A DNA stretch of 64,000 nucleotides from Mesorhizobium australicum WSM2073 (GTDB taxonomy: Bacteria; Pseudomonadota; Alphaproteobacteria; Rhizobiales; Rhizobiaceae), in assembly GCF_000230995.2 (NCBI RefSeq), contig NC_019973.1, forward strand, positions 5,532,001 to 5,596,000. The letters run 5' to 3'. Of the stretch, positions 1 to 64,000 are shown in pieces. Below the pieces are notes generated by a model. It had not been told where the DNA came from. It made no database searches and was given only the letters and a program-made list of their open reading frames with translations. Each line of letters opens with the position of its first letter. Position 1 is the first letter of the stretch. The translations under genes were made by a program, and so were the position numbers.

Positions 1-2652
1 CAAGGCCTCCGCGAACTCTTCTTTCGTATCCGAACTGTCCCGCGTCCGGTTGGCGATGCTGGCGATCACCGCCAGCATGTTCTTGACGCGATGGTTGAGC
101 TCCGAGATGAGCACCTGCTGATGCTCTTCCGCCCGCGCCAGGGTGGTGACGTCGACCAGTGTCACCACGACGCCCTGTATCCTGTTGCCCTTGTCCCGAT
201 AGGGATTGATGCGGACCATGTGAAACAGGCCCCTGGAATCGCGCGCAAGATGGTGGTTCAGGGTCTCGCCTGTCTCGAACACCTTGTCGATGTGCTGCTT
301 CAACTCGGGATAATCGAGTTGGCTCGACAGATCCGTCAGCGGTCGGCCGACGTCGGAGGGGCGCAGACTGAAGAAGGACGAGGCCGCCGGCGTGAAGGTC
401 CGCACCACAAGACTGCGGTCGAGAAAAATGGTCGCGATGTCGGTGCTTTCGAACAGATTGCGCAGATCGCTGTTGGCGTGATCGAGCTCTTCTATCTTGC
501 TGGTCAACTCCGCGTTGATCGTGTTGAGCTCTTCGTTGAGCGACTGCATCTCTTCCTTGGACGCTTCAAGTTCCTCGTTGGTGGATTGCGCCTCTTCGTT
601 GACGGAGACGAGTTCCTCGTTCGACGATTTCACCTCTTCGAGGGCCGTCTCGTATTCCTCTATGGTGGATTGAAGGCGCTCTCTTGTGTCGCGCAGTTCC
701 CGCTCAAGATCGGCGGTGCTGTCGCTGTCACGGCCGCCCCCGGCCTCATCGGATCGGGCCTGGGTCGGGCCCGACGGCTCGAAGAGGACAAGGTAAAGCG
801 GCTCACCATTGCCCCTCTCGGCCAGGGGTTCGATGGTCAGCCTGATCGGTTGGACGCGTTCGTCGTCTTCCTCGACGGCGAGATTGTCCCGCACAACAGT
901 GCGGCGTGTCGTCGTCGCCTCCCTCAATGCGGCGCGCAGGTCCAGGCGAAGCCCGCGGCGCGCCATCGTCAGCAACTGCCGGCTGGGGATGCCTTGCGGC
1001 GCTTCGAGGTATCTTCCGGTCCTCGCCGAATAGTAGACGACGTCGCCTTCGGCGTTGACGAGGACATGCGGCGGCGCGAACCGCTCCAGCACCTGCGCCT
1101 CGACAGCCTGGCGCAGCGGATAGCCGACCGTGCCCTTCTTCAAGCCGGCGGTTTCGGCGGGAAAGACGCCGGAATGGACATCCCCGATCAGCGCCGGCAG
1201 CCTGATATGTGGCGAGGCATGCTCCCGTGCTTGGAAGAGGCGATGCTTCTTGTCGACGGTGGCGAACAGATTTTCGTGCTGCCCAACGCTTTCGGACGTG
1301 CCGAGGAAAAGATAGCCACCCGGCTTCAGCGAATAGTGGAAGACAGGAAGAACGCGACTTTGAATGGCTGGGCCGAAATAGATCAGCAGATTGCGGCACG
1401 AAACCAGATCCATGCGCGAGAAGGGCGGATCGCGGATGACGCTGTGCGGCGAGAAGATGCACAGTTCCCGGATCTCGTTGCTGATGACGTAGCTTTCGCC
1501 ATCGCCGTTGAAAAACCGCTGTTTGCGCTCCGGGGAAAGACCCTGCATCAAGGCCTCGGGATAGCGTGCGGCGCGCGCCACGGCCAGGGCCGGCTCGTCT
1601 ATGTCGGTGGCGAATATCTGGACGCGCGGAACGGCTGAAAGCGTTTCCATGTGTTCACGCAGCAGGATGCCGATGGAGAACACCTCCTCGCCGGTGGCGC
1701 AGCCGGGAACCCAGACCCTGACCGTATCGGTCGCGGTCTTGCCCTCGAACAGCCGCGGGATGATCTTTTGCTCCAGCAATTCGAAGGCATCGGGATCGCG
1801 GAAGAAGTTGGTGACATTGATCAGCAGATCGCGAAACAGGTTCATCACCTCGCGAGGGTCCTTCTTCAGCCAGTCGATATAGCCATTGATGGACTGTATC
1901 TGGGCGATCTGCATGCGCCGCTTGATGCGGCGCAGGAATGTCTTGGTTTTATAGCCTGAAAAGTCGTGGCCGGAGTGGCTGCGCAAAATGCCGTATATCT
2001 GTTCGCGGACCTTATCTATGTCGGCCGCATGGTCGTCCTCTTCGTTCGTCAGCCCGTCCAGCATGTCGAAGCCCCTGGCGTAAGCCTCGAGCTTCGCCCC
2101 AATCTCCTCGGCGGGCACGGCAACATCGATGAGCCCGCTGGCAATGGCGCTCTGCGGCATGTCGGGATTGCGCGGACCATAGCCGTCCGGCGCTTGCGCG
2201 ACGGTGAGCCCGCCCCGCTCCTTGATCGCCTTCACGCCCAGGGTGCCATCGGAATCACCGCCCGACAGAATCACGCCGACCGAGTATTCGCCCTGGTCGT
2301 CGGCCAGTGCGCTGAAGAAGATATCGACAGGTTTGCGCTCTTGGGTAAGCCCATTGGGGCGCCGCAGGTGCAGCACGCCATTCTCGATGACCAGAGTGAC
2401 GTTTTCCGGCATCACATAGACGTGGTCGGGTTCGACGGCCACGCCGTCCTCGACCACCACGACAGGCATCTCGGTGTAGCGGTCGATGACCTCGTGAAGC
2501 AGGCTGTTGCGCTTGGGACTGAGGTGCGTGATGATCACGAACGCCATGCCGGGCCGGTCGGTGATGCCCTTGAAAAGCCCTTCCATTGCGGGAATGCCAC
2601 CAGCGGACGCACCGATGCCGACGATGGGGAACTTGATTGATCGGGCTGTCAC
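1..2652 (-). CDS. CheB-CheR-PAS-HWE histidine kinase fusion (3' end beyond window)
   Basis: The visible 884 residues start at a GTG preceded by a GGGGGG-rich ribosome site; an ATG five bases upstream is closed at once by a stop. Order of domains: CheB methylesterase (about 8-190; Ser16 in GIGASAGG, His43 in THLSP, Asp135), CheR methyltransferase (about 215-470; SAM motif VPGCATGEE), a long Glu/Leu/Asn-rich coiled coil (about 650-740), a PAS domain, then the HWE-kinase phosphoacceptor box ELNHRVKN with His854. The CheB part lacks its own receiver domain. The ATPase domain lies beyond base 1. HWE kinases commonly feed PhyR in the alphaproteobacterial general stress response, and the divergent neighbours are NepR-like and receiver genes. 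The input signal is unknown, and chemoreceptor modification is unlikely as no che genes are adjacent. Confidence 0.93.
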   Translation of the reverse strand, partial: MTARSIKFPIVGIGASAGGIPAMEGLFKGITDRPGMAFVIITHLSPKRNSLLHEVIDRYTEMPVVVVEDGVAVEPDHVYVMPENVTLVIENGVLHLRRPNGLTQERKPVDIFFSALADDQGEYSVGVILSGGDSDGTLGVKAIKERGGLTVAQAPDGYGPRNPDMPQSAIASGLIDVAVPAEEIGAKLEAYARGFDMLDGLTNEEDDHAADIDKVREQIYGILRSHSGHDFSGYKTKTFLRRIKRRMQIAQIQSINGYIDWLKKDPREVMNLFRDLLINVTNFFRDPDAFELLEQKIIPRLFEGKTATDTVRVWVPGCATGEEVFSIGILLREHMETLSAVPRVQIFATDIDEPALAVARAARYPEALMQGLSPERKQRFFNGDGESYVISNEIRELCIFSPHSVIRDPPFSRMDLVSCRNLLIYFGPAIQSRVLPVFHYSLKPGGYLFLGTSESVGQHENLFATVDKKHRLFQAREHASPHIRLPALIGDVHSGVFPAETAGLKKGTVGYPLRQAVEAQVLERFAPPHVLVNAEGDVVYYSARTGRYLEAPQGIPSRQLLTMARRGLRLDLRAALREATTTRRTVVRDNLAVEEDDERVQPIRLTIEPLAERGNGEPLYLVLFEPSGPTQARSDEAGGGRDSDSTADLERELRDTRERLQSTIEEYETALEEVKSSNEELVSVNEEAQSTNEELEASKEEMQSLNEELNTINAELTSKIEELDHANSDLRNLFESTDIATIFLDRSLVVRTFTPAASSFFSLRPSDVGRPLTDLSSQLDYPELKQHIDKVFETGETLNHHLARDSRGLFHMVRINPYRDKGNRIQGVVVTLVDVTTLARAEEHQQVLISELNHRVKNMLAVIASIANRTRDSSDTKEEFAEAL

Positions 2653-2738
2653 GGCATGTCCCCCCTTTCGCCCGACCGACATGAAGTCTCTCAACGTCGG
2701 ATCGGACAGGACACAACCATATAGCGCGCAGGGAGGAT

Positions 2739-2763
2739 GGAACAAGTCAGCATGGATGACGTT
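2739..2763 (+). promoter_or_regulatory. EcfG-type promoter, GGAAC-N16-CGTT (exact)
   Basis: GGAAC at 2739-2743 and CGTT at 2760-2763 are separated by exactly 16 bases. This is the established consensus for EcfG sigma factors. A transcript starting near 2770 would exclude the upstream in-frame ATGs at 2737 and 2752 and leave ATG 2788 as the start of the NepR-like gene. Confidence 0.8.
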
Positions 2764-2787
2764 GAACCCGATATCCATGGTGGTTCA

Positions 2788-2979
2788 ATGACAAAACGCT
2801 CTGCTGGCCTGAAAGTCCTGGCGCCAATGGTGCCGGGGGCGCCTGAATTAATCGAAGGTCTCGATGGGCCCATCCCGGATCGCATGCTGGTGCTTGCGAA
2901 ACGGTTGCAGGCGGCGCTGGATGACAGGAAAGTGGAAGTGCCTTCTTTGCATCCTAAACTCCGTTCGAAGAAAGGATGA
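2788..2979 (+). CDS. NepR-like anti-sigma factor
   Basis: A 63-residue protein. Its central segment GPIPDRMLVLAKRLQAAL matches the NepR hallmark (EPIPDRFLDLLxxL), the helix that in PhyR-NepR-EcfG systems binds either the sigma factor or phosphorylated PhyR. The start is set by the EcfG-type promoter just upstream; two earlier in-frame ATGs would overlap the promoter. The stop lies 4 bases before the start of the receiver gene, so the two are almost certainly co-transcribed. The N-terminus is basic, with an unusual Met/Pro-rich stretch. Assignment rests on one motif and context; binding to a sigma factor is inferred. Confidence 0.75.
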   Translation: MTKRSAGLKVLAPMVPGAPELIEGLDGPIPDRMLVLAKRLQAALDDRKVEVPSLHPKLRSKKG

Positions 2980-2983
2980 CGAC

Positions 2984-3580
2984 GTGCGCGATCTGCGGGG
3001 GTTGCATCTTCTGATTGTCGAAGACGAATGGTCGATGGCTGGAGATCTTGCGAGGTTTTTCAGCAACATGGGTGCTATCATTCTCGGGCCCGCCGCTACC
3101 GTCGAGCAGGCGTCTGAACATACCGATCAAGCCGAAGCTGCAATCCTGGACGTCAATCTCAACGGCCGACGTGTGTTTCCGATCGCCGACAAGTTGATGC
3201 GCCGCGGTATCCCCTTCGTATTCTTCAGCGGCGACAACGACATCGCCATCCCCGAGCATCTCCGTTACGCCAGCAATTTGCGGAAATCCTCGGGCAGCAA
3301 GGCTGTGTTCAATGCCCTTTTTCCGCCGCAGGCATCCGAACAAGCGGACATCTCCGTGCCCTCCCCGCCAGACGACGTTTTCACCCTTTTGCCCAAACTG
3401 CGCCTCGCGGCGCGTCTTCTGCTGGGAGACGTCAACGCATCGGACCGGCTGGTCGAGAGGACACTCGAGCAAGCGATCCGGGACGTCGACCACCGGCAGC
3501 TTGGCCAGTCCACCGAAAACTGGCTCAACGACGTCATGCGAGAAGTGGCCAAAGCCCGCGGCGCAAAGCTGATGCATTGA
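2984..3580 (+). CDS. Receiver protein with C-terminal sigma-region-2-like domain (inverted PhyR-like)
   Basis: 198 residues from a GTG start with AAGGA seven bases upstream. Residues 1-115 form a response-regulator receiver: acidic pair Glu13/Asp14, phosphoacceptor Asp56 in ILDVNLNG, Ser82 in FFSGD and probably Lys101. Residues 125-195 (LLPKLRLAARLLLGDVNASD and onward to WLNDVMREV) line up with region 2 of ECF sigma factors, including the EcfG-like protein at 24302-24865. PhyR has a sigma-like domain followed by a receiver; here the order is reversed and region 4 is missing. It probably takes part in partner switching with the adjacent NepR-like protein and kinase. A simple orphan receiver is the alternative. 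Confidence 0.75.
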   Translation: MRDLRGLHLLIVEDEWSMAGDLARFFSNMGAIILGPAATVEQASEHTDQAEAAILDVNLNGRRVFPIADKLMRRGIPFVFFSGDNDIAIPEHLRYASNLRKSSGSKAVFNALFPPQASEQADISVPSPPDDVFTLLPKLRLAARLLLGDVNASDRLVERTLEQAIRDVDHRQLGQSTENWLNDVMREVAKARGAKLMH

Positions 3581-3716
3581 ATTCTCCTGGGCCGAGGCCA
3601 AGACGCTTCGCTGGATCACCTTTCTGGATCAGCGCCCGAAGCAATAGGGCAGTCGATTGTTCCAGCGACTTTCGGGATTTTCTGGGGCCCGCTGCATCGG
3701 CCGCCAGCCAGCCCTC

Positions 3717-3989
3717 TCAACCCTTGCGATCGCGCTCGACGAATTTATTAAAACGGCTGGATTTTCCGTCGCTGGTCTTGGCCTGATAAAGGAAGGCGAG
3801 ATCGTTCTCGTCGAATATCCGGAAGAACTCGTCCCAATCGATGGGGTCGAATGCTTCCTCGGGCTCGCCAAAGTCGATCCGCAGGATGCCGCCCTCGCCC
3901 TTGGTGCGGACCACCGCCGGCCGGCCCTGCCGCTCCTCGGCCCATTTGCGAATTTCGTCGTGATTGGTGGTTGTCTGGGACTGCGACAT
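3717..3989 (-). CDS. Small conserved acidic protein of unknown function
   Basis: 90 residues, ATG preceded by AGGGAG at a good distance. It carries the features of a small soluble family widespread in rhizobia and actinobacteria and often mis-annotated as a glucan-branching enzyme: [50 protein letters not shown] and a Ser/Arg/Phe-rich tail. It has no signal peptide or membrane segment. A GGAAC-N16-TGTT promoter at 4050-4074 suggests stress induction. It is divergent from the first glycoconjugate operon and convergent with the receiver gene. The function is unknown. Confidence 0.85.
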
Positions 3990-4049
3990 TGAAATCTCCC
4001 TTGATCATCGGCTTCGCTTTTCGGCGTCACGGCGGCTGTCGAGCGCCCT

Positions 4050-4074
4050 AACAGCATACCGGCGGCAATGTTCC
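4050..4074 (-). promoter_or_regulatory. EcfG-type promoter, GGAAC-N16-TGTT
   Basis: On the minus strand GGAAC (4074-4070) and TGTT (4053-4050) are 16 bases apart. The site lies about 60 bases upstream of the ATG at 3989. One base differs from the exact -10 consensus. Confidence 0.6.
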
Positions 4075-4145
4075 CGCATCGCGGGCCGATGGTGTTGCGC
4101 TTGCTTTCAGGCGAAGCCCGCGAAGGGAACTTTGTTGAAGCACAG

Positions 4146-4170
4146 GGAACAAACCTTTTGCCGAAAAGTT
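4146..4170 (+). promoter_or_regulatory. EcfG-type promoter of glycoconjugate operon 1, GGAAC-N16-AGTT
   Basis: GGAAC (4146-4150) and AGTT (4167-4170) with 16-base spacing, ending 35 bases before the GTG start of the first gene of a nine-gene operon. A second GGAAC about 20 bases upstream has no matching -10 element. Confidence 0.6.
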
Positions 4171-4204
4171 CGGGGCGCCGAGGTCACTTGTCCGAGGAGT
4201 CGTC

Positions 4205-5311
4205 GTGAAACGCATATTGGTTACAGGAGGCTGCGGCTTCATCGGCCGCCACGTCACACAAGAACTCATCGCTCAGGATTATTCAGTTCGCATTCTCGAC
4301 GCCCTGCTGGAGCAGGTGCATGCGGGTGAAGCGGTCGCGCTTCCCGCAGGTGCCGAACTGATCAAGGGCGACATTCGCGACCGCGAAGCCGTTGCCGAGG
4401 CGCTGGAAGGCGTCGACGCCGTCATTCATCTGGCATCGGAAGTCGGCGTCGGACAATCAATGTACGAGATCGCGCGCTATGTCGGCACCAACGATCTCGG
4501 CACGGCAACATTGCTTGAAGCGCTGATCAAGCATCCGGTCGAACGGATCGTCGTCGCCTCCTCGATGAGCGTCTATGGCGAGGGCCTCTATGCCACGCCC
4601 GACGGCCGGCGCATCGACAATGCAAGGCGCAAGTCAAGCGACATCAAAAGCGGACAGTGGAATCCGCTGTCGCCGGAAGGTGAACCCCTTTCGCCGCTGC
4701 CGACGGATGAAGAAAAGCCGGTCGACCTCGCCTCGATCTACGCGCTGACGAAATACGCCCAGGAACGCGCCGTGCTGATCTTTGGCGAAGCGTACAACAT
4801 CGATGCGGTCGCGTTGCGCCTGTTCAATGTCTTCGGTGCCGGCCAGGCGCTATCAAATCCCTATACCGGCGTGCTGGCCAATTTCGCTTCACGTCTCGCC
4901 AATGGCCAACGGCCGATGATCTTCGAGGATGGCGAACAGAAGCGCGATTTCGTTCATGTGCATGACGTCGCCCGCGCCTTTCGCCTTGCGCTGCAGCAAC
5001 GTCAGGCAAAGGGCCACGTCATCAACATCGGCAGCGGCCGCGCCTATGCGATCAGCGAAGTCGCGCGATTGCTGGCCGAAGCCATGGGAACCCCGAACCG
5101 TTCGCCCGAGCTGCTCGGCAAGGCGCGCTCCGGCGACATTCGCAACTGCTTCGCCGATATCTCCAAGGCTCGTGAGCTGCTCGGTTTCGAACCCGCCCTG
5201 CAATTGGAGAACTCTCTCGGGGATTTCGTTTCCTGGGTGCGCAACACGGCCGCCGTCGATCGCGGCGCCGAAATGAAGCGCGAACTCGAAGAGCGCGGGT
5301 TGGTGTCATGA
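4205..5311 (+). CDS. NAD-dependent epimerase/dehydratase (extended SDR)
   Basis: 368 residues from a GTG start with GAGGAG upstream. Rossmann motif GGCGFIGRH at about residues 8-16, Ser/Tyr/Lys active site with SSMSVYGEG and YALTKYAQE. It belongs to the UDP-glucose/UDP-glucuronate 4-epimerase-like group of sugar-nucleotide SDRs; the exact sugar cannot be read from sequence. First gene of the operon; its TGA overlaps the next start by four bases. Expected to act in the cytoplasm to supply a sugar nucleotide to the downstream glycosyltransferases. Confidence 0.85.
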   Translation: MKRILVTGGCGFIGRHVTQELIAQDYSVRILDALLEQVHAGEAVALPAGAELIKGDIRDREAVAEALEGVDAVIHLASEVGVGQSMYEIARYVGTNDLGTATLLEALIKHPVERIVVASSMSVYGEGLYATPDGRRIDNARRKSSDIKSGQWNPLSPEGEPLSPLPTDEEKPVDLASIYALTKYAQERAVLIFGEAYNIDAVALRLFNVFGAGQALSNPYTGVLANFASRLANGQRPMIFEDGEQKRDFVHVHDVARAFRLALQQRQAKGHVINIGSGRAYAISEVARLLAEAMGTPNRSPELLGKARSGDIRNCFADISKARELLGFEPALQLENSLGDFVSWVRNTAAVDRGAEMKRELEERGLVS

Positions 5312-6387
5312 GCCCGGGCGCACGCAACCGACGCGAAGCGCCGGTCGCCATCGTCGGCGGCAGCGGCTTCATAGGATCAAACCTGGCCGACAGCCTGTTG
5401 TCGGATGGCGAGCCAGTGCTGGTGGTCGACAATCTCAGCCGTCCCGGCGTCGAACAGAACCTGCAATGGCTCGCACAGAAACACGGTGGCCGCCTAACGG
5501 TCGAGACCATCGATGTGCGGGACGCCAATGCCCTGGCCCCGATTCTCATGAGATCCAAGGCGATTTTCCATCTGGCCGCGCAGACGGCCGTCACCACGAG
5601 CCTGGTCCGGCCGGACGAGGATTTCGACATCAATCTTCGCGGAACGTTCAACGTGCTGGAAGCGGCGCGGCTGAGCAGCGAGCGCATCCCGGTGATTTTC
5701 GCCAGCACCAACAAGGTTTACGGCAGCCTCCCCGACGTCGCGGTTCGCGCGGACGACGACCGCTACATACCTTGCGATAGCGCGATCCAGGCCGGCGGGA
5801 TCGACGAGGCTCGCGGCCTCGATTTCTGCACACCCTATGGCTGCTCCAAGGGCGCGGCGGACCAATATGTGCTCGACTACGCCAAATCCTACGGCATGCC
5901 CACGGCGGTGCTGCGGATGAGCTGCATCTACGGACCGCGCCAGTTTGGAACCGAGGACCAGGGTTGGGTAGCGCACTTCCTGCTCAGCGCCCTGACGGGA
6001 CGGGAAATCACCATCTACGGCGATGGCAGGCAGGTGCGTGACATCCTGCACGTTTCCGACGCGGTCGCCGCCTACAGGGCCGTGCTGGACGGCATCGAGA
6101 TCACCAAGGGCCAGGCATTCAATCTTGGCGGCGGACCAGAAAATGCGCTCAGCCTGCGTATGCTGTTGAGTGAGATCCGCAGCCTGACCGGTCGCGAGCT
6201 CTCGGTCCGCCACGATGGGGAACGGACCGGCGACCAGCCCTTCTTCGTCGCCGATACCCGCAAGATCGAAACCGCGCTTGGCTGGAAGGCGCAGGTTGCG
6301 TGGCGCGAGGGCATTCGCGATCTCGCCGACTGGCTGCAGCGCCACCGGCTTGAGCCCCGCCCCGAAGCCGTGAGGTACGTCGCATGA
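5308..6387 (+). CDS. NAD-dependent sugar-nucleotide epimerase (CDP-paratose 2-epimerase-like)
   Basis: 359 residues. N-terminal GGSGFIGSN dinucleotide motif (about 17-25) and active-site segments FASTNKVYG and TPYGCSKGAADQYVLDYA (Tyr-x3-Lys). The NKVYG block and the long insertion before TPYG resemble CDP-paratose/CDP-tyvelose 2-epimerases rather than UDP-galactose epimerases, though the substrate remains uncertain. It overlaps both neighbours by four bases, so translation is probably coupled. Confidence 0.82.
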   Translation: MSPGARNRREAPVAIVGGSGFIGSNLADSLLSDGEPVLVVDNLSRPGVEQNLQWLAQKHGGRLTVETIDVRDANALAPILMRSKAIFHLAAQTAVTTSLVRPDEDFDINLRGTFNVLEAARLSSERIPVIFASTNKVYGSLPDVAVRADDDRYIPCDSAIQAGGIDEARGLDFCTPYGCSKGAADQYVLDYAKSYGMPTAVLRMSCIYGPRQFGTEDQGWVAHFLLSALTGREITIYGDGRQVRDILHVSDAVAAYRAVLDGIEITKGQAFNLGGGPENALSLRMLLSEIRSLTGRELSVRHDGERTGDQPFFVADTRKIETALGWKAQVAWREGIRDLADWLQRHRLEPRPEAVRYVA

Positions 6388-7676
6388 GAATAGCCCTGGT
6401 CAACCCGTCCTGGACATATGACGACAGCATCTATTTCGGCTGCCGCCAACCGCATCTGCCCCTGGAACTCGGCTATTCGAAAGCCCTGCTCGAGGCGGCC
6501 GGCCATGAGGTGCTGATGCTGGACGGACAATTGCAGAAGCTCGATAATTCCGGGCTCTGCAAACGCGTGGTTGATTTCGCGCCGGCAATGACGGTTGTCA
6601 GCACCGCGCCGACCTATCTGTTCTGGCGCTGCGCACCGCCGGAATTGCGGGTGCCGGCCGATTTCCTCAATCGCCTGGCCGGGCGTGGCGGACGCACGGT
6701 CGCGGTCGGGCCACATGGTTCGGCGACGCCGGCGCCGACCTTGCGCAAGCTGGGCGTCGACATTGTCGTGCGCGGCGAATGCGAGGAAGTCGTCGCGGAA
6801 CTTGCACGACGCGACGATTGGAGCGCGGTACCCTCAACCGCCTATCTGCGGGACTCCAAGCTGGTGTCGAACGGCGACGTCCATTCCAGTTCGTTTGTCG
6901 ATCACCCGCCGCTGGAATGGCCATCCGACTGGATTGCCGCCCATTCGCATCACCATCACCGGTTCGATGACCAACAGCTTGGATTCGGCGCCGAGGTCGA
7001 GGCGTCGCGCGGCTGTCCCTACAATTGCAGCTTCTGCGCCAAGATCGATTTCCGCGATGCCTATCGCCGCCGCAACCACGAAGCGGTGGTGACTGAAATC
7101 GATAGGCTGATCGCCCAGGGTGTCGGCTACATCTACTTCATCGACGAAATCTTCCTGCCCCAAAAAGCGTTGCTGGAGGCGTTGGTCGGCCGCGATGTGA
7201 AATTCGGCGTCCAGACCCGCATCGATCTGTGGAAACCCGAGCTGCTGGAACTGCTGGGCGCGGCAGGCTGCGTGTCCATCGAAGCCGGCCTCGAAAGCCT
7301 GACGGTGGAAGGGCGGGCCATGCTGGCGAAGCGCTGCCGGCTGGGCACCGAGGAGCTTGCCGCGCTGCTGGTCAAGGCCAGACGCCACGTTCCCTTCGTC
7401 CAGGCCAATCTGATCGGCGTCGTCGAGGACGATCCTGCCCTTGTCGATCACTGGCGCACCCACCTGATCGACAATGGCGTGTGGGCCAATGAACCCGTGC
7501 CGCTTTATCCATATCCGAGTTCGCCCAGCTATCGCGAGCTTTGGGGCGAACCCGACGACCTCGCCTGGGAGCGCGCCCATGATCATTACCTCGCATCGTT
7601 CCAGAAGTTCAGCGACATCCAGGAAAAGCGCCCGCGCCCGCTGGCGGAACTGGAGGCGGCATGTTGCGGACACTGA
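6384..7676 (+). CDS. B12-binding-type radical SAM protein
   Basis: 430 residues. N-terminal cobalamin-binding-like Rossmann region (about 1-150; ALVNPSW, LELGYSKALLEAAGHEV) followed by a radical SAM core with the iron-sulfur motif CPYNCSFC near residue 214. The B12 domain lacks an obvious DxHxxG lower-ligand motif. Such enzymes perform radical methylation, ring or carbon-skeleton chemistry. Lying between epimerases and glycosyltransferases, it probably modifies a sugar, cyclitol or lipid part of the product. I recall a TIGRFAMs label 'rhizo-twelve system' for a similar protein in a conserved rhizobial gene set, but cannot verify it here. Confidence 0.88.
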   Translation: MRIALVNPSWTYDDSIYFGCRQPHLPLELGYSKALLEAAGHEVLMLDGQLQKLDNSGLCKRVVDFAPAMTVVSTAPTYLFWRCAPPELRVPADFLNRLAGRGGRTVAVGPHGSATPAPTLRKLGVDIVVRGECEEVVAELARRDDWSAVPSTAYLRDSKLVSNGDVHSSSFVDHPPLEWPSDWIAAHSHHHHRFDDQQLGFGAEVEASRGCPYNCSFCAKIDFRDAYRRRNHEAVVTEIDRLIAQGVGYIYFIDEIFLPQKALLEALVGRDVKFGVQTRIDLWKPELLELLGAAGCVSIEAGLESLTVEGRAMLAKRCRLGTEELAALLVKARRHVPFVQANLIGVVEDDPALVDHWRTHLIDNGVWANEPVPLYPYPSSPSYRELWGEPDDLAWERAHDHYLASFQKFSDIQEKRPRPLAELEAACCGH

Positions 7677-8761
7677 CGCCACGCAAGCGCCGCATCCTGA
7701 TGACCGTCGACGCCATGGGCGGAGTATGGCGCTATGCGCTTGATCTCGGCCGGGAACTGGTCAATGGCGGCGACAGCGTTGTGTTCGCCGGGCTGGGGCC
7801 GCAACCATCCAGGCAACAGGCCGAAGAGGCACGGTCCTTCGCGACGCTCATCTGGTTGAATACGCCACTGGACTGGATGACCCGCAGCGCCGGCGACCTC
7901 GACCGTCTGCCGCTGGAATTGCGTGCGCCGATACGCGACTACGCCATCGACCTTGTCCATCTCAACGGACCGACGCAGGCCGTGGGGTTGGACGCGCCTT
8001 GCCCAGTCATAGTCGTCTCGCATTCATGCGTGACGACATGGTTCCATTCCGTCAAGGGACAGGCGTTGGATAGCGCATGGAGCTGGCAGAAAGAGCGCAA
8101 CAGGCGCGGCTTCGACAGGGCCGACGCAGTCATCGCCCCAAGCCGCAGCCATGCCGAGATGCTCGAGACCTGCTATGGCCCGATCGCACGCCTTCACGTC
8201 GTCGGAAATGCCGCACGCCCCGTCCCGACAGCAGAAACCCGCCAGCCGCTCGTCTTCGCCGCCGCCCGCTGGTGGGACGAGGGAAAGAATGTGGTGGTGG
8301 TCGACCAGGCCGCCTCGTTGACGCAATGGCCTCTCTTTACAGCCGGTTCGCTTCACGGCCCGAACGGCGAGCGCGCCACCGTCAACCATGCCGTTCCTCT
8401 CGGAGCACTGCCGCATGGCGAGGTGCGCTCCCTGATGGCCCGCGCCGGTATTTTCGTGTCTCCGTCGCTCTACGAACCGTTCGGTCTGGCGGCTCTGGAA
8501 GCGGCCATGTCGGCAACGCCCCTGGTGCTCTCGGACATCCCGACCTATCGCGAGTTATGGGACGGGGCCGCGATGTTCTTTGACGGTCGCGACCCGCATG
8601 ATCTTGCAGCCTGCATCAATCGTCTTTCCAGCGATGCGGGGCATAGGCGGGAGCTCGGCCACGCCGCCCTCCGCCGAAGCCGCAGGTTCACTCTGGCGAG
8701 ACAGGCAGCGGCCATGCGCGATGTCTACGAAAAGGCGGCGCTGGCCGTGGCGGAGCGCTGA
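7661..8761 (+). CDS. GT4-type glycosyltransferase
   Basis: 366 residues; start overlaps the previous gene by 16 bases. GT-B fold features: N-terminal DAMGGVWRYALDLGREL (acceptor side) and C-terminal donor-site motif SLYEPFGLAALEAAMS, the E-x7-E signature of retaining group-1 transferases, followed by PTYRELW. No signal peptide or membrane span, so it is a cytoplasmic or peripheral enzyme. Donor and acceptor are unknown; candidates are products of the epimerase/decarboxylase genes in the same operon. Confidence 0.87.
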   Translation: MLRTLTPRKRRILMTVDAMGGVWRYALDLGRELVNGGDSVVFAGLGPQPSRQQAEEARSFATLIWLNTPLDWMTRSAGDLDRLPLELRAPIRDYAIDLVHLNGPTQAVGLDAPCPVIVVSHSCVTTWFHSVKGQALDSAWSWQKERNRRGFDRADAVIAPSRSHAEMLETCYGPIARLHVVGNAARPVPTAETRQPLVFAAARWWDEGKNVVVVDQAASLTQWPLFTAGSLHGPNGERATVNHAVPLGALPHGEVRSLMARAGIFVSPSLYEPFGLAALEAAMSATPLVLSDIPTYRELWDGAAMFFDGRDPHDLAACINRLSSDAGHRRELGHAALRRSRRFTLARQAAAMRDVYEKAALAVAER

Positions 8762-8763
8762 TC

Positions 8764-9894
8764 ATGCGCTTCTTGTTCTACACCCACTCGCTCGTCTCCG
8801 ACTGGAACCACGGCAATGCCCATTTCCTTCGCGGCGTCATGCGCGAACTGGTGGCGCGCCGGCATCAGGCCATCGCTCTGGAGCCGGCGGACGGCTGGAG
8901 CCGATCGAACCTGCTGGCCGAGAGGGGATCCTTCGCGATCGAACGTTTTCGCAAGGATTTCCCCGAATTGATGCCGGTGACCTACGATGCCGGGTTCGAC
9001 CATGAAGCCTGGATCGCCGAGGCCGACGTGGTGATCGTCCACGAATGGACCGACCCGGAGCTTGTCGCTCGCATCGGCCGTGCCCGGGCCGATGGCGGCA
9101 AATTCACCTTGCTGTTTCACGACACCCATCACCGCGCCGTGTCGGCCACCGAGGCAATCTCGGCGCTCCGCCTGGAACATTATGATGGCGTTCTCGCCTT
9201 TGGCGAAGCGCTGCGCGAGAGCTATCTGCGCGCCGGCTGGGGCAAGCGCGTCTTCACCTGGCATGAAGCGGCGGACGATCGGCTGTTCAAACCGCACCCA
9301 GAAATCCACGCGACGTCCGACCTGGTCTGGATCGGAAACTGGGGCGATGACGAGCGGACGGCCGAAATCCAGGAATTCCTGATCGAACCAGTGCGCGATC
9401 TCGGTCTTCAGGCCACTGTTCACGGGGTCCGCTATCCCGAGCCGGCACTTGCCGATCTGGCAGCCGCCGGTCTGCGCTACGAAGGGTGGATCGCCAATGC
9501 CGACGTGCCGAAGGTGTTCGCCGCGCATCGTGTCACCGTGCACATCCCGCGGCGTCCTTATCGTGAAGGCTTGCCCGGAATTCCGACGATCCGCATGTTC
9601 GAGGCACTTGCCTGCGGCATCCCGCTGATTTCAGCGCCTTGGTCCGACGTCGAGCAGCTTTTCAGGCCCGGCATCGACTTCCTGTTTGCCGAGGATGGAT
9701 CGCAAATGCGGCAACATCTCCAGGCGGTGTTGGCCGATCCCGATTTTGCGGCCTCCCTGGTGACCTCGGGTCTTGAGACCATCCGCTCGCGGCACACCTG
9801 TCGTCACCGCGTCGACGAGTTGTTCGACGTGCTCTGGCAATGCACGACCCTGCACACCGCCGAGCTGACCGCCGCAAAGGAAGCCGCAGCATGA
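8764..9894 (+). CDS. CgeB-type glycosyltransferase, copy 1
   Basis: 376 residues, two bases after the previous stop. N-terminus MRFLFYTHSLVSDWNHGNAH resembles the three other CgeB-type proteins here (short hydrophobic strand, Ser-x-W-N/G-x-G, RG). The C-terminal Glyco_trans_1_2-like donor site reads RMFEALACGIPLISAPW. The family is named after Bacillus CgeB of the spore surface, and most members have no proven substrate. Overlaps the next gene by four bases. Confidence 0.8.
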   Translation: MRFLFYTHSLVSDWNHGNAHFLRGVMRELVARRHQAIALEPADGWSRSNLLAERGSFAIERFRKDFPELMPVTYDAGFDHEAWIAEADVVIVHEWTDPELVARIGRARADGGKFTLLFHDTHHRAVSATEAISALRLEHYDGVLAFGEALRESYLRAGWGKRVFTWHEAADDRLFKPHPEIHATSDLVWIGNWGDDERTAEIQEFLIEPVRDLGLQATVHGVRYPEPALADLAAAGLRYEGWIANADVPKVFAAHRVTVHIPRRPYREGLPGIPTIRMFEALACGIPLISAPWSDVEQLFRPGIDFLFAEDGSQMRQHLQAVLADPDFAASLVTSGLETIRSRHTCRHRVDELFDVLWQCTTLHTAELTAAKEAAA

Positions 9895-10985
9895 AGATCG
9901 CATTCTATGGATCGAGCCTTTTGTCGTCCTACTGGAACGGCGCCGCGACCTATTACCGAGGATTGCTGAAGGCGCTTTCGCAACTGGGCTACGAAATCAC
10001 CTTCTATGAGCCTGACGTCTATGACCGGCAGAAGAACCGCGACATCGAGGCGCCGGACTGGTGCTCTGTCGTCGTCTACGAGGCAACCCACCATGCCCTG
10101 ATGCAGGTGGCGGCGCGTGCCGCCGAAGCCGATATCGTCGTCAAGGCGAGTGGCGTCGGCTTCGAGGACGAGGCGCTGCTTCGCGCCGTGCTCGACCACG
10201 CGCGCAGCGATGCGCTCATTGTATTCTGGGACGTCGACGCGCCGGCCACACTCGCCCAGCTGCGCGACGAGCCGGACCACCCGCTGCATCGTGCGCTGCA
10301 AGAAATCGACCTTGTGCTGACCTATGGTGGCGGCGATCCCGTAGTCTGGGCCTATCGTGCGATGGGCGCGAACGAGTGCGTGCCAATCTACAATGCGCTC
10401 GATCCCGAAACGCACCACCCGGTCGCCAGCAATGCGCGTTTTGCCTGCGATCTGGCGTTCCTCGGAAACAGGCTGCCGGATCGTGAAGCGCGGGTGGGAT
10501 CGTTCTTCCTCGATCCCGCGGCCCAGCTGCCGGAACAACGTTTTCTGCTCGGCGGATCTGGGTGGGGCGACAAGCCGCTCCCCGCCAATGTCGGCTGGCT
10601 CGGCCATGTCGGCACCCGCGATCACAACGCCTTCAATGTCACGCCAAAGGCGGTGCTGAACATCAGCCGCGACAGCATGGCCGCGAACGGTTTTTCACCC
10701 GCCACGCGTGTCTTCGAGGCGGCCGGCGCCGGCGCTTGCCTGATCACCGATGCCTGGCTCGGCGTCGAGCTGTTCCTGAAGCCCGACGAGGAGATCCTTG
10801 TGGCGCGCGACGGCGGCGATGTCGCCGAAATCATGCAGGCGCTGACCCCAGTTCGGGCAAAGGCGATCGGCCAGGCCGCACTTCGACGCGTTCTCGCCGA
10901 TCATACCTACGCATTGCGGGCGGCCGTGGCTGATGCGGTCTTCAAACGGCATTTGACGCACGGGACCGTGGAGGCAGCCGAATGA
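9891..10985 (+). CDS. CgeB-type glycosyltransferase, copy 2
   Basis: 364 residues, ATG overlapping the previous TGA. Starts MKIAFYGSSLLSSYWNGAAT; C-terminal donor motif RVFEAAGAGACLITDAWLG. Between them is a segment CDLAFLGNRLPDREARV shared with copies 3 and 4 (YLGTYxADRQ). The paralogues are clearly related but divergent, suggesting consecutive transfer steps to a growing glycan rather than recent duplication. Confidence 0.82.
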   Translation: MKIAFYGSSLLSSYWNGAATYYRGLLKALSQLGYEITFYEPDVYDRQKNRDIEAPDWCSVVVYEATHHALMQVAARAAEADIVVKASGVGFEDEALLRAVLDHARSDALIVFWDVDAPATLAQLRDEPDHPLHRALQEIDLVLTYGGGDPVVWAYRAMGANECVPIYNALDPETHHPVASNARFACDLAFLGNRLPDREARVGSFFLDPAAQLPEQRFLLGGSGWGDKPLPANVGWLGHVGTRDHNAFNVTPKAVLNISRDSMAANGFSPATRVFEAAGAGACLITDAWLGVELFLKPDEEILVARDGGDVAEIMQALTPVRAKAIGQAALRRVLADHTYALRAAVADAVFKRHLTHGTVEAAE

Positions 10986-12085
10986 CCAGGCAGTTGGACA
11001 TCGTCTTTCTCGGCCTGTCGCTTTCCTCGTCCTGGGGAAACGGCCATGCCACCACTTTTCGAGGTCTGTTGAAAGGCCTCCACCAACTCGGCCATCGCGT
11101 AACTTTTCTGGAGCGCGATGTGCCATGGTACGCCAATCACCGCGATTTGCGCGATCCGGATTTCTGCGCCTTGCGCTACTACGAAACCGTGCAGGAACTG
11201 CAACGCGACTACGCGCGGTGTCTGCAACAGGCCGATGTCGTGGTGATCGGCTCCTTCGTACCGGAAGGGCGCGCGGTGATCGACACCGTCGCTTCACTTT
11301 GCAAAGGACAACTCTGCTTTTACGACATCGACACGCCGGTGACCCTGGCGAAGCTGTCGGCGGACGATTGCGATTATCTGAGCTGGCGCCAGATCCCCTA
11401 CTTCGACATCTATTTCTCTTTTGCCGGCGGCCCGATGCTTGCCGATCTGACGCAGACCTTCGGCGCACGCCGCGCCGAGCCGCTCTACTGTTCGGTCGAT
11501 CCGGAACGGCATCACCGCACCGCCGATCCGATCGGCTGGGATCTCGGTTATCTCGGCACCTACAGCGCCGACCGGCAAGCCACGCTCAACGCGCTTCTGC
11601 TCGAGCCTGCACGGCGCATGCCGGATCGGCGTTTCGTCGTGGCCGGCTCGCAATATCCGTCCGACATCGACTGGCCCGACAATGTCGAGCGCATCGAACA
11701 CTTGCCGCCGGCCGATCATGCCGCATTCTATAGCCGTCAGCGCTACACCCTGAACGTCACACGCAGTTCCATGATTGCCGCGGGATGGTCGCCCAGCGTG
11801 CGCCTTTTCGAAGCCGCGGCTTGCGGCACGCCGATCATCAGCGACCGCTGGCCAGGCCTCGACAGCTTCTTTCCCGCATCGACGATCCACACGGCCAGGA
11901 TGGCGGACGAGGTCGTCGCGATCCTGTCCCGGGAATCGGCTCGTACACGTCTCGCCATGGCCGACCGGGCACGCGAACTCGTCCTTGCCTCCCACACCGG
12001 TGCGGCCAGGGCTCGCGAATTCATCACGGCGCTTACGCAAAAGGGGGCGGTGGTCGTCGATCTCGATATCGGAAGTGCAGCATGA
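10982..12085 (+). CDS. CgeB-type glycosyltransferase, copy 3
   Basis: 367 residues, four-base overlap with copy 2. Motifs in order: GLSLSSSWGNGHATTFRG (5' acceptor region), FYDIDTPVTLAKL, YLGTYSADRQ, and RLFEAAACGTPIISDRWPG with TLNVTRSSM just before it. It is closest in this window to copy 4 at 17068-18168, with which it shares the SSWGNGHAT start, ERDxPxYA and DLDTPVTLA-like blocks. Cytoplasmic; substrates unknown. Confidence 0.83.
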   Translation: MTRQLDIVFLGLSLSSSWGNGHATTFRGLLKGLHQLGHRVTFLERDVPWYANHRDLRDPDFCALRYYETVQELQRDYARCLQQADVVVIGSFVPEGRAVIDTVASLCKGQLCFYDIDTPVTLAKLSADDCDYLSWRQIPYFDIYFSFAGGPMLADLTQTFGARRAEPLYCSVDPERHHRTADPIGWDLGYLGTYSADRQATLNALLLEPARRMPDRRFVVAGSQYPSDIDWPDNVERIEHLPPADHAAFYSRQRYTLNVTRSSMIAAGWSPSVRLFEAAACGTPIISDRWPGLDSFFPASTIHTARMADEVVAILSRESARTRLAMADRARELVLASHTGAARAREFITALTQKGAVVVDLDIGSAA

Positions 12086-12108
12086 CTGGCAGACAGGAGA
12101 AAATCGCG

Positions 12109-13155
12109 ATGCGACAAACAAAAAAAGCGCAAAGGGCAAAGACGGTGCTCGTCGCCGGTGGCGCGGGCTTCCTCGGTTCGCATCTTTGCGAAGCATTGTT
12201 ACGCGATGGCTGGCGTGTGATCTGCGCCGACAATTTTCTTACCGGTCGCATGGAGAACATCAACGCGATCATGGACCAGCCGGGTTTCCGGCTGATCGAG
12301 CAGGATATCTGCCGGCCATTGGACCTGGGCGAGCCGGTGGATCGCATTTTCAACATGGCCTGCGCCGCCTCGCCGCCGCGTTACCAGGCCGATCCGATCC
12401 ACACCACGCGAACCTGCGTCATCGGAACGTTGAACCTGCTCGAACTCGCCGCCCGCAACGACGCGCGATTGCTGCAGGCCTCCACGAGTGAAGTGTATGG
12501 CGATCCGGAGCAACATCCGCAGAGGGAAGATTATGTCGGCCATGTGAACTGCACCGGCCCACGCGCCTGCTACGACGAAGGCAAACGCACCGCCGAAACA
12601 CTTTGCTTCGACTATCTGCGAGCCGGCAAGGCCGACGTTCGTGTCGCGCGCATCTTCAACACCTACGGGCCGAGAATGGATCCGGCGGACGGCCGCATCG
12701 TCTCGAACCTGATCATGCAGGCGCTCGAGAAGCGCCCGCTGACGATTTTCGGCGACGGCATGCAGACGCGATCCTTCTGCTACGTCTCCGATCTGATGGA
12801 TGGGTTGATGGGCCTTATGGATATCAATCCCAATCCGGGCAAGCCCGTCAATCTGGGCAACCCCGGCGAATTCACCATTGTGCGACTGGCGGCATTGGTG
12901 AAGGCTATGACCGGCACCAAATCGGACATGACGTTCCTGCCGCTGCCGCAGGATGATCCTCGACGCCGGCAGCCCGACATCTCGCGCGCAAAAACGCTGC
13001 TCGGCTGGACGCCAAGAGTGCCTCTCACCGAGGGGCTCGCGCGGACGATCAGCTATTTCGCCACGCTTGAAGGCGGCTCGATCGGCGATCAAATGGCAGG
13101 ACGCTCCACAAGGGCGAGACCCACGTCAGGCGGGCTGCAGAACCTCCCTGCCTGA
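12109..13155 (+). CDS. UDP-glucuronate decarboxylase-like SDR (UDP-xylose synthase family)
   Basis: 348 residues from ATG 12109, chosen because AGGAG lies nine bases upstream; an in-frame ATG at 12082 overlaps the previous stop and adds nine residues. GGAGFLGSH dinucleotide motif, STSEVYGDP and the active-site signature CYDEGKR typical of UXS enzymes, plus the RIFNTYGPRM block. The expected reaction is UDP-glucuronate to UDP-xylose with CO2 release. It supplies a pentose donor for the adjacent glycosyltransferases. The C-terminal 25 residues are Arg/Gly/Ser-rich and outside the family core. Confidence 0.85.
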   Translation: MRQTKKAQRAKTVLVAGGAGFLGSHLCEALLRDGWRVICADNFLTGRMENINAIMDQPGFRLIEQDICRPLDLGEPVDRIFNMACAASPPRYQADPIHTTRTCVIGTLNLLELAARNDARLLQASTSEVYGDPEQHPQREDYVGHVNCTGPRACYDEGKRTAETLCFDYLRAGKADVRVARIFNTYGPRMDPADGRIVSNLIMQALEKRPLTIFGDGMQTRSFCYVSDLMDGLMGLMDINPNPGKPVNLGNPGEFTIVRLAALVKAMTGTKSDMTFLPLPQDDPRRRQPDISRAKTLLGWTPRVPLTEGLARTISYFATLEGGSIGDQMAGRSTRARPTSGGLQNLPA

Positions 13156-13193
13156 TGCCGGACCGCGGTCACATCTTCGCATCGATTCCCGCG

Positions 13194-13218
13194 GGAACAT
13201 CCAGGCAAGCTTTTGGTT
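13194..13218 (+). promoter_or_regulatory. EcfG-type promoter, GGAAC-N16-GGTT
   Basis: GGAAC (13194-13198) and GGTT (13215-13218) with 16-base spacing, immediately before an AGGAGG ribosome site and the ATG at 13236. The predicted leader is about ten bases. Confidence 0.65.
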
Positions 13219-13235
13219 TGACAGGAGGACCACAT

Positions 13236-13436
13236 ATGGAGGACCTCCTCATGCACCCCAAGCGATCTCGGACCGATATCGACAAGATGGCGGAACGAGA
13301 GACGGCTGCGTATTTGCGGCGAGCCTCAATCACCTATCTGGAGTGCTGTGTCAGCCTGATGATGACGCATCTGCAGCGGGAGGAGGTGGCCAGTATTCTC
13401 GAGCAGGAAGCAGACATGCTGCGCAGGCTGGATTGA
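13236..13436 (+). CDS. Small stress-type protein of unknown function
   Basis: 66 residues; ATG with AGGAGG seven bases upstream, which decides this start over an earlier in-frame one at 13155. The protein is charged and helical, with KMAERETAAYLRRASITYLE and a second helix LQREEVASILEQEADMLRRL. No signal or membrane segment. It has its own EcfG-type promoter and ends six bases from the convergent gene. I do not recognise the family. Confidence 0.8.
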   Translation: MEDLLMHPKRSRTDIDKMAERETAAYLRRASITYLECCVSLMMTHLQREEVASILEQEADMLRRLD

Positions 13437-13442
13437 CGCAGA

Positions 13443-15257
13443 CTAATCGGCCCTGGCCTGGCCCAGGAACCGTGTCAGCCCTGCCTCATATCGGTTTGCC
13501 GTCTCCTCCAGCCTTGCTCTTTCCCAGCCATTCTCGGATTGGGCGGCCATGGTCCACAGCCCGAGCTGAAACGCCAAATAGCAAGGTTTGAAATAATCGA
13601 TGAGCCTGGTGTCGATGCGGCCATCCATGCGGTTATCCATGCCGCCGATCAACGTCGCCGCCTCGGCTTCGGACAAGTCATATTCTACGCAGGCGCCGGC
13701 AATATCCCATTCTATCGGCTGGCAGCCGATCAGATCGTGTCCCCGGCAATGGTCGACTGCATCCGTCTTAATCAGCGTACCATCGGAACCGACCAGAAAC
13801 TCCCAGGGGTGAAGCCTGCCGTCGATCTCGACCCGTTCCAACACCTTTGCGGGCGTCTGCTTCGAGAACCAGGTCCGCAGTCTAGCCGCCTGGCTTTCGC
13901 CCAAAGCTTCGGAAGCATTGTGAACCGCCATCTCCGCGAGGGCGAGCAATGATGCGCCGGCTTCGCAGGTCCGCAGATTGGTCGCACGCCAGGCCAGATA
14001 GCGTGTGAACGCCGCGACAAGTCTCTGCCTGGACAGCGGCAGCTGATCCATCGTGGTTCCATCGGTCCACCGTTCGACCAGAAAACCGTGGCAGACCCCG
14101 ATGACTTGCGGTCCGAATCCGGCTTGATGCAACATCCTGGCGGCTTGCATCTTGCGCAGCCCGGTTTCGCCGAGGCCGACAAATTTGACAAGCCAGCGAC
14201 CTTGACCCGCGGAGGCCAGGAACTTTCGCCGTTCGGTGCCGCGTGTGCTCGGTGGCCAGCGCTTTTCGTCGGCGTAGTGAAGGGAGCGCCACGCGCCCCC
14301 GGATATTTCGGTCAAGCGCAATTTCGGACTGCCAACCGCCTCGGCTACCCAATCGCGCAGCGTTGGACTTTGCGAGCTTTCGGGGAAGGTGCGTTCGAAC
14401 GTCATCGCCACATGCCTGCGGCAGCGCCCCCATGTCTCCCGAACATCCGGCGACGCTTCGGCGCCCGGATCGCCCGAATGGCTGGGGAACAGGTGAATGC
14501 GGTCCGTATCGATGCCCTGTTTTCTCAGCCACGCGACGACGGCGTGGACCGAACTTCCCGACAGGCCGGGACCTTCGTCGACGACCGCGAAACGAGCCGA
14601 CGGCTCGTTCCTCCAGGCCGCGACCAAACGCGGATCGGCATTGAGGCGCCGATCGAAAGGATGCCCGATCGGGCGCACGCTAATGGGCGCCGGCGCACCG
14701 ATCGCGGCCGCCACCATGGCCGCGAGCCCCAGGCCGATGCTGCGGATGCCGATCACGCATGTGTTCGCATCGAGACCTGATATCCGCGCCGCGCCGAGAT
14801 AACTCTCTGGATAAAGGGCATAGTGCGCGTAGCCCTCGGCCGAGCCGGTCAAAACCTCTGCCTTGCAATCGAGCCCGGCCAGCATTTGGAGAAGTCGCGG
14901 GTCGATGCCACCGTCTACGGCGAACCCGCTTCGCCACGACCTCGCCACCTCTGCCGCAAGCCCGACCAGCAGCCTGGCGCCTTGCCGTTGCGAAGGCGAA
15001 TTGGTGTCGACGCCCCGGGCCTTGAAGTCGACATCCGCGAGCCCCTGGACCAGTTCCGACACGCTGACGAACAGCCCGACCAATGCGGCATGGCGCCGGA
15101 TGCCGCAAGGCATGCGATCGAGGCCTTGGGCCATTTCGATCGCCGCCTCCTGAAGCTGTCGTGCATTCTCGGTCCGCTTGTGGTCGCCGTAGACGATCAT
15201 TGGTCGATTTCCGGTGCTTGCCGTGCGGGCAACGCGGCGCGCCCAGCTTCGATCCAT
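13443..15257 (-). CDS. Phosphoribosyltransferase-like / aminoglycoside-kinase-like fusion protein
   Basis: 604 residues from ATG 15257. The frame stays open further upstream, but that part overlaps the promoter and start of the divergent inositol-phosphate synthase gene and is rejected. Residues about 20-320 contain a phosphoribosyltransferase-like PRPP-loop segment VVDEGPGLSGSS; residues about 330-600 resemble phosphotransferases of the APH/choline-kinase fold (GGAWRSLHYADE glycine-rich loop, LVKFVGLGE with the lysine, LHPWEFLV for the catalytic loop, IEWDIAGA for the metal-binding Asp). The catalytic loop lacks the usual HxDxxxxN. A role in nucleotide-sugar or cyclitol phosphorylation beside the glycoconjugate genes is inference. 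Confidence 0.75.
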   Translation of the reverse strand: MDRSWARRVARTASTGNRPMIVYGDHKRTENARQLQEAAIEMAQGLDRMPCGIRRHAALVGLFVSVSELVQGLADVDFKARGVDTNSPSQRQGARLLVGLAAEVARSWRSGFAVDGGIDPRLLQMLAGLDCKAEVLTGSAEGYAHYALYPESYLGAARISGLDANTCVIGIRSIGLGLAAMVAAAIGAPAPISVRPIGHPFDRRLNADPRLVAAWRNEPSARFAVVDEGPGLSGSSVHAVVAWLRKQGIDTDRIHLFPSHSGDPGAEASPDVRETWGRCRRHVAMTFERTFPESSQSPTLRDWVAEAVGSPKLRLTEISGGAWRSLHYADEKRWPPSTRGTERRKFLASAGQGRWLVKFVGLGETGLRKMQAARMLHQAGFGPQVIGVCHGFLVERWTDGTTMDQLPLSRQRLVAAFTRYLAWRATNLRTCEAGASLLALAEMAVHNASEALGESQAARLRTWFSKQTPAKVLERVEIDGRLHPWEFLVGSDGTLIKTDAVDHCRGHDLIGCQPIEWDIAGACVEYDLSEAEAATLIGGMDNRMDGRIDTRLIDYFKPCYLAFQLGLWTMAAQSENGWERARLEETANRYEAGLTRFLGQARAD

Positions 15258-15287
15258 GCTGCTTCGCGCAATTTTTGACCAAGCCAA

Positions 15288-15312
15288 GGAACATTCCGGC
15301 ACGGTGGCGGTT
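15288..15312 (+). promoter_or_regulatory. EcfG-type promoter of glycoconjugate operon 2, GGAAC-N16-GGTT
   Basis: GGAAC (15288-15292) and GGTT (15309-15312) with 16-base spacing, 44 bases before the GTG of the inositol-phosphate synthase gene. It lies in the 99-base gap between divergent genes. Confidence 0.62.
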
Positions 15313-15356
15313 CGGCGCAAGGAACTTACCTTTGAACAGCATAGGGCGGCAGTTTC

Positions 15357-16460
15357 GTGGGATCGAAAAAAGTTCGTGTTGGTATCGTTGGAGTGGGCAA
15401 TTGCGCATCCTCCCTGGTGCAGGGCCTCTCCTACTATCGTCATGCCAAAAGCAACGAACCGATCCCGGGGCTCGTGCATGCCGATCTCGGTGGCTATCAC
15501 GTCGACGACATCGAAATTGTCTGTGCGTTCGATGTCGCCAAAAGCAAGGTCGGCCGTGACGTCGCGGATGCGATCTACGCTCCCCCCAACAACACGTTCC
15601 GCTTTGCCGACGCGCCGACGACCGGCGTTCTCGTCGAACGCGGGCCGACGCTTGACGGGATCGGCAAATATCTGCGCGACGAAATCGAAGAAGCGCCCGA
15701 ACCGGTTGCCAATGTCAGCGAGATCCTGCGCGACAGCGGAGCCGATGTGTTGGTCTCCTACCTGCCGGTGGGTTCGGAAGAGGCGACGCACTTCTACGCT
15801 GAATGCGCGCTCGAGGCCGGCTGTGCCTTCGTCAATTGCATACCGGTTTTCATCGCCTCGCGTCCGGAATGGCGCCGGCGCTTCGAGCAACGTGGGCTGC
15901 CGCTGGTCGGCGACGATATCAAGAGCCAGGTCGGCGCCACCATCGTGCACCGGTTGCTGGCCAATCTCTTTCGCGAGCGCGGCGTGCGCATCGATCGCAC
16001 CTATCAGCTGAATTTCGGCGGCAACACCGATTTTCTCAACATGCTCGAACGCGAGCGGCTGGAATCGAAGAAGATCTCCAAGACGCAATCGGTAACCAGC
16101 CAGCTCGATGTTCCCCTGGAGCCGGGCAACATCCATGTCGGACCCAGCGACCACGTGCCTTGGCTCACCGACCGCAAATGGGCCTACATCCGCGTCGAAG
16201 GCACGACCTTCGGCGGCGTGCCGCTGAATGCCGAGCTCAAGTTGGAAGTGTGGGATTCGCCCAATTCAGCCGGCGTGGTGATCGATGCGGTACGCTGCGC
16301 CAAGCTCGCGCTCGACCGCGGCATTGCCGGGGCGCTGACGGGTCCTTGCAGCTATTTCATGAAATCGCCACCCGAACAGTTCACCGACGCCGAAGCGCGC
16401 CAGCGCACGCTCGCTTTCATCGCCGGTAAGGACGAGCCATTGCTGGATGCCGCGGAATGA
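15357..16460 (+). CDS. Inositol-3-phosphate synthase
   Basis: 367 residues, GTG start. Begins [20 protein letters not shown], the NAD-binding motif of bacterial and archaeal-type myo-inositol-1-phosphate synthases, and contains the conserved blocks [44 protein letters not shown] and [11 protein letters not shown]. Converts glucose-6-phosphate to 1D-myo-inositol-3-phosphate. First gene of a second operon, overlapping the phosphatase gene by four bases. De novo inositol synthesis is unusual in rhizobia, which mostly catabolise inositol, so a dedicated role in the product of this cluster is likely. Confidence 0.92.
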
Positions 16461-17053
16461 CGACGACGTTCTTTTTGATCCGCCATGCGGCGCACGACAA
16501 TGTCGGCTCGTACCTTGCGGGCCGCATGGCCGGCGTATGTCTCGGCGAGGCCGGCAAGGCTCAAGCCGAGCAGCTTGGCGGCCGCATGGCCCGTGAGACG
16601 ATTGCAGCCATTCTATGCAGCCCGCGCGAGCGCACGCAGGAGACGGCGGTTCCGATCGCTCTCGCTTGCGGTGTCGGCGAAATCGCGATCCGCGCCGAAC
16701 TCGACGAGATCGACTTCGGCGACTGGTCGGGGAAGACTTTCGACGAATTGAACGGCGATGCCAGTTGGCGCGCGTGGAACGATCAGCGGCAGGAGGCCAG
16801 GACACCGAGCGGCGAGACCATGCTGGATGTCCAGGAGCGCATCGTCTCGCTGATGAACGGCGTCCGCGAGCTGCGTCAGAACCAATGTGTCGCCCTGATC
16901 AGCCACGCCGATGTGATCAAGGCCGCCGTGTGCAAGGTGCTTGGCTTGCCGGTAGGCGACTGCTTTCGGTTCGACATCGATCCCGCCTCGATCACGACGA
17001 TCGTATCGGGCGACTGGGGCTCGAAGCTCCTGCGATTGAACGAAGCTGCCTGA
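16457..17053 (+). CDS. Histidine phosphatase superfamily protein
   Basis: 198 residues. N-terminal phosphoacceptor segment [10 protein letters not shown] has RHA in place of the usual RHG, keeping the nucleophilic His10. [10 protein letters not shown] carries the second Arg, [12 protein letters not shown] is the typical acid loop, and [10 protein letters not shown] the second catalytic His. The gene is translationally coupled to inositol-3-phosphate synthase, so the simplest guess is dephosphorylation of inositol phosphate or of a later phosphorylated intermediate. This is inference; phosphoglycerate-mutase-like or cobalamin-pathway phosphatases share these motifs. Confidence 0.85.
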
Positions 17054-17067
17054 CGAGGAAATTCCCC

Positions 17068-18168
17068 ATGCGGATGGTCATTTTCGGTCTTACCGTCACG
17101 TCTTCATGGGGAAACGGCCATGCCACGCTGTGGCGGGGGCTGATCCGCGCCCTCGCCCGGCTGGGCTGGTCGATCACCTTTTTCGAACGCGACACCCCCT
17201 ATTATGCCGGGACCCGCGATCTGGATCAGCTCGATGGAGGCAACGTCGTCATCTATCCGGACTGGGAGGACATCCGCCGCGTCGCGGAACGGGCGATGAA
17301 GCAAGCGGATGTCGTGGTCGTCACCTCTTATTGTCCCGACGCCGTCGAGGCTTCGCGCCTCGCGCAGCAGGCATGCCGCGGACTGCGTGTCTTTTACGAT
17401 CTCGATACTCCAGTCACGCTTGCCCGCGTCGAACAAGGTGAGCGTCCGCCCTATTTCGGACCTGAAGGCCTTGCCGACTACGATCTCGTCCTGAGCTACA
17501 CCGGCGGCCCGGCGATCGAGGCGCTGAAGGCGGTGCTGGGCGCGCGCCAGGTGATGCCGCTCTATGGGCATGTCGATCCGGATCAGCACCGGCCGGCAGA
17601 GAAGCGGGCCGAATTCGCCGGTGATCTGTCCTATCTCGGAACCTACGCGGCGGATCGCCAGGCCGGCGTCGAAAAGCTTCTGGTTCGCCCGGCCGCGCGC
17701 CTGCCCGACCAGCGCTTCATCATCGGCGGCGCACAATATCCGCAGGAATTCCCATGGAGCGACAACATCTTCTTCGTCAGGCATCTGCCACCCGCCGACC
17801 ATCCGGCGTTCTTCTCCTCGTCGCGGCTGACACTGAACGTCACCCGCGAAGCGATGGCGCAAAAGGGCTGGTGCCCCTCGGGACGGCTCTTCGAAGCGGC
17901 CGCGTGTGGAGCTGCCATCGTCACCGACGCATGGCCAGGCCTCGCGGAATTTTTCGAACCCGGCCGCGAAGTGCTGTTGGCGCGCGATACGGAAGATGTG
18001 GTCGCGGCACTGCAATTGCCGGAGTTCGAACTCGACGGCATTCGAAGGCGAGCCCGCGAGCGGGTCTTGGGCGAGCACACTTCCGCCAAACGCGCAGCGG
18101 AACTGGACAAAATCCTGGCCGATGCCTTGCGAAACCCAGTCGGCGAACCGATGAAGGAAGCAGTCTGA
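17068..18168 (+). CDS. CgeB-type glycosyltransferase, copy 4
   Basis: 366 residues; ATG 17068 with GAGGAA seven bases upstream. Motifs parallel copy 3: TVTSSWGNGHATLWRGL, FERDTPYYAGTRDL, FYDLDTPVTLARV, LSYLGTYAADRQ and RLFEAAACGAAIVTDAWPG. Its position in operon 2 and similarity to copy 3 in operon 1 tie the two operons to a common product. The stop overlaps the next start by one base. Confidence 0.83.
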   Translation: MRMVIFGLTVTSSWGNGHATLWRGLIRALARLGWSITFFERDTPYYAGTRDLDQLDGGNVVIYPDWEDIRRVAERAMKQADVVVVTSYCPDAVEASRLAQQACRGLRVFYDLDTPVTLARVEQGERPPYFGPEGLADYDLVLSYTGGPAIEALKAVLGARQVMPLYGHVDPDQHRPAEKRAEFAGDLSYLGTYAADRQAGVEKLLVRPAARLPDQRFIIGGAQYPQEFPWSDNIFFVRHLPPADHPAFFSSSRLTLNVTREAMAQKGWCPSGRLFEAAACGAAIVTDAWPGLAEFFEPGREVLLARDTEDVVAALQLPEFELDGIRRRARERVLGEHTSAKRAAELDKILADALRNPVGEPMKEAV

Positions 18169-18971
18169 TGTTGGGCATCGTGCCCGCTGCCGGACGCGGC
18201 AGCCGCATTCAACCGCTCGGCTTCTCGAAGGAGTTGCTGCCGGTCGGCAGCAGGATCGACGGACAGACCGAACGTCCCTGCGCCGTGAGCGAGTATCTGG
18301 TACGGCGCATGGTCCAGGCCGGCGTCGACAAGATTTGCTTCATCATCGGATCGGGCAAATCCGACATCCTCGAATATTATGCCGCCGGCTACGGTGAGGC
18401 GGCAGCGCTCTTCGTGGTGCAGCCTCAACCCGTCGGTCTCTGCGATGCGATTTTCCGGGCAGCGCCCCTCGTCGCGCCCGACGAGGTCGTCCTCGTCGGC
18501 CTTCCAGACACTATCTGGTTTCCCGAGGACGGCTTCTGTCACTTGCCTGACGATCAGCTTTCATTTCTGCTCTTCCCGGTGGATAGCCCGGAATTCTTCG
18601 ACGCCGTCGTTACCGATGATGACGAGCGGGTGATCGAAATCCAGGTCAAGCGGCAGGACGCCGCCACGAACTGGGTTTGGGGTGCGTTCAAGATGCCCGG
18701 CCATATCCTGCATCGGCTTGCGGCACTCTGGCGCGAGCGGGATGGTCGTGACGAATATATCGGCACGTTGATCAACGCCTACCTTGCGGGCGGGGGTGTG
18801 GCCTATGGTGTCAAGGCAGGGTCCGCTTATGTCGATGTCGGTACATTCAATGGGTATCGCACAGCTCTGCGGTTGCTTGAAAACGGCGTCCCGTCAGCTC
18901 ATCACCAGCCCGCAACGATCATGCCCGGCGCGCATTCGCATGTGCCTGTCGTTCCGGGTGAAGGAGCCTGA
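18168..18971 (+). CDS. Sugar-phosphate nucleotidyltransferase
   Basis: 267 residues. N-terminal nucleotide-binding signature PAAGRGSRIQPLGFSKELLP, the pattern of glucose-1-phosphate thymidylyl/uridylyltransferases, then VVQPQPVGLCDAIF and LVGLPDTIWFPE (metal-binding Asp) and a product-site AGSAYVDVGTFNGY. Expected to make an NDP-sugar in the cytoplasm for the cluster's glycosyltransferases. The base and sugar specificity cannot be told from sequence. Confidence 0.87.
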   Translation: MLGIVPAAGRGSRIQPLGFSKELLPVGSRIDGQTERPCAVSEYLVRRMVQAGVDKICFIIGSGKSDILEYYAAGYGEAAALFVVQPQPVGLCDAIFRAAPLVAPDEVVLVGLPDTIWFPEDGFCHLPDDQLSFLLFPVDSPEFFDAVVTDDDERVIEIQVKRQDAATNWVWGAFKMPGHILHRLAALWRERDGRDEYIGTLINAYLAGGGVAYGVKAGSAYVDVGTFNGYRTALRLLENGVPSAHHQPATIMPGAHSHVPVVPGEGA

Positions 18972-18973
18972 CC

Positions 18974-19735
18974 ATGTTGCATTCCCATGCCGAAATCCGC
19001 CGGCGCATCGACGCGCTCGGCCCGTGGTTCCACAATATGGACCTGGCCGGCGTCGAAACCGCGCCCGACCACTTTCTCGGCAACTACCCGCTGATCAAAT
19101 GGCGCAAATTCGCCGATGCCATACCCGCTGATCTGACCGGCAAGACCGTGCTGGATATTGGCTGCAATGCCGGCTTCTACTCGATCGAGATGAAACGGCG
19201 AGGCGCCGCCCGTGTCCTCGGGATCGATTTCGACGAGGCCTATCTGGCGCAGGCCCGCTTTGCCGCCGAGATCGCGGACTGTGATATCGAATTCCAGAAG
19301 TTGTCGGTCTACGACGTCGGTGCCCTGCGCGAGACATTCGATGTCGTGCTGTTCATGGGGGTGCTTTACCATCTGCGCCACCCCTTGCTCGCACTCGACC
19401 TGATCCGTGAGCACGTCGCCGGCGACCTGTTGATCTTTCAGTCCATGCAGCGCGGCAGCAAGGACCTGCCCGCGTTGGAAGAAAACTATCATTTCTGGAC
19501 GCATGATCTGTTCGACCAGCCGGAATTTCCCAAGCTGCATTTCATCGAACACCGCTATGCCGACGATCCGACCAACTGGTGGATACCGAACCGGGCCTGC
19601 ACCGAAGCGATGCTGCGCAGCGCCGGTTTCGAGATCGTTCTGCATCCCGAGCAGGAGGTCTATTTCTGCCGCGCTGCCGGCGATCCGGCCGGCGGTGGCG
19701 CGATATATCCGTCGAAAGGAAAGCTCCATGATTGA
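18974..19735 (+). CDS. SAM-dependent methyltransferase (CmoB-like)
   Basis: 253 residues, two bases after the previous stop. Motif I VLDIGCNAGFYSIEMKRRGA (about 57-76), motif II VLGIDFDEAYLAQA and LFMGVLYHLRHPLLAL. The sequence around WFHNMDLAGVET and the PTNWWIPNRACTEAMLRSAGF block resemble CmoB-type methyltransferases, but the context argues for a glycan or cyclitol acceptor. I recall a TIGRFAMs family named after Ramlibacter Rta_06860 for such proteins, unverified here. Overlaps the next gene by eight bases. Confidence 0.85.
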   Translation: MLHSHAEIRRRIDALGPWFHNMDLAGVETAPDHFLGNYPLIKWRKFADAIPADLTGKTVLDIGCNAGFYSIEMKRRGAARVLGIDFDEAYLAQARFAAEIADCDIEFQKLSVYDVGALRETFDVVLFMGVLYHLRHPLLALDLIREHVAGDLLIFQSMQRGSKDLPALEENYHFWTHDLFDQPEFPKLHFIEHRYADDPTNWWIPNRACTEAMLRSAGFEIVLHPEQEVYFCRAAGDPAGGGAIYPSKGKLHD

Positions 19736-20660
19736 AGCCGCGATGATCTGGAACGAGCCCAACAACAAATCGCATTGGGACCCCGAGCTCGACCCCGATT
19801 GGAGCCGCTTTGCCAGGATGGCAGTCCTGTCGGCGGACGCGATCGCATCCGAGAACCCGGCTCTGACAAAAATGCTTGGCGGCATCTCGCCGATAGACCC
19901 CGGCTTTATCACGCGCATGAAGGAATTCGGCGTGCTGGACCATGTTGACGCCGTCGCTGTTCACGGCTTTCCCCTCGACTGGAACCTGTGGCAAATTCAG
20001 GAATGGCCGCAGAAGATCGGTGAGATCGCGACCGTCACCGACCTCCCCATCTGGGTCAGCGAGGTCGGCGTATCGACCTTCGGGGCCGAGGAAATACAGG
20101 TCTGGGGGCTCAAGCGCACCGCCGAATTGCTGCTCGGCAACGCACCGCGAATCCAGTGGTACAGCCTCTATGACCTTCCGCGCGAATGGGAAGCAACGAC
20201 GCGGCACCGCGAGGCGGAGGGATCTTCCTATTACCGCCATTTCCACATGGGGCTGCTGCGCCAGGACGGTACGCCAAAACCGGCGCTGGAAGAATTCCTA
20301 CGCTACACACCCGCAATGGGCCTGGTGCAGTGGTTTCATTTCGAGGACCCGCGGCTGGACGATGCCGTCGCCTGGATGAAGCGGCTCGGCGTGACCAATA
20401 TGCGCACGGGGCTTTCCTGGGCCGATAGCTTCAGGCCGAATGCGTTGGACTGGTTCGACCGACAGATGGAAGCACTCGCCGCTTTCGACGTCACGGTCAC
20501 CTTCTGCTTCACGCCCGAGCATCGCGGAATGATGCCTCACCACACCAGCCCTCCGCTGGTACCCGAGGAATTCGCCGAGTTCTGTGCAACGATGATCCGC
20601 CGCTACGCGCCCGGCATGACGTCCGCCTCGCTCCCGACGCAGCGGGCCTCGGCTGCGTGA
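19728..20660 (+). CDS. Clan GH-A glycoside-hydrolase-like protein with circularly permuted barrel order
   Basis: 310 residues; ATG 19728 with AAGGA upstream, overlapping the methyltransferase stop. The protein begins almost directly with IWNEPNNKSHW, the acid/base segment that normally ends barrel strand 4, then GGISPIDP, VAVHGFPLDW, WVSEVGVSTFGAEE (nucleophile strand 7) and IQWYSLYDLP (strand 8). The C-terminal third, GLVQWFHF, TNMRTGLSWADS, VTVTFCFTPE, reads like strands 1-3. All eight strands therefore seem present in permuted order. No signal peptide, so it would act in the cytoplasm, perhaps as a transglycosylase or in editing. Similar proteins are often labelled beta-xylosidase. Confidence 0.75.
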   Translation: MIEAAMIWNEPNNKSHWDPELDPDWSRFARMAVLSADAIASENPALTKMLGGISPIDPGFITRMKEFGVLDHVDAVAVHGFPLDWNLWQIQEWPQKIGEIATVTDLPIWVSEVGVSTFGAEEIQVWGLKRTAELLLGNAPRIQWYSLYDLPREWEATTRHREAEGSSYYRHFHMGLLRQDGTPKPALEEFLRYTPAMGLVQWFHFEDPRLDDAVAWMKRLGVTNMRTGLSWADSFRPNALDWFDRQMEALAAFDVTVTFCFTPEHRGMMPHHTSPPLVPEEFAEFCATMIRRYAPGMTSASLPTQRASAA

Positions 20661-20667
20661 GGCTCTC

Positions 20668-20793
20668 ATGCGACCCGGTCCGCGATCATCGGAGGCACTG
20701 ACCGAAGTCAAGGCTCTCGGCCCCTTCGAGATCGGCACCAGGTCGTGCGCAACCGCCTGCGCCCATCCCGCACCATGGCTCGGCCGGCCATGA
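20668..20793 (+). CDS. Possible 41-residue leader or small protein
   Basis: A short open frame, ATG seven bases after the previous stop, whose TGA overlaps the ATG of the following glycosyltransferase (ATGA). The product is MRPGPRSSEALTEVKALGPF followed by a Cys/Ala/Pro-rich tail. No good ribosome site. It may only serve translational coupling across the gap, or may be chance. Confidence 0.3.
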   Translation: MRPGPRSSEALTEVKALGPFEIGTRSCATACAHPAPWLGRP

Positions 20794-21854
20794 CGCTCAC
20801 CGTCCTCAACGTCGCCTATCCCCTCGCGCCTGTCGGACCGGATGCGGTCGGGGGTGCCGAACAGGTCCTGTCGATGCTCGATCGGGCACTGGTCGGCGCG
20901 GGTCATCGGTCTATCGTCGTCGGCTGCCGGGGCTCCAGCGCGAGCGGCACGCTTGTGGAAATTCCGGCGGAAGGCGGCGTACTCGACGAGGTGGCGAAGA
21001 GCCGCGCGCAGCAGGCTCATCGAACCGCGATCGCCGCTGCCCGCGCCAGGTGGCCGATCAATGTGGTTCATCTGCATGGCATCGATTTCGATGCCTATCT
21101 GCCCGACGATGGCCCGACCTTGGTGACCCTTCACCTGCCGCTGGACTGGTATCCGGCCGGGGCCTTGCAGCCGACGCGCGACGACCTGTGGCTTCATGCA
21201 GTCTCGGCCGCCCAGCAGAAAACCGCGCCACCCGGCGCCAAACTGGCCCCGCCAATTCCGAATGGAGTAGACATAGAGGCGCTCAGCCTGCTGCAGCCGA
21301 AGCGCGACTTCGCACTGGTCCTGAGCCGCATCTGCCCGGAAAAGGGCATCCACCTGGCGCTGGACGCGGCCAAGCAGGCAGGTGTACCGCTGGTTGTCGG
21401 CGGTAAGGTCTATCCCTATGAAACGCACACGCGTTACTTTCACGACGAGGTCCAACCTCGCCTCGATGGCCGCCGCCGCTTTCTTGGTCCGCTCGGTTTC
21501 ACCGCCAAGCGGCGCTTTCTCAACGCAGCACGCTGTCTGGTCATCCCGAGCCTTGCCGCCGAGACCAGCTCCCTTGTCGCCATGGAGGCGCTGGCCTGCG
21601 GCACACCGGTGATCGCCTTTCCGAATGGTGCGCTTCCGGACGTGATCGAGCACGGCAAGACCGGTTTTCTCGTCAATACGATCGACGAGATGGCACAAGC
21701 CATCGTTGCGGCGTCAAGCCTGGACGCCGAGACATGCCGCGCCGAGGCGCGACGGCGGTTCTCGCTGGAGCGAATGATCTCGTCTTACATGGATGCCTAT
21801 CAGGCGCTGGCGCGACTTGGCACCGATGCCGGGCGCCTCGCCGTCACGCCGTGA
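20790..21854 (+). CDS. GT4-type glycosyltransferase
   Basis: 354 residues from ATG 20790; in-frame alternatives at 20745 and 20775 add residues outside the family. N-terminal strand TVLNVAYPLAPVGPDAVGGAEQ with the Gly-rich acceptor loop, HLHGIDFDAYLP, NGVDIEAL, LSRICPEKGIHLALDAAKQAG and donor site AAETSSLVAMEALACGTPVIAF (E-x7-E-like). Retaining GT-B enzyme, soluble. It is distinct from the other GT4 at 7661-8761. Confidence 0.85.
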   Translation: MTLTVLNVAYPLAPVGPDAVGGAEQVLSMLDRALVGAGHRSIVVGCRGSSASGTLVEIPAEGGVLDEVAKSRAQQAHRTAIAAARARWPINVVHLHGIDFDAYLPDDGPTLVTLHLPLDWYPAGALQPTRDDLWLHAVSAAQQKTAPPGAKLAPPIPNGVDIEALSLLQPKRDFALVLSRICPEKGIHLALDAAKQAGVPLVVGGKVYPYETHTRYFHDEVQPRLDGRRRFLGPLGFTAKRRFLNAARCLVIPSLAAETSSLVAMEALACGTPVIAFPNGALPDVIEHGKTGFLVNTIDEMAQAIVAASSLDAETCRAEARRRFSLERMISSYMDAYQALARLGTDAGRLAVTP

Positions 21855-22843
21855 GCGAGCCTGTGTTGCGCGGTCAGATCATCGATGATCCGGCGCAATT
21901 CGATGCGCTTGCGACGGATTGGTGGGGACTGTGGGAGCAGAGTTCCTCGGCGACGCCGTTTCAATCTCCTGCGTGGCTGGTGCCATGGTGGCGCACATTC
22001 GGGCCCGGCGACCTGGCGACGGTCGCGGTCTGGCGCGGAAGCGACCTGATAGGGCTAGCGCCGCTTTATCTAGAGCACCGAACCGCCGGCTCGAAACTGC
22101 TTCCGGTCGGCATTTCGCTCAGCGACTATCTGGATATCCTGTGTGTTCCCGGCACCGAAGACCAGGTCGCGGCCATTGTTGCCGAAAAGATCCTCTCGGT
22201 CGGCTGGTCGCAGTGGATCCTGTCGGATTTGCCTGAAGGCGGCGCCGGTCTTGCGATTGCGCATCCCGATCTGAAGGCGGGGCGGCCAGCCGCTCATGGT
22301 GCTTGCCCCGTGCTCGCCATCGCCGGAGACGATACCCTTGCAGGCTGTGTACCCTCCCGGCGCCGGCGCCAGTTGCGACGGGCGCGGCAGGCCGCATCCA
22401 GACGCGGCCGGATCGCGTTGTCGTCGGCACGGGGCGATCCCCAAACCTTCCTCGATCAGTTGATCCGCCTGCACGACGCGCGCTGGGCCGGACACGGAGG
22501 TGGCGTGTTGGCCGACGCGGCTGCAGAGGAATTCCACAGGCGCTCACTTCCCTTGCTCGACGCTCGCGGCCTGGTCCGATGCTGGCTTTTGGCAATCGAT
22601 GGCAGGACGGTCGGGGCCTATTACGGCTTCCACCATCGCGGTCGTGCCTATGCCTATCTCGGGGGCTTCGACCCCGCCTATGCCGAAGAGAGCCCAGGGG
22701 CGATCCTGATCGGCCACGCGATCGCGGAATCGATCCGCGAAGGTGCGCGCGAGTTCGATTTCCTGCGCGGCCAGGAAGCCTACAAATATGGCTGGGGCGC
22801 CATCGACAGGTGGACGATGCGCAGGGTCTGGACGCGGAGTTGA
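21851..22843 (+). CDS. CelD/BcsL-type acyltransferase (GNAT/FemAB fold)
   Basis: 330 residues; GTG start overlapping the previous TGA by four bases. N-terminal TPFQSPAWLVPWWRTFGPGD and VAVWRGSDLIGLAPLYLE, and C-terminal AYAYLGGFDPAYAEESPGAIL and FDFLRGQEAYKYGWG are typical of the double-GNAT 'acetyltransferase involved in cellulose biosynthesis' group found in many polysaccharide clusters. It probably adds an acetyl or aminoacyl group to the glycan. No membrane segment. Confidence 0.85.
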   Translation: MSEPVLRGQIIDDPAQFDALATDWWGLWEQSSSATPFQSPAWLVPWWRTFGPGDLATVAVWRGSDLIGLAPLYLEHRTAGSKLLPVGISLSDYLDILCVPGTEDQVAAIVAEKILSVGWSQWILSDLPEGGAGLAIAHPDLKAGRPAAHGACPVLAIAGDDTLAGCVPSRRRRQLRRARQAASRRGRIALSSARGDPQTFLDQLIRLHDARWAGHGGGVLADAAAEEFHRRSLPLLDARGLVRCWLLAIDGRTVGAYYGFHHRGRAYAYLGGFDPAYAEESPGAILIGHAIAESIREGAREFDFLRGQEAYKYGWGAIDRWTMRRVWTRS

Positions 22844-22847
22844 TACC

Positions 22848-23894
22848 ATGCCTGCAACCAAGCCAAAATCCGCTCCGCGCCGCACTACGATCAGATCGGC
22901 TGTTGAAGACTGCATGGCGGATGGTGTCTGCGCCGAAGCAGTCGTCGCCAGGCTGGCGCTTCACCTGCAGACGGGGATCAGGGCGGCGGACCTGGCAAAG
23001 ATCGTGCTGGATATCGTTCCGTCGAATGCGCGAGACGCGGAAAGGCTGCAAGAGGTAGCCGGGTTGCTTCGCCGCAAGCCAGATATCTTTGCCACATTGC
23101 GAGCGACGGGAGCGGCCGTTCGGCACACACGCGACGACGGGGAGACCGGTGCCGCCGTCGTCACGCGGCTGGCCTCGAGCTTCGATGCGGCGGCAGCGAT
23201 TTCGGAGACAGCAAGTGTCCAGCTCGCATCCCTAGGGGATGAGGAAAGGCTCTCGGCCACGACCGACGAAGTCGTCGCCTGGCTCAAGCAGCAGGACTTC
23301 TCCGGAACCCGCCGGGATATTCTGGACATTGGTTGTGGCATCGGCCGTTTCGAGCATGCGCTTTCCAACTCCTTCAACCGCATGATCGGCATCGATATAT
23401 CCTCGCGGATGATCTCCATCGCCTCCGAACGGTGCGCCGCGCTGGGCAATGTCGAGTTGCGGCAAACCTCCGGTCTCGATTTGAGCGAATTCGACGACGG
23501 CAGTTTCGATTGCGTGCTGGCGGTCGACAGCTTTCCTTATCTGGTTCTGGCGGGCATGGCCGAGGGGCATTTCGATGAGATCGCACGCGTTCTGAAACGG
23601 CCTGGCTGGCTCGCCTTGCTGAACTATTCCTATCGCGGATCGCTTTCGTGGGACCGCGCTGATGTCGGCCGCCTGGCGGAAGCTCACCAAATGCGGGTCG
23701 TCATCAATGGCGAGAAGCCGTTTCGGTCATGGGATGGCGAGGCTTTCCTACTTGCTCGAGGCGGCGGAACATTACTGCGCGCCGCCAGTTCGGACGTCGA
23801 ACCAGAGGCGCCGAAGATCGGCACCGACCCGAAGGAGGAAATCATGGCACCCGGCGCCAAGAAACATCGGCCGCGTGAAGCAGCACGGCGATGA
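22848..23894 (+). CDS. Class I SAM-dependent methyltransferase with N-terminal extension
   Basis: 348 residues. Residues 1-130 are a helical region without recognised motifs (AEAVVARLALHLQTGIRAADLA). The methyltransferase core follows: ILDIGCGIGRFEHALS (motif I), MIGIDISSRMISIASER (motif II), FDDGSFDCVLAVDSFPYLV and EIARVLKRPGWLALLNYSYRG. The last 16 residues are encoded across a strong ribosome site and an ATG at 23844, suggesting that a further small gene begins inside its 3' end. Acceptor unknown. Confidence 0.85.
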   Translation: MPATKPKSAPRRTTIRSAVEDCMADGVCAEAVVARLALHLQTGIRAADLAKIVLDIVPSNARDAERLQEVAGLLRRKPDIFATLRATGAAVRHTRDDGETGAAVVTRLASSFDAAAAISETASVQLASLGDEERLSATTDEVVAWLKQQDFSGTRRDILDIGCGIGRFEHALSNSFNRMIGIDISSRMISIASERCAALGNVELRQTSGLDLSEFDDGSFDCVLAVDSFPYLVLAGMAEGHFDEIARVLKRPGWLALLNYSYRGSLSWDRADVGRLAEAHQMRVVINGEKPFRSWDGEAFLLARGGGTLLRAASSDVEPEAPKIGTDPKEEIMAPGAKKHRPREAARR

Positions 23895-24000
23895 GCGCGG
23901 GCTGGACCGCAATCTCGTCAAGTCCGATCAATATCAGGATCATGCCGCCGACCAGGCGCCGAAGAACGCCGTCACCCCATGTCCTTTGCCTGCAGCGTAA
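23844..24000 (+). pseudogene. Possible small gene, frame-disrupted (or GTG-started at 23875)
   Basis: AAGGAGG at 23832-23838 is placed ideally for ATG 23844, but that frame (MAPGAKKHRPREAARR) ends after 16 residues with the upstream methyltransferase frame. Another frame continues from GTG 23875 as VKQHGDERGLDRNLVKSDQY and then a short acidic tail to TAA at 24000. Together they look like one small hydrophilic protein interrupted by a one-base shift near 23875, or a 41-residue gene starting at the GTG. No family recognised. Confidence 0.4.
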
Positions 24001-24050
24001 GGCCAAGGAAATAAAGCTGTGCAAGGATTGGCGGCAACCCTGCCGGCGGC

Positions 24051-24071
24051 GGACATCGCCTTGTAATGTCC
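24051..24071 (+). terminator. Possible hairpin at end of operon 2
   Basis: GGACAT (24051-24056) and ATGTCC (24066-24071) form a six-base stem with a nine-base loop, extendable with one mismatch; only a weak T run follows (GTTTGTC). It lies between the end of operon 2 and the second NepR-like gene. Confidence 0.3.
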
Positions 24072-24124
24072 GGCGTTTGTCACCACACTAAAGTCAGGGA
24101 CTGCTGGTTATCAAGAGAATATGG

Positions 24125-24301
24125 ATGTCTCATTCGAGCGACGATACCGCGGACCCGCAATTCGGTCTGGCCATGGATCAGGAGATCACTTCTCTCCTGG
24201 ACGCCATAGAGCAGGAAAAAATTCCAGACCGGCTAACCAGGCTGGCCATGGAGTTGCAAAACGCGCTGGTTGAGAAACGTCGACGTGACGTGCAGAACTG
24301 A
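24125..24301 (+). CDS. NepR-like anti-sigma factor, second copy
   Basis: 58 residues, too short for most gene finders. Segment EKIPDRLTRLAMELQNALVE matches the NepR core helix (PIPDRxxxLxxxLxxAL), and the N-terminus is acidic (SHSSDDTADP). The 5' side has only a weak purine-rich ribosome site, and I saw no GGAAC promoter before it. Its stop abuts the stop of the convergent EcfG-like sigma gene (24302), so the antagonist and probable target are tail to tail instead of in the usual nepR-ecfG operon. Confidence 0.75.
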   Translation: MSHSSDDTADPQFGLAMDQEITSLLDAIEQEKIPDRLTRLAMELQNALVEKRRRDVQN

Positions 24302-24865
24302 TTATCTGCGGCTGTCACCCTCCATATCGAGTTGACCATCCGATAGATGATTTCGTCTTTCGATTAGTGTCTGCAACGAACTCTCCCCAAGCAACTCGAG
24401 AATATTGGCGCGGGCACGGTTCAGCCGACTTTTTACCGTCCCCACCGCGCAGCCGCATATCTCGGCCGTTTCTTCATAACTCACCCCCAGAACGCCAATC
24501 AGCATCAGAACCTCGCGTTGGTGTTCCGGTAACTTTTGTATGGCGGCGTGGACTTCCTTGCTTTGAACGCTCCATTCCTGGGTGGCTTCCGAAATCGGTC
24601 GGGACGATGCGCAGTCGAGCAGGCCTGGCGCTTCCCGGGCAGCGATCTTGACCCGGGTGTAGTACGTGTTGCGCATGATGGTGAAGAGCCACGACTTCAT
24701 GCGTGTGCCGGGTTCGAACTTGTCGATGTTGGCGAGACCCTTGGTCAGTGTCTCCTGTACCAGATCGTCGGCATCGTCGGGGACGCGGCAGAAGGTGCGC
24801 GCGAAAGCCCGCATGGCGGGTATGAGCTCAACGATGGAAACTTCATTGGTTTCTTGGTCGGCCAA
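24302..24865 (-). CDS. EcfG-like ECF sigma factor
   Basis: 187 residues. Region 2: MRAFARTFCRVPDDADDLVQ, with GTRMKSWLFTIMRNTYYTR for -10 recognition. Region 4: LPEHQREVLMLIGVLGVSYE and GCAVGTVKSRLNRARANILE as helix-turn-helix. The start is placed at TTG 24865 because GGAGG lies seven bases upstream; an upstream in-frame TTG at 24886 is the alternative. Predicted to read GGAAC-N16-CGTT promoters, like those around it. A near-match to that promoter upstream (24933-24957) would allow autoregulation. Genes in these genomes often have several EcfG paralogues. Confidence 0.9.
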   Translation of the reverse strand: MADQETNEVSIVELIPAMRAFARTFCRVPDDADDLVQETLTKGLANIDKFEPGTRMKSWLFTIMRNTYYTRVKIAAREAPGLLDCASSRPISEATQEWSVQSKEVHAAIQKLPEHQREVLMLIGVLGVSYEETAEICGCAVGTVKSRLNRARANILELLGESSLQTLIERRNHLSDGQLDMEGDSRR

Positions 24866-24932
24866 AATGTAGCCTCCGGATGACAATGGTCCAGCTCCCA
24901 GAAGAAGAGTGTATGAACGCAGCCCCTGCTAA

Positions 24933-24957
24933 ATGCATGGAAGTTTGGTTCGTTCCT
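24933..24957 (-). promoter_or_regulatory. Weak EcfG-type promoter, GGAAC-N16-CATT
   Basis: GGAAC (24957-24953) and CATT (24936-24933) are 16 bases apart, upstream of the sigma gene. The central G of the -10 element is replaced, so this is the poorest of the set. Confidence 0.35.
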
Positions 24958-25081
24958 CGCGCTGAAGACAACTCTTCAGAAATTCCGCGCAGCGGGGGCA
25001 TCTTACCCAATCGGCCCATGCCGTCGCCGCGATAGGGATGTCGCCTTGGGCGATGCACGCGCGCGCGCCGGTTCTTTCACG

Positions 25082-25106
25082 GGAACAAAGCCGCGCACCG
25101 GCAGTT
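25082..25106 (+). promoter_or_regulatory. EcfG-type promoter of catalase gene, GGAAC-N16-AGTT
   Basis: GGAAC (25082-25086) and AGTT (25103-25106), 16-base spacing, about 50 bases before the catalase ATG. Catalases are classic general-stress targets. Confidence 0.6.
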
Positions 25107-25157
25107 TGACCTCCTGAGTACTTCCACCCCCCTCCGGCATCAAAACGAGGATATGTC

Positions 25158-27269
25158 ATGGCCAAATCCGCCCGTCGCTCCGCTCGCCAATCGGCAAGTG
25201 GTCAGGAACCGGATAGCGCGCGCGGAAACGGCGGGGAATTGCACCAGATCGCCGGGGGTGAGACGCCCACCCTGACCACGGCGCTCGGAACACCCGTCTC
25301 CGACGATCAAAACACATTGCGGATCGGCGAACGCGGACCAGCGCTGATCGAGGACTCTCATTTTCGCGAGAAGATTTTCCACTTCGACCACGAACGCATT
25401 CCCGAAAGGGTCGTCCATGCCCGGGGCTACGGCGCGCATGGTTACTTCGAGACCTACGAGTCTCTGGCCAAATACACACGTGCCGATATTTTCCAGAGGG
25501 CCGGCGAAAAGACACCGGCTTTCGTGCGCTTCTCGACGGTTGCCGGCAACAAAGGCTCGTTCGATCTCGCCCGCGACGTCCGCGGCTTCGCGGTCAAGCT
25601 CTACACCAGGGAAGGCAATTGGGATCTGGTCGGCAACAATATCCCGGTCTTCTTCATCCAGGACGCGATCAAGTTTCCCGATCTGATCCATGCCGCCAAA
25701 CAGGAGCCGGACCGGGCCTTTCCTCAAGCCCAGACCGCTCACGATAATTTCTGGGACTTCATCAGCCTGATGCCGGAATCGATGCACATGGTGATGTGGA
25801 TCATGTCGGATCGCGCGATCCCGCGCTCCTTCCGCTTCATGCAGGGCTTTGGCGTCCACACGTTCCGCCTGGTCAACGCGAAAGACGAATCCACCTTCGT
25901 CAAATTCATCTGGAAGCCAAAGCTCGGCATGCAATCGGTGGTCTGGAATGAGGCGGTCAAGATCAATGGCGCCGATCCAGACTTTCACCGTCGCGATCTG
26001 TGGGACGCCATCCAGTCCGGCAATTTCCCGGAATGGGAGTTGACGGTGCAATTGTTCGATCAGGCGTTTGCCGACAGCTTCGACTTCGACATTCTGGACG
26101 CAACCAAGATCATTCCTGAAGAGGTGCTCGAACCAATCCCGGTCGGGCGGCTGGTGCTTGACCGGATGCCGGATAATTTCTTCGCGGAGACCGAGCAGGT
26201 TGCCTTCATGACGCAGAATGTGCCGCCCGGAATTGACTTCTCCAACGATCCGCTTCTGCAGGGCCGCAACTTCTCCTATCTCGATACCCAGTTGAAACGG
26301 CTGGGCAGCCCGAACTTTACCCATCTCCCGATCAATGCGCCGAAGTGCCCGTTCGCCCATTTCCAACAGGACGGACACATGGCTATGCGCAATCCTGTCG
26401 GTCGCGCCAACTATGAACCGAATTCATGGGGGCTGGGACCGCGCGAGGATCCGCAACGCGGCTTTCGTTCCTTCGCCGATGCCGAAGACGGGCAGAAGGT
26501 GCGTCTGCGCGCGGAAAGCTTCGCCGATCACTACAGCCAGGCCCGGCAATTCTTCAACAGCCAGACACCGCCGGAGCAGCGCCACATCGCCATGGCGCTG
26601 ACCTTCGAATTGAGCAAGGTCCAGGCACCGGCGATCCGCGAACGCATGGTTTCGCATCTGCTGAACATCGACGAAACCCTGGCGACCACCGTCGCCGACA
26701 AGCTCGGCATTCGGAATATGCCCGACCCTGCGGAGGCAGCCGTTCCGACGCGCGACGACCTGCCGCCTTCGCCGGCGCTCAGCATCATCGAGAACGGGCC
26801 TGACAGTTTCAAGGGCCGCAAGGTCGGCGTCTTGCTCAGCAATGGAACCGACCCCGCGCTGTTCGAAGAGCTCCGTTCCGCCATCGAAACGGAGGGCGCG
26901 GTGATGGAGGTGATCGCGCCCAAGGTGGGCGGCGTCGATGCGGCCGACGGCACCCACATCGAGGCCAGACACATGATCGACGGCGGCCCGTCTGTGTTGT
27001 TCGACGCCGTGGTGCTGCTCCTCTCGGAGGAGGGTGCCGAGATGCTGCTCGACGAGGCGGCCGCGAAGGACTTCGTGTCAGATGCGTTCGCGCATTGCAA
27101 ATTCATCGGCTTCACAGCGGCGGCCCAACCTCTCCTGGCCAAGGCGGGCGTGGCGCCCGATGCCGATGAGGGGCTGATCGGGCTTGATACCGCAGGTTCC
27201 GTGAAGACGTTTATAGAGGCTTGCCGCAAACTGCGGCTGTGGGCACGGGAAACCGCTGTCAAGCTTTGA
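25158..27269 (+). CDS. katE: Large-subunit catalase (HPII type)
   Basis: 703 residues; ATG after a GAGGA ribosome site. Residues about 75-560 are the heme catalase core: active-site His in [15 protein letters not shown], Asn in [12 protein letters not shown], heme-ligand Tyr in [14 protein letters not shown], and the long wrapping arm. Residues about 565-700 form the flavodoxin/GATase-like C-terminal domain typical of HPII enzymes ([20 protein letters not shown]). Degrades hydrogen peroxide, probably in stationary phase or dryness. Monocistronic, next to the sigma locus. Confidence 0.96.
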
Positions 27270-27277
27270 TGCGGAGA

Positions 27278-27330
27278 GCCATGCGCTGTCACACCGGCGC
27301 ATGGCTGCAAGGCCCGGTATGCAGCCATGC
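27278..27330 (+). terminator. Two overlapping inverted repeats after the catalase gene
   Basis: Stem A: GCCATGCGC (27278-27286) with GCGCATGGC (27297-27305). Stem B: GCATGGCTGCA (27299-27309) with TGCAGCCATGC (27320-27330). They share bases, so only one can form. No T run, but the site lies between convergent genes and could end transcription from both sides. Confidence 0.4.
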
Positions 27331-27337
27331 CTAGGCC

Positions 27338-27832
27338 CTATGGTTGGCGGGCTTCTCTGGCGGCCTGTTCTCGCTGCTGTTTCAGGACCTCGTCGGTCCC
27401 GACCAGCTTCTTTGCTCCGCCTGGAATTGCCGTGGACACCACCGCGGGTGGGTCGCTTGCCGGAAAAGAGTCCTCCAACCCGGCCTGCAGTTGATCCTCG
27501 AGCGTCTGCGGTTCTTCGGAGCGGCCAGGCGTCCTGCGCGTATCCATCTTCTCCAGCGACTGTTTCTTCTTTGGTGACTCATTGGCTTCGCGGATCAAGG
27601 CATAAAGCTGCTCGATCGCGAATTCCTTCATCGTTTCGAAATCGGGCCGATCGTCCTTCGTCGCCTCTATCTGATCGACCATGGCCTTCTCGAACCGCCC
27701 AAGGCTTTCACCGCCGCAGGCATGGGAAAGGCGCAGCAATGCCTCGTGCAGCATCATCGGGGTGAAGTAAGCCGACGCTTCAAGCCTGAGTTGCCGCAGA
27801 CGATCCGGAGTGGCAGCCTGGAATTTTGACAT
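27338..27832 (-). CDS. Stress-type hypothetical protein with FPASDPP motif
   Basis: 164 residues. N-terminal half helical (LRLEASAYFTPMMLHEALLR; FETMKEFAIEQLYALIREAN), then a linker, then LEDQLQAGLEDSFPASDPPA. The FPASDPPA element recurs in many small rhizobial proteins of unknown function, often stress-associated. An exact GGAAC-N16-CGTT promoter stands upstream. Soluble; function unknown. Confidence 0.85.
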   Translation of the reverse strand: MSKFQAATPDRLRQLRLEASAYFTPMMLHEALLRLSHACGGESLGRFEKAMVDQIEATKDDRPDFETMKEFAIEQLYALIREANESPKKKQSLEKMDTRRTPGRSEEPQTLEDQLQAGLEDSFPASDPPAVVSTAIPGGAKKLVGTDEVLKQQREQAAREARQP

Positions 27833-27847
27833 GGACGGTCCTTTCTC

Positions 27848-28060
27848 TCACGAGCGTGTCAACGACAGTTGATCGCCGATGTTCCACCACGCCTGAACAT
27901 ACTTCATGTCCAGCGACCTACCGGAACCAGCTTGCCGGCCTCCGGAACCGTCCATGATCTTGCGTGACTGGTCATGATGAGCCGGTTCTCCCGCACGGCG
28001 ACGGCGGGCGTTTTCCAGCATGTCACGATTTCTTGTGATGAAGGAATGCAGGTCCGGCAC
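27848..28060 (-). CDS. Possible 70-residue hypothetical protein
   Basis: Open frame from GTG 28060 (ATG 28021 is an in-frame alternative), with a hydrophilic Arg-rich first half (NRDMLENARRRRAGEPAHHD) and an aromatic C-terminus KYVQAWWNIGDQLSL. A GGAAC-N16-GGTT site ends only ten bases before the GTG, so transcription from it would give an almost leaderless mRNA for GTG or a 40-base leader for ATG 28021. No family recognised. Confidence 0.45.
   Translation of the reverse strand: MPDLHSFITRNRDMLENARRRRAGEPAHHDQSRKIMDGSGGRQAGSGRSLDMKYVQAWWNIGDQLSLTRS
27861..27885 (-). promoter_or_regulatory. EcfG-type promoter, GGAAC-N16-CGTT (exact)
   Basis: GGAAC (27885-27881) and CGTT (27864-27861), 16-base spacing, 29 bases before the ATG at 27832. 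It lies within the 3' end of the small upstream open frame. Confidence 0.78.
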
Positions 28061-28069
28061 GCGCCTGCC

Positions 28070-28094
28070 AACCCGATCGAGCGGACGGCGTTCC
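28070..28094 (-). promoter_or_regulatory. EcfG-type promoter, GGAAC-N16-GGTT
   Basis: GGAAC (28094-28090) and GGTT (28073-28070), 16-base spacing, upstream of the small open frame 27848-28060. It is the second of two such sites in tandem within 235 bases. Confidence 0.5.
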
Positions 28095-28195
28095 TGACGC
28101 CATCGCGGCTCAGCGGCGCCCCTGCAGCAAGAACACCGCCCGATCAGTCGCCCCAGGGAGAAGAACGACTTCGGGCGGCGCTCCGAGCCACTGGC

Positions 28196-28525
28196 TCATT
28201 TGTTGCAGTTCTGCATGTTCGACGTCGTGTTGCCGCTGGCGGTGTTGTTGTCGATGTCGTTGCCCGCGGCATCCTTGCAACGGTCGGTCATGCCGTTCGA
28301 CTTGGTTGTCGAGTTTGTCGAATTTGTCGTGCTTGGGTCGGCGGGTGTGGTCGTCGCACCGGAGCCTGTGCCGACGCCAGTGCCGGTCGTGGTCCCATTG
28401 CCGCCACTGGTGGCGCCGGACGTCGAGCCTGAACCATTGCCGGATCCGGTGCCGTTCGACTGTGCCATTGCCGACGTGGCCAGAGCGACCGTAAGCACGG
28501 TGGCGGAGAGAAGTTTGGTGATCAT
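28196..28525 (-). CDS. Secreted Gly/Ser/Thr/Asn-rich low-complexity protein
   Basis: 109 residues. Signal peptide MITKLLSATVLTVALATSAMA with cleavage after AMA, then about 60 residues of Gly/Ser/Thr/Asn repeats (GNGSGSTSG, GTTTGTGVGTGSG) and a C-terminal part with two Cys (DRCKDA, MQNCNK) that could pair in the periplasm. A good ribosome site (AAAGGAG) precedes the ATG. Preceded by an EcfG-type promoter. Probably a small periplasmic or surface protein made under stress; function unknown. Confidence 0.8.
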   Translation of the reverse strand: MITKLLSATVLTVALATSAMAQSNGTGSGNGSGSTSGATSGGNGTTTGTGVGTGSGATTTPADPSTTNSTNSTTKSNGMTDRCKDAAGNDIDNNTASGNTTSNMQNCNK

Positions 28526-28561
28526 TGGAGCATCTCCTTTGGTTGTGTACTGCTTCCACCA

Positions 28562-28586
28562 AACCTGTCTTTCCCGGATATGTTCC
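28562..28586 (-). promoter_or_regulatory. EcfG-type promoter, GGAAC-N16-GGTT
   Basis: GGAAC (28586-28582) and GGTT (28565-28562), 16-base spacing, 37 bases before the ATG of the secreted low-complexity protein. Confidence 0.6.
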
Positions 28587-28770
28587 GAGTGAAACGCTCT
28601 TCAGCCAAATTCTCATGGATGGGATCTTGTGCCGATGCGAACGCTTTCCGCGCGCCTTGGTTTGCGTGCAGTGGGCGGCGGTGGATCTGTCAGCTGACGG
28701 GAACGGCAGGGTCCGTTCGGACGGGATCACCAGCCCCAAACGATCTTCCCATGCACATGGCGACGATGGA

Positions 28771-29310
28771 TTAGTTGAGCTGGCCGAGGATACCAGAGCT
28801 GTTGGCCAGGACAAAACTCCAGTAGATCTGGAGCGCTATCGTGCAGATCGCGGCCGCCGAAATCGGCACGCCGAAAGGCACCACACCCCTCTGATCGAGA
28901 TGCTGGACGTAGACGCGGAAGGCACTTTGAGGCAGCAGGAGCGGGTTTTTCACGACCAGGGCCGTGGCGAGCGCGAATACCAGCAGCAGCAGCGAAAATA
29001 CCGTCAGGCCACTACCGCCGATCAGAAGCGGCACGACCGCCAGCAGCTTGACGTCGCCGGCGCCGATCTTGCGCAGCAACCAGAATGGGAAGAGCGCCAG
29101 AAACAGCAACAGGCCGGCCATCGCGCTCAAGCCCATATCCCACCAGGACCTGGATTGAAGCGACAAAAGCAGGAGCGATCCAAGTCCCAGGCACAGCAGC
29201 AGCAGCACGTCGCGGTTGGATATTTTCTGGGTGGTGAAGTCGAGCCAGGCAATCCGTGCGAGCAGGCCCGCGGCCAGGATCTTGAGCACTATCGCTTCAG
29301 TCAGCAGCAC
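28771..29310 (-). CDS. cpaA: Prepilin peptidase CpaA/TadV (A24 family)
   Basis: 179 residues, GTG start two bases after the tadD stop. Five to six hydrophobic segments; the two aspartates of the A24 family are seen in WLDFTTQKISNRD and RKIGAGDVKLLAV (GxGD motif). Cleaves the leader of Flp prepilins at the inner membrane. Last gene of the minus-strand Tad arm. Confidence 0.92.
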   Translation of the reverse strand: MLLTEAIVLKILAAGLLARIAWLDFTTQKISNRDVLLLLCLGLGSLLLLSLQSRSWWDMGLSAMAGLLLFLALFPFWLLRKIGAGDVKLLAVVPLLIGGSGLTVFSLLLLVFALATALVVKNPLLLPQSAFRVYVQHLDQRGVVPFGVPISAAAICTIALQIYWSFVLANSSGILGQLN

Positions 29311-29312
29311 GT

Positions 29313-29873
29313 TCAGCGCTCGATGTTCTGCACGCTGGACGAGAGCAGCTTCAGATTGTTGGCGACGGTCGGATCGTTGGGCGCCAATTCATAGGCCTTG
29401 AGGAAATTGCTGCGTGCATCCTGCAGCTTGCCGCGCAGCAGATCGGAATAGCCGACATTGTTGTAATATTCGGGCGACGGCCCCATCAGCTTGAACGCGC
29501 GGCCATAGGCGCGGTCGGCAAGGTCGAAGCGGTGGATGCGGTCGCAGGAAGCGGCCAAGCCCATCCAGGCGCCGCCGTCATTGGGCGCCAGTTGCGTCGC
29601 CTTGAAGAACAAGGCGCCGGAATTGCCGTAGTTTTCGGCGCGGAACTGGTTCTTGGCCTCCGCGACGGCCTGGTCCGAGGCATAATATTCGACGTCGCTG
29701 ACGGTCTTCAATCCGTCGAAGGCGTCGCCAAACGACGTCACATCGCCTTTCGAGGGTTCGTTGGTGCGCACGACCCCACCAGTGGTGTCCGCACCGTTTG
29801 TCTGGCAGCCGGCAAGCGCCGCCAACAACAGACTGGCAGCGACGACGGTTGCGAGGCGCGTTGGCCCTGTCAT
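29313..29873 (-). CDS. tadD: TadD-like lipoprotein with TPR repeats
   Basis: 186 residues from ATG 29873 (GGGGGAT ribosome site); an upstream in-frame start adds 18 residues ahead of the signal. Lipoprotein signal with lipobox LAALAGC, then tetratricopeptide-like helices (FRAENYGNSGALFFKATQLA, YYNNVGYSDLLRGKLQDARS). In Tad systems TadD is an outer-membrane-linked assembly factor for the secretin. Confidence 0.9.
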   Translation of the reverse strand: MTGPTRLATVVAASLLLAALAGCQTNGADTTGGVVRTNEPSKGDVTSFGDAFDGLKTVSDVEYYASDQAVAEAKNQFRAENYGNSGALFFKATQLAPNDGGAWMGLAASCDRIHRFDLADRAYGRAFKLMGPSPEYYNNVGYSDLLRGKLQDARSNFLKAYELAPNDPTVANNLKLLSSSVQNIER

Positions 29874-29927
29874 TTTTATCCCCCAAGAGTCCTGCGACTC
29901 TATTTTAGAATCAAAGCATATACCCAT

Positions 29928-30878
29928 TTAGAAGAAAATGCCTTTCATCCGAATTATCACCGGCAACATGATGACCATCATGACGACCGGGAAGATGCAC
30001 AACCCCAACGGGATCATCATTTTGACGGGAAGAGAATTGGCCCGTTCCTCGGCACTCAGGATTCGTTGCCCACGCATCTCCGCACTATAAACACGCAAAG
30101 CGTCGGTGAGGCTGGTGCCAAGTTCCTCAGACTGCCGGAACAGCACGGCCAGCGCCCTCGCCTCATCAAGGCCAATGCGGTCCGAGAGTTCGCGCAACGC
30201 CTCTCGCAGCGGCTTGCCAGCGCGCAGTTGCAAATTCATGATCGACAGCTGTATTCCCAGCCATTTGTGGGTGGCGGCCATTTCATGGCTGACGCGTTCG
30301 ACTGCCCCCTCCAGGCTCATGCCGGCATCGGCACAAGTGATCATCATATCCATGAAGTCGGGGAATGCCCGACGATAGATTTGTTTCTGGCTGTTCTCGA
30401 AACGGTCGAGCAGAATGGAGGGAACTATCATGCAGGCGAGGCCGAACAGGGCAGAACCGGCAAGAGTGATGAAACCCGGCAGGTTCGGCGGCAGAACCCG
30501 CGACAGGATCGCATACATTGCCAGAAAACCAACGCATACCGCGACAAGGCGGGACAGCGTATAAGTCAGCGGTGCGCTTGCTTGATAAAAGCCGGCGCGA
30601 AAGAGTTTCGCCTCGAGGGCATTGGGCTCTTCCCGCTCCTTCTCGATCGACTTGAAGTAGGCATCGACCGGCCGTTGCGCCGCAAGCTTGGCAAGCTGGT
30701 CTTGTCCCAGCATCGATCGGCGATCTGTAATTCCTTCGCCCATCAGGCTCTGTGCGACGAGCTTTCGTGTCTGCAGAGCCGGCAGGAAGACAAGCGCACC
30801 GAACAGGAAGAAAGACACCGCTGCCACAAAGACGGCAATGGACACCAAGAAGCCCAGGTCCTGAATGTTCGAAAACAA
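29928..30878 (-). CDS. tadC: Tad platform protein TadC (type II secretion F domain)
   Basis: 316 residues. The likely start is TTG 30878 (MFSNIQDLGF after conversion), 19 bases after the tadB stop; longer in-frame starts run into tadB. Transmembrane segments at the N-terminus (VSIAVFVAAVSFFLFGALVF), mid-protein and C-terminus; cytosolic GspF-like domain with FMDMMITCADAGMSLEGAVE and SVLFRQSEELGTSL-like block. Inner-membrane platform for the CpaF ATPase. Confidence 0.9.
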   Translation of the reverse strand: MFSNIQDLGFLVSIAVFVAAVSFFLFGALVFLPALQTRKLVAQSLMGEGITDRRSMLGQDQLAKLAAQRPVDAYFKSIEKEREEPNALEAKLFRAGFYQASAPLTYTLSRLVAVCVGFLAMYAILSRVLPPNLPGFITLAGSALFGLACMIVPSILLDRFENSQKQIYRRAFPDFMDMMITCADAGMSLEGAVERVSHEMAATHKWLGIQLSIMNLQLRAGKPLREALRELSDRIGLDEARALAVLFRQSEELGTSLTDALRVYSAEMRGQRILSAEERANSLPVKMMIPLGLCIFPVVMMVIMLPVIIRMKGIFF

Positions 30879-30897
30879 TTTTGTTCGTCGCTCCCTG

Positions 30898-31866
30898 TCA
30901 AAAATCGAAAGTAACCATCCGGTACATGATGAAGTCGCCAAGCAGCGCCCACAACCCAAAAAGCAGAAATATCGGGAAGACCAGCGGGTTGCCCCAGACG
31001 GCGCCGTAATAGGCCGGGGCAAGGATTTGAAGTGTGAAGAACATCACAATAGGAAACAAGGAAATGATCCACGCGGAGACGCGACCTTCAGCTGAAAGCG
31101 CCCTGATTTTCATTCGCAATTTCTGCCGCTCACGCAGAACCGAGGAAAGATTGGCGAGAATTTCGGTCAAATTGCCGCCCGTCTTGGCCTGGATCGACAG
31201 CGATACCGACAGCAGCTGAAGGCCCTCGAAGCCGACACGTTGCGAAAGCTTTCGCACGGCCTGCTCGATGCTGAGGCCAAAGGTGATCTCGTCGGAGACG
31301 ATGCCGAACTCGGTACCGAGCGGATCGGGCATTTCGCGCGCGACCAGACCGATCGCGACCGAAGCCGGGTGTCCGGCGCGCAGCGAACGAACGATCATGT
31401 CCAGCGCATCCGGCAGCTGTTTGGCGAATTTCCGGATTCGCTTGTTGCGGGCACGCCGGAGAACGAGAAGCGGCAGGACAAGCCCTAGGACCAGAAAGAC
31501 GATGAGCGATGCCAAAGCGGAAAAATTGAAGAATACCAGCAGCAATGCCACCGCCAGCCCTGCAAGCAGAAATGTTGCGGCGAAGGTCAATGGATTTCCG
31601 GTGATACCGGACTGGGTATAGAGCCTGTTCAACCAAACCATACCGAAAAGAAAATCGCCCGAGTCCGTGAGGCCGCGTTCTCGCAGCAACCCCTGTAACG
31701 TTTGTTCGGCCGGGACGTCGCCAGCGAGCCGCTTCAATCGGCGGTTAACTGCCAGGGACCGGGAGCGGCGGCCGGCAAATGAAAGATACAGGGCTTCGCC
31801 GGCGAGAATGACCGAAGCTGCCGCCAGCATGTAGATGAAGTACAGCAGAGCTTGACCGGTCGGCAT
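30898..31866 (-). CDS. tadB: Tad platform protein TadB (type II secretion F domain)
   Basis: 322 residues; its ATG overlaps the cpaF stop. Membrane segments near residues 8-28, 90-140 and 270-320; GspF domain with QLPDALDMIVRSLRAGHPAS and SLSIQAKTGGNLTEILANLS. Pairs with TadC. Confidence 0.92.
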   Translation of the reverse strand: MPTGQALLYFIYMLAAASVILAGEALYLSFAGRRSRSLAVNRRLKRLAGDVPAEQTLQGLLRERGLTDSGDFLFGMVWLNRLYTQSGITGNPLTFAATFLLAGLAVALLLVFFNFSALASLIVFLVLGLVLPLLVLRRARNKRIRKFAKQLPDALDMIVRSLRAGHPASVAIGLVAREMPDPLGTEFGIVSDEITFGLSIEQAVRKLSQRVGFEGLQLLSVSLSIQAKTGGNLTEILANLSSVLRERQKLRMKIRALSAEGRVSAWIISLFPIVMFFTLQILAPAYYGAVWGNPLVFPIFLLFGLWALLGDFIMYRMVTFDF

Positions 31867-33251
31867 CAGAGGGCAACCTGTGGGTTGAAGGCGTCCTTGG
31901 CAAAATGATGGCCAAGCGTCGCGGCCTCCGGAGCGAAGCGGGGACGAACGCCCGTTGCGCGGAAGTCTCCGACGACCTTGCCCTCGGCTGTGACCTCACG
32001 GCGGACGAAATGATAGATTTCCTGAAGCTGGACGACATTACCCTCCATGCCAGTCAGCTCCGATATGGAGGTGACACGCCGGCCGCCGTCCGAAAGACGC
32101 TGCGTCTGGACGATGATGTCGATGGCGGAGGCAATCTGCGCCCGGATCGAGTCGTGCGTCATCGGCATGCCGGCCATGCCGACCATCTGCTCGAGCCGCG
32201 AGATCGCATCGCGCGGTGTGTTGGCGTGGATGGTGGTCATCGAGCCTTCGTGGCCAGTGTTCATCGCCTGCAGCATGTCGAAGGCCTCCTCGCCGCGCAC
32301 CTCGCCGACGATGATGCGGTCCGGCCGCATGCGCAACGCGTTCTTCAGCAATTCGCGCTGGCGCACCTCGCCCCTCCCCTCGACATTGGGTGGCCGCGTC
32401 TCTAGCCGGCCGACATGCGGCTGCTGCAATTGCAGTTCGGCCGCATCCTCGATGGTGATCAGTCGTTCCTTCGAGGGTATGTAGCTCGACAAGGCATTGA
32501 GCAACGTCGTCTTGCCGCTGCCGGTGCCGCCCGAAACCAGGATCGATTTGCGCGCCTGGACGGCGATCCGCAGCAGCTCGATCATCGGCGGCCGGATCGA
32601 ATTGAATGCCATCAAACGCTCGAGCGAATAGGGGTTCTTGGAGAATTTGCGGATTGATACCAGCGGGCCATCCACCGAAATCGGCCGCACCGCGATGTTG
32701 ACGCGAGAGCCGTCCTCCAGGCGGGCATCGACCATGGGCGAGGATTCATCGACACGCCTGCCGATAGCCGAAACGATCTTGTTGATGACCCGCAGCAGAT
32801 GCGCCTCGTCACGAAATCGGATTGGCGTTTCTTCGACGATGCCACGCCGCTCTATGAAAACGCGCTTGTGGGTGTTGATCAAAATATCGGTAATGGAATC
32901 GTCCTTGAGCAGCGGTTCGATCGGCCCGAGACCCAGCATCTCGTCGGCGGTGTCGCTGGTCAATTGATCGAGTTCGCGTGCGTTCAACGGCACGTTCCGG
33001 TTTCGAACGAACTCACGCACGATCGGACGGATCTCGTTCAGGATCTCATCCTTGGAAGCACTTTCAAGTGCGGTCAGGTTGAACCGATCGATAAGATGGC
33101 GATGAATCTCGACCTTGAGCGTCAGAAAATCCTCGCCATGCGATTCAATATCAGCGACGGTTGAAAGGGGCTGAGCAACAGGCGTGACCGCCGGCGACTC
33201 GACCTTTGTCACTGCCTGTTCGCTTGCCCCCTTGATGAACCGCCCCAGCAT
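31866..33251 (-). CDS. cpaF: Tad secretion ATPase CpaF/TadA
   Basis: 461 residues. N-terminal helical domain with IRPIVREFVRNRNVPL, then VE/HE-type ATPase core: Walker A SGGTGSGKTTLLNAL, RLITIEDAAELQL (Asp box), LRMRPDRIIVGEVRGEEAFD (Walker B) and NTGHEGSMTTIHAN (His box). Powers Flp pilus assembly at the cytoplasmic side. First gene of the minus arm. Confidence 0.96.
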   Translation of the reverse strand: MLGRFIKGASEQAVTKVESPAVTPVAQPLSTVADIESHGEDFLTLKVEIHRHLIDRFNLTALESASKDEILNEIRPIVREFVRNRNVPLNARELDQLTSDTADEMLGLGPIEPLLKDDSITDILINTHKRVFIERRGIVEETPIRFRDEAHLLRVINKIVSAIGRRVDESSPMVDARLEDGSRVNIAVRPISVDGPLVSIRKFSKNPYSLERLMAFNSIRPPMIELLRIAVQARKSILVSGGTGSGKTTLLNALSSYIPSKERLITIEDAAELQLQQPHVGRLETRPPNVEGRGEVRQRELLKNALRMRPDRIIVGEVRGEEAFDMLQAMNTGHEGSMTTIHANTPRDAISRLEQMVGMAGMPMTHDSIRAQIASAIDIIVQTQRLSDGGRRVTSISELTGMEGNVVQLQEIYHFVRREVTAEGKVVGDFRATGVRPRFAPEAATLGHHFAKDAFNPQVAL

Positions 33252-33794
33252 AATCGCCTATGCTCCCCTAGCCCTACATTAGCGGAAACTAAACGTTAAC
33301 CAATCAGGGCACAAGCGCCGTGGTGCCTCGCGCTTGGTCAATACTTTCAACATAGTTAAAGTGCGCCCCGAAAAAATATCGTTTTTATTTTATGCCCCCG
33401 CGCTGCCAACTATGACTGAGTGAATAAGCTTCCAGAGCGCCGTGTGGCCCTTGGGAGCTCCAACAGCGGAATCCACTCCATATCTGGCTATAACCCCTTA
33501 GATATAAAGGGATATGCTATTTTGCTAAATTAGCTACCGTTCTATTAGGACATATGCATAATTGTGAACGAATGGTTAAGGGCGCTTGAAAAATCAGACG
33601 AATCAAGCTCTTGCTGATAATTAAGGCGAATTTCAATTCGGAATTTCATGTATTGGGAAGTTAAGGAACCGTTAATCCCGTTTGACTCCGCAAATCCTCG
33701 AGACCTAGGATCGCGATGACGGGGGATGCTTGGGTATGGAGTTCATCCTTGGCTCTGTCTCGTCGGGTTCCAACCTCCAAAGGGAGAAATTGAC
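33252..33794 (+). promoter_or_regulatory. AT-rich divergent spacer of the Tad locus
   Basis: About 540 bases without a coding frame, clearly richer in A/T than the flanking genes. Holds the CtrA-type site at 33661-33675 and two degenerate half matches, TTAA-N7-TGAA (33576-33590) and TTAA-N7-TTCA (33621-33635). Promoters for both the cpaF arm and the flp arm must lie here. Confidence 0.6.
33661..33675 (+). promoter_or_regulatory. CtrA-type site TTAA-N7-TTAA
   Basis: TTAA at 33661-33664 and 33672-33675 with exactly seven bases between, 120 bases upstream of the pilin start. CtrA controls pilA and related pilus genes in Caulobacter; a similar link here is inferred. The usual C after the second half-site is a T. 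Confidence 0.5.
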
Positions 33795-34010
33795 ATGAAG
33801 AAGCTCATGACGATGACCCGGCAGTTCCGCGACGATGAAAACGGCGCTGCCATGGTCGAGTATTCCATCCTTATCGGCATTATCGCCGTTGCATCGATCC
33901 TTACCGTCATCGCGATCGGCCAATGGGTGAACGCCCGGTTCTCCGCCCTCTGCACCGCCCTCGACAATGGGCCTGGCACCTGCGTCGCAGCCACGGGCGT
34001 CGGTACCTGA
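33795..34010 (+). CDS. flp: Flp-type major pilin
   Basis: 71 residues; ATG with AGGGAG upstream. Charged leader MKKLMTMTRQFRDDENG, cleavage after Gly17, mature start AAMVEYSILIGIIAVASILT with the Glu5/Tyr6 pair of Flp pilins. The C-terminus carries two cysteines (SALCTALDNGPGTCVAA), not usual for the shortest Flp pilins, that could form a disulfide. Confidence 0.95.
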   Translation: MKKLMTMTRQFRDDENGAAMVEYSILIGIIAVASILTVIAIGQWVNARFSALCTALDNGPGTCVAATGVGT

Positions 34011-34021
34011 TCAACTTCCGA

Positions 34022-34054
34022 TTTTCAGGCCCGGATCAAATCCGGGCCTGAAAA
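34022..34054 (+). terminator. Perfect 15-base hairpin between flp and cpaB
   Basis: TTTTCAGGCCCGGAT (34022-34036) and its exact complement (34040-34054) enclose a three-base loop. No T run follows on the plus strand beyond the stem. Probably a leaky terminator or an RNA-stabilising element that keeps pilin mRNA more abundant than the downstream assembly genes. Confidence 0.65.
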
Positions 34055-34100
34055 CACTCAGATCACTCGGCCGTTCTGCTGCCTTTTCGGGGTTTGGGCC

Positions 34101-35141
34101 ATGCGCGCCAATACGCTTATCATGATCGTTCTCGCCGGCGTGTTCGGCGTTCTGGCCGTTGTGCTGGTCAATATCTGGCTTGCAGGCCAGCGAAGCGCCA
34201 TGGCGCAAACGGGGGTCGTACAAGGCAGCACGGTCGTGGTTGCGGCAATGCCACTGAAGTTCGGTGACGCTCTGAGCGCAGATAAACTGCGCGAAGTCGC
34301 ATGGCCGGCGGGCGCGGTTCCAGCCGGGGCATTCAAGTCAACAAAAGACCTGTTAGCTGGCGACGGTGCCAAGCAGGCATTGCAAGCGATCGGCGTCAAT
34401 GAGCCGATTCTTGCCACCAAAATCACCGGCCCCGGCCAGCGCGCCACACTTTCGGCGGTGCTCGGCGAAGGCATGAAGGCCGTGTCCATTCGCGTCAACG
34501 ACGTGCTCGGCGTCGCCGGCTTCGTCTTCCCGGGCGACCGGGTCGATATTCTACTCACCCGCACGGCGCGCGGCGATGATGGTACGGATAAGAGTTTCGT
34601 CGATGTGCTGCTGCAGAGCATGAAGGTGCTCGCCATCGACCAAGTGGCCGACGAAAGCAAGGACAGCCCGACGGTGGTGAAGTCCGTGACGCTCGAGGCC
34701 AGTACCAGGGACGCGCAAAAGCTGACGCTGGCGGCAGGCGCCGGCCAATTGTCGCTGGCGCTGCGCCAGGCCGCGGCCAGCAAGGGCGAGACGACCGAAC
34801 GGGTTACGCTTTCCGACCTGAGCGGCGAAACGCCGGCCGACGTCGCAGCCAGGCAGGCGGAGCTCGACAAGAAAGCGGCCGCGGACGCATTGGCGGAAGC
34901 CGAGCGCAAGCGCGCCGACGACAAGATTGCCGGGCTTGCCCAGGCTGTGGAACGCGTTGGAAGCCGGCTTGACGAGTTGGGCAAGGCCAAGCCGATTCCC
35001 GTGGCGGTCCCGGCCCCGCCGGCCAAGGACGTCGTCAAGGAAGTGATCAAATATGTGCAGCCGGAGCCGCCTGCACGCGCCACGGTCGGGGTTTTCAGGG
35101 GCGTGAAGCTCGAAACCTATGACGTGCCGCGACAGCCATAG
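34101..35141 (+). CDS. cpaB: Flp pilus assembly protein CpaB/RcpC
   Basis: 346 residues. N-terminal membrane anchor LIMIVLAGVFGVLAVVLVNI, then SAF domain (VVVAAMPLKFGDALSADKLR) and RcpC-type region (GMKAVSIRVNDVLGVAGFVFPGDRVDILLT). A Lys/Ala-rich coiled coil (about 250-300) and a Pro-rich tail lie at the C-terminus. Periplasmic partner of the secretin. Confidence 0.92.
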   Translation: MRANTLIMIVLAGVFGVLAVVLVNIWLAGQRSAMAQTGVVQGSTVVVAAMPLKFGDALSADKLREVAWPAGAVPAGAFKSTKDLLAGDGAKQALQAIGVNEPILATKITGPGQRATLSAVLGEGMKAVSIRVNDVLGVAGFVFPGDRVDILLTRTARGDDGTDKSFVDVLLQSMKVLAIDQVADESKDSPTVVKSVTLEASTRDAQKLTLAAGAGQLSLALRQAAASKGETTERVTLSDLSGETPADVAARQAELDKKAAADALAEAERKRADDKIAGLAQAVERVGSRLDELGKAKPIPVAVPAPPAKDVVKEVIKYVQPEPPARATVGVFRGVKLETYDVPRQP

Positions 35142-35194
35142 AAAAAGTGCGCGATTGAATAGGGCTGCCACCGGCAGCCATTGGGGAGACGGGG

Positions 35195-36631
35195 ATGAAG
35201 GGGTTTTGGTTGGGGATGGCGACGGCCGCGCTGGCGGTGCTGCTGTCGAGCGTCGGGGCCGATGCGGCTGACCGTTTCATCGACGTGTCGAACCCCAGCG
35301 TCCATCGTGTTTTCCTGCCGATGTCGCAATCGGTGACAATCCAGGTGAACGCCAATCTCGGCGACATCGTCGTCGGCGACGAGAAGATCGCCGATGCGCA
35401 GCCGATGACCGATCGCACGCTCTATGTCATCGGCAAGGGCGCCGGCACCACCACGGTCAATCTCTTTTCAACGGACAAACGTTCGCTCGGCGTGATCCAG
35501 ATCGAGGTCGGCGTCGATGTCAGCGACATGGCGGCGGCGATCCGTCAGGTGTCGCCGAGGTCGCGGATAGAAATCGGCTCGGTCAATGGCAGGGTTCGGC
35601 TTGGCGGTCATGTCAAGGACGGCGCGACGCTGGCGGCCATCATGGAAGTTGCCCAGCAATACGGGCCCGACGCCATCATCAATGCCGTCACCGTCGACGA
35701 CAGCCAGCAGGTCAACCTGGAAGTGCGGGTCCTGGAAGCCAAGCGCAATGCCGGCCGCGATCTCGGCGTGTCGATCAGGACCAAGAACAGCAGGGGAACG
35801 ACGCGCACCGGCACTGGCATTGCGGCCGTCGATGAAGACGGCGTGGTGGCAAATCCGGCAGCAGACCTGGTCACCGGCCTGCTGTCGAACAGCAATCCGT
35901 TCGCAGCGCTGATCACCCGCGTCATCGACAGCAACATCAAGGTCGATTTGATCATCGAAGCACTTGAGGCCAAGGGTGTGGTGCGCACGCTTGCCGAGCC
36001 GAACCTCACCACGCTCTCCGGCGAGCCGGCCAGCTTCAACGCCGGCGGCCAAGTGCCGATCCGCAGCGTCGACGCCAACGGCCAGGTCCAGATCGAATAC
36101 AAGCAGTTCGGCGTCAATCTCCTGTTCACGCCGGTGGTGCTCGCCGACGACAAGATCCATATGAAACTTGCGCCGGAGGTCAGCGACCTGACCGGCTTCA
36201 CCACCGCCGGCGACCCGATCTTCACCAATCGCAAATTGGATACCGTCGTCGAATTGCGCGACGGCCAGAGCTTCGCGGTCGGCGGCCTGCTGTCGAGCAA
36301 GACCACCAAGCTTCAGAACCAGGTGCCGTGGCTCGGCCAGGTGCCGGTCATCGGCACTCTGTTTCGCAATTCGAGCAACCAGAAGGAAGAGACCGAGCTG
36401 GTCGTCATCGTCACGCCGCACATCGTGCGGCCGGTGAAGCCCGGCGAGCAGTTGGCGACGCCGTTCGACAAGACCCGGCCGGCCAACGACCCTGAGTTCT
36501 TCTTGCTCGGCCAGCTCGAAGTGAACAAGGACATGATCCGCAAGTACGAACACGGCGACGGCGTCACCGGCCCCTATGGCCACATGCTGGACTTCAAATC
36601 GAAGGACAAGATGCTCTATGTCAAGAAATAG
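35195..36631 (+). CDS. cpaC: Tad secretin CpaC/RcpA
   Basis: 478 residues. Signal peptide (KGFWLGMATAALAVLLSSVGADA), N-terminal pilus-secretin domain with FLPMSQSVTIQVNANLGDIV, BON-like domain, and C-terminal secretin core: LIIEALEAKGVVRTLAEPNL, VPIRSVDANGQ, RDGQSFAVGGLLSS and ELVVIVTPHIVRPV. Forms the outer-membrane channel. Confidence 0.95.
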   Translation: MKGFWLGMATAALAVLLSSVGADAADRFIDVSNPSVHRVFLPMSQSVTIQVNANLGDIVVGDEKIADAQPMTDRTLYVIGKGAGTTTVNLFSTDKRSLGVIQIEVGVDVSDMAAAIRQVSPRSRIEIGSVNGRVRLGGHVKDGATLAAIMEVAQQYGPDAIINAVTVDDSQQVNLEVRVLEAKRNAGRDLGVSIRTKNSRGTTRTGTGIAAVDEDGVVANPAADLVTGLLSNSNPFAALITRVIDSNIKVDLIIEALEAKGVVRTLAEPNLTTLSGEPASFNAGGQVPIRSVDANGQVQIEYKQFGVNLLFTPVVLADDKIHMKLAPEVSDLTGFTTAGDPIFTNRKLDTVVELRDGQSFAVGGLLSSKTTKLQNQVPWLGQVPVIGTLFRNSSNQKEETELVVIVTPHIVRPVKPGEQLATPFDKTRPANDPEFFLLGQLEVNKDMIRKYEHGDGVTGPYGHMLDFKSKDKMLYVKK

Positions 36632-36908
36632 CGCCTTGATCCTCATTCTGTGTGCCGGGTCGCTTTCAGGCTGCGCCGCGGACTATCTGAACCACTATGA
36701 CTCGGTGACCTTGGCCGCCGGCGACACGCAGAAGTTCAACTCGATGCTGCAGACGGTCGACCCGCTCAATCCTAACGCAAGGAATACCAAGATCGAGGGT
36801 GACGGCGCGCGCGCCGCTGCCGTTGCCAAGGCCTACAAATATCCGCCGCCGCCGCCGCCGCCGCCGGCCATCACGGTCAATGTCGGCGGGTCGGGCGTGA
36901 CGCCGTGA
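36618..36908 (+). CDS. Short Tad-associated lipoprotein (in the CpaD position)
   Basis: 96 residues; ATG lies inside the 3' end of cpaC (14-base overlap). Lipobox LSGC after a short hydrophobic signal, then a soluble part with DSVTLAAGDTQKFNSMLQTV and eight consecutive prolines near residue 80. Its position between cpaC and tadG is where cpaD usually lies, but it is about half the usual CpaD length. The DSVTLAAGD segment recurs in rhizobial pilus lipoproteins. Confidence 0.8.
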   Translation: MSRNSALILILCAGSLSGCAADYLNHYDSVTLAAGDTQKFNSMLQTVDPLNPNARNTKIEGDGARAAAVAKAYKYPPPPPPPPAITVNVGGSGVTP

Positions 36909-36979
36909 ACTGAACCGAAGGATGCGGAGGGCGCCGGGCATGCGAGGGGCTCTGGCGCAAGAAAGCAGAGAGTAAGGTC

Positions 36980-38566
36980 ATGTTGGGGACCATTCGTGCG
37001 TTCTGGAACGATCAGCGCGGCATAGCGATGATCCTCGTCGCGATTATGTTGCCGGTGATTATCGGCTTTGCTCTGCTGGTCATCGATATGTCCCGCGCCA
37101 ACAGCCTGCATAACGACCTGCAGAAGGGGGCCGATGCCCTCGCGCTTGCTGCGGCCGCAGAACTGGACGGCGGGACAGATGCGATAATTCGCGCAAATCG
37201 AGCCTTGGCCGACTCCGTTCTTGGTAACACACCCCTTGTCGACAACACTTATCGCTTCTCGGATCAGGGCAGCCAGAAAACGTTGACGTCGAGTGGCATC
37301 ACCTGGCGGTATCTAAGCAGCCTGCCAGCCAACGACAGCGACCCGATTGTAGCGGCAAACGTAATCACCGACGAATCGAATGACGCGGCCGACGCTCGGT
37401 TTGTCGAGGTGACTGTGAAGCCTACCGGCTTCGCGGCGATATTCCCGGCATCGTTCCTAACCGCAAATAACGCCGACAATAGCTTCTCTGTCGGAGCCAA
37501 GGCTGTCGCGGGGTTTAATAGCGCCGTGTGCGACTTTACCCCTGTTTTCATGTGCAATCCATATGAGATGGTTAACGGCACCAACGATGCCGGCGGCATT
37601 ACGCTGCAGCAGGCAGTAGCAGAAAGGAAATACCGTCGGCGGCTCATTCAGCTTCGAACCGTAGGTAACAATGCCGGATATTTCCCGGGCAATTTTGGTT
37701 TCCTGGAAACCGACGGCAAAGGAGCAAAGGGCCTAGCGACTGCCTTGGCATCAGCCAAGCCCGGTGCCTGTTACGGCAAGAACAGCATTACAACCGCCAC
37801 CGGCCAAAAGGCGGGTAAGGTGAAGGGGGCGATCAATCTGCGCTTCGGAATGCAGGAGTCTGGCAGCAACTTCAATGGGGCAGAGTTTGGTCCCGCAGTA
37901 AACGTCAGAAAAGGCGCAAAGAAAACCAGTGGAGGCAATACCTGTCCTTCATCAAACGACCTCACGTTCGATGTGGACGGGCAGACCCAAGGGCTCGGGC
38001 TTGATTCGTGCTTCAAAACCAACACCTGTACGATGATGGGCGGCCGCATGGGAGGAGGCGATTGGGATCTAAATACTAGTTCCAATTCGTATTGGAAGAT
38101 CAACCACATACCAAGCGGCATTGCCCTCCCGTCTGCGCTGCAAGGAACAGGCGACAATCTTCCGACCCGCTATGAAGTTTACAAGTACGAGAACGACCCC
38201 ACGCATAACCTAATCGACGACAAATCCAAAGCTCCCGGCAACGAAATAGGCAGACCGTCTAATAAATGCGAGGAACCTATCAGCTACGTCGACCGACGCC
38301 TTCTTTACGGAGCGGTCATAGACTGCCAAAAACTCGAAACGGACCCGAATGTAGATTTGGGTGGACATACTGAAAATTTGCCAGTGGAAGCATTTGCCAG
38401 TTTCTTCATTACACAACCGGTAAGAACCGACCGCTGTACCGGTAAGGGAACAACATGCTTTGACTATGACGCTGATATTTTTGTCGAACTGGTCGACGTG
38501 ACCGGTCACGCCGGCCAAGGCACACTCAACAATTTTCTCCGCGACGAACCGCAGCTTTACAGGTGA
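36980..38566 (+). CDS. TadG-like pilus-associated protein
   Basis: 528 residues. N-terminal TadG/TadE membrane segment with WNDQRGIAMILVAIMLPVII and the DMSRANSLHNDLQKGADALALAAAAELDG region. The large C-terminal part holds about ten cysteines (for example FMCNPYE, GACYGKN, DSCFKTNTC) and no VWA metal site. Base composition is visibly less GC-rich than cpaB/cpaC. Minor pilin-like tip or anchoring role. Confidence 0.85.
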   Translation: MLGTIRAFWNDQRGIAMILVAIMLPVIIGFALLVIDMSRANSLHNDLQKGADALALAAAAELDGGTDAIIRANRALADSVLGNTPLVDNTYRFSDQGSQKTLTSSGITWRYLSSLPANDSDPIVAANVITDESNDAADARFVEVTVKPTGFAAIFPASFLTANNADNSFSVGAKAVAGFNSAVCDFTPVFMCNPYEMVNGTNDAGGITLQQAVAERKYRRRLIQLRTVGNNAGYFPGNFGFLETDGKGAKGLATALASAKPGACYGKNSITTATGQKAGKVKGAINLRFGMQESGSNFNGAEFGPAVNVRKGAKKTSGGNTCPSSNDLTFDVDGQTQGLGLDSCFKTNTCTMMGGRMGGGDWDLNTSSNSYWKINHIPSGIALPSALQGTGDNLPTRYEVYKYENDPTHNLIDDKSKAPGNEIGRPSNKCEEPISYVDRRLLYGAVIDCQKLETDPNVDLGGHTENLPVEAFASFFITQPVRTDRCTGKGTTCFDYDADIFVELVDVTGHAGQGTLNNFLRDEPQLYR

Positions 38567-38570
38567 TGTG

Positions 38571-39095
38571 ATGCTGACAGCGCTGAGGTCGCTTTTATAC
38601 AGGTTTGGTGGCGAGGAGAGAGGGGCTGTTCTCGTCGAAATGACGTTAATTACGCCGCTAATGATCAGTCTTTCTGCCGGCGTTTTCGAGTTCGGAAATC
38701 TTCTCCATCAGAAGCTGCTGATTGAAGCTGGTCTCAATGACGGGGCTCGCTACGCGGCGCGCTGTAATCAGACATTCAATACAGCGTTGAACTGCGGCAC
38801 CTACGCGCGCAACATCGCCGCAACAGGATCGTACAATTGCGGCGGCGATTGCGCCGTTGCCAGCCGGGTCGCGGGCTGGCTGCCGGCGACGGTAATGGTC
38901 GATCTCAACCACCGCGTGATAACGGTGACTACCGACGCCAATGGCCTAGTGAACTACCATAGTACAACCCCCAATGTCCGGGTCGTTCGGCTCGATACTT
39001 CATTTACATACACCGGCGCTTCCTTGCTTAGCTATCTTGGCCTGGGACCGATCACCTTTTCCGCTGCCCACGAAGAACGCTACATCGGGTGGTGA
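38571..39095 (+). CDS. TadE-like minor pilin
   Basis: 174 residues from ATG 38571 (a GTG lies one codon upstream). Pilin-like N-terminus EERGAVLVEMTLITPLMISL, a Cys-rich middle (ARCNQTFNTALNCGTYAR, YNCGGDC) and a beta-strand C-terminus. Pseudopilin of the Tad pilus. Confidence 0.88.
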   Translation: MLTALRSLLYRFGGEERGAVLVEMTLITPLMISLSAGVFEFGNLLHQKLLIEAGLNDGARYAARCNQTFNTALNCGTYARNIAATGSYNCGGDCAVASRVAGWLPATVMVDLNHRVITVTTDANGLVNYHSTTPNVRVVRLDTSFTYTGASLLSYLGLGPITFSAAHEERYIGW

Positions 39096-39096
39096 G

Positions 39097-39738
39097 ATGC
39101 ACGCATTAGCCCGGTTCAGGAAAGAGGAAGACGGCGCTACGATGGTGGAAGCCGCCATCAGCATGACCCTGCTGCTGATACTAACCCTCGGCTTCGTGGA
39201 TTTTGGCTACGCCTGGTATCAATGGAATTCCGCGACCAAAGCCGTGGAAATCGGGGCACGCATGGCTTCGATCTCAGACCCGATCGCACCCGAAATCGCG
39301 GCGGCTGGACTCACGACAACACCAGGCGATCCGATCCCTGTAGGCAACTACGACTTTACGTGCAATGGCGCCACCAGCACTTGCAGCTGTGTCGGCACGG
39401 GATGCACAGCAACATTCACCGCCGCTAATTTCAACAAGATCTTTCGCGGAGACGCGACGGGCACCGGCACCTGCCCGCCGCTCGCGGCAGGACAACGGCC
39501 GGGCATGTGCCATTTCTTTCCGATGCTCCTGCCCGCCAATGTCGTCGTGCGATATGTGGCCACGGGATTGGGTTACCAAACTCGTCCGGGCGGGCCGGTC
39601 CCAACAATAACTGTCAATTTGCAGGGCGTCACATTCCAATTCTTCTTTCTCGGCGCCTTGCTTGGTTTCAACAACCTCACAATGCCCTCCATGCTGAGCA
39701 CGGTCACGGGCGAAGATCTGAAGAGCACCGCGCCATGA
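39097..39738 (+). CDS. Second TadE/TadF-like minor pilin
   Basis: 213 residues, one base after the previous stop. N-terminus EEDGATMVEAAISMTLLLIL is pilin-like; the middle is Cys-rich (FTCNGATSTCSCVGTGC, TCPPL, MCHFFP). The ATG of cpaE overlaps its stop. Confidence 0.87.
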   Translation: MHALARFRKEEDGATMVEAAISMTLLLILTLGFVDFGYAWYQWNSATKAVEIGARMASISDPIAPEIAAAGLTTTPGDPIPVGNYDFTCNGATSTCSCVGTGCTATFTAANFNKIFRGDATGTGTCPPLAAGQRPGMCHFFPMLLPANVVVRYVATGLGYQTRPGGPVPTITVNLQGVTFQFFFLGALLGFNNLTMPSMLSTVTGEDLKSTAP

Positions 39739-40898
39739 ACGCCATCAGCACCAAGGTTACCCCCACCAAGCGCAAGCAGGTTGCGCTGTTTTCCTCCGAT
39801 CCGAATTTCAAGCGCGATGTGGCGACGCGGCTCGATGCGCTGGCGATCTATGATGTGCGGGTTGCCGAGACGGGCGATTTTCTCAAGGGGCCGCCGGCCG
39901 ACACGCGTCCGGGCATCGTCATCCTCGATCTCGGCAATGGCGAATTGCTCGGCAATCCAGGCATCGTCGAGGCGCGCGCGCTGTGGGCTGGTGTGCCGCT
40001 GATCGCGGTTTCGGACGAGCTGACATCGGAGCAGACGCGCGTTCTGGTGCGCATGAATGCCTCGGACTGGCTGCACAAGCCGCTCGACGGCAAGGAACTG
40101 CTCAACGCCGTCACCTTCCACGACAGCGGCAACCAGGGCGCCAAGAGCCGCATCATCACCTTCATCAGCGCCAGCGGCGGCGCCGGCGCCACGACGCTGG
40201 CGCTGTCGGCGGCCGAATTCCTGGCCTCGAAATCGACGGAGCGCGCGGCCTCGACCTGCCTGGTCGACCTCGACTTCCAGAGCGCCAATTGCGGCGCCTA
40301 TCTCAACCTGTTCAACCAGTTCGACCTTGCCGGCATTATCGGCCAGCCGGAACGGCTCGATGTCGAACTGATGGACGTCATCAAGCTGTCGCGGCCTTCC
40401 GGCCTGACGCTCTACGCCTTCGAGCGGCCGCAACTGCCGTTCGAGCCGCAGGGCGCCGATTTCGTCTTCCGGCTGCTCGATCTCGTCGCCTACCGTTTCG
40501 ACGACATTGTCATCGACCTGCCGAACATCGAAACGCCCTGGCACAATTCCGTGCTGTCGACGAGCGACGAGATCTTCATCGTCTTCGAGCTCAATGTCGC
40601 TTCGCTGCGGCAAGGCAAACGGCTCTACAAGAAGATCCGCGAGCTGCGCGGCAATGCCGTCTCGATCACGCTGGTCGCCAACAAGCACAAGCGCAAATGG
40701 TTCGGCAACCACTTCTCGCGCAGCGAGCTGGAGAAGATCTTCAAGGCGCCGCACATCAAGTCGGTCGGCCTCGACAACGCCCTGCTGGCCGACGCGCTGA
40801 ACCGCGCCATGCTGCCGTCCGAAGTGGATGGGCGGGCGCGCTTCAACAAGGACCTGAAGAAGATGTTCCGCGAGCGGCTCGACGATGCGGCCCGCTAG
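39735..40898 (+). CDS. cpaE: CpaE/TadZ-like localisation ATPase
   Basis: 387 residues. N-terminal receiver-like domain without phosphorylation site certainty (VILDLGNGELLG), then a MinD/ParA-like ATPase: deviant Walker A ISASGGAGATTLALSAAE, CLVDLDFQSANCGAYLNLF and DDIVIDLPNIETPW. The signature Lys of the P-loop is replaced (GGAGATT), as in several CpaE proteins. Directs polar pilus placement. Confidence 0.92.
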   Translation: MNAISTKVTPTKRKQVALFSSDPNFKRDVATRLDALAIYDVRVAETGDFLKGPPADTRPGIVILDLGNGELLGNPGIVEARALWAGVPLIAVSDELTSEQTRVLVRMNASDWLHKPLDGKELLNAVTFHDSGNQGAKSRIITFISASGGAGATTLALSAAEFLASKSTERAASTCLVDLDFQSANCGAYLNLFNQFDLAGIIGQPERLDVELMDVIKLSRPSGLTLYAFERPQLPFEPQGADFVFRLLDLVAYRFDDIVIDLPNIETPWHNSVLSTSDEIFIVFELNVASLRQGKRLYKKIRELRGNAVSITLVANKHKRKWFGNHFSRSELEKIFKAPHIKSVGLDNALLADALNRAMLPSEVDGRARFNKDLKKMFRERLDDAAR

Positions 40899-41457
40899 CG
40901 GCCACCGCCTGCGGCTGACAGCCGCCTGCCTGCTTGGCCTGGCGCTGGCGCCCGCGGCCGGGCAGACTGCGTTGGCGGACAGCCGCCCGCCTCTGCCGGC
41001 CATGGGCCCCAGCCTGCGCAAGACCGTGGCGTTTTCCACCCAGGAGAAGACCGGGACCATCATCATCCGCAAGCAGGAAAAAGCGCTCTATCTGGTGACC
41101 GGCAAGGGCGAGGCCCTGCGCTACCGGATCAGTGTCGGACGCGATGGCTTCGGCTGGACGGGTACGGTCCAGGTGGGAGCCAAGACCGAGTGGCCTGCGT
41201 GGCGACCGCCCAGGGAAATGCGCGCCCGCCAGCCGGAATTGCCTGACATGGTGCCCTCGGGGCCGTACAATCCACTCGGCGCAAGGGCGCTCTATCTGCT
41301 TCGGGACGGCCGCGACACGCTCTATCGCATCCATGGCACCAACGACCCTTCGGGCGTGGGTTTCGACGGCACGTCGGGCTGTTTTCGCCTGACCAATACC
41401 GATGTCATCGATCTTTTCAGGCGCGTGCCTGTCGGCACCAAGGTGGTGGTCCAATGA
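40885..41457 (+). CDS. L,D-transpeptidase (YkuD family)
   Basis: 190 residues, overlapping cpaE by 14 bases. Signal peptide (LTAACLLGLALAPAAGQTALA), then YkuD domain with IIIRKQEKALYLVTGKG and the active-site block RIHGTNDPSGVGFDGTSGCF (His and nucleophilic Cys). Cross-links or anchors peptidoglycan in the periplasm. Its coupling to the Tad operon suggests local wall remodelling for the pilus channel. Confidence 0.92.
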   Translation: MRPASGHRLRLTAACLLGLALAPAAGQTALADSRPPLPAMGPSLRKTVAFSTQEKTGTIIIRKQEKALYLVTGKGEALRYRISVGRDGFGWTGTVQVGAKTEWPAWRPPREMRARQPELPDMVPSGPYNPLGARALYLLRDGRDTLYRIHGTNDPSGVGFDGTSGCFRLTNTDVIDLFRRVPVGTKVVVQ

Positions 41458-42017
41458 CGACGATCAGCGATCCCGACGACCTTGTGCTAGCGGTCGAACC
41501 GCTGTTGCTCGACAGGGAGAAGAGCCGGTCCAGGCTCGCCATTGCCGTCTCTGTCGGCCTGGCGCTGTTTGCCCTGCTGAACGCCACCGCGGCCGTCTAT
41601 CTCTACCGCGGCATCAACGATCTGCGCGCGATCGAGGCGCGGCTGGAGGACCTCGGCCAGTTCGAGCAGCGCATGAGCACGCGGCTCGACACCGTCAACA
41701 ATGGATTTCAAAGCCGGTTCGAGGCGCTGGACGACCGGCTGCGGGCAAGCTTCGGCGAGGTCAACGCCAACATCGCCCGGCAGCCACCGGAGATGTCGGG
41801 AAATCACGGTGGCGAGGAGCCGCGCGTCGTCGAACTCCCCTCGCCCGCCGAAGATACGGCAGCGGTCGCCAGCGCCGCCGACGCAGAGCCCGCCATCGGG
41901 GATATGCCGCGGGTAACGCGAAGGCGGTCGGCTCCTGCAGCGCCTCCCGCGCCGAGCTCCAACTACCAGCGGAGCGTATCGCCGGAAGGCAAGGTCACCT
42001 ATCACAAGATAAACTAG
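41454..42017 (+). CDS. Membrane-anchored coiled-coil protein
   Basis: 187 residues, ATG overlapping the transpeptidase stop. One membrane span (about 28-50; IAVSVGLALFALLNATAAVY), then a coiled coil (LRAIEARLEDLGQFEQRMST to about 115) and a Pro/Ala-rich tail ending in SPEGKVTYHKIN. Probably periplasmic. Function unknown; the operon position links it to the Tad pilus or its wall passage. Confidence 0.8.
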   Translation: MTTISDPDDLVLAVEPLLLDREKSRSRLAIAVSVGLALFALLNATAAVYLYRGINDLRAIEARLEDLGQFEQRMSTRLDTVNNGFQSRFEALDDRLRASFGEVNANIARQPPEMSGNHGGEEPRVVELPSPAEDTAAVASAADAEPAIGDMPRVTRRRSAPAAPPAPSSNYQRSVSPEGKVTYHKIN

Positions 42018-42054
42018 GACGGGACCTGCGCGCGGCCCGTAGCACTGCGCTGGT

Positions 42055-42591
42055 CTAGAAATCCCGCTGCAGTGCCATGATCCGGACGCGCCGCGATTCA
42101 ACGCGCATGCCGAGTTCACGGACATAGGCAAGGTGGCAATAGGCGCAGGCGGTGACCCCGATGACCGCCAGCAGGCAGTTCAGCCAGGTGAAATCCATCA
42201 TCAGCGAGAACCGAAAGCCACTCGGCGCCGTGAACGCGGCAATGGTGCTGGCGGTCTGCGAACGGCCACCAATGAAGATCATCGACGCCGCGAGGATCAA
42301 GATGCCGTGGTTGGCAAGAAAGAATGCGGCCGACCTTCTGGCCCGGCTTGCCATCCAGCAGACCACCAGGGCCGCGCCCAGCAGAGCGAAATCCAGGACC
42401 ATCGACCCTCCCAGATAGACGTCGACCTGCTGCCAGACCATGCCCGACGAGGGGTGCAAGGCGAGCCAGATCTTCCACATGTCGGGGCTTGCGGGGTAGG
42501 TTCCGAGCAGGAGCGTGGCCATTCGCTCCGCCGCCAGGATCAGCAGGACACAGGCAGGAAAGGCGAAAAGCAATAGTGGTTGGCGCTTCAT
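42055..42591 (-). CDS. Four-helix inner-membrane protein of unknown function
   Basis: 178 residues from ATG 42591; an in-frame start at 42627 adds 12 residues. Four hydrophobic segments (PLLLFAFPACVLLILAAERM; SMVLDFALLGAALVVCWMAS; HGILILAASMIFIGG; TWLNCLLAVIGVTACAY). No catalytic motif recognised. Convergent with the Tad operon. Confidence 0.75.
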   Translation of the reverse strand: MKRQPLLLFAFPACVLLILAAERMATLLLGTYPASPDMWKIWLALHPSSGMVWQQVDVYLGGSMVLDFALLGAALVVCWMASRARRSAAFFLANHGILILAASMIFIGGRSQTASTIAAFTAPSGFRFSLMMDFTWLNCLLAVIGVTACAYCHLAYVRELGMRVESRRVRIMALQRDF

Positions 42592-42675
42592 GGTGCCTCG
42601 CAATCTGGCAGGCAGATTACGCGCCATGAGTTGCGCAAGGCTTAACGGGGGAAGGTTCGGCTGAGACAGGATCGA

Positions 42676-43491
42676 TCAAGCGGCTCGGATCATGTCGTAC
42701 AGCCAAGTGCCCGCTTTTGTATGCCTGACACCCAAATCCCGGACACTGTCCATGTGATTGCGCCCCTCGACGATGCCGCTCGAAGCCGTCAGGCGCTGCT
42801 CCGTCAGGCGATCGGCAAACAATTTGGCCTGCAGGTGAAACGGTTCCGTCTCTCGCTCACCGACCAGCAGCGTGACCTTTGTCCGCGACGAGTGGGATTT
42901 GCTCATCGGCGAATACGCCCCGACTTCCGTGTCGGTCAGGCCTATCAAGGGCTCAAGGAAGGATTGTTGGAGGGGCTTCAAATCGTAGAGCCCGCCGAGC
43001 AGGAGTGCCGCCGAGGGCGGATGTGCCGACCGCTCGTCAAATAAAAAGGTCGCCAGATGCGCCCCGGCGGAATGACCGCTGACGCTTAGCCGACCGGCAT
43101 CGCCGCCATGGCTGGCGATATTATCGAGCACCCATTGCCTCGCACGCCGGACCTGGTCGACGATCGCCGCCATCCTGACGGCGGGCATCAGCGCATAGTC
43201 GATCACGACCGCGATTGCCCTGGCGCTCGTCACCGTTTCGGCGATGTAGGAATAGTCGCTCTTGGCGAACATGCGCCAATAACCGCCATGGATGAAGATG
43301 TGCACCGGGAGGTTCCTGCGCGGTCCCTTCGGAAAGAACAGGTCGAGGCGTTCGGCCTCGTGCGGGCCATAGGCGATGTCCGCCAGCATCGGCAGCGAAG
43401 CCCGCGTCGCGGTGCTGCGGGCGACGATGTCGGCCACGATGTCATCGAAATCGGCAACGTGGTCACGGGTGCGAAAAGGGTCCTTCGACAT
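42676..43491 (-). CDS. Alpha/beta hydrolase (esterase or arylformamidase-like)
   Basis: 271 residues. Oxyanion motif HIFIHGGYWRMF, nucleophile elbow VSGHSAGAHLA, His near VEGRNHMDSV. This HGGYW/GHSAGAH pairing is typical of carboxylesterase and kynurenine-formamidase-like enzymes. Ends a minus-strand gene row downstream of the aldehyde dehydrogenase, nine bases away. Confidence 0.88.
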   Translation of the reverse strand: MSKDPFRTRDHVADFDDIVADIVARSTATRASLPMLADIAYGPHEAERLDLFFPKGPRRNLPVHIFIHGGYWRMFAKSDYSYIAETVTSARAIAVVIDYALMPAVRMAAIVDQVRRARQWVLDNIASHGGDAGRLSVSGHSAGAHLATFLFDERSAHPPSAALLLGGLYDLKPLQQSFLEPLIGLTDTEVGAYSPMSKSHSSRTKVTLLVGERETEPFHLQAKLFADRLTEQRLTASSGIVEGRNHMDSVRDLGVRHTKAGTWLYDMIRAA

Positions 43492-43500
43492 GGTGTCCGC

Positions 43501-44988
43501 TCAGAAGGTTACAGCGATGTATTTGGCCTCCATGAACTCGGCGATGCCGTGATGCTGGCCCCCTTCCCGCCCGAGGCCGCTCTGCTTGACTCCGCCGAAG
43601 GGCGCGGCGGGATCCGACATCAGGCCGCGGTTGAGGCCGATCATGCCGGCCTCGATCTCGGCGGCCACCCGCATGCCGCGCGCCACATCGCGGGTGTAGA
43701 GATAGGCGGCGAGGCCGTATTCGGTGTTGTTGGCGTGGAGAATGGCCTGCGCCTCGCTCTCGAAGCGGGTGATGGGCGCTACCGGGCCGAAGATCTCCTC
43801 ATGCGCCATATCGGCGTCCGGCGAGACTTCGGACAGGACCGTCGGCGGATAGAAAAAACCATCCCCTTCAGGCACCGAGCCGCCGCACAGTACCTTGGCC
43901 CCCCGGCTGACCGCGTCCTTGACCAGCCGGTCGATCTTGTCGACCGCCTTCTTGGTGATCATGGGTCCACATTCGGTGTCCGCCTTGGTGCCGGCGCCGA
44001 TCTTGAGCGCAGCCATGCGCTGCGCAAGACCGTCGGCGAACGCATCGTGGATACCCGACTGGACGTAGATGCGGTTGGCAGCCGTACAGGCTTCGCCGGC
44101 ATTGCGCATTTTGGCGATCATGGCGCCGTCGAGGGCCGCATCGAGATCGGCATCGTCGAAGACGATGAAGGGTGCATTGCCGCCAAGCTCCATGGAACAG
44201 GAAATCACATGTTTGGCGGCCTCGGCGAGCAAGGCCCGGCCGATCCCGGTCGAACCGGTGAAGGAGAGCTTCCTGACGCGCGGATCGGCCAGCATGGCCG
44301 ACGTCAGGGGGCCGGGTGTCGACGTCGTCAGCACGTTCACGACACCGTCCGGTACGCCGGCGTCGCTGTAGAGCGCGGCCAGCGCATAGGCGGTCAGCGG
44401 CGTCTCGCTGGCCGGTTTCAGAATGACCGTGCAGCCTGCCGCGAGTGCCGGTGCGATCTTGCGCGTCGCCATCGCGGCGGGGAAATTCCACGGCGTGATG
44501 AGGACGCAGATGCCGATCGGCTGGTAATCGACGACGATGCGGTTGGCGCCGGACGGGGCGGTGCCGAACTCGCCGGTGATACGAACCGCTTCCTCGGCGT
44601 TCCAGCGGAAGAATTCGGCTGCATAGGCGACCTCGCCGCGCGCGTCGCGCAGGGCCTTGCCGTTCTCCAGCGAGATCAGCATGGCAAGCGTCTCCGACCG
44701 CTCGACCATCAGCTCGAAACAGCGCCTGAGAATCTCCGAGCGCTTGCGCGGCGCTGTCTCGCGCCACCCCTTGGCGGCCTTGGCTGCCGCTTCGACCGCG
44801 GCGGCGGCATCCTCCAGGGTCGCGTCGGGGACTGCCGCGATCACCGCGCCGGAGGATGGATCGGTGACCTCGATGAGCCCGCCGTCGGACGACGGCAGCC
44901 ATTGTCCGCCAATGTAGAGCCGGTGCGGAAAGCCCCGAACGTCGTACGGATCCTGATCGAGAGGGAAGGCATTGTAGGGAAGGTTCAT
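43501..44988 (-). CDS. NAD(P)-dependent aldehyde dehydrogenase (succinate-semialdehyde dehydrogenase-like)
   Basis: 495 residues from ATG 44988 (AGGA upstream); GTG 45009 is an alternative. Contains ITPWNFPAAMATRKIAPALA, FTGSTGIGRAL, Glu in MELGGNAPFIVF and the nucleophilic Cys in NAGEACTAANR. Motif set of the GabD group. Oxidises a small semialdehyde; with the adjacent iron-type dehydrogenase, a hydroxy acid to dicarboxylic acid route is plausible. Confidence 0.9.
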   Translation of the reverse strand: MNLPYNAFPLDQDPYDVRGFPHRLYIGGQWLPSSDGGLIEVTDPSSGAVIAAVPDATLEDAAAAVEAAAKAAKGWRETAPRKRSEILRRCFELMVERSETLAMLISLENGKALRDARGEVAYAAEFFRWNAEEAVRITGEFGTAPSGANRIVVDYQPIGICVLITPWNFPAAMATRKIAPALAAGCTVILKPASETPLTAYALAALYSDAGVPDGVVNVLTTSTPGPLTSAMLADPRVRKLSFTGSTGIGRALLAEAAKHVISCSMELGGNAPFIVFDDADLDAALDGAMIAKMRNAGEACTAANRIYVQSGIHDAFADGLAQRMAALKIGAGTKADTECGPMITKKAVDKIDRLVKDAVSRGAKVLCGGSVPEGDGFFYPPTVLSEVSPDADMAHEEIFGPVAPITRFESEAQAILHANNTEYGLAAYLYTRDVARGMRVAAEIEAGMIGLNRGLMSDPAAPFGGVKQSGLGREGGQHHGIAEFMEAKYIAVTF

Positions 44989-45005
44989 CGTCTTGTTCCT
45001 GACGT

Positions 45006-46232
45006 TCACATGGCGCAGGCGGTGAGATCGCCGTCATAGGCCGCCTGGACAAGGCGGCGCATGGCGGCGAGGTCGAATGGGCGCGGGTTGTTCTTGATCA
45101 GGCGATCGATGCCGAGCGCCTGCTCGGCGGTCCAGTCGAGCTTGTCGGCCGGGAGCCCCAGACCGGCCAGCGTCGGGGTGATGCCGATCGCCGCAAACAA
45201 GCGCCTGATCTCCTCGATGGTCGAGCCTGCCATTTCGTCGACGCCACGACCGTTCGGCTCGAGGCCAAGAGCAATCCCTATCTCGGCGATCTCAGCCGCG
45301 GCCACGCGGCTGTTGTAGCTCATGACGTAAGGCATCATTGTCGCCACTCCCAGCCCATGCGGCGTATGTGTGAGCGCGCCGGCCGGGTATTGCACCGCGT
45401 GCGCTGCCGCCGTGCCGGCGGTGCCGAACGCGCAACCCGCAGCCAGCGCTCCCATCATCACGTCGGAGCGCGCCTCGGCGTCGCCGCCGTCAATGCACGC
45501 CTTCTCCAGGCTGCGGCCGAGAAGTTTGACGGCCAGCAGCGCGAAATGGTCGGTCAGCGGCGTCTTGCCGATGAACACGTGGCGCTGCGGCAGGCTGAAG
45601 TCCCCGTCCCGGCGCATCGCCGTAAAGGCCTCGATCGCATGCGTGAGCGCGTCGGCACCGGCAACCGCGGTCAGGCCCGGCGGACAAGTCATTGTCAGTT
45701 CGGGGTCGCAGACGGCAACGGCAGCGATAAGGTAGGGGCTCGATATGCCGACTTTGAGCGTCCGGTCCGGATCCGATATCACTGCAACGGGCGTCACCTC
45801 CGATCCTGTGCCAGCCGTGGTCGGCACGGCGATCAGCGGCAGCATCGGCCCCGGGACCTTGAACTCGCCGTAGTAGTCCCGCAGCTCGCCGCCATGGCTG
45901 ATCAGCAAGGCGGCACATTTGGCGAAATCGAGACAGCTGCCGCCGCCGATGCCGATCACCATATCTGGCCGGAAGCCCCTCGCTTCCTCGACGCAGACCG
46001 CCACCGAATCGCGCGGCACGTCCGGAAGGACACCGTCGTGAACCAGCACGTCGATCGACGCCGACCGCAGGGATTCCATCATTTCGGCGAACACGCCGGT
46101 GCCGGCGAAACGCTCGTCGGTGCAGACCAGGGCGCGGCGGCCATGGCGGCCGGCCACGGCTGGCAGCGCATGACGTTGTCCCTTTCCGAATAGAATTTCG
46201 CGTGGGAGCCGGAGGGCTGTGAGAAGGCTCAT
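45006..46232 (-). CDS. Iron-containing alcohol dehydrogenase
   Basis: 408 residues, ATG 46232 with AAGGA upstream; longer starts run into the intergenic region. NAD-binding IGIGGGSCLDFAK, PTTAGTGSEVTPVAV and the metal histidines in DALTHAIEAF and THTPHGLG (group III ADH). The closest functional groups are hydroxyacid or 4-hydroxybutyrate-type dehydrogenases and maleylacetate reductases. Divergent from the GntR gene. Confidence 0.88.
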   Translation of the reverse strand: MSLLTALRLPREILFGKGQRHALPAVAGRHGRRALVCTDERFAGTGVFAEMMESLRSASIDVLVHDGVLPDVPRDSVAVCVEEARGFRPDMVIGIGGGSCLDFAKCAALLISHGGELRDYYGEFKVPGPMLPLIAVPTTAGTGSEVTPVAVISDPDRTLKVGISSPYLIAAVAVCDPELTMTCPPGLTAVAGADALTHAIEAFTAMRRDGDFSLPQRHVFIGKTPLTDHFALLAVKLLGRSLEKACIDGGDAEARSDVMMGALAAGCAFGTAGTAAAHAVQYPAGALTHTPHGLGVATMMPYVMSYNSRVAAAEIAEIGIALGLEPNGRGVDEMAGSTIEEIRRLFAAIGITPTLAGLGLPADKLDWTAEQALGIDRLIKNNPRPFDLAAMRRLVQAAYDGDLTACAM

Positions 46233-46319
46233 GACAGGCTGCATCCTTGGGGAGTTTCGGAGAAACACATTGCAAAAATCCGCACCGAAAATCCTCAATT
46301 GAGCGGCGCCGATAAAATC

Positions 46320-46336
46320 GTATAGGATATAGTATT
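46320..46336. promoter_or_regulatory. Possible GntR operator
   Basis: TATAGGATATA with flanking A/T lies in the 154-base gap between the alcohol dehydrogenase and the GntR gene. FCD-type GntR proteins bind short A/T-rich palindromes in such gaps. The symmetry is imperfect. Confidence 0.25.
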
Positions 46337-46386
46337 GCATCGGTCAAACCCTCGTGTTAGCAGTCTCCCCAGTCGAGAGGCGAGAA

Positions 46387-47088
46387 ATGCAATCTGTCAG
46401 TTTGAGCAATAATGGTGAAGCGCCCACGGGAGCGGGCCGCATTCAGCGGGCCGGCAGCCTGGCCGAGGACGTCTACGAGGCCATCTTCGCCCAGCTGATG
46501 TCGCTGAAGATCGCGCCCGGTTCGCGCATCACCGTCGACAATCTGGTCAAGGAATTCGACGTTTCCCATACGCCGATCCGCGAGGCGCTGGGGCGTCTCG
46601 AAGGCGAAGGACTGGTTCTGAAGACGCACCTGATCGGATATCGCGCCGCGCCGCAGATCACGCGGCGTCGTTTCGACGAATTGTACGAAATGCGTCTCCT
46701 GCTCGAACCGCACGGCGCGGCGAAAGCCGCTGCCACGATGGACGAGGCCAAACTCGGCACGCTGCTGGAGGCCGCAGGCGTGATGTCGCGCCGCGAGGGC
46801 AAGGACGAGCGCCTGCGCTATTCGAACTTCGCCAGGCAGGACGCGATCTTCCACGACAAGATCATGGAATACGCCGAAAACGAGCTCATCCGCGAGACGC
46901 TGGGTTTTCAACACACCCACTTCCACATTTTCCGCCTGATGTACCATTCCCGCGTGACCGAGGAGGCGCTGGACGAGCATGAGGCGATCCTCGCCGCGTT
47001 CGGCTCTGCCGATCCGGATGCCGCCGCGAAAGCAATGCGCGCCCACATCGAGCACTCGCGCGATCGCCTGCTGCCGGCCTTCGATTGA
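46387..47088 (+). CDS. GntR-family regulator with FCD effector domain
   Basis: 233 residues; GAGAGG upstream of ATG 46387. Winged helix at about 25-90 (LVKEFDVSHTPIREALGRLE) and FCD domain with metal-ligand-like residues (FDELYEMRLLLEP, FARQDAIFHDKIM, HEAILAAFGSADPDAAAKAM RAHIEHS). Likely controls the divergent dehydrogenase genes and the ABC operon that starts 11 bases downstream. Confidence 0.9.
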   Translation: MQSVSLSNNGEAPTGAGRIQRAGSLAEDVYEAIFAQLMSLKIAPGSRITVDNLVKEFDVSHTPIREALGRLEGEGLVLKTHLIGYRAAPQITRRRFDELYEMRLLLEPHGAAKAAATMDEAKLGTLLEAAGVMSRREGKDERLRYSNFARQDAIFHDKIMEYAENELIRETLGFQHTHFHIFRLMYHSRVTEEALDEHEAILAAFGSADPDAAAKAMRAHIEHSRDRLLPAFD

Positions 47089-47099
47089 GGCCTGAACGA

Positions 47100-48692
47100 A
47101 TGTCCGTTACCGCCAATATTGCCGGAGAGGGAGGAAGTGCGCTGCCCGGCGGCAATGCGCCTGGGGCCGTGGAGCCGGTGCTGCGCTCTCAGGGTCTCTC
47201 GAAGCAATATGGGCCGGTGACCGTGCTCTCCGACGTCACGCTCGACATACTGCCGGGCGAAATCCACGCCATCATCGGCGAGAACGGTGCCGGAAAATCC
47301 ACTTTGATGCGGCTGCTGTCCGGCTATGCCGAGCCAACCCGCGGCACCTTGTCCATGGCCGGTCGGCCGGTGACGTTCGCCAAGCCCGACCAGGCCCAGA
47401 AAGCCGGTATCGCCCTCGTCCACCAGGAGATCCTGCTCGCCGAAGCGCTTACGGTGACGGACAATCTATTTCTCGGCCGCGAGCTTTCGCGCCGCCATGT
47501 GATGGACGACCGCACCATGCGGCGCCTGGCAGCCGAAAAGCTGGCACGGATCGGCTGCTCGGTCTCGCCGACCGCGCTGGTGCGCGACATCTCGCTGGCC
47601 GACCGCCAGTTGGTCCAGATCGCCCGCGCGCTGCTCGACGACTACAAGGTCGTGATCTTCGACGAGCCGACCGCCGTGCTGACCGGCGAGGAAGTGGATC
47701 GGCTCCTCGAAATCGTCCGGCAGCTAAAGGCCCACGGCACGGCCGTCCTCTATATCAGCCATCGGCTGGATGAGGTGCAGCAGCTTGCCGACAAGGTGAC
47801 CGTGCTGCGCGACGGCAGGATGGTCGGCACCTATCCGGGCACGGCCCTGACGCAGATGGACATGGCACGCCTGATGGTCGGCCGCGAGCTTGCAACGCTC
47901 TATCCGCAGAAGAGTGCACCGTCCGATGAGCCGATGCTGAGCGTGAAAAGCGCCACCGTCCCGGGCTACGCCGAAGACGTCTCTTTCACCGTTCACAGGG
48001 GCGAAATTCTTGGCTTTGCCGGCATGATCGGCGCGGGCCGCACGGAATTGTTCGAAGGGCTGGTGGGCCTGCGTCCGGCCCACGCCGTGATCGAACTCGA
48101 GGGACGGCCCGTCCGGATCCGCTCGCAACGCGAAGCGATCGACGCAGGCATCGGCTACCTGACAGAGGACCGAAAGAGCAAGGGCCTGCTCCTCGAGGAA
48201 CGGCTGGCGCCCAACCTCACGCTTTCCGCACTTGAACGGTTCCATCCCGCATTGGCTCTGAGCAGACGCCGCGAGTCGGCCGCGCTGACAGAGGCCGTCC
48301 GGAGCTACGATATCCGGCTCAAGAGCCCTGGCGTGAAGGCGGGACAGCTTTCCGGCGGCAATCAGCAGAAGCTGCTGCTCGCCAAGGTGCTGCTCACCAA
48401 CCCCTCTGTGGTCGTCATCGATGAACCGACCCGTGGCATCGACATCGCCAACAAGGCTCAGATCTACGCCTTCATCCACGCCATCGTCGGCAGCGGCAAA
48501 GCCTGCATCGTCATCTCGTCGGAAATGCAGGAGCTGATCGGCATCTGCGACCGCATCCTCGTCATGCGGGAAGGCCGCCTGACGGGCGAGGTCCAAGGCG
48601 CCGAGATGACCGAAAGCAATGTGGCGCTGCTGGCGACAAGCGGCCCGAAACCGAGGCCGAAGGCCGAGGGAGGAACAGAATGGCTGTCATGA
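47100..48692 (+). CDS. Sugar ABC transporter ATPase, ribose/RbsA type
   Basis: 530 residues with two ABC modules. First: Walker A GENGAGKSTLMRLL, Walker B VVIFDEPTAVLTG. Second: degenerate P-loop GMIGAGRTELFEGL, signature LSGGNQQKLLLAKVL and VVVIDEPTRGID. The usual signature of the first module is DISLADRQLVQIARAL. Drives uptake with the permease and binding protein that follow. Confidence 0.93.
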   Translation: MSVTANIAGEGGSALPGGNAPGAVEPVLRSQGLSKQYGPVTVLSDVTLDILPGEIHAIIGENGAGKSTLMRLLSGYAEPTRGTLSMAGRPVTFAKPDQAQKAGIALVHQEILLAEALTVTDNLFLGRELSRRHVMDDRTMRRLAAEKLARIGCSVSPTALVRDISLADRQLVQIARALLDDYKVVIFDEPTAVLTGEEVDRLLEIVRQLKAHGTAVLYISHRLDEVQQLADKVTVLRDGRMVGTYPGTALTQMDMARLMVGRELATLYPQKSAPSDEPMLSVKSATVPGYAEDVSFTVHRGEILGFAGMIGAGRTELFEGLVGLRPAHAVIELEGRPVRIRSQREAIDAGIGYLTEDRKSKGLLLEERLAPNLTLSALERFHPALALSRRRESAALTEAVRSYDIRLKSPGVKAGQLSGGNQQKLLLAKVLLTNPSVVVIDEPTRGIDIANKAQIYAFIHAIVGSGKACIVISSEMQELIGICDRILVMREGRLTGEVQGAEMTESNVALLATSGPKPRPKAEGGTEWLS

Positions 48693-49678
48693 CCGGATCC
48701 CCATCCACACATCGCGTCGGTGATTTGAACATCACCTGGACCGACGTGGGTCCGTTCCTGGCATTGGCCGCCCTGCTGGTGGTCGGCTTCCTCATCAATC
48801 CAGACTTCCTCTCCGCGACCAACCTTGCCAACGTCATCACCCGCAGCGCCTTCATCGCCATCATCGCTGTCGGCGCGACGTTCGTTATCTCGTCGGGAGG
48901 GCTCGATCTTTCCGTCGGCTCGATGGCCGCCTTCGTCACCGGCATCACCATCATGTTCATGAACGCGGTGGCGCCGCACGCCGGCCTGTGGGCGATACCG
49001 GCTGGAATGCTCGTGGCGACCCTGGTCGGTCTTATGTGTGGCCTCGCCAACGGCCTAATCGTCACCATAGGCCGGATCGAACCGTTCATTGCGACGCTCG
49101 GCACAATGGGCATTTTCCGTGCGTTGATCACCTATCTGACCGACGGCGGCACGATACCGATCGACCGGTCGCTGCGCGAAGCCTATCGGCCGGTCTATTT
49201 CGGCACCGTCGGCGGTGTCCCGATCCCGATCCTGATATCCGTCGCCGTCGCCGCGGTCGCGTCGTTCGTCCTCTACAAGATGAAGTATGGGCGCAAATGT
49301 GCGGCGGTGGGCGCAAACGAGGACGTCGCGCGCTATTCCGGCATCTCCGTCATCAAGACGCGCACCATCGCTTACATCGTCCAAGGCGTCTGCGTGGCCA
49401 TCGCCGCGATCTGCTACGTACCGCGACTGGGTGCGGCAACGCCGACCACCGGGCAGCTCTGGGAACTGCAGGTGATCACCGCCGTGGTGATCGGCGGCAC
49501 GGCGCTGCGTGGCGGCAAGGGTCATGTCTGGGGAACCGTCGCCGGCGCCGTCATTCTGGAGCTGATCGCCAATCTCATGGTGCTGTCGGACTTCGTCTCC
49601 GAGTACCTGGTTGCCGCGGTTCAGGGCGTCATCATCATCATCGCGATGCTCATTCAGAGGCTCTCGAATTCGAAATAG
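48680..49678 (+). CDS. Sugar ABC transporter permease, RbsC type
   Basis: 332 residues, start overlaps the ATPase gene by 13 bases. About eight to ten hydrophobic spans and the family motif SSGGLDLSVGSMAAF and GANEDVARYSGISV. Inner-membrane permease; homodimer expected since only one permease gene is present. Confidence 0.92.
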   Translation: MAVMTGSPSTHRVGDLNITWTDVGPFLALAALLVVGFLINPDFLSATNLANVITRSAFIAIIAVGATFVISSGGLDLSVGSMAAFVTGITIMFMNAVAPHAGLWAIPAGMLVATLVGLMCGLANGLIVTIGRIEPFIATLGTMGIFRALITYLTDGGTIPIDRSLREAYRPVYFGTVGGVPIPILISVAVAAVASFVLYKMKYGRKCAAVGANEDVARYSGISVIKTRTIAYIVQGVCVAIAAICYVPRLGAATPTTGQLWELQVITAVVIGGTALRGGKGHVWGTVAGAVILELIANLMVLSDFVSEYLVAAVQGVIIIIAMLIQRLSNSK

Positions 49679-49734
49679 CCCCGTGTCCGGACCACACGGG
49701 TGCGGTCTTTGCAGGTCCAATCTGGGAGAAGAAA

Positions 49735-50685
49735 ATGTTCTGTAAAAAATGGATGGCTGCGGCCGCGCTCGGCACGCTGCTGCTGACTGGCCATGCCATG
49801 GCCGAGGACAAGAAAGTCATCGCCGTTTCGATACCGGCCGCCGACCACGGCTGGACCGCCGGCGTCGTCTATCACGCGCAGACGGCCGCCAAGGAAATCA
49901 ACGCGGCTTTCCCCGGCGTCGAGGTCATCGTAAAGACGTCGCCGTCGGCGGCCGATCAGGTGTCGGCGATCGAGGATCTCTCCGCCTCACGCAAGATCGA
50001 TGCGCTGGTGATCCTGCCTTACTCCTCGGAAGAATTGACTGAGCCGGTCAAGGCCATCAAGGAGAAGGGCACCTTCATCACGGTCGTCGACCGTGGCCTG
50101 ACCGACCCGACCATCCAGGGCCTCTACGTCGCCGGCGACAACATCGCCGTCGGGCGCAACACCGCGAAATACATGATCGACAAGCTTGGCGGCAGGGGCG
50201 ACCTGGTTGTCCTGCGCGGCATCCCAACGGTGATCGACGATGAGCGCATCAAGGGCTTTCAGGACGCCATCGCCGGGACCGGCCTCAAGGTTCTCGACAT
50301 TCAGTACGCTCATTGGAACAGCGACGAAGCCTTCAAGCTGATGCAGGACTACCTCGCCAAATATCCGCATATCGACGCGGTGTGGGCGAACGACGACGAC
50401 ATGCTGCTGGGGGTGCTCGAGGCGGTCAAGCAGTCGGGCCGCACCGATATCAAGCTGGCGCTTGGCGGCAACGGCATGAAGGACATCGTCAAGAAGGTCA
50501 TCGACGGCGACACCATGACCCCCGTCGAGACTCCCTACCCGCCGTCCATGATCAAGACGGCCATATACATGACCATGGCCAATTTGGTTGGCCAGGCCCC
50601 GGTTCGCGGCGCCGTCAAGCTGGACGCGCCGCTGATCACCAAGGACAACGCCAAGGAATACTTCTTCCCCGACTCTCCGTTCTGA
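49735..50685 (+). CDS. Periplasmic sugar-binding protein, RbsB type
   Basis: 316 residues; GGGAGAAGAAA before the ATG. Signal peptide cleaved after GHAMA. Peripla_BP_4 pattern: VIAVSIPAADHGWTAGVVYH, DALVILPYSSEELTEPVKAI, YVAGDNIAVGRNTAKYMI and DAVWANDDDMLLGVLEAVKQ. Ligand probably a pentose, cyclitol or sugar acid derivative. Confidence 0.92.
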   Translation: MFCKKWMAAAALGTLLLTGHAMAEDKKVIAVSIPAADHGWTAGVVYHAQTAAKEINAAFPGVEVIVKTSPSAADQVSAIEDLSASRKIDALVILPYSSEELTEPVKAIKEKGTFITVVDRGLTDPTIQGLYVAGDNIAVGRNTAKYMIDKLGGRGDLVVLRGIPTVIDDERIKGFQDAIAGTGLKVLDIQYAHWNSDEAFKLMQDYLAKYPHIDAVWANDDDMLLGVLEAVKQSGRTDIKLALGGNGMKDIVKKVIDGDTMTPVETPYPPSMIKTAIYMTMANLVGQAPVRGAVKLDAPLITKDNAKEYFFPDSPF

Positions 50686-50752
50686 AGAACGCAATCAATG
50701 CGGGGCGCAGCATGACTCGCCCCGCCCCTTTCACACGACAGAGGACATGATC

Positions 50753-51346
50753 ATGTCAGGCAAGAAAATATTGATGCTCACCGGCGAGTTCACCGAGGAG
50801 TACGAGATCTTCGTCTACCAGCAAGCAATGGAAGCCGTCGGTCACACGGTCCACGTGGTCTGCCCGGACAAGAAGGCAGGAGACCTCATCAAGACCTCCC
50901 TGCACGACTTCGAGGGCGACCAGACCTACACCGAAAAGCTCGGCCATTTTCAGGTGATCAACAAGACGTTTGCCGAGGCGGAAAAGCAGCTCGATCAATA
51001 CCACGCCGTATATTGCGCCGGCGGCCGCGGCCCGGAATACATCCGCACCGACAAACGGGTGCAAGCCATGGTGCGCCACTTCCACGATACCCAGAAGCCG
51101 ATCTTCACGATCTGCCATGGGGTCCAGATTCTGATTGCCGTGGACGGTGTCGTGCGCGGCAAGAAGGTCGGCGCGCTCGCCGCTTGCGAACCGGAAGTGA
51201 CGCTGGCCGGCGGCACCTACATCGACCTGTCGCCGACGGAGGCGTATGTCGACGGAACCATGGTGTCGGCCAAGGGATGGACAGCCCTCGCTGCCTTCAT
51301 CCGCGAATGCCTGAAGGTGCTCGGGACCGAGATTCGCCATAATTAA
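50753..51346 (+). CDS. DJ-1/PfpI family protein
   Basis: 197 residues; ATG 50753 favoured by AGAGG spacing over ATG 50747. Nucleophile elbow FTICHGVQIL with Cys, preceded by the acidic residue in GEFTEEYE. The family includes glyoxalases and deglycases. Being the last gene after the ABC transporter, it may handle a reactive aldehyde or ketone sugar derivative from the imported substrate. Confidence 0.88.
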   Translation: MSGKKILMLTGEFTEEYEIFVYQQAMEAVGHTVHVVCPDKKAGDLIKTSLHDFEGDQTYTEKLGHFQVINKTFAEAEKQLDQYHAVYCAGGRGPEYIRTDKRVQAMVRHFHDTQKPIFTICHGVQILIAVDGVVRGKKVGALAACEPEVTLAGGTYIDLSPTEAYVDGTMVSAKGWTALAAFIRECLKVLGTEIRHN

Positions 51347-51457
51347 ACAAGGTCGGCGCGCGTCAACAATGCGCCGGCTTCTGTTGTGATGGGATGTGCA
51401 TCCACGTGTCTTTGAAGCGGGCCCTCGGTCGGTGAGATCGAGGGCCACCGTCGCCGG

Positions 51458-52657
51458 TCAATCGAAGAATCCGGCATCCTCCGCCAGCAAATACTTCCTG
51501 GCGCTTTCGGCGTCGATATCGAGGCCTAGCCCCGGTGCTTCCAGCAGATCCACCATGCTGTCCCTCACGATCTGCTTGGGCAGGCCGATGACGATGTCGT
51601 TCCACCAGGGGTCCGAGGCACTGGGGTATTCGAACGCCACGTAATTGGCGGGCAAGGTGGCGCAGACGTTGATCAGCGCGCCGAGGCCCAGCAGGCCATT
51701 CGCCGTGCCATGCGGCGCCATCAGAATCGAGTGCATATAGGCGTGCTCGGCGACCCATTTGAGCTCGGCAATGCCGCCGATGTCGGCAGGATCGGGGCCG
51801 ATGACGCGCACCGCCTGTGTCTCGATCAGCTCCTTGAAATTGTGCCTGAGGTAAATCTGCTCGCCGGTATGGATCGGCGTCGAGGTGGAGGTGGTCAGTT
51901 CCCGGTAGGCCTGCGGATTGACCCACGGCACATAGTCGCCGGTCAGCATGTCCTCCAGCCACATCAAATTGTACCTCTCGACCGCGCGGGCAAACTTGAT
52001 CGCATCGGGCAGCATCCAGCCCGGGCCGCAGTCGAGTGCCAGGCTGACCTTGTCGCCCAGCACTTCCTTCATCGCGATCACGCAGTCGAGCATGTGGTTG
52101 AAACCGCGTTCGCTGATCACGCCCTGATCCATGGCGCCGTGATAGCCGGCCTTCTTCTGCGTCACGCCGTAATGGAAGTCCTCGATGGTGTCCTTCATGT
52201 TGGAATGGAACGAGATTCCTTGCTTAACCATGAAGAAGTTCTGCGGCTGCTCCATCATCCATTTGACGTCTGCGGCATAGTCCTCCGGCCGGTCGCCTGT
52301 GCGCTTCTGGCGGATCGAGCCGTTATAGACGCGTACCTTGTCGCGCACCTTGCCGCCGAGCAGCTTATAGGCCGGCACGCCCGCGGCCTTGCCGGCAATG
52401 TCCCAAAGCGCATGTTCGATAGCGCTGACCGCCGCGCCGTAGGGCTTGAAAGAACCGCGTTGGCGGATCTTCAACATGACCCGCTCGACATCGGTCGGAT
52501 CCTCGCCGATCAGCGCCTCGCGGAAATGCAGCACAAAGGGCTTGAGGTAGGTCTTGGTGAACTCGACTTCTCCCAGTCCATAGAGGCCCTCGTCGGTCAC
52601 GACGCGAACGATGGGGTGCTTGCCGATAACGGCACAGCGAAGGTCGGTGATCTTCAT
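51458..52657 (-). CDS. Enolase-superfamily dehydratase, mannonate/RspA-like
   Basis: 399 residues. Metal ligands in SLALDCGPG, LMWLEDML and IHTGEQIYL; general-base region FMVKQGISF and SILMAPHGTANG. Layout matches the D-mannonate dehydratase/RspA subgroup of mandelate-racemase-like enzymes, many of which act on hexonates. Followed upstream by a NIPSNAP-family gene in the same direction. Confidence 0.88.
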   Translation of the reverse strand: MKITDLRCAVIGKHPIVRVVTDEGLYGLGEVEFTKTYLKPFVLHFREALIGEDPTDVERVMLKIRQRGSFKPYGAAVSAIEHALWDIAGKAAGVPAYKLLGGKVRDKVRVYNGSIRQKRTGDRPEDYAADVKWMMEQPQNFFMVKQGISFHSNMKDTIEDFHYGVTQKKAGYHGAMDQGVISERGFNHMLDCVIAMKEVLGDKVSLALDCGPGWMLPDAIKFARAVERYNLMWLEDMLTGDYVPWVNPQAYRELTTSTSTPIHTGEQIYLRHNFKELIETQAVRVIGPDPADIGGIAELKWVAEHAYMHSILMAPHGTANGLLGLGALINVCATLPANYVAFEYPSASDPWWNDIVIGLPKQIVRDSMVDLLEAPGLGLDIDAESARKYLLAEDAGFFD

Positions 52658-52666
52658 CGCGCAGTC

Positions 52667-52993
52667 CTATCTCACGGACGAGAAAGCTGTCGGCGTGAGC
52701 AGCTGGCTGCTGATATTGGCAACGATCTGCCCGTCGCGCTCGGACTCGTCCCGGGCCCTGTGCCATGCCGGATCGGTGACGAAAGCCGTCCATTTCGCCT
52801 CACGCTCGGCCAGTGATTCCCAGGCTAGGAAATAGGTGAGGCGATTGCTGTTTTCGCCGATCACCGTGGTGAAAAACCCGGCCTGGCGGATGCCATGCCT
52901 CTCCCAGATGGCCAGCGTCTGCTCGGAAAAGCGCTTGAGCAACGCCGGCAGCCTGCCCGGCAGGCAGTCATAGATGCGCAGTTCATAGATCAT
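52667..52993 (-). CDS. NIPSNAP-family protein
   Basis: 108 residues from ATG 52993; a start at 53041 would add residues with no family match. MIYELRIYDCLPGRLPALLK and FTTVIGENSNRLTYFLAWES are typical of NIPSNAP dimeric ferredoxin-like proteins. Often encoded beside sugar-acid dehydratases; precise role unknown. Confidence 0.85.
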   Translation of the reverse strand: MIYELRIYDCLPGRLPALLKRFSEQTLAIWERHGIRQAGFFTTVIGENSNRLTYFLAWESLAEREAKWTAFVTDPAWHRARDESERDGQIVANISSQLLTPTAFSSVR

Positions 52994-53095
52994 GGTTTCG
53001 TCCGTTTCTTTCTTCGCCTCTCCCTTGGGAGAGGTCGACACGAATGGTCAGTCGTCGGCCCTGTGAGCCAAGGAGAGTGAGGGCAGGAGTCTGGG

Positions 53096-54454
53096 CTAAC
53101 TCCAGGTCCGGTCCCAGCTATATTCATTGTCCCAATGCTCGGTGGATTGCCATATCCCGGCGACACCGGGCTGCAGGTGCTGGCTGATCACCTCGTCGAC
53201 CACATCGTCTATGCCCAGCCCCGGCTTGTCGGGCACGGTGATGAAGCCGTCCTTGACGAGCGGCTTGGGAAGGCCTGTGACGATATCGTCCCACCAGTCG
53301 ACATCGGCGGAGTGGTATTCGAGCGCCATGAAATTTTCGGTAGCGGTCGCGACATGCGCGGCGGCCATCGCGGCGATCGGGCTTTCGGCCATATGGATGG
53401 CCATGGCGACACCGTGATCCTGCGCCATGTCGCCGATCTTCTTGGTCTCGAGAATACCCCCACTGGTGAGCAGGTCCGGGTGGATGACGGAGAGGCCGCC
53501 GCTCTTGAGCAGCGGCTCGAAGCCTTCCTTGAGGTAGATGTCTTCGCCGGTGCACATCGGCACCGTGGTGGCCCCCTGCAATTGCCGGTACTGCTCGGTG
53601 TGTTGCCAGGGGATCACATCCTCCAGCCAGGCCGGGGCGTATTTCTCGATGCGACGCGACAGGCGAATGCCGTCCTGCAGCGAGATGTGGCCGACATGGT
53701 CGATGGCGAGCGGGATCTCGTATCCGATCACCTCGCGAACCTCGTGGATGTACTGCTCGAGCAGGTCGATCCCCTTCTCGGTGAAATGCAGGCCGGTGAA
53801 CGGGTGCTGCACGTTCTGCGCGTCGTAGGCGAGATTGCGGGCCTTGCGCTCCTCAAGCGTGCCGCCACGGCCGCGCGGATTGGCATGAAACCCTTCGAGC
53901 GCGCCGGCGGGCGCGGATACGGCGCCCGGGACATGGGCGATCTGCATCAAGCCCAGGTCCATCTTGAGGAAGGTGAAACCACGGTCCATGCGCTGCTTGA
54001 GGCGCTTTCCGGTTTCGGTGCCGCTCGGTTTCTCGGCATCGGTATCGCAATAGACGCGCACCTGATCGCGGAACTTGCCGCCGAGCATCTGGTAGATGGG
54101 AACGCCATAGGCCTTGCCGGCGAGATCCCAGAGCGCGATCTCGACCGCCGAGACGCCGCCGCCCTGCCGACCGTGCCCGCCAAATTGCTTGATGCGGCGA
54201 AACAGGCGATCGATGTCGCAAGGGTTCTCGCCAAGCAGCCGGCTCTTCAGCATCAGCGCGTAGGTGGCGCTGGCGCCGTCGCGCACCTCGCCAAGCCCGA
54301 CGATGCCTTGATTGGTATAGATCTTGAGCAGCGCCGAGGTGAACGGCGCACCGACGATCTCGGCCACCCGCATGTCGGTGATGCGAAGCTCGGACGGCTT
54401 CGAGTTGGTGTTGACCCGGTTGAGGGCCTCGTCGGCTCCATCCGTCTTTGGCAT
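53096..54454 (-). CDS. Mandelate racemase/enolase-superfamily dehydratase 2
   Basis: 452 residues. Lys in [10 protein letters not shown], metal ligands in [20 protein letters not shown] and [10 protein letters not shown], His in [12 protein letters not shown]. It has an insertion of about 40 residues after the Lys strand ([20 protein letters not shown]), which the neighbouring paralogues lack. Sugar-acid substrate unknown. Confidence 0.87.
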
Positions 54455-54509
54455 GACTTATCCCCGTTCTGATTTGCGGGTCGTCGCCCGCATGCTGCCG
54501 ATTGCGTTG

Positions 54510-55676
54510 CTAGCCCAGTTCGATCTCATGGGCTTGCAGGTAATCGCGGTTCATCTCGATGCCGAGACCCGGCCTCAACGAGAGCTTGAGGCTACCGTTC
54601 GAAACATCGAGCGGCTTGTCGATAAGATGATCGTACTTGCCCAAATTCCACTCCGACGTTTCGAGCTTGTAGAAGTTCGGAACGGTCATCATCACCTGCG
54701 CTCCCGCAACCACGTTGATCGGTCCCGCGGCGTCGTGGGGCGAGACTGGGATGTAGTAGGCTTCGCACAGAGCGGAAATCTTCTTGAGTTCGGTAATTCC
54801 GCCGGTCCAGGTGACGTCAGGCATGATGTAGTCGGCGAGCTTGTTCTCGAGAACCGGCACGAAATCCCACTTTGTGTGGCCACGCTCGCCCCAAGAGATA
54901 GCGGCACTGACCTTCTCGCGAACCTGCTTGAGGGCGTTAAGGCTCTCGGGCGGGCATGGCTCCTCGAACCAGTCGATCTGGCCGGCCTCCTCGAGGCTGC
55001 GACAGAGGCGAATGGCGGTCGGAACATCGAAGCGGCCGTGCGCATCGATGAGGATGTCGATGTCGGGGCCTGCCGTTTCGCGGATCAGAGCCGTGAGTTC
55101 GGCAGCCTCGCGCTCGTCCTTGCGGGTCATGCCGCCGTCGAGATAGCCGTCCCGCTGTTCGCGCGACACACCGTCGGCATCGCGACCCTGGTGGGGGAAG
55201 GGGTCGAACTTGAGAGCAGTATGTCCGGACTCGACGATGTCCAGGATTTCGCGCACCACAGCGTCCTTGCTGGTGAATTTGGCCTGGTTGGGGTGGGTGT
55301 AGAGCGCGATCTCATCGCGGACCGGCCCGCCCAACAGCTCGTAGATCGGCTTGCCGAGGACTTTGCCCCTGATGTCCCAGAGGGCTATGTCGATCGCGCT
55401 CACGCATTCGACCGCGGCGCCACGGCTACCCATATAGGTGAAGCCGCGGAAGATCTTGTGCCAGAGGCATTCGATACGCGCCGGATCTTCGCCTGTCACG
55501 GCGGCTCCGATCTGTCGAAGGATCGTGCAGAGGGCGCGGTTGGCGAGCTTCGTGGTGGTGGTGATCTCTCCCCAGCCGCTCACTCCCTCGTCTGTCGTTA
55601 CCTCGACGAACAGGAATTCCCCCCAATAGGAAGCACCAGACTTGATCAGCCACGGCCGAACGCTCGTGATTTTCAT
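54510..55676 (-). CDS. Mandelate racemase/enolase-superfamily dehydratase 3
   Basis: 388 residues, ATG 55676 with AAGG upstream; GTG/ATG 55703 is possible. Motifs ALKFDPFPHQG (Lys), DILIDAHGRFDV (Asp-His), IDWFEEPCPPES, AISWGERGHT and PVSPHDAAGPI. Closest to galactonate-dehydratase-like (GalD) enzymes. Confidence 0.88.
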   Translation of the reverse strand: MKITSVRPWLIKSGASYWGEFLFVEVTTDEGVSGWGEITTTTKLANRALCTILRQIGAAVTGEDPARIECLWHKIFRGFTYMGSRGAAVECVSAIDIALWDIRGKVLGKPIYELLGGPVRDEIALYTHPNQAKFTSKDAVVREILDIVESGHTALKFDPFPHQGRDADGVSREQRDGYLDGGMTRKDEREAAELTALIRETAGPDIDILIDAHGRFDVPTAIRLCRSLEEAGQIDWFEEPCPPESLNALKQVREKVSAAISWGERGHTKWDFVPVLENKLADYIMPDVTWTGGITELKKISALCEAYYIPVSPHDAAGPINVVAGAQVMMTVPNFYKLETSEWNLGKYDHLIDKPLDVSNGSLKLSLRPGLGIEMNRDYLQAHEIELG

Positions 55677-55732
55677 TTCAACTGCCTTTTCACTAGTGGT
55701 CAACCACGCTGTTCCAGACCTGACCCCTCGTC

Positions 55733-56443
55733 CTATCCGGCCCGAGCGGCGTTGCGTGCACGCATCTGTTCGAGAACATGCCGGCCGGAACCCTCGACGT
55801 GGCGGGAGATGAGTTCGGCCGCCTTGTCGGCCTCCCCGGTCTTGATGAGCGCAATGAGTTCGCGATGCTCACGAATGATCGCGGCACGCCGCGCGAGCGT
55901 GAAATTGAAACGCCGGCTCACCGCTCGCAGCACTTCGCGATGCTTCCACCAGAGCTCGGCGGCATGGCGGTTATAGTGCCGCTGGTACATCACCGTGTGA
56001 AATGCGGTATCCAGTTCACTGTGCCTGAACGTGTCGGCGAAATTGTTCTCTTCGATCAGGCCTTGGATGCGTTCGAGTTCGGCGATGTCCTCGCCGGTGG
56101 CCATACCTACAAACCATCGCGTCAGGGCTGGCTCGATCAGAACTCCGATCTCGTAGATATCGCGGACGAAATCCTGATCGATGGGCCTTACACGCGCCCC
56201 GCGGTTGGGAGAAAAGATGACGAACCCCTCGCCCCGCAACAGTTGCAGGGCCTCGCGCACGGGATTGGTCGACGTGCCGTGGCGGCGGGCGAGATCGGTC
56301 ACAACAAGCCGTTCGTTGGCGGCGAGCCGTCCCTCGATGATGTCTTCCCTGATCAGTTCGTAAAGCGAGGCACCCTCGCTGGAGGCTCCGGTGGCGTCGA
56401 TCCCCGGGGGTGGCTTTGCTTTGAAATCGTCTGTTTCGGCCAA
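55733..56443 (-). CDS. GntR-family regulator with FCD domain, second copy
   Basis: 236 residues from TTG 56443, chosen for GGGGAG seven bases upstream; no ATG fits. Winged helix VTDLARRHGTSTNPVREALQ, FCD domain IYEIGVLIEPALTRWF, HSELDTAFHTVMYQ, IREHRELIALIKTGEADKAA. It sits between the enolase genes and the maltose-type ABC operon and probably controls both. Confidence 0.85.
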   Translation of the reverse strand: MAETDDFKAKPPPGIDATGASSEGASLYELIREDIIEGRLAANERLVVTDLARRHGTSTNPVREALQLLRGEGFVIFSPNRGARVRPIDQDFVRDIYEIGVLIEPALTRWFVGMATGEDIAELERIQGLIEENNFADTFRHSELDTAFHTVMYQRHYNRHAAELWWKHREVLRAVSRRFNFTLARRAAIIREHRELIALIKTGEADKAAELISRHVEGSGRHVLEQMRARNAARAG

Positions 56444-56499
56444 GGGCCGGCTCCCCAAATTAATACACAGTCTGTCCGATATCACGCACGGTTCCCATA

Positions 56500-56565
56500 A
56501 ACAATGTACGATCTCGTGCGTTGACAGGCAATCCATGTTCTGAAAACGTACCAAGTGGTCGAGAG
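56500..56565. promoter_or_regulatory. Possible operator/promoter before the second ABC operon
   Basis: The 184-base gap holds two GTAC-centred A/T-rich motifs, CAATGTACGATC and AAACGTACCAAG, and a TTGACA element between them (56520). FCD-type GntR proteins often bind GTAC-like palindromes. Not conclusive. Confidence 0.3.
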
Positions 56566-56627
56566 GATACACCGTACTGCAATAACCATCCTCGCGATCG
56601 CAGGGCGGAGAACCAGGGAGGATACCT

Positions 56628-58106
56628 ATGACGAGGATCATGCTCGGCAGTGCGGTCCTGCGCGGCACTGTCGTCGGTATTTTGACGGCATCACTTATGT
56701 CCACATCGGCGTTGGGTGCGCCACCGGTCGACCTCAGCAAATGGTCGCCCGAATATGTGCGCTCCATCGCGGGAACACAGGATTTCGACACGGCCGGCGA
56801 TTGCGCCAAGGTCACGCCGCTGGATTACAAGGGGCGACTGACTTTCTGGTATCAGGGCGTGTTCGAGGGCGATCCCGACCTGCTGCGCCAGTACTACAAG
56901 GATTTCTTCGAGACTTTCCGCAAGACCTATCCGAACATCAAGCTCGAGGAACAGGCCCTCACCTATAACGACCTTCTCGACAAGTTCCGCACCGCGCTCC
57001 TGGGCAATGCCGCGCCGATGGCGGTGCGCCTGCAAATCCTGGGCGGTACCGAATTCGCCTCGAAAGGCTATCTGCAGCCGCTCAAGCCGGAGGATGTGGG
57101 CTATTCGACCGAGGATTTCTGGCCCGGCGCCATGAAGGCCGTGACCTGGGATGGGGTCACATACGGCGTTCCAACGAACAACGAGACGATGGCGTTCATC
57201 TGGAATGCCGACATCTTCAAGCGTGCGGGTCTCGATCCGGACAAGGCTCCCGCAACCTGGGACGACGTCGTCAAATATTCCAAGCAGATCCACGACAAGC
57301 TCGGCATTGCCGGTTACGGCCTCGTGGCTCGCAAGAATGCCGGCAATACGCCCTATCGCTTCATGCCACAGCTGTGGGCCTATGGCGGCGGCGTCTTCGA
57401 CGAAGCCACCGCGAACCCGACTTACAAGGAGGTGGAACTCGACAGCCCGCAGAGCAAGGCGGCGCTGCAAGCCTCATACGACATGTATGTCCGCGACAAG
57501 TCGGTTCCGGTCTCGGCGCTCACCAACCAGCAGGCCGACAACCAGCCTCTGTTCGTCGCCGGCCAGTTGGGCATGATGGTTTCCCACCCGTCCGACTACA
57601 ACGTCATGCTCGACCTGCAGGCCAAGGCGACCGGGACCGACAAGGACAAGGCGCAGACCGTCATCGACAATATGCGCTACGGCCTGATCCCGACCGGTCC
57701 TGACGGCAAGCGCGCCGTCGTGTTCGGCGGCTCGAACATTCACATCCTGAAGCCCGAGTATGTAGAGGGTGGCAAGGTGGACGAGCCGGCCGCGAAGGCG
57801 ATGATCTGCATGTGGGCGAGCCCCGAATGGTCGCTGAAGATGGCCTATGCCGGCTCGAACCCGGGCAATCTTAACGGCTTCAAGACCAAATGGATGAAGG
57901 AACGTCTGGACCATATCAAGTTCCTCGATGTCACGACTTCGATGCTGCCCTATGGCATCCCCTTCCCGGCGCTGCCGGAATCCCCCGAGATCATGAATAT
58001 CATCGTCCCGGACATGCTGCAGAATGCGCTGACCGGCGCGATGACCGTCGACCAGGCAGCGGACGATGCGGCCAAGAAGGTGAAAGACCTAATGGGCGGG
58101 CTCTAG
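56628..58106 (+). CDS. ABC transporter solute-binding protein, family 1
   Basis: 492 residues with signal peptide ending STSALGA. SBP_bac_1 features: LTFWYQGVFEGDPDLLRQYY, KGYLQPLKPED, GVPTNNETMAFIWNADIFKR and QPLFVAGQLGMMVS. Longer than most members (about 420). Captures an oligosaccharide or sugar acid for the MalFG-type permeases downstream. Confidence 0.92.
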   Translation: MTRIMLGSAVLRGTVVGILTASLMSTSALGAPPVDLSKWSPEYVRSIAGTQDFDTAGDCAKVTPLDYKGRLTFWYQGVFEGDPDLLRQYYKDFFETFRKTYPNIKLEEQALTYNDLLDKFRTALLGNAAPMAVRLQILGGTEFASKGYLQPLKPEDVGYSTEDFWPGAMKAVTWDGVTYGVPTNNETMAFIWNADIFKRAGLDPDKAPATWDDVVKYSKQIHDKLGIAGYGLVARKNAGNTPYRFMPQLWAYGGGVFDEATANPTYKEVELDSPQSKAALQASYDMYVRDKSVPVSALTNQQADNQPLFVAGQLGMMVSHPSDYNVMLDLQAKATGTDKDKAQTVIDNMRYGLIPTGPDGKRAVVFGGSNIHILKPEYVEGGKVDEPAAKAMICMWASPEWSLKMAYAGSNPGNLNGFKTKWMKERLDHIKFLDVTTSMLPYGIPFPALPESPEIMNIIVPDMLQNALTGAMTVDQAADDAAKKVKDLMGGL

Positions 58107-58122
58107 TCCCAACCTGACCTGC

Positions 58123-58157
58123 GAACCGGCTGCGCCAAGAGCGCAGCCGGTTCTTTT
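58123..58157 (+). terminator. Hairpin with T run after the binding-protein gene
   Basis: GAACCGGCTGCGC (58123-58135), loop CAAGA, exact complement (58141-58153) and TTTT. It lies between the binding-protein and permease genes, so it acts as a partial terminator giving excess binding protein. Confidence 0.75.
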
Positions 58158-58179
58158 CGAAAAACAAGGGCACGCCACA

Positions 58180-59139
58180 GTGACGATCGTGACCGGCAAG
58201 GCCGAGGCTCGCCGAAAATCGCAACCCGGCGGGTCAGGCGCATTGCGGAACATCTGGGCCCATCGCGCCGACTACGCATACGTGCTCCCGGCGATCGCCG
58301 TGATGCTCGTCGTCATCGCCTATCCGATCTACTACACGATCGAGCTGTCGTTCTATAAGACGCCCCCCGGTCTGCAGCTCCGCGACAAGACCTTCATCGG
58401 CTTCGACAATTACACCACCATCCTCACCAGCGATGTGTTCTGGAAAGTAACCTGGAACACCCTGATCTGGACATTCGGATCCACTTTCATCTCCTTTGTC
58501 CTGGGATTTGCCACGGCGCTGGCGCTGCACCGAGACTTTGTCGGCCGCGGCGTCCTGCGCGCCATCCTGATCATTCCCTGGGTGATCAGCGCCGTTGCCG
58601 CCTCCTATATCTGGAAGTGGATCTACCATTCGGATTTCGGCATCATCGGCGCGGTGCTGGTCGGCCTCGGATTGACTGACCGGCCACCCAATTTCATCGA
58701 CAACGTCAGCACGGTGCTGCCCTCCCTGATCGTCGTCAATATCTGGCGCGAGTTTCCGTTTGCCATGATCATGATGATGGCCGGCCTGCAGACAGTCCCC
58801 GAGCAATTGTTGCGGGCCGCCAAGGTCGACGGGGCCAATGCATGGCAGCGCTTCTGGCACGTCACTTTCCCGCACTTGCGCAACGTCTCGGTGGTGACGA
58901 TCCTGCTGCTCGCGGTGGCCAACTTCAATTCCTTCATCATCCCCTGGATCATGACCGCAGGCGGGCCGTCGAACGCATCGCATATCTGGATAACCCACAT
59001 CTATGAGCTCGCCTTCGGCCGCCAGCGCTGGGGCGTGGCATCGGCTTATTCGGTGCTCCTGTTCCTCATCCTGATGACGCTGGGCTATTTCTACGTCCGG
59101 GCGCTAAGCGGCAATGAGCGGAAAGAGGGGAGCACATGA
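58180..59139 (+). CDS. Maltose-type ABC permease, MalF-like
   Basis: 319 residues, GTG start with AAGGG upstream. Six spans; the EAA loop appears as LLRAAKVDGANAWQRFWHVT. Inner-membrane half of the transporter; four-base overlap with the next gene. Confidence 0.92.
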   Translation: MTIVTGKAEARRKSQPGGSGALRNIWAHRADYAYVLPAIAVMLVVIAYPIYYTIELSFYKTPPGLQLRDKTFIGFDNYTTILTSDVFWKVTWNTLIWTFGSTFISFVLGFATALALHRDFVGRGVLRAILIIPWVISAVAASYIWKWIYHSDFGIIGAVLVGLGLTDRPPNFIDNVSTVLPSLIVVNIWREFPFAMIMMMAGLQTVPEQLLRAAKVDGANAWQRFWHVTFPHLRNVSVVTILLLAVANFNSFIIPWIMTAGGPSNASHIWITHIYELAFGRQRWGVASAYSVLLFLILMTLGYFYVRALSGNERKEGST

Positions 59140-60026
59140 GCACGCTTGCAGAGACAGCCTCCCGAGGCCGGCCCCATCGCCGCATGCGCGTCGACGGATG
59201 GCGCTGGGCCGGGCGCATCTTCCTCTTGTTCATGCTGATTTACACCGCGGTGCCGATGATCTGGATGCTGATCACCTCGATCAAGTCCGGCTTCGCGGCG
59301 ACGCAATTCCCGCCGCAATGGTGGCCAAACGAGCCTACGCTTGCCAGCTACAAGAAGCTGCTCGATCCGCAGAACAGCGTCGGCCAGGACTTCCTGCGCT
59401 TCTTCTGGAACAGCCTGTTCGTGTCGACCGTCACGACAATCCTTTCGGTGATCGTTGCCGTCCCCGCGGCCTACGCGTTTTCGCGCTTCACCTTCCCCGG
59501 CCGGAACTTCCTGTTCTTCGCCGTGCTGCTGCGCAACATGTTCCCAGCGGTGATCTTTCTCGTGCCGCTCTTCATCCTGATGCGTGCGATCGGGCTGGTG
59601 AACACGCATGGCTCGCTGATCCTGACCTATCTCACCTTCGGCCTGCCCCTGGCGATCTGGCTGCTCAAGGGTTTTTACGACAACATCCCGGTGCAGCTCG
59701 AGCAGGCGGCGCGTATCGATGGGGCAACACGGTTCCAGGCCTTCATCATGATCGTGATGCCGCTCTCGACGCCGGGGATCATCGCCACCGCGATCTATTC
59801 CTTCATCGGCGCGTGGAACGAGTACATCTACGCCTACACGTTCCTCTCCAAAAATGAACAGTTGACCCTGCCGGTCGGCATCCAGCGCTTCTTCTCGGAA
59901 AACACGACGGACTTTCCGGGACTGATGGCGGCGAGCTTCATGATGAGCGTGCCTGTCGTGGTGCTGTTCCTCGTCCTGCAGCGATACTTCGTACGCGCCC
60001 TGACAGAAGGCGCGGTCAAGCATTAG
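59136..60026 (+). CDS. Maltose-type ABC permease, MalG-like
   Basis: 296 residues. Six spans and EAA loop LEQAARIDGATRFQAFIMIV. The pair with the MalF-like protein forms the channel. Confidence 0.92.
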   Translation: MSTLAETASRGRPHRRMRVDGWRWAGRIFLLFMLIYTAVPMIWMLITSIKSGFAATQFPPQWWPNEPTLASYKKLLDPQNSVGQDFLRFFWNSLFVSTVTTILSVIVAVPAAYAFSRFTFPGRNFLFFAVLLRNMFPAVIFLVPLFILMRAIGLVNTHGSLILTYLTFGLPLAIWLLKGFYDNIPVQLEQAARIDGATRFQAFIMIVMPLSTPGIIATAIYSFIGAWNEYIYAYTFLSKNEQLTLPVGIQRFFSENTTDFPGLMAASFMMSVPVVVLFLVLQRYFVRALTEGAVKH

Positions 60027-60036
60027 GGAGTTGCCG

Positions 60037-61134
60037 ATGGCCCATGTGGTCCTCAAAGATCTCGTCAAGACCTATGGCGGCTTCAAGGCCGTCAACGACG
60101 TTTCACTGACGGTCAACGACGGCGAGTTCGTTGCGCTTGTCGGCCCTTCAGGCTGCGGAAAGACGACCACGCTCAATCTCGTTGCCGGGCTGACCCCGAT
60201 CACATCGGGCGACATCCTCATTGGCGACCAGGTGGTCAACGATCTCGACCCCAAGGACCGGGACATCGCAATGGTGTTCCAGAACTACGCGCTCTATCCG
60301 CAAAAGTCGGTCTACATGAACCTCGCGTTCCCGCTACAGATGCGCAAACTGCCCAGTGACGAGATCGAGAAGAAGGTCAAGGAAGCGGCGCGCGTGCTCG
60401 ACATGACGCACCTGCTCGAGCGCAAGCCGCGCGAACTTTCGGGCGGGCAGCAGCAGCGTGTGGCGCTGGGCCGTGCTCTCGTGCGCGATCCCGCGGTGTT
60501 TCTCATGGACGAGCCGCTCTCCAACCTCGACGCGAAACTGCGCGTACAGATGCGGTCGGAGATCAAGCGCTTCCACCAGGACCTCAAGGCGACGATCATC
60601 TATGTGACGCACGACCAGCTCGAAGCCGTCACCATGGCCGACAAGATGGCGGTGATGAACGGCGGCTTCCTGCAGCAATACGATTCACCGGCGCAGGTCT
60701 TTGCCCATCCGGTGAACATGTTCGTCGCCAGCTTCATCGGCAGCCCGGCAATGAGCCTCATTCCGCTGGAGACATCGACGGCGAACGGCAACACCGTGCT
60801 GACCAGCGCGGAGGGCTGGAGCCTCGGGCTCTCGCCGCGCAACGTCCAGAAGGTCACGGGGGCAACGACCAGGAAAATCGTGCTCGGCGCACGCCACTCG
60901 ACGATCAAGCTGCACAAGAGCGCCGTGCAAGGCGGCATCCCGGCCAAGGTCTACACGGTGGAACCAACCGGAGACGTCACCTTCGTGCAGGCGTTCCTGT
61001 CCGGTGCCATCGTCAACGTCAGCGTGCCGCCCAACATTGCCGTCGCGCCCGACGAGCGGATCTGGCTCGAGTTCGACCAGGAGCGGATGCATCTGTTCGA
61101 CGGTGAAACCGAGATGGCTCTCGAGGCCAACTGA
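60037..61134 (+). CDS. ABC transporter ATPase, MalK/UgpC type
   Basis: 365 residues; AGGGAG before ATG 60037. Walker A GPSGCGKTTTLNLV, signature LSGGQQQRVALGRAL, Walker B VFLMDEPLSNLDAKL, switch His in YVTHDQLEAVTMAD, and C-terminal TOBE-like domain. Confidence 0.94.
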   Translation: MAHVVLKDLVKTYGGFKAVNDVSLTVNDGEFVALVGPSGCGKTTTLNLVAGLTPITSGDILIGDQVVNDLDPKDRDIAMVFQNYALYPQKSVYMNLAFPLQMRKLPSDEIEKKVKEAARVLDMTHLLERKPRELSGGQQQRVALGRALVRDPAVFLMDEPLSNLDAKLRVQMRSEIKRFHQDLKATIIYVTHDQLEAVTMADKMAVMNGGFLQQYDSPAQVFAHPVNMFVASFIGSPAMSLIPLETSTANGNTVLTSAEGWSLGLSPRNVQKVTGATTRKIVLGARHSTIKLHKSAVQGGIPAKVYTVEPTGDVTFVQAFLSGAIVNVSVPPNIAVAPDERIWLEFDQERMHLFDGETEMALEAN

Positions 61135-61167
61135 GACAGGGCGGATGCGTGTGGGACATGGGCGTGG

Positions 61168-62331
61168 ATGACTACGAAACTTAAGATCACGGCGATCAAA
61201 CCCTATCCGGCATGGGTGGGAACGCGCAATCAGATGCTGGTCAAGGTCGAGACCGACCAGGGCATTTTCGGTTGGGGCGAGAGCGGCCTGAGCGGCCGCG
61301 AGAAGGCCGTGGCCGGCGCGGTCGAGCACTATCGCGAGTTTCTCATCGGCCGCGATCCCATGCAGATCGGGCGGATCTGGCAGGAGGTTTATCGCAGCCA
61401 GTATTTCGAAGGCGGTCGGGTTCTGCAGGCAGCTATTTCGGCCATCGATATCGCCCTCCACGATATCAAGGGCAAGGCGCTGGGGGTGCCGGTCTACGAA
61501 TTGCTGGGCGGCAAGCAGCGCGACCGGATCCCCACCTTCGCCTCGACCGGAGACGAGGCCGAGGGCGATGTTGCCATCGAGCGGGCCCGCGAACTGCGCG
61601 CACAAGGCTGGCAGGCGATCCGCTTCTTTCCCGTCGGGCAAAACAGCAGGGATGTTTTCGAGCCACGCGAGTCGATCGGCGCTACCGCGACCATGCTGAA
61701 CAAGGCGCGCCGGCACCTGGGTAACGATGTCGTCCTCGGCATCGACTATCATCATCGGCTGTCGGTGGCGGAGGCGGCGAGCTTCTGCAACAAGCTCGAC
61801 CGCGGCGTGCTCGATTTTCTCGAGGAGCCGATACGCGACGAGACGCCAGAAGCGTACGAATCCCTCCGCACGATGACCGACATCCCCTTCGCCATTGGCG
61901 AGGAATTTACCAGCAAGTGGCAGTTCCTGCCCTATATCGAGCGCGGCATCCACCAGTTCAACCGGCTCGATATCTGCAATGCCGGCGGGTTCACCGAGGC
62001 AATGAAAATCGCTGGCTGGAGCGAGGCGCACTATGTGGACCTGATGCCGCACAATCCGCTTGGTCCAGTGTGCACGGCCGCGACCGTGCATCTGGCCGCC
62101 GCGGTCCCCAACTTCGCGTGGCTCGAAACCAGGGCCCCCGAAGCAAGGCTCGGCTTCGACAATTCCGAATTTTTCCCGGTGCAACCACGGCTCGACGGCC
62201 CCGACTACCCGGTGGGCGATCTGCCGGGGCTCGGCGTCGAGGTCAACGAAGAGGCCGTCCAGGCGCAGAGCTTCCATTTCTGGGAAGCGCCCCACCTCAA
62301 GCGCCGCGATGGTTCTGTCACGAACTGGTAG
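61168..62331 (+). CDS. Enolase-superfamily dehydratase 4 (galactonate-dehydratase-like)
   Basis: 387 residues. FGWGESGLSGREKAVAGAVE at the N-terminal cap; metal ligands in VLGIDYHHRLS, LDFLEEPIRDE and AIGEEFTSK; His in DLMPHNPLGPVC. The KxK general base site reads IRFFPVG, so the usual first Lys is Arg. Downstream of the ABC ATPase in the same operon. Confidence 0.88.
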   Translation: MTTKLKITAIKPYPAWVGTRNQMLVKVETDQGIFGWGESGLSGREKAVAGAVEHYREFLIGRDPMQIGRIWQEVYRSQYFEGGRVLQAAISAIDIALHDIKGKALGVPVYELLGGKQRDRIPTFASTGDEAEGDVAIERARELRAQGWQAIRFFPVGQNSRDVFEPRESIGATATMLNKARRHLGNDVVLGIDYHHRLSVAEAASFCNKLDRGVLDFLEEPIRDETPEAYESLRTMTDIPFAIGEEFTSKWQFLPYIERGIHQFNRLDICNAGGFTEAMKIAGWSEAHYVDLMPHNPLGPVCTAATVHLAAAVPNFAWLETRAPEARLGFDNSEFFPVQPRLDGPDYPVGDLPGLGVEVNEEAVQAQSFHFWEAPHLKRRDGSVTNW

Positions 62332-62354
62332 TTCCCTTTCAATCGGAGTCCACA

Positions 62355-63095
62355 ATGACACATACTTCCGACATCACGCGGCCGCCGAAGGATCTGATCG
62401 ACGCGCTAAAGGAGATCGGCGCCGCGACGGTTGCCGGCACGCTTGGCCATATGGGCTTCCGCAATCCGCATATGGTCGGCCCGGTGGCGCAGAACCACGG
62501 GAGATCGATCGTCGGGCCGGCGCTGACGCTGCAGTTCCTGCCGCAGCGGCCCGATCTTTTCAACGAGGGAGAATATGCCGATCCGGAAACACAGCTGCAC
62601 CGGCATGTGCTGTACCACGCACAGGAAGGGGATGTGGTCGTGGTCGATGCGCGCGGCGACATGAGTTCGGGCGTCTTCGGCGATATGATGTCGACGTATT
62701 TCAAGGGCAGAGGCGGCGCGGGCATCGTCATCGACGGCTGCATGCGCGACCGGCCCAATGTCGAAAAGCTCGATCTGGCCCTATGGCTGCGCGGCTGGAC
62801 GCCCAACTACCATGTGCAAACCAGCATTTATCCCAATGCCGTCAACGTTCCGATTGCCTGCGGCGGTGTCACCGTGATCCCCGGCGACATCATCGTCGCC
62901 GACGATGATGGGGTGGTGGTGCTACCCGTTGCGATGGCCGCGAAGGTGATCGAAGAATCCCAGAAACATCACGACTGGGAGGAGTTCTCACGCATGAAGC
63001 TCATGGAGGGCGGGTCGTTGCAACGCTATTATCCGCTGCACCCAAGTGCGACCGAAGAGTACGAGGCTTGGCGGGCAACCAACCCAAAATTTTGA
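62355..63095 (+). CDS. RraA-like / HMG-CHA aldolase family protein
   Basis: 246 residues. GxxxxR-D signature in VIDGCMRDRPN and VVVDARGDM; the VADDDGVVVLP tail is typical. Family members are 4-hydroxy-4-methyl-2-oxoglutarate-type aldolases or decarboxylases; RNase E inhibition is unlikely here. As the last gene after the dehydratase it may cleave a 2-keto-3-deoxy sugar acid product. Confidence 0.86.
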   Translation: MTHTSDITRPPKDLIDALKEIGAATVAGTLGHMGFRNPHMVGPVAQNHGRSIVGPALTLQFLPQRPDLFNEGEYADPETQLHRHVLYHAQEGDVVVVDARGDMSSGVFGDMMSTYFKGRGGAGIVIDGCMRDRPNVEKLDLALWLRGWTPNYHVQTSIYPNAVNVPIACGGVTVIPGDIIVADDDGVVVLPVAMAAKVIEESQKHHDWEEFSRMKLMEGGSLQRYYPLHPSATEEYEAWRATNPKF

Positions 63096-63157
63096 TGGAC
63101 GATCGAGATCCCGAAATGTCTCATGAAGGGCAGGCGACCGCCAGTCCCAGACGGGCG

Positions 63158-64000
63158 TTAGTCACGCGTTACGGACAGTCCCGCGATAAGCGGAGCGTAC
63201 GCGGCGAGCCTGCGGGATACGAACTCCGTGAAAAGCCGAACGCGCTTCGTCTTGCGTGTCTCCCCCTGCGTGAGAATCCAGAGTGTCCCATGCATGGGCG
63301 GGTTGGTGCCCGGCACCCTCACGAGCAGGGGGTCGGCATCTCCGACAAAGCACGGCAGTTTCGTCATCCCGATCCCTTGCTGCGCCGCGATGATCTGCGT
63401 CTCGGCATCCGGAGTCCTGAACGGAGCTCCCGTGATGTGAACTTCTCCCTCGCGCGCCCAGTCCGGAATTCCATGATTGTCTATTGCGATCCACCGGAGG
63501 GGATCAGGCGTGCCCGCACGCAACGCGGGTAGTCGATCGCGAGACGTGTAGACGCCGCTGAACACCTCCGGTCCCTTCAGGCCGTGAAGATTGAGCGGCA
63601 GGGTCTTGCGGTCGGCGACAATGCGGATCGCGACGTCGGCCTCTCGGTTAGTCAGATTCGCCACCTCGCCAGTGGTCAAGATTTCCATCTCGATGTCCGG
63701 ATGCATACGCGCGAAGTCGGCGAGATCCGGCATGAGCAGGTGTGTGGCGAGGAACGGTGGAACTGTCACCCGCAACAGCCCGCGCGCGCTCTGGTCGCGA
63801 CCGAAGACACGCGTCTCCAGCTGGTGCGACGACGCTTCCATCTGGTTCGCGAGCTCGAGGACCTCCTCGCCCGCAGCCGTCAGGCGGTAGCCCGAAGGCA
63901 GCTTTTCGAACATCTGCGCCCCGAGGCGTTCCTCAAGTTGAGCGATTCGTCGCAGCACGGTCGAGTGATACACGCCGAGGCGCTCGGCGGCAGCCCGCAC
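63158..64000 (-). CDS. LysR-family regulator (5' end beyond window)
   Basis: At least 280 residues; the frame is open at base 64000, so the true start lies outside. Helix-turn-helix remnant AAERLGVYHSTVLRRIAQLE, then effector domain (LRVTVPPFLATHLLMPDLAD to RRLAAYAPLIAG). Convergent with the RraA-like gene. Confidence 0.9.
   Translation of the reverse strand: MRAAAERLGVYHSTVLRRIAQLEERLGAQMFEKLPSGYRLTAAGEEVLELANQMEASSHQLETRVFGRDQSARGLLRVTVPPFLATHLLMPDLADFARMHPDIEMEILTTGEVANLTNREADVAIRIVADRKTLPLNLHGLKGPEVFSGVYTSRDRLPALRAGTPDPLRWIAIDNHGIPDWAREGEVHITGAPFRTPDAETQIIAAQQGIGMTKLPCFVGDADPLLVRVPGTNPPMHGTLWILTQGETRKTKRVRLFTEFVSRRLAAYAPLIAGLSVTRD

Follow-up and report, generated by a model that had tools for sequence, protein, structure and literature searches.

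The whole 64-kb stretch of DNA analysed here (the window) carries two promoter signatures, class I (GGAAC-N16-CGTT) and class II (GGAACAW-N15-GTTNGR). Judged from their sequences, both are real promoter-like elements. Promoters of the form GGAAC-N16-CGTT are those of the alphaproteobacterial general stress response, which is controlled by PhyR, NepR and EcfG. Class II apparently has no description in the open-access literature searched. Across the genus this signature tracks a duplicate sigma factor, EcfG2, and could thus explain what the duplicate is for. In the sections cited here, a survey from 2013 counted at least two EcfG copies in half of the completed alphaproteobacterial genomes and called this abundance "not satisfactorily explained" (PMC3892343). 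A signature that accompanies one EcfG copy across 17 changes, inferred on a genus tree built from a single locus, makes the question of EcfG multiplicity directly testable, and it also supplies a list of predicted targets.

The pattern GGAAC-N16-NGTT occurs 11 times on the two strands of the window. Chance expectation was taken from 100 dinucleotide shuffles of the window, which gave a mean of 1.39 and a maximum of 4, with none reaching 11. A previous sequence-only reading of this DNA had listed nine such sites and expected about one by chance in 28 kb. All nine sites are present, but the list was incomplete, with 23766+ and 40845- overlooked; the former falls within the region which that reading covered. 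The fixed 16-base spacing that it described holds as well. The 124 kb around the window contain 17 copies of GGAACAW...GTT with 16 bases between the elements, and none of eight other spacings (12-15 and 17-20) gave more than one copy. Fourteen of these copies have a called start no more than 250 bases downstream, two are intragenic and one is neither, while 335 kb of control stretches hold a single such site, which is intragenic. The same spacing dominates in 57 loci encoding the response regulator REC-sigma2, where N16 accounts for 315 AW...GTT sites and each of ten other spacings for 1-11.

Genome-wide, the plain pattern is not enriched (296 matches against 279 for the reversed pattern). Only the form extended by A[AT], present in 10 of the 11 window sites, is enriched (73 against 12), and 51 of these 73 sites are concentrated at 2.51-2.96 Mb (34) and 5.50-5.575 Mb (17, window included). 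Matches to the class I pattern are no more frequent than those to its reversed control (98 against 102), hence many class I matches in the genome must be due to chance. Among ten relatives compared, the elements of all class I and class II window sites except 28562 are kept in every relative that could be aligned. A chance origin was rejected for the sites of both classes on the basis of the shuffles, the fixed spacing, the upstream position, the controls and the conservation. The exceptions are 28070- and 40845-, which are probably chance matches: 28070- has no A[AT] extension, is separated from the next called start by 237 bases and is alignable in none of the ten relatives, and 40845- is intragenic and lacks the downstream G. 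A scan of Rfam at gathering thresholds gave no match.

The idea of one set of EcfG-type promoters survives only in part. A general-stress regulon with fixed spacing is well supported, but the sites form two groups (two with CGTT, seven with GGAACAW...GTTNGR), and a single class for the nine listed sites was rejected because base composition around GTT differs. Among 241 distinct AW sites from the REC-sigma2 loci, the base preceding GTT is free (0.05 bit), and G occupies the second base after GTT in 78% and the third in 67%. In 29 distinct non-AW CGTT sites from the same loci, G reaches only 17% and 21% at these positions. The exact CGTT noticed before at 2739+ and 27861- places both sites in class I, the type found at the canonical phyR-nepR-ecfG locus of the same genome, where the surrounding stretch has CGTT in seven of seven sites, two of them with AW. 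Class II shares with them the -35 element and the spacing but not CGTT. The features of the window are collected in the table.

Table. Promoter-like sites and genes of the window, in order of position; site assignments are predictions
Feature	Position	Strand	Support or remark
Class I promoter before nepR1-like/REC-sigma2	2739..2763	+	elements kept in 9/9 alignable of 10 relatives
nepR1-like small ORF, 63 aa, PIPDRMLVLAKRLQAAL	2788..2979	+	translation, family alignment
REC-sigma2 response regulator	2984..3580	+	Pfam PF22029 at 135-183, 27.1 bits (cut-off 27)
Conserved 90-aa protein downstream of class II site	3717..3989	-	
Class II promoter GGAACAT...GTTAGG	4050..4074	-	kept in 7/7 alignable relatives
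Class II promoter, polysaccharide operon, GGAACAA...GTTCGG	4146..4170	+	kept in 10/10 relatives
Polysaccharide operon: epimerases, B12 radical SAM (TIGR04295), glycosyltransferases	4205..13155	+	
Class II promoter	13194..13218	+	kept in 9/9 alignable relatives
Small ORF 3' of class II site 13194	13236..13436	+	
Class II promoter, inositol operon	15288..15312	+	10/10 relatives
myo-Inositol-1-phosphate synthase, phosphatase, nucleotidyl transferase, methyltransferases, glycosyltransferase, acetyltransferase	15357..23894	+	
Class II promoter within 3' end of preceding gene	23766..23790	+	9/9 alignable relatives
nepR2-like small ORF, convergent with ecfG2	24125..24301	+	
ecfG2, accessory EcfG-type sigma factor	24302..24886	-	Pfam sigma2, sigma4, PhyR_sigma2; start may be 24865
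GGAAC-N16-CATT promoter of ecfG2	24932..24956	-	6/6 alignable relatives
Class II promoter, catalase gene	25082..25106	+	5/5 alignable relatives
Long catalase, KatE type	25158..27269	+	
164-aa protein of unknown kind downstream of class I site	27338..27832	-	
Class I promoter CGTTGAC	27861..27885	-	9/9 alignable relatives
Low-complexity 109-aa protein	28196..28525	-	start signal-peptide-like by eye
Class II promoter	28562..28586	-	alignable in 0/10 relative stretches compared

At site 15288, alignment gaps in three relatives disappear on ungapped reading. A site similar to 28562, GGAACATATCAGGAAAAGATTGGTTTG, is present in relative G205.

The EcfG-like sigma gene that had been suspected in this region is ecfG2, recognised as EcfG-type by both Pfam and PDB profiles. 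Its best PDB match is 5uxx_A (E 8e-33), a sigma factor of RNA polymerase whose structure was determined together with NepR (5uxx_B), and its sigma2 and sigma4 domains are closest to alphaproteobacterial EcfG/RpoE, which places it in EcfG (ECF15). The gene is not adjacent to nepR and phyR, the primary copy being at the 1.509 Mb locus. With just the convergent nepR2-like ORF beside it, ecfG2 would be a non-canonical EcfG member. The CATT site upstream had been placed one base off and called weaker; the site exists, but it belongs to a conserved promoter type. Upstream of 43 ecfG2-like genes, CATT (N16 or N17) was found in 22 cases, CGTT in 11, another NGTT in two and none in eight, and the CATT letters before the EcfG2-like gene of Sinorhizobium meliloti are those of the mapped rpoE5 promoter. 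A second, divergent EcfG-like gene lies near 2.6262 Mb, in the 2.62 Mb cluster.

The response regulator REC-sigma2 displays an unusual architecture. Pfam, PDB profiles and an AlphaFold model agree on an N-terminal receiver (residues 7-113), a C-terminal PhyR-type sigma2-like domain (about 126-188) and no sigma4. The Pfam match of the receiver is weak (E 0.019); among PDB profiles, SdrG/PhyR receivers match over 7-113 and sigma factors over 120-188. In PhyR, an anti-anti-sigma factor, the sigma2-sigma4-like domain is N-terminal and the receiver comes after it. REC-sigma2 likewise joins a receiver and a PhyR-type sigma2 domain in one protein, but in reversed order and with the sigma4-like part missing, and so it does not have the PhyR architecture. 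On its predicted domains it is an inverted half-PhyR, a form that looks unreported in the open-access literature searched. Homologues number 453 proteins at E<=0.001 (120 of the 453 listed), and a CGTT site lies within 350 bases upstream of the gene in 43 of the 57 loci. Meanwhile, the two NepR-like genes reported before fared differently. The nepR2 family is weakly supported, with two of 20 members matching Pfam NepR (PF18557, best E 0.0033); against PDB NepR chains it scored E 0.39 and 0.57, below unrelated chains. The nepR1-like ORF had no NepR match in Pfam or PDB, nor had any of the 15 members of its family, and a search for NepR in the genome itself found the canonical one alone.

The association between class II and EcfG2 was followed across 118 congeners, with EcfG2 presence defined as a best E <=1e-45. 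Class II sites have a median of 29 per genome (10-65) in the 54 genomes with EcfG2 and of 8 (2-24) in the 64 without it (AUC 0.98), against medians of 4.5 and 4 for the reversed-pattern control. This association survives phylogenetic correction. Independent contrasts gave t 8.3 (p 2e-12; control p 0.49) for 81 of 119 genomes, namely our own and 80 with a listed EcfG1 place, on a tree that was built from the phyR-nepR-ecfG1 region alone and may differ from the species tree. On the same tree EcfG2 presence requires 17 parsimony changes, and the member with EcfG2 has more sites in nine of nine independent pairs, two of which differ by a single site. Class II as a marker of the REC-sigma2 island only was rejected, as 13 genomes with EcfG2 and no REC-sigma2 keep a median of 26 sites. 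The genome studied here has 48 class II sites, 28 of them at 2.58-2.96 Mb and at least 2.6 Mb away from ecfG2, and linkage alone is thus no explanation. In genomes lacking EcfG2, part of the class II count consists of recurrent coding-looking matches such as GGAACATGTATTCCGAGCACGGGTTGG.

Based on these findings, we consider it probable that the general stress response has two tiers, in which EcfG1 reads CGTT and CATT promoters, including that of ecfG2, and EcfG2 reads class II promoters of effector genes. In this strain, EcfG1 would be freed by the canonical switch of PhyR, NepR and EcfG1 at 1.509 Mb and would then read GGAAC-N16-CGTT, including the promoter of nepR1-like/REC-sigma2, and the CATT variant before ecfG2. 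Comparative genomics leads us to infer that EcfG2, and not EcfG1, reads GGAACAW-N15-GTTNGR before the catalase gene, the polysaccharide and inositol operons and more operons near 2.6-2.95 Mb. More speculatively, nepR2 might restrain EcfG2, and the phosphorylated inverted half-PhyR might bind a NepR-like protein. We put forward only tentatively that Mesorhizobium and its relatives have a complete second switch, in which EcfG2 with its own promoter code, a NepR-like partner and the inverted half-PhyR would stand under the canonical switch via CGTT/CATT, with insulated regulons. Some observations count against two tiers: EcfG2 presence is clustered on the tree (17 changes against 26.3 in shuffles), two of the nine pairs are separated by one site only, six of the 64 genomes without EcfG2 have 15-24 class II sites, and genomes with EcfG2 also have a somewhat higher density of class I sites (AUC 0.71). 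The single gene raised by RpoE5 overexpression in S. meliloti and the distance of the Rhizobium etli EcfG2 from the window EcfG2, both described below, speak against it as well.

These observations have to be weighed with other accounts of class II. EcfG1 might read all sites of a single regulon that EcfG2 merely amplifies, class II being a subset tuned by its -10 and start region. The two classes do share the -35 element and the spacing, and EcfG1 could read class II given that Sphingopyxis paralogues share promoters with a flexible -10 (PMC7083833, in the sections cited). Moreover, S. meliloti RpoE5 is almost without targets of its own in the cited part of PMC6180224, and the four class II-pattern sites in the 45 kb of pSymB scanned (three before ORFs by eye) might equally be RpoE2 targets. 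We nevertheless regard a single regulon as unlikely, since congeners without EcfG2 are poor in class II sites even though 62 of the 64 have a match at EcfG1 level, and the contrasts point the same way. It is more improbable still that another factor of the accessory islands (an activator, for example, or the divergent EcfG-like protein encoded near 2.6262 Mb) reads class II and that EcfG2 only marks the islands. Both site clusters contain an EcfG-like gene, and genomes G073 and G254 have 19 and 24 class II sites with REC-sigma2 and no EcfG2, but the 13 genomes in the opposite situation retain many sites. Chance matches in a GC-rich genome, in line with the unenriched plain pattern, are hardly credible, as fixed spacing and conservation count against them for both classes.

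The two-tier response proposed here has parallels in known systems. Methylobacterium extorquens has several EcfG and additional NepR-like proteins, of which two NepR-like ones have EcfG-type promoters, and a -10 given as C/GGTT; it differs in that its ecfG genes lack an EcfG-type promoter and the paralogues are said to recognise similar promoters (PMC4814048, as far as the cited sections go). In Sphingopyxis, EcfG1 and EcfG2 are likewise hierarchical, with a flexible -10 that includes CATT and GGTT, but both use the same promoters, and the cited part of the study describes no paralogue-specific class (PMC7083833). RpoE5 of S. meliloti is 55% identical to the window EcfG2 over 135 aa. As with ecfG2, rpoE5 has a CATT promoter, which is mapped and RpoE2-dependent, so that there the canonical sigma drives it, and an RsiA-like ORF lies opposite the next gene (PMC6180224, PMC3616915, sections cited). 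Its overexpression raised a single gene, SMb20091, the sole target reported in the cited part of PMC6180224; unlike the class II proposed for EcfG2, no own promoter class of RpoE5 is described in the cited sections of these two papers.

The plasmid-borne EcfG2 of Rhizobium etli is 46% identical to the window EcfG2 and no closer to it than to EcfG1. According to the cited sections of PMC3892343, it is also an accessory EcfG outside the phyR locus with a partly own regulon, its targets include the catalase gene katG, its authors found no motif for this regulon, and reportedly no anti-sigma or response regulator gene lies in its vicinity. As around the window ecfG2, class II sites are close to the gene: on p42f, three lie within 9 kb of ecfG2 and precede annotated genes by about 20-150 bases, compared with one site in the preceding 50 kb. 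With the PhyR-NepR-EcfG response, finally, the window has in common the sigma family, the -35 element, the spacing and the usual kind of targets, and the canonical locus is present in the same genome. It differs by the extra class GGAACAW...GTTNGR, which is frequent near the accessory sigma gene and in the genomes that carry it.

The window holds promoter sites of more than one type. All nine GGAAC-N16-NGTT sites listed by the sequence-only reading are present, as are two more, giving 11 sites versus 1.39 expected. That reading had treated its sites as a single EcfG-type set with a spacing of 16; the spacing held, but the set divides into class I (GGAAC-N16-CGTT), class II (GGAACAW-N15-GTTNGR) and one site, at 28070, in neither. 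The genome is a 6.2 Mb single contig, with the window at bases 5532001-5596000 and its close protein matches in Mesorhizobium. The canonical stress locus (phyR, nepR, ecfG1) lies outside the window at 1.5087-1.5105 Mb, and all seven sites in the 20 kb around it are class I.

The bases downstream of GTT mark class II. Among 48 non-intragenic AW sites (GGAAC extended by A[AT]) of this genome, the second base after GTT is G in 40 and the third is G or A in 40. The 241 distinct AW sites near genes for the response regulator REC-sigma2 in other genomes have G at these positions in 78% and 67%, with the base preceding GTT free. The 29 distinct non-AW CGTT sites at these loci have G in 17% and 21%, and A at the third position in 69%.

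Promoter sites and neighbouring features (window coordinates; last column, alignable relatives among ten congeners with the site intact)
Feature	Position	Strand	Type	Intact
Site	2739	+	class I	9
Site	4050	-	class II	7
Site	4146	+	class II	10
Site	13194	+	class II	9
Site	15288	+	class II	10
Site	23766	+	class II	9
Site ahead of ecfG2	24932-24956	-	CATT	6
Site	25082	+	class II	5
Site	27861	-	class I	9
Site	28070	-	neither	
Site	28562	-	class II	
Site	40845	-	neither	
CheB-CheR-PAS-HWE kinase protein	1-2778	-		
REC-sigma2	2984-3580	+		
TIGR04295 B12-binding radical SAM protein	6384-7676	+		
584-aa ORF	13446-15197	-		
ecfG2	24302-24886	-		
Flp/Tad pilus-like gene set (judged from translations only)	28700-39000			

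In the window, GGAACAW and GTT are found ten times at spacing 16; no other spacing from 10 to 23 gives more than one case. At spacing 16 there are 17 in the 124 kb around the window and one in control stretches totalling 335 kb. The 456 kb block at 2.51-2.97 Mb has 34, with at most four at each of eight other spacings; for 23 of these a called start follows within 250 bases, one is intragenic and ten fit neither description, the starts coming from a codon-usage gene caller made for this analysis that missed some genes. Of the 73 AW-extended sites genome-wide, the 2.51-2.96 Mb region has 34 and the 5.50-5.575 Mb region 17. As many as 16 fall within the densest 60 kb, against no more than nine in any of 2000 uniform placements. 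A divergent EcfG-like gene (2626197-2626772, minus strand; 38% to EcfG2) sits amid the 2.62 Mb cluster.

Pairwise alignment of stretches of ten congeners to the window showed elements and spacing intact at nine sites in every alignable relative, seven cases with gaps or shifts being scored after ungapped re-reading. None of the ten stretches could be aligned at 28070 or 28562; a site like 28562 occurs elsewhere in one relative.

Class II sites follow the accessory sigma factor EcfG2. Among 118 congeners the median is 29 with EcfG2 (n=54) versus 8 without (n=64). Across 150 other family genomes, density per Mb is 2.23 with an EcfG2-subgroup protein (n=34) versus 1.04 without (n=116), and the reversed pattern gives 0.48 versus 0.64. 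Mapped onto a tree of 81 genomes, this one among them, the EcfG2 label needs 17 changes versus a mean of 26.3 with shuffled labels; in independent contrasts, t is 8.3 for class II and 0.7 for the reversed control, and nine of nine independent pairs agree, two by one site only. Six genomes lacking EcfG2 are exceptions, with 15-24 class II sites; two of them (congeners G073 and G254) carry REC-sigma2. Class I density also differs slightly (13.78 versus 12.60 per Mb with and without EcfG2; AUC 0.71). R. etli plasmid p42f has three class II sites no more than 9 kb from ecfG2, and one in the 50 kb scanned before. The sites with their two signatures, their conservation and the link to EcfG2 are direct observations of this analysis; we infer that in this strain class II sites are recognised by EcfG2, and CGTT and CATT sites by EcfG1.

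In the window, class II sites precede a polysaccharide operon, an inositol-phosphate synthase operon and a long catalase gene. Of 20 genes scanned behind AW sites elsewhere, 17 have a Pfam family, including Mn catalase, cytochrome oxidase subunits, DUF892, SDRs, pyridine nucleotide-disulphide oxidoreductase and glycosyltransferases. The radical SAM gene lies within the polysaccharide operon. The 584-aa ORF, oriented opposite to the operon, matched nothing in Pfam or NCBIfam; by eye it has phosphoribosyltransferase-like and kinase-like parts.

REC-sigma2 joins an N-terminal receiver (Pfam E 0.019 only) to a C-terminal PhyR-type sigma2 domain (PF22029, 27.1 bits, cut-off 27), and by this architecture is not a PhyR. 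In a profile of 55 relatives, residues ~7-113 match SdrG and PhyR receivers and 120-188 match sigma factors. In its AlphaFold model (mean pLDDT 72, pTM 0.51) a receiver is followed by a loose linker and three helices, and the 50 listed structural matches, SdrG first, are mostly receivers and response regulators. Counting this genome, 44 of 119 congeners carry REC-sigma2, 42 of them together with EcfG2. At 43 of 57 loci the gene has a CGTT site no more than 350 bases upstream. REC-sigma2 may function like half a PhyR; roles for it and the NepR-like ORFs are speculative. The kinase protein, encoded divergently from nepR1 and REC-sigma2, has a tblastn match in 46 of the 57 loci, some partial or distant, and is a candidate partner kinase.

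Upstream of 43 other ecfG2-like genes (at least 150 bits), we found CATT in 22 (20 at N16, two at N17), CGTT in 11, other NGTT in two and none in eight; the C[AG]TT background, 238 of 8600 random 160-base windows from the same loci, is inflated by true sites in short loci. Plasmid-borne ecfG2-like genes (84-96% identity) occur in M. loti, M. jarvisii, M. huakuii and strain B2-1-8. The S. meliloti rpoE5 promoter, as described in the published passages, has the same CATT and depends on the canonical RpoE2 (PMC6180224, PMC3616915). In another S. meliloti strain the EcfG2-like gene is preceded by the same letters as that promoter, and because of this match to the published description we call it rpoE5.
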